Both the position numbers and the translations under genes were made by a program. The notes under the pieces were generated by a model. It saw only the letters and a list, made by a program, of their open reading frames with translations, had not been told where the DNA came from and searched no databases. A stretch of DNA of 64,000 bases from Rosa chinensis (Eukaryota > Streptophyta > Magnoliopsida > Rosales > Rosaceae): NCBI RefSeq assembly GCF_002994745.2, contig NC_037093.1, forward strand, positions 45,674,384-45,738,383, given 5' to 3'. Within the stretch, counting starts at the first letter, position 1. Each line of letters begins with the position of its first letter. Below are positions 1 through 64,000 of the stretch, piece by piece.

Positions 1-1551
1 GTTATCTTAATTATCTTCTCATGTCTTTTATCTTTGGTAGTAAGTCTGCTGTAGTTCGGTTGATGCAGAACTCAGGCTCCTTGCAATTATGCAAGTCTGC
101 TGTAGTTCAGTAGTAAGTCTTCTGTATTATTACAATTTTATTACAAAAGACTTGTGCATTTAGAAAACGCTTCTACTTAGTGCCTTAGCCAAAAAAAGCC
201 TTGGGTAAGCCTTCTCCTTTTAAAATTTTGATTCCAAGTAGTGTTCACGCTTTATTTCCACATGCATGAGCCATGCATATCTGGAAGCCAAATTCAATTC
301 CTTGCAACTCATGAACATCCAAGGCTATTACCTAAATGAATGGGCTGGACCTCAAATTTATATTACAGAGACTTCTATTTTTGTTTTGGTTAATGTTAGT
401 ATTTAGATAGATCATTTATCCTTTAAGTGGGCACAAGTTTTGCTACTATACCTTATTTGAAGTCAGGTTTTGCTATGTACGCTCTATGTTGCCTATACTG
501 ATTTCTCATTTATGCTTTCTTTTCTGTTCTTAACAGGAGCTTAGTTGATAAGATCTTCACGTTTTGGATTGCTCCAGTGTTCATGGGATTTACATGGAAA
601 TGTTCCCTATAAAATATTCTTTAGAAGCTGCTATTCAAGGTTGTGGATGCTGTCTCCTTATTTGGTTTGATGAATGATCCATTCTGTTTTTAACACCTCC
701 TTCAATTTATATATCCTTGTTCCAGAGCAGCACAGGATTGTGAACTCTAATCCCAACTGAGACCCAGGCTTAAGTCTTGTGTGCATGCTTGATGATTGTC
801 TAAACGGCGGAAGTTTCACAACAGTAAGAATGTGACAGACGGAGACAAACAGGCCCTCTACATATCACCGACATTCCAAATTCAAGGATTTCAGGCATAC
901 TTGGGACCTTTTCAGCCTTTCAAGTATATTTGCTTCTTGTCTGGTTTCGTAGATGGCCATGGGACAGGTTTCCTTTCCAAGCTCGGATTACAATCTTGTG
1001 ATGGAGTAATGTGTCCGTTGGATGCCAAACGTCCTTGAGACTATACCCAGTGCATTTAATAGTAGGTTACTGTACAGATGGGAACACTCTATGGCATGTA
1101 AACATCTCTTTCTGGAATCGTAAGTTTTATTTTCCAATACTTGGTGTCCCAAAATCTGTAACTTGAACTCAAAAAGGGAAAATTCCATATCTCCAACCCT
1201 TCAATGCAGAATATGAAAATCCCAAAATGCAAAAATCCCAAGTTGTAAAAGTTCAAACACATTGTAAAAATCCCAACTTTGAACGTACAATGGTAAAATA
1301 GCAGGGCTGGAACGCCCAAGTAAAATAGGGTTCATACAAAATACACTCTCGAACAAAATGATATTCGGAATAAATATTTTCTTTTCTTTCTTTACACTTT
1401 ATTTTCTGATTAGTAGCTTTACTTGAAAATTCAAACAAAACAATTAATTATTTTCCCTAGAATTTTAACAATCTTCTTTGCAGTAGTTCTTAACATGCAA
1501 TTTCCATCAAATCATAGCAGGAATTCTTTACCGGGCATAGCAAGAAACTTA
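1..1551. repeat. Segmental duplication, Y-left copy 0
   Basis: Non-coding sequence that recurs nearly base for base at 19709-21240, 36910-38500, 55640-57214 and in part at 40995-41722. Base 1 corresponds to about 19709, which lies just downstream of a MIR535 segment, so another MIR535 unit may lie immediately left of the window. Short open frames on both strands are shared by all copies but have no recognisable domain and look like chance frames kept by recent duplication. Confidence 0.85.
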
Positions 1552-1554
1552 TAG

Positions 1555-3070
1555 CACTACTAGAAAAATGGCCACTAGCCACCCCCCTTTTAGATACTTT
1601 TTATTAACCGTGTCATTTGGCATAGCAAATGGCACCCTTTTTTATATTCAGTTTTCTTTGCTCTAGAGGTACCGATGACTATGGCAAAATAGAGGGTAAA
1701 ATTGACAAAATATTTTGCTACCACAGACATTGGTATCCATTGATAAATTATAAATTTAAATTGATGCAGTAAAATTATATATTAAAATTAATATCTTATT
1801 TAGATACAGATAAAGGTATGGACAAATATTCTCAAATATAGATACTTATAACCGTATCTAGTAATGGATACCAAAAACAGTAGCCTTTCATTCTACACAC
1901 ACAAAACTGTATCTAGCAAATGTCTTTTTTTCTTTTTTATTATTAATCAACCACTTTATATTTAACTTTTTCTTTTCTTTCTTTTTTGTCGACAATTTTT
2001 CATTATTCCATTCAATATACACATTTATCCTAAAAAATAAATAAAGTTATTCAATGTTATCCATTTCCCAAAAAAAAAAAACAAGAAAAAAAATCTGTTA
2101 TTCACTCCTTATCCCATTAACTTTTTAAGACTTCAATCCAAAACAAAAAACTATTTTAGACGTGAAGCCATCTTCTCCATTCTCCAGTACTGTATAAGAA
2201 GTATTCTTCTTCTCATTCTTTCAACTCTCAGACTTTATCTCCTTCATCAATCTCGTTCAAGAAGCAATATATATATGGCTACCATCTCCCCCATCAACAG
2301 GTATTAAAATCACATAAACTCAGACTTGATACACACACACACACATATCTGTTGGGATTTAATAATAAATTCTAATCTTTCAACCATTTATTCATCTCAG
2401 ATGAAGGTGATCATTCACTTGCTTCAAGTTTGCCTGAGATCTACCAGAGAATATAATATGGGTTGATCGATCTGGGTCTATAAGCCGATTCGTCTTCTTC
2501 AACTCCAATTTGGGTTACTTGATCTGCTGGGTAGTCTGAATTATTGCTTGTTTGATTATAGCAAGTTTGGGACGAGGGCGGGACTGAGGGCGGAGGAGAG
2601 AAAATTGCCGCCTGATCTAGATGAGACAAGTTTTGATTGGACTCTTCAAGTATTATACAGAGTATACAGAATTTAAAACACTCCTTGTATTTTACCTGGC
2701 TAAATACCTAAATTAATACCAAATAAATACATAAATAAATAAATAAATTGTTAATAAATAAAACAAAATAAATTGTTGATAAATAAATAAAAATTGTTAA
2801 TAAAGGAAACAACATAAATTTCGTCCAAAAAAAAAGAAAAAGAGAAAACAAAATAAAATAAAAGTTGATAATAGATGGACCCCACAGCAATAAATTGAGA
2901 TACTGATATAAAAACCGTATCTTTTGACTACTGGAACCTGCAATAGAGAATACCCTTTTTTATTCCGTGGCTGCACCGTATCTAATGAGTTTTAGATACA
3001 GTTATCCATATTTTTTAAAGCAAAAGATACAGAATAAAATATGTATCCTATAAGGCTTATTCTAGTAGTG
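1555..3070. mobile_element. Non-autonomous CACTA (En/Spm-type) element
   Basis: The element starts CACTACTAGAA and ends in the reverse complement of the same motif (TTCTAGTAGTG), the termini of CACTA DNA transposons. A 3-bp duplication TAG flanks it (1552-1554 and 3071-3073). Paralogous copies at about 41700 and 57205 read straight through this point, so they are empty sites. At 1516 bp it has no transposase. Short GTATCTA / TAGATAC motifs in both orientations cluster near the ends, like the subterminal transposase-binding repeats of the family. It must use a transposase supplied elsewhere. Confidence 0.88.
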
Positions 3071-4344
3071 TAGGTTTGTGGTTCTTCATGCAAAAGTTTA
3101 CTTTCAAATAACATTTGAGGCCCAATAATATTTCTAAATTTCATGTAAAATTTAAAAGACGGCACAACGAGGATGGACGTGGGCATATGACTCGAGAGTT
3201 ATATGTACAAGCATATGTAAAATGTCATACATGGGCATGAAACACAACCTCAGCAAGCATTCCAGTATCCTGCCAAGCCTTCTCCATTAGGGCATTGTCT
3301 CCCAAAACTGCAGCTGCGAATGCTGCTTCCCGTATTGTTTACCAAATTCTGCATTGCATGTCACTGATTTTAGAAAGTATGATATGGAAATGGAGAAAAG
3401 AAATCTTATCAGTAAGAGTAATCTGGAACACAGCTAAGACAAAAGTAGACCATTGATATTCCGCAAAGGAAAACAGAGGTGTCAGGAACTAGTATACTGG
3501 GAAAGCATAGTTTTTATTTTTCAGGGAAAAAAACAAAAAAAAGCACAACTTCCCATTTTTTAATTGTATACTGGTCAGAGAAAGAGCACTCAGAAATCAC
3601 AGTTTCAATTATGAATATGGACAACAATATGGTATGTTTTAATTTTTAGGTGTCGTTTTGTCTGTTATTATTACTATTGCGTGCAAATTAAAATAATTGG
3701 AAGCACCAGAAAGCAAAATCAGCATGTCCAGTTATGGATAGCATACACTAAGCCGTGTCAACTCTCCATGATTGGCTAACCGAAGAGCTTGTCCTCTTAA
3801 TTCATGACCCTGCAAAGCTCCTTTCACAGAAGCCGCAGAAGCCAACCTCTTCAGAGCCTCCCGAGCAATTTCAGCCTGTCCAGTAGTGTCTGCGGCATCA
3901 ATAAGATCCAAAAACTCCTTTGTAAATTTCACTATTCCTTGGACAGCTTCCAATATATTCTCTTTCGATTCTTAGTTGTTATAGTAAGAATGTCCTTCAA
4001 ATCAAATCCTAAATTATCTTGCCCCAAGTCCCTGCTGTTGCTCATTGTGACAAGGCACTGGAGAGCTCTTTTCAAATCACTGCTTTGCATGGCCAAATCA
4101 AACTCCAACCTACAAAACGAGGATAGCATTGTAAGTTTCAAAATGAAATGAAATGTAAGCTGCTTGATGCTTAAAAGCCTTTTCTATCATATAATTGCAG
4201 AAAAGGATTCAACACAAAAATAATGTTTCAGTCTGCTAGACCCATCAATCATTGAATCAACCTTTTGAAGTGGTATACAGGTATCTACATATGGCCAGGT
4301 TAATACACAGTTATTCTACATACCAGAAGAGTAATACATATTTT

Positions 4345-5412
4345 TGTTTGAACCTATATTTGGCAAGGCCCACGTAGCAGATAGGTGGACCTGACCCACA
4401 AAGCGTAATGAATATCCACGGCTAATTAGCCGCGGCATATTAAATGTTTATTGTTAAATTGATGACTAAAAATAACGTGTGCAGAAAGCCATTATTAAAT
4501 CGAAAGAAATCAAGTAAATCACAAAGTTTAATGGATGACAGCAGACCCACAAGTCATAATGAATGACCGCGGCTAATTAGCCACGGCACGTCAAAGAAGT
4601 TGATTGTTAGGAGAAACGTTACCGAAGTTTGGGGCAATTAACTTGAATGAGTATCAGGAGGTGTTATTGTCAATCATCAGTTACAAGACCTGATTGATTG
4701 TTCATGATAGAATTAATCATTGATAACGATATCACAAACATGAATACTGTTCTATTTGTAATCAATGCGGTCTTAACTGTAAAGGCTGAAATTGTTTCTT
4801 TTCCTTCATTCAGTAGTTTAGCTTCACTATAAAAAGGACCATAGGATTCATTGTTAGAGGTCCTCGACCAAACGCTCTACGCGATTACACAAATTTTATC
4901 TCAATACATTTCTACAATTCAGCAACACTTATCAATCTCTACGTGTTTATCTTATCGCTTTCTTTATCGGTATTTATCTTCCTGCACTATATTTGCTGCA
5001 CCTTTACATTCCTGCACTTTCGTTTATGCTATTTATTTGTTGTTATTTACTTTACGTCATTTACTTTATTCAAAATCACAAAATCACAAAAAGAATCATC
5101 ATCACTTCACTTTCACCTCAATCACCGAGTTACACAGCACGAAGACTGCGGCTAGTTAAGGCTGATCCGTGCTAAAGTCCTTGCATTTAAGGCAGAGAGA
5201 ACCCCGCGGCCGAGATCGATCCTTCCTCGGCCCACAATCAACTGATCAGAAGTCAGATCGGCGCAAGATCTAGAATCTATAACAAAACCTCGCTTGGCCT
5301 ACCGGCCGCGAGTTGCCACGCCCGCGCACACGTCACCAAGCCAGAAGGACGCGTGTAAGCCAAGAAGCCCTCGGCAGAGTGACACACGGCCGAGATGATT
5401 TTTGAGCGAACA
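4345..5412. mobile_element. Solo LTR (1068 bp) of an LTR retrotransposon
   Basis: The element begins TGTTTGAACC and ends GAGCGAACA, and is flanked by a 5-bp duplication ATTTT (4340-4344 and 5413-5417). Copy B at about 22530 has the uninterrupted site. There is no internal coding part, so this is most likely a solo LTR left by recombination between two LTRs. A TATA box (TATAAAAAGG, about 4829-4838) and the roughly 1-kb length fit an LTR. Two near-palindromes of the form CGGCTAATTAGCCG lie at about 4415-4437 and 4569-4592 inside a longer direct repeat. Confidence 0.85.
4829..4838 (+). promoter_or_regulatory. TATA box in the solo LTR
   Basis: TATAAAAAGG in the middle of the solo LTR, the usual position of the U3 promoter. 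It suggests that + is the sense strand of the element. Confidence 0.5.
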
Positions 5413-5645
5413 ATTTTATACTGGAAACAAAAGAGAAGAAGCCCATCAAAATAGAAATTTATGAATATGCAAAACAGAGAACTACACTCAGTCGTCTGTG
5501 ACATCAAATATGCAAAGCGCCTGAATTAATTCATAGTATACCTCTTAGATATTCCAGGCAAATGAAGTGCTTCAGTAGCATAACCCATCCCTAGCAGAAA
5601 TTGCGCTAAATCATCATGATGTTAGCTGCCAAGCCTACTTGCCCT

Positions 5646-7113
5646 ACATAAAAGAATAACATGTAGCCTCAGAGAATCAATTAAGTAAAAATAATTAATA
5701 TCTATATGCCCTCTCATTTAATACAAAAATATATTCAAAACAATCTGATTTAGAATTTTCTTTAACTAATTTTTTTGAATATTTTGGTCTAGCTATTTCT
5801 AATTAAGATCCAAAGTCAACTCTTTTTAATTAGATTTAATTAATATATATTATTTATTTGATAACCAATGTCTTTTCTAAAACAATTCATATTGGAAAAA
5901 AAAACTATAATTTAGATTAACAAAAAAATCTTTATAATTGTCTTCATAATTAACAAGTGAATGCCTTTCAAAAAAAATAAAATTAACACGTGAATGGTGA
6001 ATTTTCACATGACTTAACATAACAAAAAAACAAAGAACAAAACAAAACATTCATATTACAAATGAACCCGCGAATAATTATCTAGATAAAAGTGAAAATT
6101 CACTGCACATAAAATTACACTTGCATTTGTTCTTTTTTTTTTTTTTTTTTTTTCAATGAAGCTAGAGCCAATGTATTGATCAAAAGCCAAAATGGTCATT
6201 ACATTCCTTTCTATTGTCATCTAGACAGACAAGAAGATGTGTTAGTACTCACGATGATACATATTACTAAGTCACTCATTTGTCATTAAATACATCGAAA
6301 TAACATGAATCCTCCTTCGATACTACTCTAGAGGCATGAAAGTGCATAGCTCTCTAAAATTTTTAGGGAATTATTGAAAGTAAACTAAATTATTAACCTA
6401 CAGTTCCCTAAACAAGGGGAAATAACAGAAAGAAAAATAACTAACTATTTAAAAGCCTAACTGCCCCAAAGAAAAATCAGAACCCTTGGCCCAATCGCTA
6501 ACCTAGCCCAATTCCATCTCCACCTCCATGTGCTGAAAATGATGCATGCACACCGCAAGCAACCGCCACCGCCATGACACGCCGCAATCATACCTCTGCC
6601 ACCCCACTTCAAGGAACACTGCCATCACCATGTCGCCACCACCTAGAGGACATCAGGGAACCCGGAAAGCACAAGACTCGATCCAAACTGGAAACAAATC
6701 CCTTGTGCCCCAAAAAAAGGCCACATGCACCCCATCGATAACGCCGCGCTACCACCGTCGCCTGGATCAAAATAAAATGAAATTATCATATAAAAGCATC
6801 CAATAAAAGTATAAAATAAAAAAGATACACATCTCTTATAATTCTTTTCACCAAATCCGTTTTCACAGTTTTAAGCTACTCTAATTTCGCTCACTGCTAA
6901 AGGATAAAATTTCATAAATAAAAAAGAACGTTTGCAAGCAGGCTAACTTTCGACTCTAACTTCTTCAATTCTCTCATCTTCCTTATTAGTTGGTACTGAA
7001 GTTTATTCATAGATAATCTCATTGTTGTATATATATCTTATGATTATGATTTTTTTTTTATTATCAACAATGTGCCATTAGACAACTAATGATAGTTATG
7101 GATCTAAAACTAA
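5646..7113. repeat. Segmental duplication, Z copy 0 (no gene)
   Basis: AT-rich sequence matching 22750-24280 in order and orientation. It includes a poly-T-headed non-LTR remnant (6131-6800). The frame at 6546-6806 is GC-rich retroelement sequence read in one frame and is not a convincing gene. The segment is interrupted by the MULE at 7124 and resumes at 14595. Confidence 0.75.
6131..6800 (-). mobile_element. 5'-truncated non-LTR retrotransposon remnant
   Basis: A poly-T run at 6131-6153 is a poly-A tail read on the - strand. Next to it is sequence similar to 23300-23945 and, in the opposite orientation, to 29870-30156. Shared landmarks are the poly-A junction and a motif near AGGGAATTATTGAAAGTAAACT. 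No coding part is recognisable, so it could be the 3' end of a LINE or a SINE. Confidence 0.6.
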
Positions 7114-8178
7114 TTAATTCTTTAGAAAATTATAAAGAAGTGTCATTTTGAGACTTATATGACTCATAAGGCCACCTAAATTGTTTTGTACACATAAGGC
7201 CACTTTAGGGCCCAAAACCATCAACTCCTTTTTATGCTATACCTATTTTACCCTCACCTATCTATTATTTAAATTTATGTTTCACATTCAGTTACTCTCA
7301 GTCTCTCTCTCTCTACCACGATGAAACTCTTTCTCTCTCTAGCAAACCGTGAAGCTCTCTCTCTCTCTAGCTCGCTCAAGAAGACAAAGCTCTCCCTCTA
7401 GTTCGCAACAGTCTCTAATCGATCATTGAGGTTTAATTCCATATCTCTGCACTCTATTTAGCTTGATTTTTACTTCAATTTTCATCACTGTAATTTCGTT
7501 TTTGTTTTGATTCAATTCGATCTCAGCCTTCTCTCTCTGCAATCTTTTTAGCTTGATTTGTATTTCAAATTTCATCAATGTGATTTCATATTTGTTTTGC
7601 TAAACCTTCGTGCGTAGCTTATAGTTAAATTAGCTATTAAATCATGCGTAGCTGTTGTGATTTCATCACTGTATCAATCATGTTGTTTTGTTGAAAGTTG
7701 ATTGTACAATGAAATTGTTGCGCAAGTTGATTGTTCATAGCTATCTCTGTTAACTAATGCAGGTTTTAGCTGATTTGTACAGTCAAAGTTACTGATGCAG
7801 TTTGTAAATGTTACTGATACAGTTCAGAAAAGCAACTAACAGAATGAAATAATTCTACATTTGCTGTTTTGTTATATATTCTTTGTTTTTTCCTCTTGCC
7901 TTTTAATTCATATCAAAACTATAAGCTGATTGATAGACTGATAGGTTCGCGGTGCCGCGGCACGCTGCTGTCTTCATTTGTCATTATAATACGAATATTT
8001 GTCATGTCTTCGTTTTTCCTTTTTGATTACATATAGTAGCTTTATATAACTGTTATAGTGCCTTTATCTTACTGTGGTAGTAGTATTCTTTCAATCTGAT
8101 TCCAGTAGCTTTTCTGTTTGATATTGCTAATAGAAGCTAATTATTCTTCCTCTAATGTGTAATTGCAGTAACTTAACC

Positions 8179-10573
8179 ATGGATGTAGAACCTTATGCGA
8201 GGTGCACGTATATGTTTGAGCCGATCATGTTCGTTCTTGATATGAAACATACGTTTAATGATATTGTGAGGGAGGTCTCTGTGGGTTTTAATCATTTGAA
8301 TCTTGGTTCATTCGACTTGAGGTATTCTTTCCCTGGATATAAAAGTTGTGTGTTATCAAGTGATATGGATGTTAAACTGATGTTTAGGTGTATGTTTGAT
8401 TTTAAATTGAATTCTGTTGATATTTTGGTGAGGGATTCTAATGGGAGCACCATTTTGGTGCCTTATTGTCGTGGGAGTAGTAGTTCTACTTCTGCAACAA
8501 CATCTTTGGATGATGTTTCATGTGCTTCTTCATGTTTGTCAGTGGGTTCAAGCAATATTATTGATGCGAGTGAATACTTGGGGTGTTATAGGCCAGAGGC
8601 TCCAAAGAGTTATCTCACTCATGAGTGGCAGGGCTTTATAAGGCATGAGGATCAAAAGTTCGAAGGGGGGGGGGGGTATTAGAATTTAGGGAAAAGTTCA
8701 CCAAGTATGCTATTGAAACTGGTTTTCTTTTCAAGTACACACGGAATACCTCAAGTCGTGTTATTGCAGAGTGTGCTAAGAGATATTCTGATGGTTGTCA
8801 ATGGTCTATTCGCTCTTTGAAGAACAAGGTTAATGGCTTTTTCTACATAAAGAAGTTGAATAATGTTCACACATGCAAAGGAGTTCTTAGGCAGCAAAAG
8901 AGTAAGCTTTTGGGGTCTCATTTTGTGAAATCGGAGATTGCTAATGACTTGAAGTCCAATCCTCAACTCAAGCCTAAAGAGATTGTGTCTCGTTTCAAGC
9001 ATTCTTTTGGTTTAGATGTGTCTTATAGGACTGCTTGGTATGGGAAGGAGTTGGCTAGAAAAGTTGTCCATGGTCATGATGGTGACTCATATTCTCAGCT
9101 GCTTTGGTATCATGATGCTATTTTATCTAGTAATCCGGGCTCTTATTGCATATTGGAAACTGATTCTTTAAGTAATCGTTTCGAACGTTTCTTCATTTGT
9201 TTTTCTGGTTGCATTGAGGGCTTTAAGTCATGCATTCCGCTTCTATTCGTGGATGCTGCTCATTTGAAGAGTAAGTATAATGGATACATGCTCTGTGCTA
9301 CTGGAAAGAATGGAAACCAAGGTATGTTTTATTTTGTGCTCTCTGCTCTGTGCTCAATATTTTGGATGGTAGCTTTATATACCTGTGATAGTATATATCT
9401 ATGCCCGTCATAGTATCTTTGTGTACCTATATCAGTAGCTTTTAAAGGGTCAGTAGCTTCTATTTCAGTTTCCATTTTCAAATACTAATTATTTGTTTTA
9501 TCTTTTTTTGCAGAGTTCTTCCCCTTTGCATTTGCAGTTGTAGATTCTGAAAATCATGATAATTGGGATTGGTTTTTTGATCATCTATATAACATCTTGT
9601 CTCCGCAAGGTAGAAATGTGACTTTTGTTACTGATCGACACAGCGGACTGTTGAATGCTGTTGCCAGGGTATCTCCAGATTCTCCTCATTCATACTGCTA
9701 CTATCACCTTAAGGAGAATGTTAGAGGTGTGTACCAAAAGCAATCTGGAAATTATTTTGTTGACAAGATTGTGGAGGAATTTATGAAAGTTGCTTATTCA
9801 CCTACATTAGCAAGCTATAACTTCAACTTGCACAACTTGAAGAAAGAAGTTGGTCCGCCTATTGAAGAGTTTATGCGATCTTTGCAGTTGGAAAAGTGGT
9901 GCAAAGCATTTTCAAAGGAAACAGGTATGGTGAAATGGCAAATAGTGTTGCTGAGTCATTTAACAATTGGACTAGAGATTTGCGTGAGCTTCCTATATTT
10001 GAGATGTTTGAAGGCTTAAGGGTTAAGGTTATGGAGAATATGTCTGAGAGGAAGGTTGCATGCAAGAGGTGGACCACTGTTTTGTGTCCTCCAATGGAGG
10101 CTTTGTTGAAGAAATCAATGGATATTGGGCGGCATTGGGCTGTTAGAATGTATAGTAAGACTGTTTTTGAAGTTCATTTAGATAAATCAATGGCGGTTGA
10201 TCTTGGGAACAGCACTTGCTCTTGCCGTCAATGGCAAATTAATTCATTCCCATGTTCACATGCTCTTGCTACAATCCAAAAGGTTGGAGTGGAACCTGTG
10301 TATAGTTACATTGAGCCGTTTTACACCTGTCAAAGCTACATGAATTACTACGCGCATGGTATTCATCCTATACCAAATATGGAGAAATTTTATGAAGATG
10401 CAGCTAGTTCAACTTCTGTTGTTAAGCCTCCATTGGGTAGGAGGCCATCCTACCGGTCAAAATCTGTTCGAATGAAGTCTGCAGCAGAAGGAGGCACGAG
10501 GAGGCGTATCAAGTGTGGTCGATGTGGTGAATTGGTGCGCCACAACAAGATAACGTGTACTGTGCCAATCTGA
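8179..10573 (+). pseudogene. MULE transposase (MuDR type), two frameshifts
   Basis: This encodes a DDE transposase of the MuDR/MULE superfamily that would act on the element's terminal repeats. I take ATG 8179, preceded by a probable splice acceptor at about 8168, over the ATG at 8155. In order it shows an N-terminal MuDR-like domain, the catalytic core (first Asp in LFVDAAHLK, second Asp in FVTDRHSG, Glu in ANSVAESFN), a SWIM zinc finger (CSCRQWQ...FPCSHALA, about 10217-10265) and a C-terminal zinc knuckle (CGRCGELVRHNKITC). An intron at 9322-9513 has GT/AG ends and restores NQ-EFFPF. The frame breaks at a run of 12 G (8665-8676) and again near 9905, where one T seems to be missing. Otherwise the domains are well preserved, so inactivation is probably recent. 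Confidence 0.92.
8665..8676 (+). other. 12-G homopolymer causing a frameshift
   Basis: The upstream transposase frame stops at 8680-8682. The downstream frame (VLEFREKFTKYAIETGF) begins inside the G run. A one-base length change of the run would join them. It could be a real mutation or a sequencing error. Confidence 0.7.
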
Positions 10574-11330
10574 AAGCTGGCAGTAGTACATGAATAGATG
10601 GAGTATCTTTTTACAACATTAACAGTAGTTTTCTATAACAATTTGAGTGTCTTTCCATACCATTTGGAGTAGCTGTTACTATACTGTCATTCTTTTACAG
10701 AGCAGAGCTTTTACTTGTGTTGGCAACTGTAAATGAACAGAGTATCTTTATACAACATTAACAGTATCTTTTGATCACCTTTGCAGTATCTGTTTATATG
10801 ATTGGGAGTGGCTTTTAGTGATGATGTAATAGCTTTTACTATATTGGCATTTTTTAACATTGAGAATAGCTTTTGAGATTGATGTTTAACTTATGAGTGT
10901 CAATCCATGGAAACTTAAAAAATTTCTACGTCCACAGAAACTTTGTCTAATGGTTTCGACATAAATTTCAAAACAAACCTGGAAATGGACATGGAAACTT
11001 TGTCATTACATTTGTACAATTTTGACATGAAACTTCAAACAAACCTGGAAATGGACATTAAAGAAGAAAACTAATGCTGAAAGTAACAAAATAGACATCA
11101 ATTTCCATCCAATATTAAAGCTGAAAATTAAACATAAGGCTACTGTTAACAGTTCGTAAAGCCACTGTCAGTACTTCAAAATACTACTGTCAGCCCGACG
11201 TCATTTTCCATCAAATACTAAGGATGGAAATTAAACAACATAAAGGTACTGTCCACATATGAAAATCTACTTTCATAGCCTAAAAGATCTACTGTCAGCA
11301 CTATATAAAGCTATTGTTTCTGAATATCAT

Positions 11331-13733
11331 CTAATGCCTCTTGTCGCTCCTTGTTCTTTTTGTGGTATACGTGAACTCCTTGTCTTCAATAGCCTTCCCT
11401 TTTTTGTTCTTGATTTGATCCACCATTGAATTTCTCTTTACAGCTGGCTTCTTCCCTTTCTTCATCTTTTTAATTGGTTCTTCTTCAGGTTTTGCTTCTT
11501 CATCAGTAGCTTCTTCTTCAGCAGCAGCTTTTTTCACCCTTTCCCATCTCCTTGATTGTTTCTTTGCTTCCTGTTTCTGAGAAGACCTGCCTTCTTTATC
11601 TTTTCTTGTTGATGTGTGCTTCTTTCTGGTTGTTCTCACTTCAGGTTCTTCTTCTTTATCTTCACATTGTCTCCACCATCTTCACCATCAACTCCTTCTC
11701 CACCTCTTCCTCACCATCTTCACCATCAGCTCCTTCTCCACCATCCTCACCATCACTGTTACTGTTTTCTATTTCATCTTTCCGTAAATCCTCTTGAGAA
11801 TCCAACATATCTTTCTCCAGTAGCTTTCTTTCCATTTCTAGCAATTCATTTTCCAGATTGTGTATCATTTCTCTCTGCTGCTCAATGACGTCCTCCAAGT
11901 TCTTTTTTTCCTTCTCAATGGTTGTAAAAACTTTCCACTTCTTCAACAATTTGTTTTGCAAGATCTGTATCTTCCTTGTTGCTATATTGTCTTCCTCAAA
12001 GGCTTTGTCCAACATCTCCCAATATCTATCATTCTGCCTTGCTAGCTTTTCATTCTCTTCGGTGAACTTCTTCAACAAGTCTTGAGTTTTCTGAGAGATT
12101 CGTCTGAGTTGTTGCTTCTTCCAACGAGCCTATTAAGTCCTTCATTCTCTTCTGACTTTCTGCTTCTTCTTTTCGCCGTTCTTGGGTGGTTTTCTGGTGC
12201 TATATCAAAAAATAAAAATAAAAAATCACATTAAAAAGCTACTGAGGTGGGTTATAAAAACCTACTAACATAGCTATACAAAGATACAAACTTGCTCAGA
12301 ATTGATTAAACAAAACTGAAAGTTTCTTAGCTACTGATTTGAATACAAAAAGCTACTCAAAAATGGTTAAAGAAAGCTACTAACATAATCATACGAATCT
12401 ACTAACTCATCCATGAAACTGAAAGCTTCTGAAATTTTTAAAAAGCTACTGATGAGCTTAAAAGAAGCTACTCAAACAGTTACAGAAAACTACTAAAATT
12501 TTCAAAGAAAATTAATTGGTTATAGATCACATAGGCAGAGAAAGCTAGTAACCTAGGCAGAGAAAGCTACTGGAAATCAATAAAGAAAGCTACTTACCCA
12601 ATCTCCAAAAGTTGGAGTTACAAAGTCTTCCTCCCTCAGCTTTTCATCTGATGCTACTCCTCTGTTTCTTCCTCTGATGTCATTCATTGCCACTTCCAAG
12701 TCTTCCTCTGTCAGCTTTCGGTCAAACATTTCCTATTTTTCATCAAACAAAGTACACACAATGTTAAAGACTAGAACAATATATTTCTAAACTGATTTCT
12801 TATTGCAAATTTATTCTTTATTTTTCTTTCTTTACCTCTATCTGCTCGTTGGTTAGTTTCTCCATTTCTTTGTGCAGCTCGACGAGTGACCATCTTATGA
12901 AATTTGGAGAGCCTAATTCATTTCTCTTGATTGCTCCTCCCATCTTTGTCTTCTCAGCAAACCAATACTGTTACACAACAATAAGAAAAACATTAATTTT
13001 GAGGGCTAAATCTACTGAAATGTTAATGAAACTAACAGTAGTGGTTACTTACCATGATTAGTGGCAAACAACCTGACAAATTGACATCTTTGTCTTCCCG
13101 CTTCTTACTTAGACCATTGTGCAGGTGGTCTAGTACTAAGGTTGCCCATGAATATCGTCTCCAAGAATTCCATTTGGTGCAAATTTCTACCAACTTCTAG
13201 GACAATGTAGAATCTGAGGTGCAGAACAAGAAGGATACGAACAGACTCATGACAATTAGCGATGCCACCTCACTTGTGACTTGATTCTTTAGGTCTTTCA
13301 AAGATTCGGCAAATGCACTATCAACCATCGCTTTTGTCACTTTCTTTGCATCTCCAAAATACTTGTCGATGATGCGATTCTTCGTTGGCTTCTGGCGGTG
13401 CTTGTTTAGCTCGAATGTGACTCCTTCCAATCGCATTCCAAGGCAGATAGCTATATCTTCACGGGTTATTTTCAGTATCCTTTCCCCAAGCAGAAACCCT
13501 TTTTGATTGATGTCGTATGTCTTAACCATTCTAAGAATGTCCTCATCTACTTTTCTGCATTCTCTGTCTTTTAAAAGTCCGTGATGGAAGACATAAATGA
13601 TCTCCCAGAATGGTGTCCTATTCAACCTCAACATTTCATCTGGACTGATCATCCCTTTGTAGGTTTTCATCTTCTAGTTGAATGACTGTAGACTTGCTCC
13701 ATACTGTGGTGTTCGGTCTCTACGTTCAGCCAT
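11331..13733 (-). pseudogene. MULE-borne accessory gene with C-terminal coiled coil
   Basis: A multi-exon minus-strand gene convergent with the transposase. Reading starts at ATG 13733. The first exon runs to a GT donor at 13052 and encodes a domain like the plant-mobile/DUF1985-type domains often carried by plant transposons (GMISPDEMLRLNRTPFWEII, ILKITREDIAICLGMRLEG). Further exons are at about 12968-12837 (YWFAEKTKMGGAIKRNELGS), about 12732-12600 (FDRKLTEEDLEVAMNDIRG) and about 12200-11331. The last part is a long coiled coil rich in Glu and Lys, then an acidic GEDGG repeat and a basic tail that could be a nuclear signal. In-frame TAG stops at 13676-13674 and just after TSDSTLS (about 13199) and apparent frame changes near 12115 and 11650 mark it as broken. 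The family assignment is tentative and its role in transposition is unknown. Confidence 0.65.
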
Positions 13734-15144
13734 TTTTCCTTCCTGTAAGTAGAGAAAAAAATGAGAGAAGATAACAAACAAAGCTACTATTAAAGAATAA
13801 GAAAGCTACAGTGGAAGGCTACAAAAGATACTGACAAAAACAACAAAAAGCTACTGTAAAAGACTAAACAAGCTACTGTAGTAGATGTGTAAAGCTACAG
13901 TCAAAGAACCATAAAGCTATTTAGATAGAACCAGAAAGCTCTTGTTAAACATGCAAGCTGGTAAGCCAAGTTGTTGTTAAAGATAAGCTACTGTCAAGCA
14001 TCATGAAACATACTGCCAAACATTCTAAAAGATACTCCAAAGCAGAACAATTGCTACAGCGAAAGACTGTCAAGCCTACTAGCAAATCGAAATTGAAAGA
14101 GAAAGCTACTGCAAACAAAGATGCTCCAAAGCAAATCGAAATTGAAAGAGAAAGCTATTGCAAACAAAGATACTCCACAGCAAATCGAAATTGAAAAGAG
14201 AAAGCTACTGCAAACAAAGATAAGAGAAAGCTACTGCAAACAAAGATACTCCACAGAAAATCGAAAGAGCGCCGGCAACGAGGTCCAGATCAAGATGTGG
14301 TTGAGAGAGGCCCACCGACGAGGGAGAACGTTGGCGATGAGAGAGTGTCCCGCCGACGAGAGAGAATGTGCGCCGGCGAAGAGAGAGAGAAGGATGCGTT
14401 ATTGAAAATGAAACAACTAGATTGATATCACAATTTGGGTATGTTTTGAGAGTGGCAGAACTGTAAATTCCTTTATTTTTAATGTTCAAAATTTAATCCT
14501 ATTTTGTATCTGGTGGCCTTTATGAAGGAAGAAAATATTGGGTGGCCTTTAGGCTAAAACAACACCTTAAAATGCACTTATATGTAATTTTCTCTTAATT
14601 CTTTTGAAAATGTGTCACAACCCAAACCTGAGTTATGACTAATGTGGTGGTTTAAAACTGAAATCAATGTAAGGCATTATTATTATTATTATTTTATTTT
14701 ATTTTATTTTTGTTCAGAAGCCAAGAAAATTGAAATCGATGGCTTGTGTTGATGTTCAAATAAATTTTTGTTGAAAGTAGAAAGCTACATGACTTTAAGA
14801 GTTATTGCTCCCCACCTCCTAATCCGATACCATAAACCCAGTCACCTGTGTGGGACCTGACTACGCGCGTGACTGGATAACCCCTTCGCTTCCTTCCAGA
14901 TTCCGTTCCTTTTCGCTTGTGAGTCGACACGTGGAAGATTGTGGAACGTTGAATACGTAGATTTCGGTCCCTTCACTTCATATAATGGTACATTTTTAAT
15001 CATCATTAGTAGTACTTAATAGTAATTAAATTACAACTTTAAGGTTTAATCTGAAAGGGCATTGGCTCTGGTTTCGGTGCTCCAATGACATTCTTAAGTA
15101 CAAAGAAATAGTCTTTAAATTTGTTATCTTGTTGATATTTGTGT

Positions 15145-15146
<2 letters not shown>

Positions 15147-15182
<36 letters not shown>
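15147..15182 (+). repeat. (CT)18 microsatellite
   Basis: A pure CT run at the left of unit X1. It is absent at the matching place in X2 (about 32050). CT tracts are common near plant transcription starts, but no start site can be fixed here. Confidence 0.9.
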
Positions 15183-15185
<3 letters not shown>

Positions 15186-16404
15186 GTGAATCTGTTCATG
15201 ATTTGACGCAGCTAATCCACACTATTCCTTTTTGCTTTAAAACAAGCTCTGATCTTTGGAGTTCGGCCAATCAGAAAACAAATCAATAGCTCAGTCCTTT
15301 ACTCTTCGGAGAGACGCAAAGCTTGAGCCTTCTTCTAGCTTCTTCCAATATCCTATCCAAACTAGTGGGTTTTCACTCTCTTGCATGTTTGCTTTTTCTT
15401 CTGCAGCTTGGTGTGGGTTTGTTGTTTGAGTCTGATCTTAGGGTTTGGAACCTACTCTTTTGCTTGAGGTTTCCGTTTATCTGTTTGATTGTTCTGTTTG
15501 TTCCTGTGCTTGAGTTTTTGCGTGGTTGATCTGCCTGGTACATGGAACGTTAGGTTTTCCTTACAAGCTGATCTTCATGCATCGGCTAGAGAAGTGATTG
15601 GAATACTACTGAAAATTTCATGATATTCTTCTTTTCTGTAAGTATGTAGTGGTGTTTCGGCAGGAAGAGGTATCTGGAAGTTTTCCTTTTCATTAGAGTA
15701 GTCTGAAATCTGTAAAATATATAGAGGTATCTTTAATAGTATCTACAACATTATAATTTTTCTTGAAGTACTTTCTACTGATCTGGCTTTCATAAGTCCA
15801 TGAATTTGATTTTTCACTGTCAGATTTCTATTCAGATTTTGAGTTTCCATGATCACCACCTTTGCAACCCATATGTTTGCCCAGTTATTTGGTCCATACA
15901 ATATGATTTAACTCCTTTGATCTACAAGCTTTAGGTCCTATGTATGGAAGGTTACATATTGTTGATGTTGGGGTACAAGATAAATTTCTTATCAGCCTGT
16001 CATCCCTGGTGTACCTTTAATCCATGGAGCGAGATCCCTATCTTGCATGTGATATTGTGTTCATTAATATCAGGTGGCAGATTTTGGTTACTAGCTATGA
16101 GAACAAAGTAAATTGGCTCAGTCCGAGACTTTTTCTTGGTGAATGGTGATGCCCTTCGACGTCTGTTTTTGTGCCTGAAGCTAGGTCAATTAATTTGTAC
16201 GATGAAGTTTTGGTACATTGATACTTTTATATCATTTGTGCTTATTTTCTTTTCTTTTTGTCTTGCATGTTTTAGGCATTAACATGAAATGTGCTGAACA
16301 TGTATGTCAACTTTCTTCATAATTGTATTGTGATTAGTGGAAAACATGTTAATCCGGCTTTTAGCAGTTACTGCATGAGTGTATGAGAATGAGCTGAGCT
16401 ATCG

Positions 16405-16506
16405 GTGGTTTTGGATGACAAAGAGAGGGATTACACTTGTTAGCATCCATGAAAAGGCCATGGGTGTTTACGGGAGTGCTCCCTCTCTTTGGCATCGAAC
16501 TGTCCA
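16405..16506 (+). ncRNA. Diverged MIR535-like foldback (X1a)
   Basis: The 5' arm at 16416-16436 begins TGACAAAGAGAGGGATTACA. The 3' arm (about 16474-16496, GTGCTCCCTCTCTTTGGCATC region) can still pair with most of it. The loop has the same CATCCATGAAAA...GTGTTTACGGG landmarks as the intact hairpin at 17881-17988, so the two are paralogues from an internal duplication. The mature-arm sequence has drifted from miR535 in its second half and pairing is worse there. It may be a decaying hairpin or one making a different small RNA. Confidence 0.6.
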
Positions 16507-17880
16507 GGTCTATCCTTGATGCTATGTTTCATGTATTTGCATCTTTGGGATGTAAACTAGCTGATAAGCTTATAACATTGTGTAATTTGTCATTTATCTT
16601 TGTCAATCATATTATTTATTCCAGAATGGTTGCCATTAGCCTTTTTGTTGGTTGATGTCTTGTTATGATATGGAGATTAAATGTTGTTGAAGTTGAGTGG
16701 TCATTGTTCATGGATCAATCTCTTAGTACATCAACATATATGGATGCGTTATCTTGTTAATTACATTACAGTCACTTGTTTGGAAAACTAAAATATTTTG
16801 GCGCATACCCGTTCAGTGATTCAATTTTACATAATTAATTTTTTTTACCTCAATAAAATTTTAACTAATGTAATTTCAATAAAAATTTCTAAATACTTTT
16901 AATCTTCTTTTCTTATCTTTTTGTAAGAATTATCAATAGGACTGGAACATGAGGTGTGGCAGTGATATAAGATGATTAGATTAGGTAGAGATCAACATTC
17001 AGATATGAGTAGTAGGAATGCAAGACATTCAACAGTCAGCTTTGTTTCACTTGATCTATGGAATTGATATTTCACTGCTAACTACGAATCCAAATATTAG
17101 AGTTCATTTGGGCGAAACAATTGGTATGCGATATTGTACATGTGAGAACATATTTGCTTGCCAAGTTCTTCAAGACTATTGTGTTGGATATACTGAAATT
17201 ATTACATACATACAAGTAATAAACAGACAGAAGACTGTATGAAACAGCATGATTGCTAATATGATCACAAACAATGATGATCATGAGCTTGAGGAACATC
17301 AAAGGGAAGTGCTAATTTGTATTGGCACTGCTGAATTGGAGGTTGCGTGTGGATGTTGTGACTCAAGACTTTCTTGCATGTTGTACTATGTTAATTTCAT
17401 GTCGTGGAGACTTTCTTGCATGTGAGGGGGACCAGTTGGTCGTACATTATATAGTTGTACATTTATGATCATGGTTGATGTGTTATTCTTATACTGTTGG
17501 TCTTAACTGTGTATATCTGATTATATCAACCAAATACTGTATGTCCTTTTTCTTCTATTGCGTTTGCTTTCTGTTTTCAGCTGTTTGGTTCTTTTCTTTT
17601 GATTTCTCCAGTCTTGCTTGTTTCGGCAGTTGACCATGTGAATCATGCTTTGCAGACTTGTGTCCCTTATACTGTTATTTAGCCATGTGGCTTATTAATT
17701 GATTTTACCCTTCGACAAAAAAAAAAAAAAAAAAAAAAAACCAAGTAGAGTGGTTTCAGTCTAAATTTGTTTAGCTTTGACATGACAAATGTGGAATTTG
17801 CCACCAAATTTCTTAGTAAATTTATCTCGATTGTTGAAAACATTCTAATCTGGCTCTTTGCCATTACTGAGGCAAGCTAT

Positions 17881-17988
17881 GATTGGATTTGTTTGACGAT
17901 GAGAGAGAGCACGCTTGTCGGCATCCATGAAACATTCATGAGTGTTTACGGGCGTGCTTCCTCTCATCGTCATACAATCGATCTAATC
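17881..17988 (+). ncRNA. MIR535: MIR535 precursor hairpin, copy X1b
   Basis: A foldback of about 108 nt. The 5' arm 17894-17914 reads TGACGATGAGAGAGAGCACG plus a final C. As recalled, the common plant miR535 begins TGACAACGAGAGAGAGCAC, so this copy differs at positions 5 and 7. The 3' arm 17952-17972 is its near-perfect complement, and with a 2-nt 3' overhang the star would be 17954-17974. The lower stem also pairs (GATTGGAT with ATCTAATC). miR535 is related to miR156/miR529 and is reported to target SPL transcription factor mRNAs. The neighbouring TWD40-2 fragment is convergent with it. Confidence 0.9.
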
Positions 17989-19462
17989 TTGTGCGCCTTT
18001 TGCATACAAACTAACTGATGATCATAAATTGTGCAAGTTAGTACTTATATATGTCTGTCTCAATATTCTTTTCATAAAGGCTCGCCATTTTCCTTTTCAT
18101 GGTCAATATCCTTTTTCTGATAGAGTTTAAATGTTGAAGAAGTAGAGAACAGTCATTGGTTATGAGTTGATCTCTGAGTTCTTTAGTTATTTGTACTAGT
18201 CACTTATGAAAAATCAAAAGTTTCTTAACATTTCTATTTAGTCATTTTTTAAGGAATAGGAACAAATGACTGGCAATGGTGAGGTGTGGTGGATAGTAAT
18301 TTGATGAACAATAGGTCTTATTTTACTCTTTGTATTTTTTTTTATCTATTTTAGACTTTCAAGGAAGCCCCAGACGGTTTGTAGAGGTATTGTCTTGCTC
18401 CCAACCACAGAATTTGTAGTTTCACTTTTGAGATCCTAAATATGTGTGACTATATAAGCATGCAAGACATTCAAAAATTGGATACTTGGTTGATTATGAT
18501 GCAATTCATATATCCCTATTGACTACGAAAACAAGCATCAGAGTACTTGGTTGTTCAGACTTCAAACAGGTATGGTGGGCAATGCAAGGATACTCCTGCA
18601 GCCCAGGAACCCATGAGTACTTCTACAAGGACGGAAGAAGTGCTAGCTGGCCCTACTTGGCTACAAATCTTATGGTATACACCATAAATGTCAAGTTTCG
18701 TAACAATTGGTAAATATTATAGACCTTTGTACTTATCATATATTTACTAAGTGTCTGTGGTTCATTAGTGTGTAAATATTATTCTTAGAACTGCAACGAG
18801 TGGCCATAGGTTTGGTAAGAAAGTAATAAAGTTAAATTCCTTCTTTGCTCAAATGCGTTGCTAATTGCTAATTCAACGACAAAATGAATGATTAAAGGTC
18901 TGAGACTTTCTTTATTGAAAAACAAAGATATGCTTGTAACTATCCAGTTGCATGTTGTTTATTTTTGTAATGCTCGAGATCTTTGATTAAAATTAGACTC
19001 CAAGCTAAGATAAAGAGATGTTATGCTTATAACTATCCAATTGCATAGGAAGTTATCAACCTCCTAGGAAGATCATATGTGCATTTATACATATTGCTTG
19101 AATATCCTCAGCAAGGATAGGAAAGTTTTGATATCTACATCGTCAAGTAGTTAATACTTTGATTCATTTACATATAGCAGTCACAGATGTTTTATATAAT
19201 GCTGACTTGTACTTGCTAAACTTGTTTTTCAATATTATTGTTCTTGACATATAGAGGTATATGTGATATATGTAAATTTAAGTTATAGACTAACAGAAAT
19301 AGGTGATAACAAAAATAGACTCTTGCCTGAATTCTCTAAATAGCTGAAATTCATACAGTGATATGCATCTAATTATACCTATATAAAAGCCCTCTTTCCT
19401 ATATATTGTCGAACTTATTCTTTTTCTTTCCAGCTGTATATTTCAAGCAAGATTATAAAAGG

Positions 19463-19590
19463 CTACCTTAAGGCACGCTTTCTGCCTAGGCGTAGGCTTA
19501 AATGCAGCAATTGCTCTGGTAAAGTCATGCAGGCGCAAAAAGTGCACAGTAAGAGGGAAAAGCTTAAGCCTCAGGTGCAGCCAAGGCTCT
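19463..19590. repeat. GCCTAGGCG foldback motif, copy 1
   Basis: A short imperfect inverted repeat (AGGCTTAA paired with TTAAGCCT), followed by a pyrimidine tract of variable length. It recurs at about 36680-36810 and 55404-55530. Function unknown. Confidence 0.5.
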
Positions 19591-19700
19591 CTCTTTTTTT
19601 TTTCTTTTTTTCTTTTTCTTTTTCCTGAAAAAATAAATAAATAATCACAACTTACTGAGTGATGAATGAGATCTCTTCCTTCAGCTGCTTCTTCTGGATG

Positions 19701-21240
19701 TTTAGTTAGTTATCTTAATTATCTTCTCATGTCTTTTATCTTTGGTAGTAAGTCTGCTGTAGTTCGGTTGATGTAGAATTCAGGCTCCTTGCAATTATGC
19801 AAGTCTGCTGTAGTTACAATTTTATTACAAAAGATTTGCGCATTTAGAAAACGCTTCTACTTAGTGCCTTTGCCAAAAAAGGCTTGGGTAAGCCTTCTCC
19901 TTTTAAAATTTTGATTTCAAGTAGTGTTCGTGCTTTATTTCCACATGCATCAGCCATGCATATTTGGAAGCCAAATTCAATTCCTTGCAACTCATGAACA
20001 ACCAGGGCTATTACCTAAATGAATGCGCTGGACCTCAAATTTATATTACAGAGACTTCTATTTTTGTTTTGGTTAATGTTAGTATTTAGGCAAATCATTT
20101 ATCCTTTAAGTGGGCACAAGTTTTGCTACTATACCTTATTTGAAGTCTGGTTTTGCTATGTACACTCTATGTTGCCTATACTGATTTCTCATTTATGCTT
20201 TCTTTTCTGTTCTTAACAGGAGCTTAGTTGATAAGTCCTTTCACGTTTTGGATTGATCCAGTGTTCATGGGATTTACATGGAAATGTTCCCTATAAAATA
20301 TTCTTTAGAAGCTGCTATTCAAGGTTGTGGATGCTGTCTCCTTATTTGATTTGATGAATGATCCATTCTGTTTTTAACACCTCCTTTAATTTATCCTTGT
20401 TCCTGAGCTGCACAGGATTGTGAAGTCTAATCCCAACTAAAACCCAGGCTTAAAGTTCTTGTGTGCATGCTTGATGATTGTCTACACGGTGGAAGTTTCA
20501 CAACAGTAAGAATGTGACAGACAGAGACAAACATGCCCGGTACAATACATATCACCGACATTCCAAATTCAAGGATTTCAGGCATACTTGGGACTTTTTC
20601 AGCCTTTCAAGTATATTTGCTTCTTGTCTGGTTTTGGAGATGGCCATGGGACAGGTTTCCTTTCCAAGCTCGGATTACAATCTTGTGATGGAGTACTGTG
20701 TCCGTTGGTTGCCAAACGTCCTTGAGACTATACCTAGTGCATCCAATAGTAGGTTACTGTACAGATGGGAACACACTATGGCATGTAAACATCTCTCTGT
20801 GGAATCTTAAGTTTTATTTTCCAATACTTCGTGTCCCAAAATATATAACTTGAACTCAAAAAGGGAAAATTCCATATCTCCAACCCTTCAATGCAGAATA
20901 TGAAAATCCCGAAATGCAAAAATCCCAAGTTGTAAAAGTTCAAACACATTGTAAAAATCCCAACTTTGAACGTACAATGGTAATAGCAGGGGCGTTCGCC
21001 CAAGTAAAATAGGGTTCATACAACAGACACTCTCGAACAAAATGATATTCAAAATAAATATTTTCTTTTCTTTCTTTACACTTTATTTTCTGATTGGCTG
21101 CTTTACTTGAAAATTTAAACAAAAAATTTAATTATTTTCCCTAGAATTTTAACAATCTTCTATGCAGTTGTTCTTAACATGCAATTTCCATCAAATCATA
21201 GCAGGAAATTCTTTACCGGCATAGCAAGAAATTTCTTATT
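19701..21240. repeat. Segmental duplication, Y-left copy 1 (no gene)
   Basis: Matches 1-1551 but lacks the CACTA element. It carries small differences shared with the 40995-41722 copy, such as the GGGGCGTTCGCCC stretch near 20990. No gene is seen. Confidence 0.85.
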
Positions 21241-21404
21241 GGTTTTTGGTTCTTCATGCAAAAGTGTACTTTCAAATAACTTTTGAGGCCCAATAATATT
21301 TCTAAATTTCATGTAACATTTAAAAGACGGCACAACGAGGATGGACGTGGGCATATGACTAGAGAGTTATATGTACAAGCATATGTAAAATGTCATACAT
21401 GGGC

Positions 21405-22745
21405 ATGAAGCACAGCCTCAGCAAGCATTCCAGTATCCCTGCCAAGCCTTCTCCATGAGGGCATTGTCTCTCAAAACTGCAGCTGCGAATGCGGCTTCCC
21501 CTCCAGCACCAACGGATTACAATTGTTTACCAAATTCTGCATTGCATGTCACTGATTAATTTTAGGAAGTATGATATGGAAATGGAGAAAAGAAATCCTA
21601 TCAGCAAGAATAATCTGGAACACAGCTAAGAGAAAAGTAGACCATTGATATTCCGCAAAGGAAAACAGAGGTGTCAGGAACTAGTATACTGGGAAAGCAT
21701 AGTTTTTATTTTTCAGGGAAAAAAACAAAAAAAGCACAACTTCCCATTTTTTAATTGTATACTGGTCAGAGAAAGAGCGCCCAGAAATCACAGTTTCAAT
21801 TATGAATATGGACAACAATATGGTATGTATTAATTTTTAGGTGTCGTTTTGTCTGTTATTACTATTACGTGCAAATTAAAATAATTGGAAGCACCAGAAA
21901 GCTCATTTACCAAAATAAGCATGTCCAGATATAGATAGCATACACTAAGCCGTGTCAACTCTCCATGATTGGCTAACCGAAGAGCTTGTCCTCTTAATTC
22001 ATGACCCTGTAAAGCTCCTTTCACAGAAGCCGCAGCAGCCAACCTCTTCAGAGCCTCCCGAGCAATTTCAGCCTGTCCAGTAGCGTCTGCGGCATCAATA
22101 AGATCCAAAAACTCCTTTGTAAATTTCACTATTCCTTGGATAGCTTCCAATATATTCTCTTTCTTAGTTGTTATAGTAAGAATGTCCTTCAAATCAAATC
22201 CTGAATTATCTTGCCCCAAGTCCCTGCTGTTGCTCATTGTGACAAGGCACTGGAGAGCTCTTTTCAAATCACTGCTCTGCATGGCCAAATCAAACTCCAA
22301 CCTACAAAACGAGGATAGCATTGTAAGTTTCAAAATGAAATGAAATGTAAGCTGCTTGATGCTTTAAAGCCTTTTCTATCATATAATTGCAGAAAAGGAT
22401 TCAACACAAAAATAATGTTTCAGTCTGCCAGACCCATCAATCATTGAATCAACCTTATAAACTGGTATACAGGTATCTACATATGGCCAGGTTAATACAC
22501 AGTTATTCTACGTACCAGAAGAATAATACATATTTTATACTGGAAACAGAAGAGAAGAAGCCCATCAAAATGAAAATTTATGAATATGCAAAACAGAGAA
22601 CTACACTCAGTCTGTGACATCAAATATGCAAAGCACCTGAATTAATTCATAGTATACCTCTTAGATATTCCAGGTAAATGAAGTGCTTCAGTAGCATAAC
22701 CCATCCCTAGCAGAAACTGCACTAAATCATCATGATGTTAGCTGC
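21405..22745 (-). pseudogene. TWD40-2 3'-half fragment, copy B
   Basis: Minus-strand exons of a TWD40-2 gene: about 22745-22650 (HHDDLVQFLLGMGYATEALH), 22301-21956 (LEFDLAMQSS... to HGELTRL, open throughout) and about 21543-21412 (AAFAAAV, EKAWQ). The last of these has a missing base near 21520 and an extra base near 21438, which break the frame. The first is cut short at about 22745 just before its splice acceptor. The 1.3-kb C-terminal exon is missing, with the same deletion junction (near 21345) as copies A and D. The middle exon is the best preserved and lacks the frame-shifting insertion of copy A. Confidence 0.87.
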
Positions 22746-22749
22746 CAAG

Positions 22750-24490
22750 CCTACTTGTAGCCTCAGAGAATCAATTAAGTAAAGATAATTAATATCTATA
22801 TGCCCTCTCATTTAATATAAAAATAAATTCAAAACAATCTAATTTGAAATTTTCTTAAACTAATTTTCTTAAATATTTTGGTCTAGCTATTACTAATTAA
22901 GATCCAAAGTCAACTCTTTTTAATTAGATCTAATTAATATTTATTATTTATTTGAGAACCAACGTCTTTTTTAAAACCATTCATATTGAAAAAAAAAAAT
23001 TATAATTTAGATTAACAAAAAAATCTTTATAATTGTCTTCATAACAAGTGAATGGTGGATTTTCACATAACTTAACATAACAAAAACAAAAAAATAAAAC
23101 AAAACATTCATATTACAAATGAACCCTCGAATAATTATCTAGATAAAAGTGAAAATTCACCGCACATAAAATTACTGGTGGATTTTCACATAACTTAACA
23201 TAACAAAAACAAAAAAATAAAAACAAAAAAAAACAAAACAAAACATTCATATTACAAATGAACCCTCGAATAATTCATAAAATTACACTTGCATTTGTTC
23301 TTTTTTTTATATATTTTTTTTAAAGAAGCTAGAGCCAATGTATTGATCAAAAGCCAGAATGGTCATTACATTCTTTTCTATTGTCACTAGACAGACAAGA
23401 AAATGTGTTAGTACTCACAATGGTATATATAACTAAGTCACTCATTTGACATTAAATACATCGAAATAGCATAAATCCTCCTTCGATACTACTCTAGAGG
23501 CATGAAAGTGCATACCTCCCTAAAATACTTAGGGAATTGTTGAAAGTAAACTAAATTATTAACCTACAGTTCCCTAAACAAGGGAAATAACAGAAAGAAA
23601 AAAAAAACTAACTATTTAAAAGCCTAACTGCCCCAAAGAAAAATTAGAACCCTAGGCCCAATCGCTAACCTAGCCCAGTTCCACCTCCACCTCCATGTGC
23701 TGAAAACTATGCACGCACACCGCAAGCAACCGCCACGACACACTAAAATGGTACCGCCGCCACCCCACTTCAAGGAACACTGCCATCACCATGTCGCCAC
23801 CACCTAGAGGACATCAGGGAACCCGGAAAGCACAAGACTCGATCCAAACTGGAAACAAATCCCTTGTGCCTTGAAAAAATGCCAACTGCACCCCATCGAT
23901 AACGCCGCTCTACCACCGTCGCTTGGATCAAAATAAAATGAAATTATCATATAAAAGCATCCAATAAAAGTATAAAATAAAAAAGATACACATCTCTTAT
24001 AATTCTTTTCACCAAATCCGTTTTCACAGTTTTAAGCTACTCTAATTTCGCTTACTACAAAAGGATAAAATTTCATAAATAAAAAAGAATGTTTGCAAGC
24101 AGTCTTACTTTCGACTCTAACTTCTTCAATTCTCTTATCTTCCTTATTAGTTGGTACAGAAGTTTGTTCATAGATAATCTCATTGTTGTATATATATCTT
24201 ATGATTATGATTTTTTTATTATTATCAACAATGTGCCATTAGACAACTAATGACAGTTATGGATCTAAAACTAATTAATTCTTTTGAAAATGTGTCACAA
24301 CTCAAACCTGAGTTATGACTAATGTGGTGGTTTAAAACTAAAATCAGTGTAAGGGATTTTTTTAATTTATTTTTTTGTTCAGAAGCCAAGAAAATTGAAA
24401 TCGATGGCTTGTGTTGACGTTCAAATACATTTTTGTTGAAGGTAGAAAGCTACATGACTTTAAGAGTTATTGCTAGGTGACAAAACAATA
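22750..24490. repeat. Segmental duplication, Z copy 1 (no gene)
   Basis: Matches 5646-7113 plus 14595-14810 and keeps the unoccupied MULE target TTAATTCTTT at 24275-24284. A short local duplication (about 23045-23165 repeated at 23175-23285) is special to this copy. No coding sequence is seen. Confidence 0.8.
23300..23945 (-). mobile_element. Non-LTR retrotransposon remnant (paralogue of 6131-6800)
   Basis: The same truncated retroelement as at 6131-6800, duplicated with unit Z and not inserted independently: flanks and internal sequence match throughout. The poly-T head is interrupted here. No coding part is seen. Confidence 0.6.
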
Positions 24491-24697
24491 TGAGCCAAAA
24501 GTTTGGCAGTAAAGAAATTAAAACCTGTACAATGTATATATCTAGATAGACCCTTCTAATTTGGTAAAAGATTTGAACTGAATGTTTAGGAAACTTAAGC
24601 AGAGCTTCAGACTTAATTTCGTTGTTTCAAAGTTGAAGGAAAGGGTCAATAGAATCTAGCCGTGTAGAATGCTTCAATATACATAGACAAAATGACA
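24491..24697. other. Single-copy spacer, nothing recognised
   Basis: Sequence right of the end of duplicated unit Z1, before the Pack-MULE. No gene or repeat is recognised. Confidence 0.6.
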
Positions 24698-24706
24698 ATT
24701 TTACAT

Positions 24707-25893
24707 GGGATAATGACTATTTACACAATTTTGGGGTTAATTAACCCCACTTACCCAAACACTCTAAGAAATTGCCCACTTACATAATATTTTATATATA
24801 TTTTGCCCTAATACCCAATTAAGTATTTTTTTTTATTTTTTTATATTTATTTTAAGGACAATTTTGCCCTCTCCTTATTTGTCAATTAGAGAGAGAAGTC
24901 ATCAGAGACATGTGACCGGACTCCGGCGACCAGTGACAGGAATCCGGCAACCGGTCACCGGAATCCCGAATCTGGCTACCGGACTGGTGACCGGATTCCT
25001 GCATCCGATTTTATTGCCTCCTAATAATACCCAGTAATCATATTATTGCCCCCCAATAAACATATTATTGCCCCCAATAAAAAAGTTATTGCTCTCCAAT
25101 AACAAGTTTATTAGGGATCAATAATTAGTGAAAATGAAGATGTTTTAAATTTTTAAAGCTTTCGGAGGTTTATCCAAATAAATAATCTTATTATTGACCC
25201 TCAATAATCTTATTATTGCCTCAATAAACATTTTATTGCCCCCCAGTAATCTTATTATTGTTCTCAATAATCTTTGCCGCTCAATAATCTTCACCATCTT
25301 CGCCGCTCTCTTGCATCGGAAACACCTCCTCTGTTCCTTCCCAACCTCATAGCTCCCTCAAATTTCGGAAACGCCCAGGATCTAACCTGACGAAGCCGGT
25401 CGGGTCCTGCGACTACTCTGATGGAGCCTGGATCTACGACCCTAATGCTTCTCCCAAGTACGAAAACACTTGCAAGGAGATCTTCAAGGGCTGGAATTGC
25501 ATTTCCAGCAACAAATTCAACGACCGCGATCTCGTCAAGTGGAGGTGGAAGCCTAAGCACTGTGATCTGGTGAATCACTGACACTAACGGCGCCTCATGC
25601 GTCAATCGTCGTCCATTCCTTATCGGGCATCTTCGAGGCTGATGGTGGTTGGTGAACTTTGCATCTTCGAGGCTGACGGTGGTCGCTGAGTCGACTCGGC
25701 CGGGAAGGAAGAGAGAGAGAGAATAGATCGAAGAGGGGAGGGGAGAGAGAGAGAGAGAGATGAGTGTAATTTATTAATTAAAATGAAGGCAATACTGTCA
25801 ATACATGTTAAATTGGGTAAATGAGAGTAAAAAACTTTTAGTGGAGTAAGTGTGCAATTTTTAGATTAAAATTGTGTAAATAGTCATTATCCC
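24707..25893. mobile_element. Pack-MULE carrying a TBL exon
   Basis: Perfect 26-bp terminal inverted repeats (GGGATAATGACTATTTACAC plus six more bases, 24707-24732 and 25868-25893) lie inside an exact 9-bp duplication ATTTTACAT (24698-24706 and 25894-25902). That is the signature of a Mutator-like insertion. There is no transposase. Instead it contains a host exon fragment (25291-25581), a GC-rich CCGG-repeat region (about 24905-25000) and a run of short TTATTG/CAATAA repeats (about 25009-25285). A 16-bp perfect palindrome (GGGGTTAATTAACCCC, 24733-24748) adjoins the left repeat. Confidence 0.92.
25291..25581 (+). pseudogene. Captured trichome-birefringence-like (TBL) exon
   Basis: The + strand frame holds the start of a TBL/PMR5N domain: CDYSDGAWIYDPNASPKYE, then TCKEIFKGWNC and DLVKWRWKPKHCDL. 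These are the conserved Cys and Trp positions of TBL proteins, which are Golgi polysaccharide O-acetyltransferases of the cell wall. The frame is open upstream (GNTSSVPSQPHSSLKFRKRP) and ends at TGA 25579-25581, shortly after CDL. At that point the host gene would be expected to splice (CTG|GTGAAT looks like a donor). The transmembrane anchor and the catalytic GDS and DxxH regions are absent, so it cannot be an enzyme. It might be transcribed as a chimeric or regulatory RNA. Confidence 0.85.
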
Positions 25894-25902
25894 ATTTTAC
25901 AT

Positions 25903-28900
25903 TTCAAAACATTCCACCACATTACTATCAAAAATACTTCAGATTAATTCCTGGACAATAATCCATTCTACTTCATGACAAATTCCAACAAAGGCCAACT
26001 CTTCTATTCAAAATGACATACTGAGATATTCCACAGAAGATAGCAACAACATATCTTCAGCAAGCAAAACAAAGTTAGCGTACAATCGACAACCAAAGCA
26101 CAACTTGGAAAGACCTTTGCTCAAGATAACTCTGGAATATCATAAACACATCCACGTACTCAAGGACTTCTTTCTTGAAATCAATAGAAAACAGAGGGAA
26201 GTGAGCTTCAAAACTCATTAGGTACGACAAATAGATCAGTATTTCTAGATTGTATAAGGAAATAATTACAGGCAGAAGAATTAACCTTTGAAGTTGCTGC
26301 TGCAATATTTATAAAGAAATCAATAACACAGATTAAGACTCAAGGAGTTGCTTTGGTTCACAGACACCATTTAACTTAAATCAGTTCCATAAATAACTGA
26401 ACAAGAAAAGGAGAACAAGCTGAAATCCAAAACTTTCTTGATAAACATTCAAATATGTTGGGAAAATAAAACTCGTTGTAAATCCAGCGAGAGTAGCAAC
26501 AAGACCATAAAGTCTTTTAGCTTCGGTTACTGTAATCAAAGTCCAGAAACCTTTTTCTTTCCTTGGTTGTATGTTTCAGCAACAATGGTTTACAAACTCT
26601 TATCTCAAATCCCAATGAAATCCTTGAAAATCATTCTTTTTCCTGTTAGAGCCCATTGCTCGCATTAAGGCCACCGAGCACACCCCGTACAAGTGGATCC
26701 TGATCAGGTTTTGGGTCTTTCACCCTAGGGAGGCACAATCCCTACTTAACTTTTTCCTAGGGCTAACCAAATAGAACGATTAAAAACCAAATTTGGTCTT
26801 TCCACAAAACCTTTTGTTTCTCCAAACAAAACTGAACATTTAAGAATTTTCAGTAAAAGCTTGGAATTCACTTTCTGTAGAAAAGAAAATAGATTTAGTC
26901 CAAGAAAAGCTTCTTTAAGTAAAAGCTCTTTCTGTTGATAAAAATCAAGAGCTGGATAGACTAAACCATCTATGATGACCAACAGTATAAAATAAAACAT
27001 ATTTGCAAAATTTGTTGACCTTTAGTCATTAATGGGATGAATAGACCTTAACAAAATATAAATATGCAGATGATCAAACAAGGTTGGTGGCAGAGTAGTG
27101 TAAATCAGTTTTTCATTGGTAAACTGAACCTGACATTAAAAAGAAGCATATAACAATTCTTTTAATATAAATCAGACCTTAGTAAATAACTAAATATGGT
27201 TTCGGATGCACCTCCAAGGAGTTTCATAATTGAATTCTAATAGCATAGCTCCGTAACAAAACTGAAACTGAAAGTAAAATTAATAGGAGGAAGGAATCTG
27301 TCATAGTAGTAAGCATATGCATAAACTTCTACTTTCATTACTACATGACATAAGTAGTAAATAAATGGAGAGAATAAAGAGACTGACCTGAGGAAGTTTT
27401 CATGAAGGAGCTTTACGAATGGACAGCAAACAAAGGCCATAAATAGGCTTAGGTGCAGCCGTACAAAAGTTTTAAATTTCATTTGAAATCATAGTTAATT
27501 GGTTTGAAACCAGGTAAAGTAAAACAGCTTTTCAACATGACACTAAAGATGGGGTAAACATGAAAATTTAAGGATTCTCTACTACAATTATAAGTTGGCA
27601 AGAAGACAATGAAACAGAAAAGAACACAATCTTTTCATTAAGCAAAACTGGAGATGGTAGTCTATTGAAGTAAAAAAAAAAAGTCTCTTTGCTGCAATCA
27701 AATCCTTATAAGAGAAGAAGAAAAACAAAAAGAAATGAATATGGCTATCAATATATGGTTAAAAGATGTTCAACAAGGTTGTTCAACAATGTAACTTAGC
27801 TTTAAGGAATTACACAGATAGGTATTCTTTTCAAAACTTGATAAGAAATCGATCTTTAATAAGTATCGATTCAAGCTTTGTAAAACTTTGTGTGAAAAGG
27901 ACAAGATAATGACATAGTTCGGCTGCATATTTTAAAGATCTAGGTAAAAAGGAATGTCAAAATAAAATCAGAACATGGTTTTTATTAATATAAATATGTA
28001 GAGATCCAAAGCTTTATAAGAAAAAACCAAAACAATCATAAAGTTTTCCTTGTGCATGCATTCAACAAGCACCAACAACTATACTCATAGACAAGTTCCA
28101 CATACATGATAAAGATAAAATATCATAACAATGAAATTCAGTAATTGAACGTCAACCATGTTTTAGTTGGCTGACAAACCAATTCAAATTTGCAGATTAG
28201 GAATGAAACCAATATTCCAAAGGCAACCACTTTTACCAATAAGAGTTTGATCAAAACTCAAACTTGACAAATCATTGTGCATTCATATCCGAACTCTTCG
28301 TACAGAAACATAGAGAAAGCATCTCAACAATCACACTGAACAGCTACAAACGGCAACCAAATCCAAATGCTAACACCCACTTTATATTTCAACAAATCCA
28401 GTCACCTAAACCAAATGTACGACAAACTACACCTAAACTCTTGAAAAAGCTGAACCATAATGAACGGATTTGGGAAGATGGGGAGTTTGAATTTACTGGA
28501 GATAGCTGCATGCAAAGAAAAATTTTCAGATTCTTGGGTAGTGGATAGCCACAACAACGTCTCTGTTTTCTTTTGAGCTATTACAAATTTAGTTTTTGGC
28601 TTGGAGAGAAGACATCGATATGTTTTGAAGAGTACGGAAGAAAGACTGCTATATATTGTAGTGAGGTACAGAGTACAAAAGCAACTTGAGGGGTGGAGAA
28701 TAGCAGGCCACTTGTTTTAGTCTAAATAGGTGACTAGATGTTTTAGTGTAATTTATACACAAACATAAATTAAATAAATAACAATATAGACATAAAATTC
28801 AATCTGACACTCTAATAACTCTAACTAGTAATGCACAAGATAAACAAAACTTAATCTTAGGCAGAGAACAAAACACACAAAAGAGAAGGATAAAAGAAAC

Positions 28901-29246
28901 AATTCGAACCTGTCAAAAATTGAGATCGCCAAAAAATGAACCCATGATCTACCTCAATCCTAAACCAATTCCCAATCCTCCTAACTAAGTAACCTTTGGG
29001 AGTGAGCAAGAGTAAGTGCTTACCAAGTAACCATATGAGTGATTACCAATTTTCCGTGTGAATGATTGCCAAGTAACTCTATCTCTATATAAAGAGAACT
29101 AATGAGAAGGGATACACCACTTTCCTCATATATTCTCTCATCATATTCTTCACTTTCTAGCAAGCAAGCTTTACTTGTATGAAAACAGTATAATTTATAT
29201 TGAACATGTAAAAATGGTTAATATCTCTCACAAGTCTTTTATCAAT
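25903..29246. other. Single-copy AT-rich region without a recognisable gene
   Basis: Many short frames lie on both strands but none has a domain, and stops are frequent. A TATA-like stretch read on the - strand (near 28650) with a pyrimidine-rich leader, and a TATATAAAG-type stretch near 29090 (+), could be promoters of non-coding transcripts or old LTR pieces. A small GC-richer stretch at 26650-26750 was not identified. Confidence 0.45.
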
Positions 29247-29259
29247 CTTCATGATTTTA

Positions 29260-30156
29260 TAGTAATTCAAGATTTGTTATAGGCATCCCTAAACCCTAAG
29301 TAGGGCTAAAGACCATCTGGAAAACAGCACTCGTCCGGTGGAGCGAGCGATGCCTAGCAGGCCTCCATGCTCTGTTGGCATCTTTGTGCAGTTGCCGAAA
29401 CGGTGATCTAAAGGTCGGGCTTGGGAGCAATGATTTGGATGGTTTGCTCGAAGTTTTGGCAGATTGTGCCTCGGTGGCAATTCGGTGCGACATCTATATA
29501 TATGTGTTCGTGGCGGTTTGGTGCAGCATCTCCGTGTGCATGGTTGGACTGCTGTGAATCTCGGGTTGGTGACGACGCGATGGCTTTAGGTGGACTGCAT
29601 CAGCTGGTTTTTGAGTAAACTCCAGGAATGGTGTTTCGAGTTTGCTTGGTTTTCAGCCGTTTGGGGTTCAAGGTGGTTGTTGTTGTTATGATGGGGCTTC
29701 AGGAAGCAACAGCGACGATGGCTGTGGCAATGTCAGACGAGACAGTGATGGGCGGCGGCAATAGATGAAGATGACGACGTGGGATGGCTTGCTATGGCTT
29801 GGGTGAAGATGTTCTTGAACTGTTCCCATTTGGGCCTAAGTAAATTGCGCCTGGTTGTTTTAAGCTTGCATTATGTTAGTAGCTTAGTTTACTTTCAATA
29901 ATTCCCTAAGTTTTTTAGGGACCAATATATGCACTTTTATGCTTCTAGCAGATCTTCTGGAGTAGTACTGAAGGAAGATTCATGCTATTTCGAATGTAAT
30001 TAATGTCAAATGAGTGCCCTATTTTCTACGTACCATTGTGGGTGCTAGCACAACTTCTTGCCTACACCTAATTGGTAACAGGAGGGTATGTCATTTTGGC
30101 TTGTGATCAATATATTGGCATTTTGCCTTGATTCAAAAAAAAAAAAAAAAAAAAAA
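29260..30156 (+). mobile_element. Poly-A-tailed non-LTR retrotransposon copy
   Basis: It ends in a run of over 20 A (to 30156) and is flanked by a 13-bp duplication CTTCATGATTTTA (29247-29259 and 30157-30169), the signature of target-primed reverse transcription. Its last 280 bp resemble the reverse complement of 6131-6400. The 5' half is GC-richer, and its small frames (29289-29618) do not resemble a known protein. It is either a 5'-truncated LINE or a SINE-like element. Confidence 0.75.
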
Positions 30157-30415
30157 CTTCATGATTTTACTCATTTATTAGAGATCTAATCGATTTGGAA
30201 CAAAACTGTTTTGACATGATGAATTATTATTGAGAATTATAAGGTTAACTTGAACGATTTACTAAACTTACAAAATCAATTATCTCAACTAGCACTTATG
30301 GCATGTTTCGAAATTGATGGCAAATGTAAGTTAGAGTAAGAACTAAGAACATAAGGGATTTAAGATTGCCTCAAAAGTTAATACAAGTGCTTTTAACTAT
30401 CTAAAAAGTGTTTTT

Positions 30416-30507
30416 GAGTTATAAATCTGTTTGACAAATAAACATAAAAGTGTTTATTGAGTTATAAATCTGTTTGACAAATAAACATAAAAGTGTTTAT
30501 TGAGTTA
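30416..30507. repeat. Two tandem copies of a 43-bp unit
   Basis: A unit starting GAGTTATAAATCTGTTTGAC is repeated head to tail with no visible differences, with a partial third copy. It sits just before a LINE fragment. Confidence 0.8.
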
Positions 30508-30587
30508 TAAAAGCGAGGGATGATTTAGAGCACTGAAGTGCTGTTGCAGCAACACAAATCTTCAACCTACTAGGCCTTTCACCACTA

Positions 30588-31371
30588 TTGTGTAGAGCCC
30601 CTAGCTTCAAGCCTGTAACTTGGCAGCCGCCTGACCACTGGTTAAAAGTGAATACTGATGGATCCTTTAGAGGCTCTAATATGGCTGGGTTTGGAGGGAT
30701 TTTTCGTGATGCCGAGGGAAATTTTGTTGGGGCCTTTGCAGCAAGAGCTGAGGTTCCTAGTGCCATTGATGCAGAGATTTTGGCTGTCATTGAGGCTATT
30801 CAGGTAGCTTGGGTTCGTCGTTGGACCCATATCTGGTTGGAGACGGACTCCACCCTAGTACTTACATATTTCAAAAACCCCAACCTTATTCCTTGGAGGC
30901 TCAGAACTCGTTGGTTTAATTGTGTACTCAGGTCTCGGCAAATGACTTTCCATATATCACACATCTTTAGGGAAGGGAACAAAGTAGCAGACAAGCTGGC
31001 TAATTATGGTGCTTTGCATGACGGAGCGGTATGGTGGATTGCCCTCCCGTCCATTATTACTTCTGAGTTTGGTCATGATTACTCTTCGCGTGCTAGTTAT
31101 CGGTTTTCTTAGTTACTTTGTTTGGGCTCTTGGTTTGAGCCCTAATTTGTATTGCCTATTAATTTTTGTCTTACTTATTACTTTGTTTGTATCGGATGCG
31201 GTCTTGGCCTAGTCCCCCGCCTCCTTTTGCTTTTGTTCTCTTTCTCTTGAGCTTGGTTTGGTTTGGTCCGCCAGCTCATTTGTAACCTTATTATTTTTCT
31301 TAATAAAATTTCGGGGTAGGACGTGGAGTTAGTCCTATTTCCGCTTCCTTAAAAAAAAAAAAAAAAAAAAA
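30588..31371 (+). mobile_element. 5'-truncated L1-type LINE (RNase H end and 3' UTR)
   Basis: The frame at about 30591-31112 is an RNase H domain of the kind found at the end of plant L1 ORF2. Its acidic residues lie in VNTDGSF, DAEILA, LETDS and GNKVADKLAN. The normal upstream endonuclease, reverse transcriptase and zinc-finger domains are missing. A 3' UTR with an AATAAAA signal (near 31300) and a poly-A tail (about 31350-31371) follow. The fragment is non-autonomous. It could also be read as a domesticated RNase H gene, but the poly-A tail makes a retro-insert more likely. Confidence 0.8.
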
Positions 31372-31721
31372 CAAAACACAAATGATTAGTTATATCAAAT
31401 ACGTTATTTGATTATTAAGAAAAAATTTGAGTATAAATATTAAGAATTAAGATAATCTGATCATTTGTACCGGTAATGCATAGAAAATGTTTCATATCAA
31501 AAGAAGCAATTCGAAAGAAGCATTTCTTTAAGGGCTGTACAGTTGGGTGGCCCAAAACCAAATTCAACCACCACTTGCTGTGGCCACTGTTGCCAAGGCC
31601 AGTAGCATTAACCCTAGCACCTGCATCTGCCGCCGTACAAAAAACAAGGAATAGGCTCCAAGGACAACCAAAATCTTATCACAAAACTCAACCATCCACT
31701 TCGGAATCCAGCCCCACACCC
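31372..31721. other. Spacer, nothing recognised
   Basis: AT-rich, then GC-richer from 31540. A 97-codon open frame (31476-31769) runs across the X2 boundary and has no recognisable domain. Confidence 0.5.
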
Positions 31722-33534
31722 ACTTATTGCGCGTGCTCATCACCTCCTAATCCCCTACAATGTGTGTGAGACCTGACTACGCGCGTGACTGGGTAAATTT
31801 CGGTTCTTTTAGTTTTAGCTTATCCGTCGGCAGGCAAGTGGAAGACTGTGGAACGTTAATCACGTGTACTAAGACAAGTGGGGATGTACCTTTAATCATC
31901 ATTAGTAGTACTTAATAGTAATTAAAATGCAACACTAAGGTTTAATCTGAAAGGTCATTGGCTCTGGTTTCGGTGCTCCAATGACATTCTCTCTTATAGT
32001 ACAAATAAATAGTCTCAAATTTGTTATCTTGTTGATGTTTGTGATATTTATGTAGGCGTGCAGGTTGGGGTGAAGCTGTTTATGATTTGATGTAGCTAAT
32101 TTTTGCAGACTAACTATTGCTTTGTTTTGCTTTCAAAGAGCTCTGGTCTTTGGAGTTCGGCCAAACAGAAAACAAAACTAAAGCTCGGTCCTTACTTTTC
32201 TGAGAGACACAAAAGCTTGAGCCTTCTTCTATCCAAACTATTGGGTTGTCACTCTCTTGCATGTTTGCTTTTTCTTCTGCAGCTTGGTGTGGGTTTGCAG
32301 TTTTGAGTCTGATCTTAGGGTTTTGGAACCTACTCTTTTGGTTGAGGTTTCCGTTTATCTGTTTGTTTGTTCCTGTGCTTAAGAGTTTTTGTGTGGTTGA
32401 TCTGCCTGGTACATGGAATGTTAGGTTTTCCTTACAAAGTCGATCTTCATGCATCGGCTAAAGAAACGATTGGAATACTACTGAAAATTTCCTGATATCC
32501 TTCTTTTCTCCAAGTATGTAGCGGGGTTTCGATCAGTTCTGATGTGCCAGGAAGAGGAAGAGGTATCTGGAAGATTTTTCCTTTTCTTTACACTAGTCTA
32601 TCATCTGTAAAATTTGACCGTTCCTTAATATTGGCTTAAACTCTTAAACCTTAAATGCAAAAATTCTGGGTTTAAAGTTTCAAGCTTCAAAGGATTTTGA
32701 TTATTATTTAAAGCTTAGTATCCAGATTGTTCTCAGTCGATCAACTGTCAAATTATTCAAGGCTGTTCTACATGTATAGATTGGCTTTAATAGTATGTAT
32801 GCTCCAACATTATAATTTTTCTTGAAGCACTTTCTACTGATCTGGCTTTCACAAGTCCATGAATTTGATTTTTCACTTGTCAGATTTCTATTCAGATTTG
32901 GAGTTTCCATGATCACCAACTTTGCAACCCATATGTTTGCCCAGTTATTTGGTCTATACAATATGATTTAACTCCTTTGATCTACAAGCTGAGGTTCTAT
33001 ATATGGAAGGTTACATATTGTTGATGTTGGGATACTAGATAAATTTCGTATCAGCCTGTCATCCCTGGTGTACCTTTAATCCATGGAGCGAGATCCCTAT
33101 CTTGCATGTGATATTGTGTTCATTAGTATCATGCGGCAGATTTTGGTTACTAGCTACGAGAACATATATTAGTAATTGTTGTTGATTTGTGATTCTAGTG
33201 CTGTAGGTCTTAGCTATGTCATATTTGATCTTAATCAACAAAGTAAAATTGGCTCAGTCTGATACTTTTTCTTGGTGAATGGTGATGCTCTTCGAAGTCT
33301 GTTTTTGTGCCTGAATAGGTGAATTTGTATGATGAAGTTTTGGAACATTGATACGTTTATATCATTTGCCCTTATTTTCTTTTCTTTTTGTCTTACATTT
33401 TTTAGGCATTGACATGAAATGTGCGGAACTTGTATGTCAATTTTCTTCATAATTGTATTGTGATTAGTGGAAAACATGTTAATCCGGCTTTTAGCAGTTA
33501 CTGTATGTGTATATATGACTATGAGCTGAGCTAT

Positions 33535-33610
33535 TGGTGGTTTGGATGACAGAGAGAGAGAGTACACTTGTCAGCATCCATGAAAACCCCTCTCTTTGTC
33601 ATCGTACTGC
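33535..33610 (+). ncRNA. MIR535-like foldback with shortened 3' arm (X2a)
   Basis: The 5' arm 33547-33567 begins TGACAGAGAGAGAGAGTACA. The 3' arm (33587-33603, CCCCTCTCTTTGTCATC) is joined directly to CATCCATGAAAA, having lost about 25 nt that X1a keeps (GCCATGGG to GTGCTC). The upper stem is therefore gone and normal processing is doubtful. The 5' arm is intermediate between miR535 and miR156 in appearance. Confidence 0.5.
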
Positions 33611-35091
33611 TGTTGTCCTGGTCTATCCTCGATGCTATGTTTCATGTATTTGCATCTTTGGGATGTAAACTAGCTGATAAGCTTATAACATTGTGTAATT
33701 TGTCATTTATCTTTGTCAATCATATTATTTATTCCAGAATGGTTTCCATTAGCCTTTTTGTTGGTTGATGTCTTGTTATGATATGGAGATTACATGTTGA
33801 TGAAGTAGAGTGGTCATTGTTCATGGATCAATCTCTTAGTACATCAACATGGATGCATTATCTTGTTAATTACATTCAGTTGCATGTTTGGAAAACTAAA
33901 ATATTTTGGCTTAGTGTTCAGCAATTCAATTTTACATAATTAAATTTTTCGACCTCAATAAAATTTTGACTAAAGTAATTTCAATAAAAATTTCTATGTA
34001 CTTTTAATCTTCTTCTTTTTTTTTTTCCTTTTCTTTTGTAAGAACTATGTCAATAGGACTGGAACATGAGGTGTGGCAGTGATATAAGATGATTAGATTA
34101 GGTTGAGATCAACATTCAGGTATGAGTAGTAGGGATGCAAAACATTCAACAGTCGGCTTTGTTTCACTTGAAGTATGGAATTGATATTTTACTGCTGACC
34201 ACAAAACCAAACATTAGAGTTCATTTGAGCTAAACAACTGGTATGCGATATTATACATGAGAATTTATTTGCTTGCCAAGTTTTTCAAAACTATTGTGTT
34301 GGATATAGTTAAATTATTACATATATACAAGTAATAAACAGACAGAAGACTGTATGGAAACAGCAACAGCATGATTGCTAATATGATTACAAACAATGAT
34401 AGTCATGAGCTTGAGGAACATCAAAGGGAAGTGCTGAATTGGAGGTTGCATGTTGATGTTGTGACTCGGGACTTTCTTGCGTGTGATACTGTGTTAATTT
34501 CATGTGGTGGTTTTGGTGACTTTTTTCCGGCAGCTGGTGGGTTTTGAGGACCAGTTGGTAGTACATTATATGTAGTTGTACATTTATGATCATGGTTGAT
34601 GTGTGATGTACTGTTGGTCTTTTTTTTTGTTTTTTTGTCATTTTACTATTGGTCTTAACTATGTTTATCTGATTATATCAACCAAGTACGGTATTTCCAT
34701 CTTTTTCTTCTTTGGCTTTTGCTTTCTGTTTTTGGCTGTTTGTTTCTTTTCTTTTGATTTCTCTAGTCTTCTTTTGCTTGCTTTGCAGACTTTGTCTGGA
34801 TTGGGCTGTGTCCCATGAACTGTTGTTTGGCCATGTGCCTTGTGACTAAAAAAAAGTACAGTGGTCCAGTCTGGGGGTTTCTCTAGGTGTGCACTGCTGT
34901 AGTCATTTTCTTTTGCCTAAATCTAGGTCAATTAAGTGGTGATGATTGCAGTTTTCGTTTTTTATATCATTTGCTTTCTCCCAAATTTGTTTAGCTTTGA
35001 CATGACAAGTGTGGAATTTGCCAGCAAACATTTTATCTCGATTGTTGAAAACATTCTAATCTGGCTCTTTGCCATTACTGAGGCAAGCTAT

Positions 35092-35199
35092 GATTAGATT
35101 TGTTTGACAATGAGAGAGAGCACGCTTGTCAGCATCCATGAAACAGTAATGAGTGTTTACGAGCGTGCTCCCTCTCATCGTCATACAATCGATCTAATC
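35092..35199 (+). ncRNA. MIR535: MIR535 precursor hairpin, copy X2b
   Basis: The 5' arm 35105-35125 reads TGACAATGAGAGAGAGCACG plus C. It differs from the commonly quoted miR535 only at position 7 (C to T), so it is one step closer to consensus than the X1b and X3b copies. The 3' arm 35163-35183 pairs along the length and the star would be 35165-35185. The lower stem pairs through GATTAGAT and ATCTAATC. Same layout and neighbours as the other two hairpins. Confidence 0.9.
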
Positions 35200-36679
35200 T
35201 TGTGCACCGGCCTTTCGCATACAAACTAGTTGGTGATCATAAATTGTGCTAGTTAGTATTTATATGTGTCAATCTCAATGTTCCTTTCATAAAGGCTCAT
35301 CATTTGCCTTTTCATGGTCGATATCCTTTTTCTGATATAAAGTTTAAATGTTGAAGAATTAGAGAACAGTCATTGGTTAGAGTTGATCTCTGAGTAGATC
35401 AATCCACATGGATGAGTTCTTTAGGAAAAGCAAAATATTTTGCCTCAATATAAACATTTAGTCATTACTTTTTACATAACTAATTGTCTGAACTCATCAA
35501 ACCTTTGCCTAATCTATTATCACTTGAAAAATCAAAAGATTCTTAACATTTCTATGTAATCATTTTTAAGGAATAAGAACAAATGACTGGCAAAGGCGAG
35601 GTGTGGCGGAGATTAAGTTGATGAACAGTCTGGTATGTCTGACTATAAGCTTGCAAGACATTCAAAAATTGGAGACTTGGTTGATTGTGCAATTCATATT
35701 TCCCTATTGACTACAAAAACAAACATCATATCAGAGTACTAGGTTGTTCAAACTTCAAACAGGTATGGTGGGCAATGCAAGAATACTCCTCTCCCAGGAG
35801 CCCATGAGTACTTCTATGAGGACGGAAGAAGTGCTAGCTGGCCCTAATTGGCTACTAAGCTTATAGTATACACCATAAATGTTAAGTTTCATAACAATTG
35901 GTGAATATTATAGACCTTTGTTTATTTAACATGATAGACCTTTGTACTTATCATATCTTTACTAAGTGTCTGTGGTTCGTTAGTGTATAACTATTATTCT
36001 TAGAACTGCAACCAGTGGCCATAGGTTTGGTAAGAAAATAATGAAGTTAAATTTCCTGCTTTGCTCAAATGCGTTGCTAATTGCTAATTCAACAACAAAT
36101 GAATGATTAAAGGTCTTAAGACTTTCTTTATTGAAAAATGAAGATATGCTTATAACTATCCAGTTGCATGTTGTTTATTTTTGGGATGCTTTAGATCTTT
36201 GATTAAAATTAGACTCCAAGCTAAGATAAAGAGAAAATATGCTTATAACTATCGAATTGCAAAGGAAGTTATCAACCTCCTGGGAAGATCATATGTGCAT
36301 TTATACATATTGCTCTGCAAGGATGGGAAAGTTATGATACTACATTGTCAAGTAGTTAATACTTTGATTCATTTACATATAGCGGTCACATATGTTTTAT
36401 GTAATGCAATGACTACTGATCCTTACTTGTACTTGCTAAAACTTGTTTTTCAATATTATTGTTCTTGACATTTGAGGAGAAGTTGAGTTATAGACCGACA
36501 GAAATAGGTGATAACAAAAATTTAAACTCTTGCCTGAATTCTCTAAATAGCTGAAATTCATAGTGATATTCCCATATAGAGGTATATGCATCTAATTATT
36601 CCTATTAAAAAGCCCTCTTTCCTATTATCGAACTTATTCTTTTTCTCTCCAACTGTATATTTCAAGCAAGATTGTAAAA

Positions 36680-36810
36680 GGCTACCTTAAGGCACGCTTT
36701 CTGCCTAGGCATAGGCTAAATGCAGCGATGGCTCTGGTAAAAGCAAGCAGGCACAAAAATTGCACAGGAGGAGGGAAAAGCTTAAGCCTCAGGTGCAGCC
36801 AAGGCTCTTT
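36680..36810. repeat. GCCTAGGCG foldback motif, copy 2
   Basis: Paralogue of 19463-19590, with a shorter, T-rich tract at its right end. Confidence 0.5.
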
Positions 36811-36900
36811 TTTTTTTTTTTCTTTTCTCCTGAAAAAATAAATAAATAATCATGAGTTACTGAGTGATGAATGCGATCTCTTCCTTCAGTTACACTTCTT

Positions 36901-38514
36901 CTGGATGTTTAGTTATCTTAATTATCTTCTCATGTCTTTATTTTTGGTAGTCAATCTGCTGTAGTTCAGTTGATGTAGAACTCAGGCTCCTTGCAATTAT
37001 GCAAGTCTGATGTAGTTCAGTAGTAAGTCTTCTGTATTATTACAATTTTATTACAAAAGGTTTGCGCATTTCGAAAACACTTCCCACTTTTAGACAAAAA
37101 TGCCTCGGCTAACCATTCTCTTAGAATCTTGATTTCAAGTAGTGTTTGTGCTTTATTTCCATAGGCATGAGCCATGCATATCTGGAAGCCAAATTCCCTT
37201 GCAACTCATTCACAACCAGGGCTATTACCTAAATGAATGGGCTGGACCTCAAATTTATATTACAGAAACTTCTATTTTTGTTTTCGTTAATGTTCGTATT
37301 TAGATAAATCATTCATCCTTTAAGTAGGCATAGATTTTGCTTCTATACCTTATTTCAAGTCAGGTTTTGCTACGTACCCTCCTATGTTTCTCATTTATGC
37401 TTTCTTTTCTGTTCTTAACAGGAGCTTAGTTGATAAGTCCTCAGGTTTTGGATTTCTTCAGTGTTCATGGGATCTAAATGGAAATGTTCCTTATAAAATA
37501 TTTGTTGGAAGCTGCTGTTCAAGGTTGTGGACGTTGTCTCCTTATTTGTTTTGATGAATAATCCACCCTGTTTTTAACACCTTTAATTTATCCTTGTTCC
37601 TCAGCAATGCATGGTTGTGAATTCTAATCCCAACTGAAACCCAGGCTTAAAGGTCTTTTGTGCATGCTGGATGATTGTCTAAACGGCGGGAGTTTAACAA
37701 CAGTAGGAATGTGACAGACGAAGACAAACATGCCCGGTACAAATATATCACGGACGTTCCAAGTTAAAGGATATCAGGCGTGCTAGAGACTTTTTCAGCC
37801 TTTCAAGTATATTTGCATCTTGTCTGGTTTCGTATGTGGCCGTGGGACAGGTTTCCTTTCCAATCTTGGATGACAATCTTGTGATGGAGCACTGTGACCG
37901 TTGGATGCACTAAACGTCCTTAAGACCATACCCAGTGCATCCAGTTGTAGGTTATGGCATGTAAACATCTCTATATTCGGGAATCTTGAGTTTTGTTTTC
38001 CAATACCGAGTGTCCCAAAATCTGTAACCTGAACTAAAAAGGGAGAATTCCATATCTCCAACCCTTCAATGCAGAATATGAAAATCCTGAAATTCAAAAA
38101 TCCTAAGTTTTAAAAGTTCAAACACATTGTAAAAATCCCAATTTTGAAAGGAAAATGGTAAAATAGCAGGGCTGGAAAGCCCAAGTAAAATAGGGTTCAT
38201 ACAAAATACGTACTCGAACAAAATGATATTCAGAATAAATATTTTGTTTTTTTTTTCTCTACACTTTATTTTCTGATTAGTAGCTTTACTTTAGAATTTA
38301 AACAAAAACATATAAAAAGAATTTTAACAATCTTCTTTGCGGTAGCTCTTAACATGCAATTTCCATCAAATCATAGCAGGAAATTCTTTACCCGCATAGC
38401 AAGATAACTTTCTATAGGTTTGTGGTTCATGCAAAAATTTACTTTCATATAATTTTTGAGACCCAACAATATTTCTAAATTTCATTTAACATATAGCACA
38501 ACCAGAATGGACGT
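36901..38514. repeat. Segmental duplication, Y-left copy 2 (no gene)
   Basis: The most diverged copy of Y-left. It continues uninterrupted into the TWD40-2 3' end, where copies A, B and D have a deletion starting after the GGACGT at 38509-38514. No gene is seen in it. Confidence 0.8.
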
Positions 38515-38979
38515 CCTTTTACCAACAACTCTGCAATATGTTGAGAGAATTTGGTTGGCACCCTTTTGAAGGTGGTACTCTGGGCTTCCAACTAAAGGCT
38601 TGCAGCAAGGACACTTTTCACTTTGTCTTGATTGCTATTGAAATTTCAACCAAAAAAATAAAAATAAAAATATTTTGGAACAAGGATAAAGCCGCCAAAT
38701 GCAATGCCTGTTTACAACCTCATCAACTCATTTATCTGTTATCAACATCAAAAGGAGAGAAGATGCTAACGAATCGATAGTACACTGGATAATACAAACA
38801 CATGCCAAAGCTTACTGGAACAAAAATTATACACAAACCTACTGCTACTTCAGAATGGTATCTCACTTTGCCACCAAACTGAATAGTTAGACCACTGTGG
38901 TTCCTTTATACGACAAATGCCATGGAGCTTCTGGAAAAAATCACAAATATCTGCCAGTCACCTGAGCTACAACAGGTTT

Positions 38980-40794
38980 CTAGTAATTAAGCCAATCATC
39001 ACTTATTGGCAATCTTGCTTGTTTGGTTTCCTGAATCGCTGGCACCTGGGGTTGGGTTTGTAATGGTGGTGTCTGGATTGGGACCTGTGGTTGCGGCACT
39101 TGAGATGAGGCCTCTGGTTGCGGCGCCTGGGATGAGGCCTCTGGTTGCGCCGCTTGGGATGAGGCCTCTGGTAGCGGCGCCTGGGATGGGGCTTCTAGTT
39201 GCGGTGCCTGGGATGGGGTATCAGGTTGCGGCGCTTGGGATGGGGCATCAGGTTGCGGCGCTTGGGATGGGACATCAGGTTGTGGCGCTTGGGATGGGGT
39301 TGCATCAGGTTGTGGGCCTTGGGATGCGGCATCAGATTGTGAGGTTTGAGGTGGCGCATCTGATGGCGTGTCTGATGGTGCCACATCATTCTTAGAATTT
39401 TCCGGGACACTTTCTCCAGAAGCAACTGGAGCTGGATTACTGTCTGTTGATGAAACAGGGGGATTATTGTCTGAAGTTGGTTCACCTGATTCAGATTGTT
39501 GTGGCACACTTGAAGGGGTGGTGTGGTAGCAGGGGCTGCTTCTAACAGCAGTGGCTTGCCCGGTTGCTGCTGTGAATTCTGGGCCCCTGGAGGCGGTTTC
39601 TTTTGAACAGCCATAGCAACTGTAAGAGATGGCATCCCTGGAGGAAGAATTTCAGTTGGTGGTTTCTTGGCAGCATCTGCTAAACTTGTAAGCTTGGGTT
39701 CCTCCAGAGAAGCCAAAAATGCTGCAACAGCATCCGTTTTTTCTAATGGGGTGTGCTCAACGTCCTTTTGCAGCATTTTATTCCATGCCTGAACCAAGTT
39801 CTTCAATGTTGGTCTCCCATGAGCCTGCAATATCCATGAGGTCAGCTCACAGCAATGACTCGAGAGTTATATGTACAAGCATATGTAAAATGTCATACAT
39901 GGGCATGAAGCACAGCCTCAGCAAGCATTCCAGTATCCTGCCAAGCCTTCTCCATGAGAGCATTGTCTCCCAAAACAGCAGCTGCGAATGCTGCTTCCCG
40001 TCCAGCACCAATGGATATTAAATTGTTAACCAAATTCTGCATTGCATGTCACTGATTTTAGAAAGTATGATATGGAAATGGAGAAAAGAAATCCTATCAG
40101 TAAGAGTAAATTGGAACACCGCTAAGACAAAAGAAGACCATTGATATTCCGCAAAGGAAAACAGAGGTGTCAGGAACTAGTATATTGGGAAATCATAGTT
40201 TTTATTTTTCAGGGAAAAAACAAACAAAAAAAAGCAACAACTTCCCATTTTTTTATTTGTATACTGCTCAGAGAAAGAACACCCAGAAATCACAGTTTCA
40301 ATTATGAATATGGACAACAATATCATATGTATTAATTTTTAGGTGTGGTTTTGTCTGATATTACTATTACGTGCAAACCAAAATAATTGGAAGCACCAGA
40401 AAGCAAAATAAGCATGTTCAGATATAGATAGCATACACTAAGCCGTGTCAACTCTCCATGATTGGCTAACTGAAGAGCTTGTCCTCTTAATTCATGACCC
40501 TGTAAAGCTCCTTTCACAGAAGCCGCAGCAACCAACCTCTTAAGAGCCTCCCGAGCAATTTCAGCCTGTCCAGTAGCATCTGCGGCATCAATAAGATCCA
40601 AAAACTCCTTTGTAAATTTCACTATTCCTTGGACAGCTTCCAATATATTCTCTTTCTTAGTTGTTATAGTAAGAATGTCCTTCAAATCAAATCCTGAATT
40701 ATCTTGCCCCAAGTCCCTGTTGTTGCTCATTGTGAGAAGGCACTGGAGAGCTCTTTTCAAATCACTACTCTGCATGGCCAAATCAAACTCCAAC
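38980..40794 (-). pseudogene. TWD40-2 3' half with last exon, copy C
   Basis: Three consecutive exons with good splice sites: 40794-40439 (LEFDLAMQSSDLKRALQ... to HGELTRL), 40036-39899 (NLVNNLISIGAGREAAFAAA... to VLHAH) and 39824-38980 (AHGRPTLKNLVQAWNKMLQK, then LADAAKKPPTEILPPGM, then a Pro/Gln-rich tail). They match the C-terminal half of plant TWD40-2, a TPLATE-complex subunit. The tail has about nine 27-bp repeats encoding units such as APQPDAPSQ (about 39090-39340). The frame shifts by one base between 39517 and 39534, splitting the last exon into two open frames, and the upstream exons are cut off at about 40990 by a duplication junction. It looks nearly functional in sequence but cannot make a full protein here. 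The assignment to TWD40-2 over TWD40-1 is from memory of the family. Confidence 0.87.
39090..39340 (-). repeat. Coding minisatellite (27-bp unit)
   Basis: About nine units encoding variants of A-P-Q-P-(D/E)-(A/V)-P/S-S-Q within the TWD40-2 tail. Units differ by a few bases, so the array is not brand new. Confidence 0.8.
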
Positions 40795-40994
40795 CTACAA
40801 AACGAGGATAGCATTGTAAGTTTCAAAATGAAATGAAATGTAAGCTGCTTGATGCTTAAAAGCCTTTTCTATCATATAATTCAGAAAAGGATTCAACACA
40901 AAAATAATGTTTCAGTCTACCAGACCCATCAATCATTGAATCAACCTTATAAACTGGTATGCAGGTATCTACATATGGTCAGGTTATTACACAG

Positions 40995-41722
40995 TTATTG
41001 CACCAAAAGGGTAATACATCACCGACATTCCAAATTCAAGGATTTCAGGCATACTTGGGACCTTTTCAGCCTTTCAAGTATATTTGCTTCTTGTCTGGTT
41101 TCGTAGATGGCCATGGGACAGGTTTCCTTTCCAAGCTCGGATTACAATCTTGTGATGGAGAATGTGTCCGTTGGATGCCAAACGTCCTTGAGACTATACC
41201 TAGTGCATTTACTAGTAGGTTACTGTACAGATGGGAACACTCTATGGCATGTAAACATCTCTTTCTGGAATCGTAAGTTTTATTTTCCAATACTTGGTGT
41301 CCCAAAATCTGTAACTTGAACTCAAAAAGGGAAAATTCCATATCTCCAACCCTTCAATGCAGAATATGAAAATCCCAAAATGCAAAAATCCCAAGTTGTA
41401 AAAGTTCAAACACATTGTAAAAATCCCAACTTTGGACGTACAATGGTAATAGCAGGGGCGTTCGCCCAAGTAAAATAGGGTTCATACAACAGACACTCTC
41501 GAACAAAATGATATTCAAAATAAATATTTTCTTTTCTTTCTTTACACTTTATTTTCTGATTAGCAGCTTTACTTGAGAATTTAAACAAAAAATTTAATTA
41601 TTTTCCCTAGAATTTTAACAATCTTCTATGCAGTGGTTCTTAACATGCAATTTCCATCAAATCATAGCAGGAAATTCTTTACCGGCATAGCAAGAAACTT
41701 CTTATAGGTTTGTGGTTCTTCA
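40995..41722. repeat. Segmental duplication, Y-left copy 3 (partial)
   Basis: Corresponds to about 870-1555. It joins TWD40-2 copy C intron sequence abruptly at about 40990, a duplication junction, and ends where the LINE is inserted. No gene is seen. Confidence 0.85.
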
Positions 41723-41990
41723 ATGGGTTTTATACCAACCATGGAAGCGTTGCATTGGAAGAGGATTACTCAGACGGCAATTTGTTCTCGGTGTCAACAG
41801 GAGATAGAAACGCCTGTACACGCGACCTGGAGTTGTGGAGTTTGTGTTCTGGTGTTCGAAAGGGCGTCTTTCTTCTCTAAATTGTCATTGGGTCAGTTTC
41901 CTTCTTTTATTTTGTTTTTTGATTATGCCATGAACACTCTAGAGGAAGAGGAGATTCATTTGCTTGTCTTTCTCCTGTGGTGGAATTGGC

Positions 41991-42465
41991 TGTAAAACCA
42001 TAATTACATGCTCACAATATATGCACACAATCATAAAAGGGATTAAGGCTTACCTTCAGCAATCACTGGCATAGATTCCATCTTATGCAGCTGCAAACAC
42101 GAACACTGAATATGGCCTTCTGTTACTTACCAACTTGCTTCTCAATGGACAGAACTTATGCAATAGTCGTGGTAGTAATCAGGGACCAATTCATCTGTAT
42201 ATATAGGTGACTTAACCCTCAAGAAGCTTCCCATTAAAGCATTACTCATCGGATTAGGTTTCCTAGTTAGATTCTTAATGTATCACAACTTGTAGCCTTC
42301 CTTGTAGACTAAGCAATGGATTACTATCCTTAATGAATTGATACACTATTCATTAAGTCACTAGTATTGATTTACTGTTTGTATCCATGTTAAACTAGGA
42401 TTGATATTAAGCTAATCATCAATTACTTTATGATGATATGTGTTATGTCCATATTTGATCTTACA
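41991..42465. mobile_element. Solo LTR (475 bp) nested in the LINE
   Basis: It begins TGTAAAAC and ends CTTACA (TG...CA ends with a 5-bp inverted repeat TGTAA/TTACA), with a 5-bp duplication TTGGC (41986-41990 and 42466-42470). Removing it restores the LINE reading frame WWNWHNRNS. A TATATATAGG stretch is near 42197. There is no internal region. Confidence 0.85.
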
Positions 42466-42629
42466 TTGGCATAACCGGAATTCATTATATCATAAAGGAG
42501 CTGCGTTACCTGCTGAGGTGATTTTTGAAACTGGAGTTAGTCAGCTGAATGAATGGCTTGCTACTATGGATAGACGGGAGGTGAATGAGAGAGGAGTTGT
42601 GGATGAAAGGTTAGACGTGCAAGGTAGTT

Positions 42630-42840
42630 TAATTATGCATGGGCAAGCCATGCATGATCAAAACATGCATGAGTTGAACGTGCATGGCAGTGTAGGGGGG
42701 CGGTTGAATGTGCATGGAGGAGGTTTGAACTTGCATGGGAGGGGGTTGAGTGTGAATGGAGTGGGGCCGAATATGCATGGGGTGGGATTGAACTTTCATG
42801 GGAGGGGGCTGCCTGTGCATGGTAGGGGGAGTGTGAATGA
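42630..42840 (+). repeat. In-frame minisatellite in the LINE ORF
   Basis: Imperfect repeats of about 21-24 bp encode (L/V)-N-(V/L/M/F)-H-G-x-G units between the zf-RVT and RNase H domains. The run is G-rich on the + strand and contains repeated TGCATGG. Confidence 0.75.
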
Positions 42841-43503
42841 TAGGGAAAGAATGGGAAGTGGGGCCGGAGAGTATGGGTGGCAGCCTCCAAGGAGGGGTTG
42901 TTTAAAACTGAACTGTGATGGTGCAGCATCTGATCTAGTTTAAACCGATATGGAGTTGGTTTTGTTGTGAGGTGCGAATTGGGGACTATCGTGGTGGCTG
43001 CTGGGCAAAGGATTGTGTATCCAGTTTCAGCTTTGGTGTCGGAGTTGCTAGCTATTAAAGGAGGATTGGAGATAGTGAAGGAAAGAGGTTTACGTGAGGT
43101 GGAAGCGGAGACTGATTGCCTGGGAGCTGTGCAGCTTATTAACAAACAGGACAAATGTTTTGCGGCGGAAGGTATTATCGTGGAAGAGATCCAGACTCTG
43201 TTAAGAGACCTCCAGATCTCTGTGGTTAAGCACACGTCGCGGGACAATAATAAGGCAGCCCATGCAATTGCAAGCTTTGTAGCCCGAGAGGATGGGCGAG
43301 TATTATGGTTAGAGGATGGGCCTTCATTGCTCATGTCCATCACTGAGAGTGAGAGGCCTTTCACCGAGGTAGAAGAGAGGGAAATGAGTAGTGTTTGTAT
43401 CCCTAGTGTGTTGGGTGATACTGAGGCTACATCGGGTCATTCCCGAATTATGTAATTTTGATTTTCATTAATAAAGTTTTATTAATTCTCAAAAAAAAAA
43501 AAA

Positions 43504-44117
43504 CTTTTGAGGCCCAATAATATTTCTAAATTTCATGTAACATTTAAAAGACGGCACAACGAGGATGGACGTGAGCATATGACTCGAGAGTTATATGTAC
43601 AAGCATTATGTAAAATGTCATACATGGGCATGAAGCACAGCCTCAGCAAGCATTCCAGATTTCCAGTATCATGCCAAGCCTTCTCCATGAGGGCATTGTC
43701 TCCCAAAACTGCAGCTGCGAATGCGGCTTCCCCTCGAGCACCAACGGATTACAATTGTTTACCAAATTCTGCATTGCATGTCACTGATTTTAGGTATGAT
43801 ATGGAAATGGAGAAAAGAAATCCTATCAGCAAGAGTAATATGGAACACAGCTAAGATAAAAGTAGACCATTGATATTCCGCAGAGGAAAACATAGGTGTC
43901 AGGAACTAGTGTACTGGGAAAGCATAGTTTTTATTTTTCAGGGAAAAAAAGAAAAAAAGCACAACTTCCCATTTTTTAATTGTATACTGGTGAGAGAAAG
44001 AGCGCCAAGAAATCACAGTTTCAATTATGAATATGGACAAAAATATGGTATGTATTAATTTTTAGGTGTCGTTTTGTCTGTTATTACTATTACGTGCAAA
44101 TTAAAATAATTGGAAGC
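43504..44117 (-). pseudogene. TWD40-2 copy D, 3' part
   Basis: Contains the AAFAAAVLGDNALMEKAWQ exon (about 43760-43630, - strand). It has an extra block (CCAGATTT) near 43655 and a base missing near 43750, which break the frame. It carries the same last-exon deletion as copies A and B (junction near 43572). Copia-1 is inserted at 44117/44118 in the next intron, and the gene fragment continues at 51401. Confidence 0.85.
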
Positions 44118-44729
44118 TGTTAGAATATGTGGACTCAACATTATCTTAATCACATTGAGATAAAACCAGCTGATTTAATCCTATGTAAATAACAAGAAGT
44201 ACATGAATATAACTCTAATTCCAGTTATCTACGTGGGTGTATATCTCCTAGTAGAAGTAGGAAACTCATTTGTAATCAACCTGAATTACATTAAGTGTTT
44301 GTGATAAACTCTAAGTCTCCTGTCTCGATAAACATGAAGAAGTGTTGGACTCCTTATGGGATGAGTCTAACTCGTGGTTTTGGCCAATATATAAAGGGAG
44401 CAAAGTCCCTGTATTCATCACCCGTTGTTAAGCATATTGTTCAGCCCCATTCTGAAGCTTTTGGTGTTGACATACAGAAGGCTTTCTGCTCTAGTTCTAT
44501 TGCTATTCATTCTCAGTTCTAGTTGCTCAAGATGTCTAACTTTGGTCAAGTTGTTTCTGCAGGGATCCAGAGCGTCAATGATCCAGGTGGAGTCCTAGTA
44601 CCACTAAGAAAAGCTATTCTGCAGTTTCTGTGTGGATGTTGTGCAGCTGGTTTAATTGATATTGTATATGTGTTGTATGATATGATCTTGTGTTTGATGT
44701 GTTGGTTGTTGCATCATGTAGATTTAACA
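44118..44729 (+). repeat. Copia-1 5' LTR
   Basis: Starts TGTTAGAATATG and ends GATTTAACA. CCAATATATAAAGGG near 44384-44398 is a CCAAT/TATA promoter. It differs from the 3' LTR only at 44520. Confidence 0.95.
44388..44398 (+). promoter_or_regulatory. TATA box of copia-1 5' LTR
   Basis: TATATAAAGGG, preceded by CCAA. The matching position in the 3' LTR is 51059-51069. Confidence 0.7.
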
Positions 44730-44731
44730 AT

Positions 44732-44743
44732 TGGTATCAAAGC
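44732..44743 (+). other. Copia-1 primer binding site
   Basis: TGGTATCAAAGC lies two bases after the 5' LTR. It matches the initiator tRNA-Met site TGGTATCAGAGC except for one base. Confidence 0.85.
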
Positions 44744-45928
44744 TTAGGAACTTCATAAAACACATATCATGCGTTTTTTGTTTTGGTTCAGAAAATTCAT
44801 ATTGTGAAAACTATTTTCTGTTTAGACTAAAAGCAGGCCTTAAGTGGTTTTAACCCGGCTTTAATACTAATCCAATTCATTAAGCAAATAAGCCCAAACC
44901 CGAGTCCAAAATTAATATATAAATTTAAGAATATTACCGTTGGAACATAACGGTCACTTTTGCTTTAGGGATCGGATTGAGTTAGGGCTCACTGAGATAA
45001 ATTCTCGGTTATGGGATTCAAGACCCCTCTTTAGAATTGATTGGATCATGTGGAAGGGTTGAAATTGCTGCTTGTTTTCTTTTGCTTCCGCTATAAAATT
45101 TTTGTTGCAGCGCTGTAGCAGAGGCCAAGGTATGTTCATTGGGAATCCCAGAACTTGTATTTCAATTTCTGCATATGGAAAGGGTTGTCATATGGATTAC
45201 TGTTTAGCATATGGAAAGGGTTGTCATAATCATATTTGGAATGCTTGATCATGCATATTGAAGGAATTCTGCATATATGGTTGAATGACTTACTGTAATC
45301 GTGTGATATGAAGTTTTGGTTTTGAGAACTATATGATTACTGTGATGGTATGATTTGATGATTTTGATTGAGTATTGGTTGTTTTAAGTATGCCATGGTT
45401 TTTAGCTGACAATTAGGAATATATCTCCCAACATAAAATCTGCAGTATTGTTATTTTCATGGCATAAAATTAATAAGTTCATACAGAAACTGAGCATATG
45501 GTTATTAATTCTAGTTTTGATATTCTTGAAAGATTGTATTGGTCATTTTGCACAAAGCAAGTTTTCATTATCACTCTTCAAGGATTTTAAGTTTTAACAA
45601 AACTGGAACTTGTGTTTCTGCATTTAAAATTGCACTTATATTTTATCTTCCAAAGAAGTTGTTCACTGTGTAATTCTGAATGCAAAACAGCATCATATGT
45701 AATCACAACTATCTATTTAGATACCTTGAAGCTTTTCTTATCCAAAGATTTTGACTGGTTCAAGGAATGACTGATTTTTGTTAAATGCAGTATGGTGATT
45801 TAGAACTTTAGAATGTTGAGTTTTATGCCACAAAGGTCTTACTTGATGTTATTTTAGTTATGGGGTTTTATGGAAAACTAATCATGTATCTGCTAAAATT
45901 TTAAAGCTCATGACTACTTTTAAACTTT
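44744..45928 (+). other. Copia-1 leader (no gene)
   Basis: A 1.2-kb non-coding leader. It contains a direct repeat of AGCATATGGAAAGGGTTGTC (about 45172 and 45207). A TTTTTAG acceptor-like site at 46031-46037 suggests a leader intron, in which case gag starts later than the first ATG at 45929. Confidence 0.5.
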
Positions 45929-48900
45929 ATGTCTTTTGCTTGTGTTATTCAAATACATGATTTTGTTTTAAAGATTAACAGACAGATAAATTCTTTTACT
46001 GCAGAAATCTTATTTTCTTTATTTTATGTGTTTTTAGGTCTAAATGTGGTCACTATAGGCCAAATTCAGTTGCTTAATGGATGGAATTATAAGAAGTGGA
46101 GAAACCAAGTTGAATTTTATCTGTCTATGCATCAAAATATGGATCTTTGCTTGATTGAGGAACAGCCATTAGAGCTAGACACTGAGAGCACAGAAGAAGA
46201 TAGAAAATACTATAAGGAGTGGTATAGCGCCAATAGGAAAGCCAAAAATGTGATAAGAACTTCTATGTCTGACACAGTTAGGGGCTCGATCATTGAGCCA
46301 GAGCTTGCCATGGATTTTCTAGAAGCCATAGGAGATAAATATCAGGAGAGTGACAAAGCTGAGGCAGCTAGGCTATCCAAAAGATTTAATGAGCTGGAGT
46401 TTTCAGGAAAAGGAAGTGTGAGGGAGCACATTATGGAGCTAATTGACCTCAACTCGAGGCTGAGGGATTTAGACATGGGAGTTAAAGACTCTCAGGTAGT
46501 GCATGTGGCACTTCAGTCATTGCCTAACACCTACAGTAACCTGAGAACCTCCTACCATGCCCAAGAGTCTAACTGGGATTTGAACAAGTTAATTTCTATC
46601 TGTGTAGTAGAGGAAGAGAGAATCAGGAAGGAAGGCAGACCAGCTACTGCAGTCAACCTAGTTGAGAAGCCTAAGTGGAAGAAACAGAACATACTTAAGG
46701 CCAAGAAGACTACCACCACTAAAGTACCTGGCAAACCTGCAGAACATAAAGCTGACAAACCTTTTAAGTTTAAGTGCTATTTTTGCAAGAAAATAGGGCA
46801 CATGAAGAGAGACTGCAGTGGTTTCAAGGCTTGGATGATAAAGAAGGGGGAGTCTTTTCCAAATTCTGTCTTTTCTCTAGAAGTTAATTTTGTTAATATA
46901 GCATCTCACTCTTACTGGTTAGACTCAGGCTCACCTATACACATTACGAATTCCTTGCAGGGTTTAACAAACAGGAGGACACCAAATAAAAGTGAGGTCC
47001 AAGTTTGTGTGGGAAATGGTTCGAGAGTAGCAGTTAAGGCCATTGGGACTCTGAAGATTGATTTAGGCTTAGGAAATTTTCTTTTTCTAGATAGTGTTTA
47101 TTATATTCCTTCCTTGAAAAGGAATTTGATTTCAGTAGGTCTTTTAGTTAAGATTGGTTGCAAACTCATTATTGATTTCAGTGGAATAAAGTTATTTCAG
47201 GGTTCAAATTATCTTGGCTGTGGTGTGTTTGTGCATGATTATTTGAAATTAGATTGTTCTGTTGCTCAACAGGAAATTATGTTGATTGAAAATAATCAAA
47301 ACACTATAAAGAATAACACTGTCACAGGTACAAAGAGAACATTGTTCAATAATAAGTCTGCAAATATGTGGCATAGAAGATTAGGCCATATATCCAAAGA
47401 AAGACTTAAAACACTCGAGAAAAATAAAATTTTACCTGCATTAGATTATACAGATTTAAATGACTGCATTGAGTGTTTTAAAGGGAAATTGACAAACTAC
47501 AGAAAGAAAAAGGCCTTAAGAAGTCAAAACCTATTAGAACTAATACATACAGGTGGTCCATTTAAACACAAAACTATCTGTGGAAATTTTTACTTCATCA
47601 CATTCATAGACGATTTTTCCAGGTACTGCTATATATATTTACTGTCAGAAAAATCACAAGCTCTAGATGCATTCAAAATTTATAAAACTGAAGTTGAATT
47701 GCAACTAGAGAAGAAAATTAAGCTAGTGAGATCTGATAGGGGAGGGGAGTTCTATGGGAAACACACTGAAGCAGGCCAGCAGAAGGGTCCTTTTGCACTA
47801 TATTTACAGGAAAATGGCATTAAGGCTCAGTACACAACTCCCTATAATCCTACACAAAATGGAGTAGCAGAAAGGAAAAATAGGACTTTATTAAACATGG
47901 TGAGAAGTATGATGTGCACTACAGGTCTACCTATATTTTTATGGGGTGAGGCTCTTAAGACTGCAAATTATATTTGCAACAGATCACCTAGTAAATCAGT
48001 AGACAAAACACCTTTTGAGTTATGGTGTGGAAGGCAACCTAACTTGCATCATTGTCATGTGTGGGGATGCAAGGCTGAGGCAAAATTGCCAAATGCACAG
48101 ACACAGAAACTTGAATCCAAAACAGTCAGTTGCCATTTTATTGGCTACTGTGAGAAATCTAAAGGCTATAGGTTCTATGCAGCTCAAAATTTTACCAGAA
48201 CTTTTGAAACTCATCAAGCAAAATTTCTGGATGAAGGATTTAGTAATACTAACTTTGAAGACTTGTCCTTGGAGTTAGAAGAAATTACTGAAAACCAAAA
48301 TTTACAGAATATCTTACCTTTAATTCAGTCAAACAATGCAGATAATGCAGATACAGAAACTCCAAGCCAAAATCAAGCTTTAGAAGAACCAGTAGGCTTA
48401 GAACCTCATATAGATGAACCTACGGATAATGTCCATTTAGAAAATAACCCTGCAGAAGAACAAAATCCACCTCAGCCTAGGAGATCCCAAAGAGAGAGAA
48501 GACCAGTATATGGGGAAGATAGTGATTTTGTAGTGTACCTGCAAGAAACTGATATTCTAAGTGAAGATAATGATCCTTCAAGCTTCAAGCAAGCTGTTGA
48601 GAGCCATGAAGTTGAAAAATGGCAGAAGGCTATGAAGGCTGAGATTGAGTCAATGCAGCAGAATTCAGTATGGGAATTGGTTAAACCAAACCCAAACCAA
48701 AAACCAATAGGCTGCAAATGGGTGTTTAAGACAAAGAGAGATGCAAATGGAAATGTAGAAAGGCATAAAGCCAGGCTAGTAGCTAAGGGTTTCACACAAA
48801 AGGAAGGGATAGACTATACATAAACATTCTCTCCAGTTTCAACTAAAGACTCATTTAGGATTATAATGGCTCTAGTAGCTCATTATAACATGGAGCTGCA

Positions 48901-50158
48901 TCAAATGGATGTGAAAACAGCTTTTTTGAATGGGGAATTAGATGAGGTCATCTATATGAAACAACCTGAAGGTTTTGTGAAAACAGGAAAAGAAGATCAT
49001 GTATGCAAACTGAAAAGATCAATTTATGGACTTAAGCAGGCTTCTAGACAATGGTATAAGAAGTTTGATTCAGTAATTTCATCTTTTGGTTTTTCAGAAA
49101 ATATTGTGGATGAATGTGTATACATTAAGACAGTTGGAAGTAATTTTATTTTTCTTATACTGTATGTGGATCATGATATTCTCTTAGCAAGTACTGACTT
49201 TAAATTGCTTAGAGATACCAAAGCCTTTCTGTCTAAAAATTTCGACATGAAAGATTTGGGTGAGGCATCCTATGTTTTAGGAATTGAAATTAAGAGAGAC
49301 AGGTCACAAGGCTTATTAGGCTTATCTCAACACAATTACATCACAAAAGTGTTGAAGAGATTTGGTATGGAATCTTGTGCTTCAGGTGATGCACCTATGA
49401 CAAAGGGTGACAAACTGTCCAAAAACAAAAATTCTAAAAATGGGGGGAAGATGTCTGATATGGAAAGCAAACCTTATGCTAGGTTAATTGGTAGCCTAAT
49501 GTATGCACAGGTCTGCACTAGACCTGATTTGTCATTTGCAGTTGGAATTTTATCTAGGTTTCAGTCTAATCCTACCCATGAACACTGGGTTGCAGGAAAG
49601 AAAGTACTTAGATATCTGCAGAAAACCAAATCTCACATGTTAGTTTACAGACAAGTTAAGAAGCTTGAACTAGTTGGCTATACTGATTCAGACTTTGCAG
49701 GCCATTATCCAGATTCTAAAAAGTCCACATCTGGTTATGTCTTCATGCTTGCAGGAGGGGCTGTTGCATGGAAAACCATGAACCAGTCATTGATTTCAAC
49801 CTCCACTATGCAGGCTGAGTTCATAGCCATTTATGAAGGAGTCTGTGAAGGCTTGTGGATCAAAAATTTTCTATTGCATACTAAAGTATTAAGTTCAATT
49901 GTTTCAGATGCATTGAAAATATTTTGTGATAATGAGGCTGCAGTATTTTTTGGTAAAAACAGTAAGAGGTCCAACAACTCTAAACACATAGATTTAAAAT
50001 TCTATAGTGTTAGAGAAAGAGTGAAGCATGGTGAGATAAATGTCTTGAACATAAATACAGAGTCACAGCTAGCAGATCCCTTCACTAAAGCATTATCAGT
50101 TACAAGTTTTCAGAAGCACACCAAGAACATGGGAATTCTATCTGAATTGGAGGCTTGA
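45929..50158 (+). pseudogene. Copia-1 gag-pol polyprotein, inactivated
   Basis: One frame of 1409 sense or stop codons. Gag has a zinc knuckle (CYFCKKIGHMKRDC, residues 283-296). Protease has DSG (about residue 332). Integrase has an HHCC finger (HRRLGHIS...CIECF), a DDE core and NGVAERKNRT. Reverse transcriptase (WVFKTKRDANGNVERHKARL onward) and RNase H (YTDSDFAG, MQAEF, FCDNEA) follow. Three defects stand out. The usual HTDxCGP, with the first catalytic Asp, is HTGGP (47549-47560), a two-residue loss. TAA at 48821-48823 replaces a sense codon in GIDYT-x-TFSPVS. The RT motif YVDD reads YVDHD (49163-49177), with an inserted His. Both halves remain in one frame, so no frameshift is involved. 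The start at 45929 is uncertain: the conserved gag begins near TIGQIQLLNGWNYKKW. Confidence 0.93.
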
Positions 50159-50775
50159 GTTCAGTGGGAGCCAATTTTAACTTTTAGAATTTTATTTTGT
50201 GTAATAGGATTCTTGCTCCAGTTATTGTCGTTTTTGTTTTTGCTTGTAATTTTGATACTGCAGTTTCTGAATAAAATGAGGTATTTCATATATGTGTTTC
50301 TTTTGGTTTCAGCATTATTTTATTTTCTGCAGTCTTGCAAATTACAGTTTTTGAACTTTAAAATATCAATGTGTGTTATCAAGTGAACTTTTCTGCATTG
50401 AGGAATTTTGCAGCTTCAGTTTTAGTTTTCAGTTAAGCAAATATCAGTTCACTAGTGGTTTCAGTTTTGCTGTTAAGATTTTGAATTGTCAAAATCATTT
50501 TGTTGGACTATGAGCATTGGATTTTTGCAGGTAGATATACTTATCCAAATTTTGCTCTTATTATCACTTTGAGCTTATGTGATTGCAGTATTTGATGTTA
50601 GTGATCTTTAATCAATCTGGTTATTTAATCAAAATTGGTTTGAGATTCTGCGTTATTTTCTGCAAATTGACCAAGCTGAATGAGCTATGAGTTTTTGTGT
50701 ATTTCAGTGCACACTTCAGTTTGTTGTCTATATGGGGTTATTAGTTCAGTTGTGTTGTGTACAGACAATGTTAGT
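50159..50775 (+). other. Copia-1 3' untranslated region
   Basis: About 620 bp between the pol stop and the polypurine tract. T-rich, with no frame of note. Confidence 0.6.
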
Positions 50776-50788
50776 CCAAGTGGGAGAA
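50776..50788 (+). other. Copia-1 polypurine tract
   Basis: CAAGTGGGAGAA directly before the 3' LTR, the site for plus-strand priming. Confidence 0.85.
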
Positions 50789-51400
50789 TGTTAGAATATG
50801 TGGACTCAACATTATCTTAATCACATTGAGATAAAACCAGCTGATTTAATCCTATGTAAATAACAAGAAGTACATGAATATAACTCTAATTCCAGTTATC
50901 TACGTGGGTGTATATCTCCTAGTAGAAGTAGGAAACTCATTTGTAATCAACCTGAATTACATTAAGTGTTTGTGATAAACTCTAAGTCTCCTGTCTCGAT
51001 AAACATGAAGAAGTGTTGGACTCCTTATGGGATGAGTCTAACTCGTGGTTTTGGCCAATATATAAAGGGAGCAAAGTCCCTGTATTCATCACCCGTTGTT
51101 AAGCATATTGTTCAGCCCCATTCTGAAGCTTTTGGTGTTGACATACAGAAGGCTTTCTGCTCTAGTTCTATTGCTATTCATTCTCAGTTCCAGTTGCTCA
51201 AGATGTCTAACTTTGGTCAAGTTGTTTCTGCAGGGATCCAGAGCGTCAATGATCCAGGTGGAGTCCTAGTACCACTAAGAAAAGCTATTCTGCAGTTTCT
51301 GTGTGGATGTTGTGCAGCTGGTTTAATTGATATTGTATATGTGTTGTATGATATGATCTTGTGTTTGATGTGTTGGTTGTTGCATCATGTAGATTTAACA
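50789..51400 (+). repeat. Copia-1 3' LTR
   Basis: 612 bp, the same as the 5' LTR except C at 51191. Confidence 0.95.
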
Positions 51401-53287
51401 GAAGCACCAGAAAGCTCATTTACTAAAATAAGCATGTCCAGATATAGATAGCATACATTAAGCCGTGTCAACTCTCCATGATTGGCTAACCGAAGAGCTT
51501 GTCCTGTTAATTCATGATCCTGTAAAGCTCCTTTCACAGAAGCCGCTGTAGCCAACCTCTTCAGAGTCTCCCGAGCAATTTCAGCCTGTCCAGTAGCGTC
51601 TGCGGCATCAATAAGATCCAAAAACTCCTTTGTAAATTTCACCATTCCTTGGACAGCTTCCAATATATTCTCTTTCTTAGTTGTTATAGTAAGAATGTCC
51701 TTCAAATCAAATCCTGAATTATCTTGCCCCAAGTCCCTGCTGTTGCTCATTGTGAGAAGGCACTGGAGAGCTCTTTTCAAATCACTGCTCTGCATGGCCA
51801 AATCAATCTCCAACCTACAAAACGAGGATAGCATTGTAAGTTTCAAAATGAAATGAAATGTAAGCTGCTTGATGCTTAAAAGCCTTTTCTATCATATAAT
51901 TGCAGAAAAGGATTCAACACAAAAATAATGTTTCAGTCTGCCAGACCCATCAATCATTGAATCAACCTTATAAACTGGTATACAGGTATCTACATATGGC
52001 CAGGTTAATACACAGTTATTCTACGTACCAGAAGAATAATACATATTTTATGCTGGAAACAAAAGAGAAGAAGCCTATCAAAATGGAAATTTATGAATAT
52101 GCAAAACAGAGAACTACACTGAGTCTGTGACGTCAAATATGCAAAGCGCCTGAATTAATTCATAGTATACCTCGTAGAGATTCCAGGCAAATGAAGTGCC
52201 TCAGTAGCATAACCCATCCCTAGCAGAAACTGGGCTAAATCATCATGATGTTCTCTACCAAGCCTACTTGCCCTGCATAAAAGAATAACTTGTAGCGTCA
52301 GATAATCAATGCTATATCTCATATACAACATTAGGCCAGGAAAAAAAAAATCTCATTTAAAACTGTAGAGAGTGACTGATACCATTTCACAGCACTAACA
52401 GCATCTCCATAAGCAGCAAGGCACCGGCAGCGGATACCAGGGTGGCTGAGGGATTAGGCATGAGCACTCATGTATCTGCCAGAATGATTTCAAGCAGTTA
52501 TTCAATCATAAATTTCTTCTCCAATCAAAACTTCAGCTACAATGACTAATGAAAGTAACTCCGTTATATCCACTAATAATCAGACTCAGACCACAGTGCA
52601 CTCGGTAGCCAGTCAAAACAAAAAAAAGAAAGTGCAAATTACTGCACTAGAGCACCGAGGAATGAGGAATGAGGATAGAAAACCAGGCAAACCAACTGAC
52701 CAAGTTGTTTTAAAGATATCAGTGAATCAAAGGATACTTTCTTTTAAAGTTTCCTGTCCGTAACTTCTTTCGGATCCAAATAAAAACTCATAAAACTTTA
52801 TGATAAAACTCACAAATCTATGAAGCAACATCAAACATTACTATTCATGGAGTCCTTTTTTGTTCATACTAAATATTGTATATGATAAATAATGGAACAA
52901 GAGAAAGGAAATTGCTTGTGTTAACATGCATGTACTTGTTGAAAGACTATATATGATATGTTTTATGGGCATGAATATTAACAACATACAAGTATTAGCA
53001 GCTGATCCTTGAAGGAAAAGGGGGTCCATTACCTATCAATTAGCCAAAGAACACCATCTTTGACACCCACCACAACCAGAGGTCCTACAGGTCGTTTCTG
53101 CTCTAATGGAAAACGAGTAACTGCAACTGATGAGACCCCTCCACCACCAACAGCCACCTCGTTAACATTTCTTTCTTCTGCAATCCCAGAATCATACCCA
53201 TCAACTCTAGATTGCTTTGACAAGGTTAAGAATGGGGGCACAGATGGAGCATGCTGAAATGAGGCTAATCGCACCACCTAAAACACG
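51401..53287 (-). pseudogene. TWD40-2 copy D, 5' part (four exons)
   Basis: Exons on the - strand: 53277-53033 (RLASFQHAPSVPPFL... to DGVLWLIDR), 52475-52383 (YMSAHA...SLSHPGIRCRCLAAYG), 52272-52171 (ASRLGREHHDDLAQFLLGM) and 51814-51459 (LEIDLAMQSS... to HGELTRL). Splicing is consistent in phase (DR|YM, KW|AS, TR|LE). Lesions: TAA at 52456-52454 where related proteins have a hydrophobic residue, and the donor after the 51814-51459 exon is AT where copy C has GT (51458-51457). Copia-1 and a LINE interrupt the rest. At 53287 the fragment ends abruptly against unit X3. Upstream WD40 exons are absent. Confidence 0.9.
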
Positions 53288-53754
53288 ACTGTATGTCCTT
53301 TTTCTTCTATTGCTTTTGCTTTCTGTTTTCAGCTGTTTGGTTCTTTTCTTTTGATTTTTTCGTTCTTTTCTTTTGATTTCTCTAGTCTTGCTTGTTTTGG
53401 CAGTTGACCATGTGAATCATGCTTTGCAGACTTGTGTCCCTTGTACTGTTATTTGGCCATTGCCTTATTAATTGAATCTACCCTTCAAAAAAAAAAAAGG
53501 GTACAGTGGTTCCAGTCTGGGGGTTTCTCTAGGTATGCACTGCTGTAGTCATTTTCTTTTGCCTAAATCTAGGTCAATTAATTGTTGATGATTGCAGTTT
53601 TGGTATTGGTACTTCTGTATCATTTGCTTTCTCCCAAATTTGTTTAGCTTTGACATGACAAGTGTGGAATTTGCCAGCCAAATTTCTTAATAATTTTATC
53701 TCGATTGTTGAAAACATTCTAATCTGGCTCTTTGCCATTACTGAGGCAAGCTAT

Positions 53755-53862
53755 GATTGGATTTGTTTGACGATGAGAGAGAGCACGCTTGTCAGCATCC
53801 ATGAAACATTCATGAGTGTTTACGGGCGTGCTCCCTCTCATCGTCATACAATCGATCTAATC
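53755..53862 (+). ncRNA. MIR535: MIR535 precursor hairpin, copy X3b
   Basis: The 5' arm 53768-53788 has the same 21 bases as the X1b copy (TGACGATGAGAGAGAGCACG plus C). The 3' arm 53826-53846 pairs with it (GCGTGCTCCCTCTCATCGTC plus A) and the star would be 53828-53848. The arms match better than in X1b, which has one more mismatch (CTTCC for CTCCC). The sequence upstream that could hold its promoter has been replaced by TWD40-2 copy D, so its transcription may depend on new sequences. Confidence 0.9.
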
Positions 53863-55403
53863 TTGCAAACCTTTCGCATACAAACTAGCTGATGATCATA
53901 AATTGTGCAAGTTAGTACTTACATATGTCTGTCTCAATATTCTTTTCATATAGGCACATCATTTTCCTGTTCATGGTCGGTATCCTTTTTCTGATATAGA
54001 GTTTAAATGTGGAAGAAGTAGAGAACAGTCATTGGTTATGAGTTGATCTCTGAGTAGATCATCCACATGGATGAGTTCTTTAGTTATTTGTACTAGTCAC
54101 TTATGAAAAATCAAAAGTTTCTTAACATTTCTATGTAGTCATTTTTTAAGGAATAGGAACAAATGACTGGCAATGGTGAGGTGTGGTGGATAGTAATTTG
54201 ATGAACAATAGGTCTTATTTTACTCTTTGTTGGATTTTTTTTTTCTATTTTAGACTTTCAAGGAAGCCCCAGACGGTTTGTAGAGGTATTGTCTAGCTCC
54301 CAACCACAGAATTTGTAGTTTCACTTTTGAGATCCTAAATATGTGTGACTATATAAGCATGCAAGACATTCAAAAATTGGAGACTTGGTTGATTATGATG
54401 CAATTCATATATCCCTATTGACTACAAAAACAAGCATCAGAGTACTTGGTTGTTCAAACTTCAAACAGGTATGGTGAGCAATGCAAGGATACTCCTCCAG
54501 CCCAGGAACCCATGAGTACTTCTATATATAACGACGGAAGAAGTGCTAGCTGGCCCTACTTGGCTACAAATCTTATGGTATACACCATAAATGTTAAGTT
54601 TCGTAACAATTGGTAAATATTATAGACCTTTGTACTTATCATATATTTATAGACCTTTGTACTTATCATATATTTACTAAGCGTCTGTGGTTCATTAGTG
54701 TGTAAATATTATTCTTAGAACTGCAACCAGTGGCCATAGGTTTCGTAAGAAAATGATAAAGTTAAATTCCTGCTTTGCTCAAATGCGTTGCTAATTGCTA
54801 ATTCAACGACAAAATGAATGACTAAAGGTCTAAGACTTTCTTTATTGAAAAACGAAGATATGCTTGTAACTATCCAGTTGCATGTTGTTTATTTTTGGAA
54901 TGCTCGAGATCTTTGACTAAAATTAGACTCCAAGCTAAGATAAAGAGATGTTATGCTTATAACTATCCAATTGCATAGGAAGTTATCAACCTCCTAGGAA
55001 GATCATATGTGCATTTATACATATTGCTTGAATATCCTCAGCAAGGAGAGGAAAGTTTTGATATCTACATCATCAAGTAGTTAATACTTCGATTCATTTA
55101 CATATAGCAGTCACAGATGTTTTATATAATGCAGATGTTTTATATAATGCTTACTTGTACTTGCAAAACTTGTTTTTCAATATTATTGTTCTTGACATAT
55201 AGTGTGATATATGTAAATTTAAGTTATAGACTAACACAAATAGGTGATAACAAAAATAGACTCTTGCCTGAATTCTCTAAATAGCTGAAATTCATACAGT
55301 GATATGCATGAATGCATCTAATTATACCTATATAAAAGCCCTCTTTCCTATTGTCGAACTCATTCTTTTTCTTTTCAGCTGTATATTTCAAGGAAGATTA
55401 TAA

Positions 55404-55530
55404 AAGGCTACCTTAAGGCACGCTTTCTGCCTAGGCGTAGGCTTAAATGCAGCGATTGCTCTGGTAAAATCATGCAGGCGCAAAAAGTGCACAGTAGGAG
55501 GGAAAAGCTTAAGCCTCAGGTGCAGCCAAG
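55404..55530. repeat. GCCTAGGCG foldback motif, copy 3
   Basis: Paralogue of 19463-19590 and 36680-36810, with its own pyrimidine tract length. Confidence 0.5.
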
Positions 55531-55630
55531 GCTCTCCTTTTTTTTTCTTTTTCTTTTTCCTGAAAAAATAAATAAATAATCACAACTTACTGAGTGATGA
55601 ATGCGATCTCTTCCTAATTCAGCTACTTCT

Positions 55631-57214
55631 TCTGGATGTTTAGTTAGTTATCTTAATTATCTTCTCATGTCTTTTATCTTTGGTAGTAAGTCTGCTGTAG
55701 TTCGGTTGATGTAGAACTCAGGCTCCTTGAAATTATGCAAGTCTGCTGTAGTTCAGTAGTAAGTCTTCTGTATTATTACAATTTTATTACAAAAGACTTG
55801 TGCATTTAGAAAACGCTTCTACTTAGTGCCTTAGCCAAAAAAAGCCTTGGGTAAGCCTTCCCCTTTTAAAATTTTGATTCCAAGTAGTGTTCACGCTTTA
55901 TTTCCACATGCATGAGCCATGCATATCTGGAAGCCAAATTCAATTCCTTGCAACTCATGAACATCCAAGGCTATTACCTAAATGAATGGGCTGGACCTCA
56001 AATTTATATTACAGAGACTTCTATTTTTGTTTTGGTTAATGTTAGTATTTAGATAGATCATTTATCCTTTAAGTGGGCACAAGTTTTGCTACTATACCTT
56101 ATTTGAAGTCAGGTTTTGCTATGTACGCTCTATGTTGCCTATACTGATTTCTCATTTATGCTTTCTTTTCTGTTCTTAACAGGAGCTTAGTTGATAAGTC
56201 CTTTCACGTTTTGGATTGCTCCAGTGTTCATGGGATTTACATGGAAATGTTCCCTATAAAATATTCTTTAGAAGCTGCTATTCAAGGTTGTGGATGCTGT
56301 CTCCTTATTTGGTTTGATGAATGATCCATTCTGTTTTTAACACCTCCTTTAATTTATCCTTGTTCCTGAGCAGCACAGGATTGTGAACTCTAATCCCAAC
56401 TGAGACCCAGGCTTAAAAGTCTTGTGTGCATGCTTGATGATTGTCTAAACGGCGGAAGTTTCACAACAGTAAGAATGTGACAGACGGAGACAAACAGGCC
56501 CGGTACAATATATATCACCGACATTCCAAATTCAAGGATTTCAGGCATACTTGGGACCTTTTCAGCCTTTCAAGTATATTTGCTTCTTGTCTGGTTTCGT
56601 AGATGGCCATGGGACAGGTTTCCTTTCCAAGCTCGGATTACAATCTTGTGATGGAGTAATGTGTCCGTTGGATGCCAAACGTCCTTGAGACTATACCTAG
56701 TGCATTTAATAGTAGGTTACTGTACAGATGGGAACACTCTATGGCATGTAAACATCTCTTTCTGGAATCGTAAGTTTTATTTTCCAATACTTGGTGTCCC
56801 AAAATCTGTAACTTGAACTCAAAAAGGGAAAATTCCATATCTCCAACCCTTCAATGCAGAATATGAAAATCCCAAAATGCAAAAATCCCAAGTTGTAAAA
56901 GTTCAAACACATTGTAAAAATCCCAACTTTGAACGTACAATGGTAAAATAGCAGGGCTGGAACGCCCAAGTAAAATAGGGTTCATACAAAATACACTCTC
57001 GAACAAAATGATATTCGGAATAAATATTTTCTTTTCTTTCTTTACACTTTATTTTCTGATTAGTAGCTTTACTTGAAAATTCAAACAAAACAATTAATTA
57101 TTTTCCCTAGAATTTTAACAATCTTCTTTGCAGTAGTTCTTAACATGCAATTTCCATCAAATCATAGCAGGAAATTCTTTACCGGGCATAGCAAGAAACT
57201 TCTTATAGGTTTGT
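55631..57214. repeat. Segmental duplication, Y-left copy 4 (no gene)
   Basis: Very close to copy 0 (1-1551), closer than to the neighbouring copies. The array ends at about 57214, where GTTTGTG stops matching. It keeps the empty CACTA site. No gene is seen. Confidence 0.85.
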
Positions 57215-57635
57215 GATGTAGGACGAGAATGGACCCAGTTTAGCCGAAAAACCATAAAAGTAAAGAAGCGGTGTAGATCAAGAAGAGTGATTGGAAAATA
57301 GGTAACTCACGCATAATCAGGTTACTAGCTGCTGGAATATTCAAGAAGATTTGGTTTTGGACTTTTTCGGTTTCTCGTGCTAAAAGTTAGGTTTTGATTT
57401 TGAATCAGATTTGACTAAGGCCCAGTTTGGTATTGCAGTTAGAATAATCAGTTGTAAAAAATCGCAGCTGTGAGAATAATCAGCGGTTAAATAAATCTGT
57501 TAAGTGTTTGGTAAATTATCTTTTTTTAATTACAATAATAAAAAAAAGTAGATTGATATGTTTGGTAACTTGAGTGCAAAAACTGCAGTAATTTTATGTA
57601 ATGACCAAAACAGACAAAATGCTTCAAAAAAATTA
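57215..57635. other. Unassigned region, possible hAT-type MITE
   Basis: The first 200 bp are unremarkable. From about 57420, GGCCCAGTTTGGTATTGCAG resembles the ends of hAT-like MITEs, but no matching opposite end was found. Confidence 0.3.
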
Positions 57636-57640
57636 TATTT

Positions 57641-57819
57641 TGTTGTAGGAGAATAGAATTGTGTTTATTATTGATAATAGGAGCCCTTTATATAGGGAGT
57701 TTACAGAGTACATAAAAGGTAACAGAATCGGAATACAATTAGTATACCTAGGGTACTTTCCTATTACAACTCTAAACCCTAGTTTGAAGAGGCACACATT
57801 ATGTCGATATCCTTCAACA
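57641..57819 (-). repeat. Copia-2 3' LTR
   Basis: 179 bp with TGTTG...CAACA ends. A TATATAAAGGG box on the - strand is near 57684-57694. One difference from the 5' LTR (GTACAT here, GTACAC there). Confidence 0.93.
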
Positions 57820-57829
57820 CTCCCCCTTG

Positions 57830-60800
57830 TGCCGCTCAAACTTGGTGATGACGCTTTAATTGTTGCCTCGTTAAAAACCTTGCCAGGTAACAAAAACCCT
57901 GTGAGACAAAAATAACCCTGGTCGAAGGACAAAAAGAGTACAACACGTCCTTCACTCTTCGAGATCGAACATGTAGACATCATGCCTCCCCTGATGTCAA
58001 TATCTCCCCCTGATTGCTACAATCATGGGAGTTCGGATAACTTTCTCAATCCGATGCTCTTCACATGTTTCTCGAAGGTGGATTTTGGTAACGACTTAGT
58101 AAATAAGTCCGCTACATTATCCTCTGATCGGATTTGGTTCATTTCAATATTTAGAAATGCTTGTTGTCATTTCGATGGAGGGGAGGAGGAGCACGGAAGG
58201 TGGCATTTTGCCTTGTGGAGTCTGATCCTACACTTCCGTTGTCTCTTTTCTCTCTAGGGATAGAACAAGCCCATATCAATCGTACCTCTCAAATATCGAA
58301 AGATTGTCTTTATACCATTCTAATGGAGTTGCGTTGGCGCGGGGCTATATCTAGCCAAGAAGTTCATAATGATTGAGATGTCCAGTCTTGTATTGTGCTA
58401 AGTACAATAATGCGCCTATTGTACATAAGTAAGCACTTTTGCTATTAACACGTCTTCGTCATCATCCCTGGGACGAAACTGATCCCTTTTAGGGCTAAGA
58501 CTACGGACGACCATGGTGCATCTTTGACTTTATCAAAAATGTCTATTGACACGGTATACAAGTTCTGAATCTAGACAAAACCGTGTTCTCCCAAGGTCCT
58601 TCCTCTCAAACTCGGATTTCAAGTGTTCAGCGGTTTCCCTTAACTCTCAAGGGTTCCAATTATGTTTATCAACATAAACCGCGACAATTGCAAATCCGGA
58701 ACTTGTCATGGAAACGCGTGGGCATAGTTCATCATATCCCTTCCCAATCAAGTAGTCATTTTAGTGAGCATTTCAACCTCGTTGCAAATACGCTCCGTGG
58801 TCTAGAGCCACTTGACTTGGGTAAATGAAGTCCACAAGAACCTTCATTATGGTCCGTATCTAGACCCCCATAAAGATACGTAGTGACCACATTCGTAAGC
58901 TGCATGTTCAGTTATTTGGAAACTACCAAACTGACAAGGTAGTGGAGTGCAATGACATCCATTACGAGAGAATATGTCTTCTCGTAGTCGATTCCAGGGC
59001 GTTGTGAGAAACCTTGCGCCATAAGGTGAGATTACCATCTCTTTTTCTCATCACGCTATCTAACGAAGACCTGTTAACGTCAATAGGTTTTATGTTAGGA
59101 GGTGTTGGCATCTCAGGCCCGAAATCCTTCCTCTTCGTTAGTGAATCCAATTCAACCTGGATCGCATCTTTCCATTTAGGCCAATTTTCTCTACGTTGGC
59201 ATTCTTCAACGGAGTAAGGTTCGATGTCATTGGTCTCAATAATTCCACGTCCTCATGTACACTAGTGTAGTTCGTAGAGATCTCTATATTCTTAGGAATT
59301 GGTTCTAACATTGAGGCGTCCCCCAACGATGTCTCTTGGACATAACCACAATCCAAAATATTCTCATGAGACGGATTATGAGTATCAATGATCAATGGAT
59401 CAAGTTGTGCCAAACTCGCTCTCTTCTTAGGGCGAGAATCCATCGAACCTATGGGTCTCCTACTCTCTCTAGCGGAACCCATGGCCTATGACGTCATTAT
59501 GCCACCTTTGTGGCGTCACCATTCTACCATCCATGGTAGTGGTGCAGTACCCATCTTCTCTGGGTGGCACCATGTCCTCTTGTGGGGACATCAATCCTTG
59601 CAGGCATGTTTGCAGCAGGTATATGTGATCTCGTCACTTTTAGGGGATCAAGATGAGACATAGTGGGGACAGACCACGACAATTCCTGTCGTTCCTGTTG
59701 AACATTGACGTTCTAATCTCCCCCTAACGACGGGAAGACTGTCTCATCAAAGTGACAATTCGCAAATCCAGCGAAATAGAGATCGCCTGTCAAGGGTTCT
59801 ACATAGCGGACTTATAGTTGGAGACTCATGTCCAACAAATATATATATGCATTCGTTGCAATGACTCATGTTGATGCGCTGTGGCGACGCAATTGGCACA
59901 TGAACCGCACACTCAAATATGCATAAATACGAGATATTAAACTCGAACCCAGTCACTAGCTGTAACGCAAATAAAAGTTGAGTGGCTGCTATGAGTCGTA
60001 GACGAATTAGCATAGCTGCATGCGTTATTGCATAACCCAAGCGGAAATATTGGTGCACATTACCAATGTCCGGGCTACCATCGTAGTAGTTTAATGGTGG
60101 CTTTTCCGCGAGACCAATTGGGTGTGTACATGGGGATATAATACTTGATATCAATACCCAATGATATGCAATAGTCATCGAAAACTGTCGATGTAAACTC
60201 TCTAGCATTATCAAGTCAAATTGACTGAATGGGATGATCTGGGTAGTGAGCCCGTAGCCATATGTTATGTGCTAGGAGTGTAGTATAAGCAGCATTACGA
60301 GTGGATAATGGCACAACACGTGACCAGCGTGTTTGCGTATCAACCAACACCATAAAACATCTATATGGTCCGCAAGTTGATTGATCAAATCCATAGAATT
60401 CCCTTAGATTCTTTGTGAGAATGGAATTATTTCCTCAATCTCCTTTGCATAGGATGGTCTCAATCCTAAATAACAGGCTTTACAGAACGAAACATGGGCT
60501 TTATAATCAACCAATAAAGGTTTTGGTGAAGCCATAGTGTCACAATAGACTTGAGAAGTAGATAGAGGAGTTTATGGCGTCAATGCCATGTATTTGCCGC
60601 AGGGGGTGGGCGGCACTGGCCATGTATGGCCAATCTTTGCACAATCATGGCGCCATGAGGCGCATGTGCAGCTCCTCGAACCAATTCTTGGTTCTTACTT
60701 TTCTTCATTCTGAAAATGGATGTCCGTGTAAAGTCTTTAATACACAGATCATCATGTCAAAGCCTATATGTGTCAAAAATCCCATAAGTCGTCTCTCATG

Positions 60801-61312
60801 ACATAGTTGGATTCAATAACTCAAATAGTGGTTGCATACAACCCACTAGAGCGACACATAAGTTTCTCTAATACTCGTTTATGTCCGTAGTCATTAGAGG
60901 TGATGCAAAGGAACTCTGTCCATTCTCATAATGTGTTTCCACATGAAAACCATTGGCTCTTATATAATAAAGTTCGAATTAAGGTATGTCCAAGACATTA
61001 AGTGAAAGAATTGACACTTTATTAATAGCCAATGATTACATCAAAGTTTCCAAAGTCTAATCCAAAATAAAATCAAAGTAAGACACATTGTAGTCACTCT
61101 ATCCGTTTGGTAACTCCAATCAAATATGACCAGGAAAGTAGAGAGAGATGTTGGTGGAGCGAGGCTCTCTTAAGTACCAATAATCTCAATGACTTTCCTA
61201 GACATCACATTTTATTGGGTCTGCCACATAAAAAAGAGTTAATACAATTGTCATTTATTGACTAAGGCAAATTTCCATTACAAAAGTTCTTGGAAAAATA
61301 AAAAGGACTAAT
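57830..61312 (-). pseudogene. Copia-2 pol remnant (integrase, RT)
   Basis: Reading from right to left, pieces of integrase (RLDNAREF-like near 60200, GLAEK, then ITHAAMLIRLR and CAVHVPIASPQR in the 60214-59747 frame), the linker before RT (DSLTKRKDFGPEMPTPPN, near 59145), RT (VVTTYLYGGLDT near 58880) and the region after RT (RPRDDDED near 58470, LARYS) appear in order. They are scattered over several frames with stops. The RT catalytic motif reads YVDK (58676-58665) instead of YVDD and is followed by a stop. This pol cannot be functional, in contrast to the intact gag. Confidence 0.8.
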
Positions 61313-62389
61313 CTAATCAAAGTCTGTTGCATCCATGTGCACTTCATCTTCAGCTTTGAAGTCCTCTATGGTGAGATTGACATCTCCACCATCTTCTTCT
61401 TCTTCTGCAAGGTACACTTCTTGCTCTCTCAGGTCCCTATATGCCCTGTATCTTTCAGCTAGTTCCTCACTTGCCTTGCATTGCTTGAACCAATGCTCAA
61501 TTGATCCACATCGATGACACTCATCATTGCGGTTGCCTCCCTTTAATTGAGGTGCACGTTGTGGGCGTTCCCTAGGAGGGTTGGTGCCACCACCACGACC
61601 AGGGATACCACGACCACCTCTCCCACGTGTGGCATTACCACCACGTGTATCCGCACCAAACTTGCGGTTTCCTTCCTTGTTAGGGCGGTTATATGGACTC
61701 ATACGTCCCTCATATCCCTTATTAGGGTTCCGCTCCTTGCGCCCTCCTCTGGGTGCATTATAATTCGCCTCATGAACGCTCTTAGTTCCAATGGGCCTTG
61801 AATTATAATTCCTCATGAGTATGTTATCATGTTTCTCAGCTACAGATATAATATTGATAAGCTGATGAAACCTCGTGATCCGTTCAGCATTGACTTCAGT
61901 ACGGTATTGCTTTGATACCACAATGGCTGAAACGGGGAAGGTGGAGAGAGTTTTCTCAATTAGCTCTTGCTCTGTGACAGGTTGTCCACAAAACCTCAAC
62001 ATGGACTGTATGCGAAGAGCTTCTGAATTATATTCAGCAACAGACTTGAAGTCAGCAAAGCGCAGATTATTCCATTGAACCTTCAAGTCAGGGAGGAGGG
62101 AATCTTGGACATTGCCAAAGCGCTCTTCTAGCGCTACCCATAGCTCTCTTGCATCCTTGATCGACATATACTCTAATCTGAGTGCCTTGTCCATATGGCG
62201 TCGCATCAAGATAACTGCTTGAGCATGCTTTGTAGATGTTCGGTTGAACTCAATATCCGGGTTAGGTGCCTGGATTATGGGTAATATTCCCTTTGAAGTG
62301 AGATGGTTCTCAACATCGGTTACCCAGCTGTGGTAATCCGAGCCTGTTGAGTCAAGCATGGGAAAGTCGAGTCTAGGTTCATTCGACAT
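61313..62389 (-). CDS. Copia-2 Gag protein
   Basis: An uninterrupted 358-residue frame with ATG at 62389, just after a TTTTCAG acceptor-like site. The first 220 residues are an alpha-helical copia Gag domain (SDYHSWVTDVENHLTSKGI, LWVALEERFGNVQDSLL). A Gly/Arg-rich stretch (RGGNATRGRGGRGIPGRGGG) and one zinc knuckle (CHRCGSIEHWFKQC) follow, with an acidic tail. Gag forms the cytoplasmic particle that packages element RNA. It ends at TAG 61313-61315, before protease, so it could be expressed alone and package RNA while pol comes from another copy. Confidence 0.9.
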   Translation of the reverse strand: MSNEPRLDFPMLDSTGSDYHSWVTDVENHLTSKGILPIIQAPNPDIEFNRTSTKHAQAVILMRRHMDKALRLEYMSIKDARELWVALEERFGNVQDSLLPDLKVQWNNLRFADFKSVAEYNSEALRIQSMLRFCGQPVTEQELIEKTLSTFPVSAIVVSKQYRTEVNAERITRFHQLINIISVAEKHDNILMRNYNSRPIGTKSVHEANYNAPRGGRKERNPNKGYEGRMSPYNRPNKEGNRKFGADTRGGNATRGRGGRGIPGRGGGTNPPRERPQRAPQLKGGNRNDECHRCGSIEHWFKQCKASEELAERYRAYRDLREQEVYLAEEEEDGGDVNLTIEDFKAEDEVHMDATDFD

Positions 62390-63459
62390 CCTGAAAATAA
62401 GAAGAGAAGATATATTAGTTTCGGAGCTAAACTTCCACGAAAACTAAAATAATAAGATTTCCGAGCTATGCTACCAAGAAATCAATTTCCAAGAATCTCT
62501 TTTGGATTAGACCAACAATGATGTTTTAGTATGGTCACAATTTGATGCTTACGGAAGCTCGTAGTCCAATCATTGTGAACGCTCTTAGTTCATACGAACA
62601 TTCTTAGTTCGTTTAATTATGAACACTCTTAGTTCGTTAAGCGTGAATCCCCACAATTCCGCTTTGTTAAATATCAAACTCATTTGGCAACATATATTCC
62701 AATATTTGCATAAAATAAATGGAATTTAAATACAAGAAAGCAGGAACTTTAATTATAAAAACTTACGTGATTATTCTTGGTTTGAAGACACGCGCGTATT
62801 GATGCAGGCGTGTAGTTGGAATCTGGTCGGAAATTGGCAGTTGGTGGCTGCCCTTCTCCCTTCTCCTTTTTTTTTTTTCTTCCCCTTTTTTTTCTTCTTT
62901 TTTTCTTCCTTCGTTTTTTTTTCTTCCTTCCTTCTTTTTTCTTTCCGGTCCCAAGCCCGCTCCTCCCCTTTCCTTTCCCTTTTTTTTTCTTCTTTTTTTT
63001 CTTTGGCCGGGTCCCTCTTTTTTTTCGGTTTCTTCGTCTCTTTTCCTCTTCTGGTCTTCCTTTGTTCTTCCTCCTCTGTTCTGTAGATAGAAGGTGCTGG
63101 TGCCGGAGTCGACGCTGCAAATCGGAGGTATGAGATGCTGGGCTGCGGCGGGGGCGTGCTGCAGTGGGCGGCAGGCTTGTGTGCAGCGCGGAGGTGCAGG
63201 GTGAGCGGCAGGAGACGGTGGCTGGAGCTGCAAGGCGGGTTGGAGGGAGGCGAGGCCGAGTGTGCTCGGGCTGGTGCAGGTGGGTGCGACTGGTTCGGCA
63301 GGAGGCTGGGCTGCAGTTCGGAGGCCGGTGAGGCTGAGGTTCGGCCTCTCCCCTTTTTTTTTGTTGTTTTGTTTTGGGTTGGCTTTGTTTTGGGTTGGCG
63401 GCAGAGAGAAAAGTTTTTTTCTTTTTCTGAAGCTAGGGTTAGAACTCGTGCTGATAACG
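62390..63459 (-). other. Copia-2 leader with long homopurine tract
   Basis: Non-coding leader between the 5' LTR and gag. Positions about 62857-63030 are almost pure pyrimidine on the + strand (purine on the sense strand). Lys/Glu-rich frames here (62749-63616) are products of that composition. The part next to the LTR (63100-63340) is GC-rich. Confidence 0.65.
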
Positions 63460-63638
63460 TGTTGTAGGAGAATAGAATTGTGTTTATTATTGATAATAGG
63501 AGCCCTTTATATAGGGAGTTTACAGAGTACACAAAAGGTAACAGAATCGGAATACAATTAGTATACCTAGGGTACTTTCCTATTACAACTCTAAACCCTA
63601 GTTTGAAGAGGCACACATTATGTCGATATCCTTCAACA
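63460..63638 (-). repeat. Copia-2 5' LTR
   Basis: 179 bp. TATATAAAGGG on the - strand at 63513-63503. One difference from the other LTR. Confidence 0.93.
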
Positions 63639-63709
63639 TATTTGAAGGCCTAAAACATCTTTTTATTTTTATTTTTGCTCCCTCTCACTTTCGCATATAC
63701 CAGAACCTC

Positions 63710-63736
63710 ATATATATATATATATATATATATATA
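63710..63736. repeat. (TA)n microsatellite
   Basis: About 13 TA units, followed by a second shorter ATATATATAT run near 63750. Confidence 0.9.
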
Positions 63737-63779
63737 ACCATAACCATATATATATGATCAAACAAAACTTTATTTAAAA

Positions 63780-64000
63780 ACGTTCAACAACTTTTTATTC
63801 CTCTCTCATTCTCTCTTTGCGTAGATCAAGTTGCCTCTTTTCCCTTTCAATTCTTTCGTGTCAAGTTGACAATTTGCTCGCTTCTTTCCTATCTCTTTGG
63901 TAACTTGAGCTAACTGTGGACTTTCATTAGGGTCAAACTCCTCAGAATCAAGATTATCTTCCAACTCAATAACTTCATCCATTGGAGCTTGGCCGTTTTG
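63780..64000 (-). pseudogene. Partial reading frame at window edge, unrecognised
   Basis: On the - strand from the right edge the sequence reads NGQAPMDEVIELEDNLDSEE and then FDPNESPQLAQVTKEIGKKR. After an apparent one-base shift it ends in REKRQLDLRKERMREE and a stop (about 63800). The acidic then basic helical composition resembles the C-terminus of plant transposon-type Myb/SANT or NAM-associated proteins, but I do not recognise it. The rest lies outside the window. Confidence 0.4.

Follow-up and report, generated by a model that had tools for sequence, protein, structure and literature searches.

The detected MIR535 loci of the rose genome very probably form a single layered tandem array of eight copies

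All MIR535 loci that could be detected in the genome of Rosa chinensis very probably belong to one tandem array of eight copies, which grew in layers. The starting point is a 64,000-nucleotide stretch of contig NC_037093.1 (hereafter the window and C6, respectively; the window is C6:45674384-45738383), which holds three of the canonical copies. Genome-wide, the eight canonical hairpins (C), one in each of the units a to h, lie within about 150 kb at C6:45.619-45.769 Mb of the 515-Mb assembly (Table 1). Tandem MIR genes as such are already known; here, however, a single layered array next to the likely source locus comprises every member of the miR535 family detected in the genome. No earlier report of this MIR535 array was found in the portions of the literature examined.

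Table 1. Units, hairpins and the duplication junction of the rose MIR535 array (window positions, unless prefixed C6)
Feature	Position	Strand	Details
Rest of unit c, class III	1..7130		Blocks X (1-1550), Y (3073-4344) and further, by self-BLAST; its C hairpin lies outside the window
Unit d	14847..24474		Spacer S, D1, C1, X (19709-21234), Y (21241-22536), further block
Unit e	31763..41722		Spacer S, D2, C2, X (36912-38410), 3' exons of the WD40-type gene (-), extra X piece (41013-41722)
Unit f	53290..57215		C3 and block X
Canonical MIR535 hairpin C1, unit d, class I	17881..17988	+	Mature 17894-17914; RF00714 88.2 bits; -62.6 kcal/mol
Canonical MIR535 hairpin C2, unit e, class II	35092..35199	+	Mature 35105-35125, G5A; RF00714 88.6 bits; -55.4 kcal/mol
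Canonical MIR535 hairpin C3, unit f, class III	53755..53862	+	Mature 53768-53788; RF00714 92.1 bits; -64.7 kcal/mol
Diverged sister hairpin D1, unit d, decaying	16403..16510	+	RF00714 61.8 bits, under the cut-off of 64
Truncated sister hairpin D2, unit e	33533..33616	+	27 bits; lacks the loop and part of the 3' arm (24-column deletion)
WD40-type gene fragment	43498..53289	-	In-frame stop; split by copia element
Duplication junction	53289..53290		Interior of the WD40-type gene meets sequence 465 bp upstream of C3; same join in unit c
C hairpin starts, units a, b, c	C6:45619855, 45639828, ~45672490		Genome RF00714 search
C hairpin starts, units d (C1), e (C2), f (C3)	C6:45692264, 45709475, 45728138		
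C hairpin starts, units g, h	C6:45751859, 45768706		
Intact D, unit a	C6:45618212		73.5 bits; -63.2 kcal/mol
Intact D, unit g	C6:45750198		76.2 bits; -62.2 kcal/mol

The earlier note had placed three MIR535 foldbacks on the plus strand of the window, and these are borne out both by their folds and by the Rfam covariance model RF00714 (gathering cut-off 64 bits), with which they score 88-92 bits. All three 108-nt regions are highly stable, with z-scores of -11 to -12, and for each none of 200 shuffled sequences was equally stable. They fold into a stem-loop with a 21-nt miRNA/star duplex of few mismatches, the mature lying on the 5' arm. The description of the hairpins as near-perfect with intact arms is loose for C2, where the changed mature base is accompanied by an A.C mismatch in the duplex, and for C1, the star of which contains one G.U pair. 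The extent given for the array (16405..53862) needs amending, as its start falls on a fourth, diverged hairpin (D1) and the array continues beyond both ends of the window. The mature motif with up to three mismatches is found six times within the window against 0 expected. A TATA-like motif is absent from the 420 bp upstream of C1-C3 and of D1, and one is present upstream of D2.

Since the hairpins are near-palindromic, the minus strand also matches RF00714, at 72.0-78.7 bits (17887-17981, 35098-35192 and 53761-53855); the 5' arm of these antisense hairpins differs from the searched mature motif by one or two bases. The mature sequences of miR156 and miR529 are related to that of miR535. Membership in MIR156 or MIR529 was rejected, with at most 35.3 against 62 bits (RF00073) and 35.7 against 75 bits (RF00908), and every hairpin scores best with RF00714. 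At least two MIR156 loci, both on the same contig (C6:68279504 and C6:60635570), exceed the Rfam cut-off (59 of 22,990 candidates scored).

A search of the assembly with RF00714 gave 22 matches, representing both strands of 11 hairpins, all at C6:45.618-45.769 Mb and none elsewhere among the 52 of 38,568 first-look candidates that were scored, so that a diverged copy at another site may have escaped detection. The gathering score is exceeded by all eight C hairpins and by two of the three full-length sister hairpins (D), and D1 and the truncated D fall below it. The exact 21-nt mature has seven matches in 515 Mb, all inside the array, and seven of the eight C copies share an identical mature, C2 of unit e being the sole exception. 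When up to three mismatches are allowed, the genome holds 23 matches, namely the eight matures and eight antisense star sites of the array and seven sites elsewhere; all of these seven carry three mismatches, and a reversed control motif has five matches. The distance between hairpin and block X in three units (1828, 1820 and 1892 bp) led us to expect another hairpin about 1.8-1.9 kb to the left of the window, and the hairpin of unit c was then located 1,893 bp to the left of it. Neighbouring C hairpins are spaced by 17-33 kb and those three units apart by 56-72 kb.

Self-BLAST confirms that the three hairpins of the window sit in copies of one duplicated unit, the blocks of which are repeated and interrupted by mobile elements. 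From a to h, the units follow the order I-II-III-I-II-III-I-II, class I comprising a, d and g, class II b, e and h, and class III c and f. The sister hairpin follows the same classes, being full-length in a, d and g, present with one and the same deletion in b, e and h and absent from c and f. In an eight-way alignment spanning -118 to +1750 around C, the biallelic informative columns favor beh (83 columns), followed by adg (8), cf (7), the best rival split acfg/bdeh (6) and ag (5), and private gap runs number 11 for beh and two for adg. In the tree, beh and cf each have a support of 100, and class I (adg) does not form a clade. Over aligned stretches of at least 600 bp, the mean identity is 95-98% within a class and 85-94% between classes, and a 12.35-kb stretch over the a/b boundary matches g/h at 96.7%. 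Units three apart are therefore more alike than neighbours and are arranged in a fixed order, despite exceptions between classes, where single stretches reach 96-98% (for example, f-g at 97.4% over 1,192 bp and pieces of e and g at 97-98%). Unit e holds extra class-I-like pieces, and block Y of unit c is absent from unit f. The lack of a class I clade, the acfg/bdeh columns and the high identity of some stretches between classes indicate a mosaic, and thus, judged by its sequence, the array is a higher-order repeat with some mosaicism.

Such likeness within a class (95-98%) could also arise from an assembly artefact, in which collapsed or duplicated haplotypes appear as repeats. However, the copies have insertions and private indels of their own and class II differs from the other units by about 9% or more, and we reject this explanation as highly improbable. 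The p-distances of block X range from 0.65% (c-f) to 11.7%; at a substitution rate of ~7e-9 changes per site per year, these correspond to roughly 0.5 to 9 million years. A fairly recent duplication is supported; the earlier note had suggested a very recent one as an alternative to selection on dosage.

The sister hairpin is found about 1.5-1.7 kb upstream of C in six units, where it is near-perfect in two (a and g), decayed in one (d) and truncated by one common deletion in three (b, e and h); the truncated forms no longer make the stem-loop and duplex expected of a miRNA precursor. The intact D of units a and g predict a separate 21-mer. D1 differs from the intact D of unit g by six mismatches over 98 nt. 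The flanks of D and C are 65-70% alike over ~600 bp, and we infer that the two hairpins go back to an old duplication. When D1 is compared with the three C hairpins of the window, the core of the hairpin is 77-79% alike and gapless (p 0.024-0.078), and the whole 108-nt hairpin is no better conserved than the flanks (p 0.32-0.43). In nine sequences, comprising seven C (with f also standing for the identical g) and two of the three full-length D, changes on both sides of a pair were seen at four pairs and in six cells, values reached by 11 of 500 shuffles for the pairs and by none of 500 for the cells. This suggests that pairing was kept after D and C split, although shared descent by itself can also give values above those of such shuffles. 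When D1 is set against D2, divergence is if anything greater in the hairpin than in the near flanks (p=0.029; p=0.13 against all flanks), and this comparison of hairpin and flank reveals no constraint on either.

The likely parent locus lies at the right edge of the array, where MIR535 borders the 3' end of a WD40-type gene. The D-C pair adjoins the 3' end of this minus-strand gene, the longest copy of which lies at that edge in unit h, with exons running on rightward to an N-terminal exon about 9 kb away that carries a weak WD40 match (E 0.014, below the cut-off). One homologue is named a transducin/WD40 repeat protein, and the parent gene may be TWD40-1 of the TPLATE complex (AT3G50590). Four probe-matched exons of the unit h gene contained no stop in one search. 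In a second search the h match 2-51 has one TAA, as do the c and f matches; this h match extends two residues beyond the match 2-49 of the first search, and so probably beyond the end of the exon. An in-frame stop interrupts each of the gene fragments in a, c, d and g and the one between e and f, and the fragments in b and e are shortened by rearrangement. All 22 genome matches of the WD40-type gene probe lie at C6:45.625-45.776 Mb, and thus no further copy of the gene seems to exist and unit h is the likely source. The interior of the gene is joined to sequence that lies 449 bp (unit c) and 465 bp (unit f) upstream of C, and this join is identical in both units and blunt in the BLAST pieces; homology to h stops at array position 175938 and homology to g starts at 151389. 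A single tandem duplication would yield this join and account for the missing D of class III.

The open reading frame at 40332-40826 on the minus strand matches Rosa chinensis LOC112169589 at 100% identity and 94% query coverage; this gene model has apparently been placed on one of the WD40-type gene fragments. A 27-bp minisatellite (39079-39339) lies in the C-terminal coding part of a fragment and encodes proline/glutamine-rich repeats. Searches of solved structures with two of the gene-fragment reading frames returned one chance-level match for one of them and none for the other.

Several mobile elements occur in the window. A young copia-type LTR retrotransposon (44118-51400), with LTRs at 44118-44729 and 50789-51400 that are 99.8% identical and a 5-bp target duplication GAAGC, is inserted in the WD40-type gene fragment. 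A second LTR element (57641-63638) has 179-bp repeats that are 99.4% alike, a target duplication TATTT and a gag reading frame at 61313-62389 (-). Remnants of a Mutator-like (MULE) transposase with MULE, SWIM and weak PB1 matches are present at 8155-10573, within an interval (7131-14594) that is not repeated elsewhere in the window.

While the segments around MIR535 were amplified, the reason for their amplification has to be weighed. We lean slightly towards a neutral by-product of local instability, that is, of unequal exchange in a TE-rich region with MIR535 as a passenger like the WD40-type gene fragments. Stop-bearing gene fragments travel in the same units, there are several TE insertions, and the constraint on the hairpin is weak; however, all eight C fold and pass the Rfam cut-off, while D is truncated or decayed in four of six units. 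Selection on dosage, as put forward in the earlier note, would instead have built and kept the array, with extra copies raising miR535 and shifting SPL-dependent phase change or flowering, a reading that we consider doubtful. Among the three copies of the window, seven of 108 hairpin columns are variable against 183 of 1649 in the flanks (p=0.085), so the stems are not clearly better conserved than the flanks, and the absence of indels from them is unremarkable (P(0)=0.16-0.46). Among all eight copies, the hairpin has accumulated 10 steps over 108 sites where 19.4 are expected, about half the rate of the flank (274 steps over 1528; p=0.018), and none of 65 gap runs touches it. However, the 118 bp upstream are equally slow (10 steps in 108 sites), the mature (1 step over 21; p=0.11) and the mature/star duplex (3 over 42; p=0.060) are less decisive, and of 174 gapless 108-nt segments, counting those that overlap the hairpin, 55 have no more steps than it does. 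The same mature is retained in seven of eight copies, but when the same changes were placed at random, at least seven unchanged matures remained in 37% of placements (p=0.37) and mean fold stability was as good in 16% (p=0.16). The argument of the earlier note, which leads from stems that stayed paired in disrupted surroundings to selection on dosage, is weak. Modest constraint acts around C, and it supports dosage selection weakly.

Published small RNAs bear on the same question. The available part of a rose study lists miR535 UGACGAUGAGAGAGAGCACGC at 67,950, 30,364, 24,750 and 51,647 in four rose columns (PMC3527192), an abundance that would suit dosage selection, but gives flavone synthase as its predicted target in rose. 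The same 21-mer is present in strawberry with HMGR1 as degradome target (PMC3747199), and apple miR535 exceeds 20,000 RPM with a cysteine protease as its single target (PMC3446319). The accessible Rosaceae papers hence name targets other than SPL, which counts against dosage selection through SPL, and the SPL link of miR535 is one at the level of the family. In grape, miR156/miR535 and SPL have been treated together, and a bulge in the miR535 seed was noted (PMC6404619). Another rose study includes the identical 21-mer, under the name rhy-miRC9, among its 'novel' miRNAs, of which it is one of the most strongly expressed; by its sequence rhy-miRC9 is miR535. In the part available, miR535 is also listed there as known, with star 'No' in rose petals, and a star is not marked for rhy-miRC9 (PMC3655976). 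Small RNAs reverse-complementary to MIR535 have been reported from rice (PMC3479107). The 21-nt rose reads in the accessible reports correspond exactly to the mature common to seven array copies and are thus not specific to a copy; they would come from this array if the sequenced roses resemble the assembly. Parts of the D arms, the C star and the C2 mature had no match in the searchable text of published papers.

Based on these observations, we propose that after the old duplication into D and C, one tandem duplication created the c/f join and class III, and that later duplications involved blocks of several units, along with some exchange among the classes. Each C unit would give rise to a transcript that is processed to the same 21-nt miR535, and the product of all copies would act as one pool on target mRNAs (SPL in other plants), with weak constraint on any single copy because the copies are redundant. 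The copies being in tandem, their number could change by simple recombination, through unequal exchange between units or between three-unit blocks. An extension of this scheme, in which the recombining array is an adjustable dosage locus for the whole miR535 supply, varies in copy number among accessions and, through the D of a and g, makes a second 21-nt RNA with a sequence between miR535 and miR529, is speculative and in our view unlikely. The dosage of miR535 is directly testable, there being one locus to count among accessions or to delete as a block.

In sequence, hairpin shape and the 5'-arm position of the mature, the rose copies are like other members of the MIR535 family (RF00714), from which they differ by the arrangement of eight copies in a higher-order tandem array and by the diverged sister hairpin in six units. 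Grape MIR535A-E likewise comprise several precursors with an identical mature in one genome, the arrangement of which is not given in the accessible part of the report (PMC2831844). Rice MIR169n/o are, like the rose copies, a recent tandem MIR duplication, but the rice pair, 3.7 kb apart, consists of two copies with no higher-order repeat described in the part available (PMC2670843), whereas the rose array has eight.
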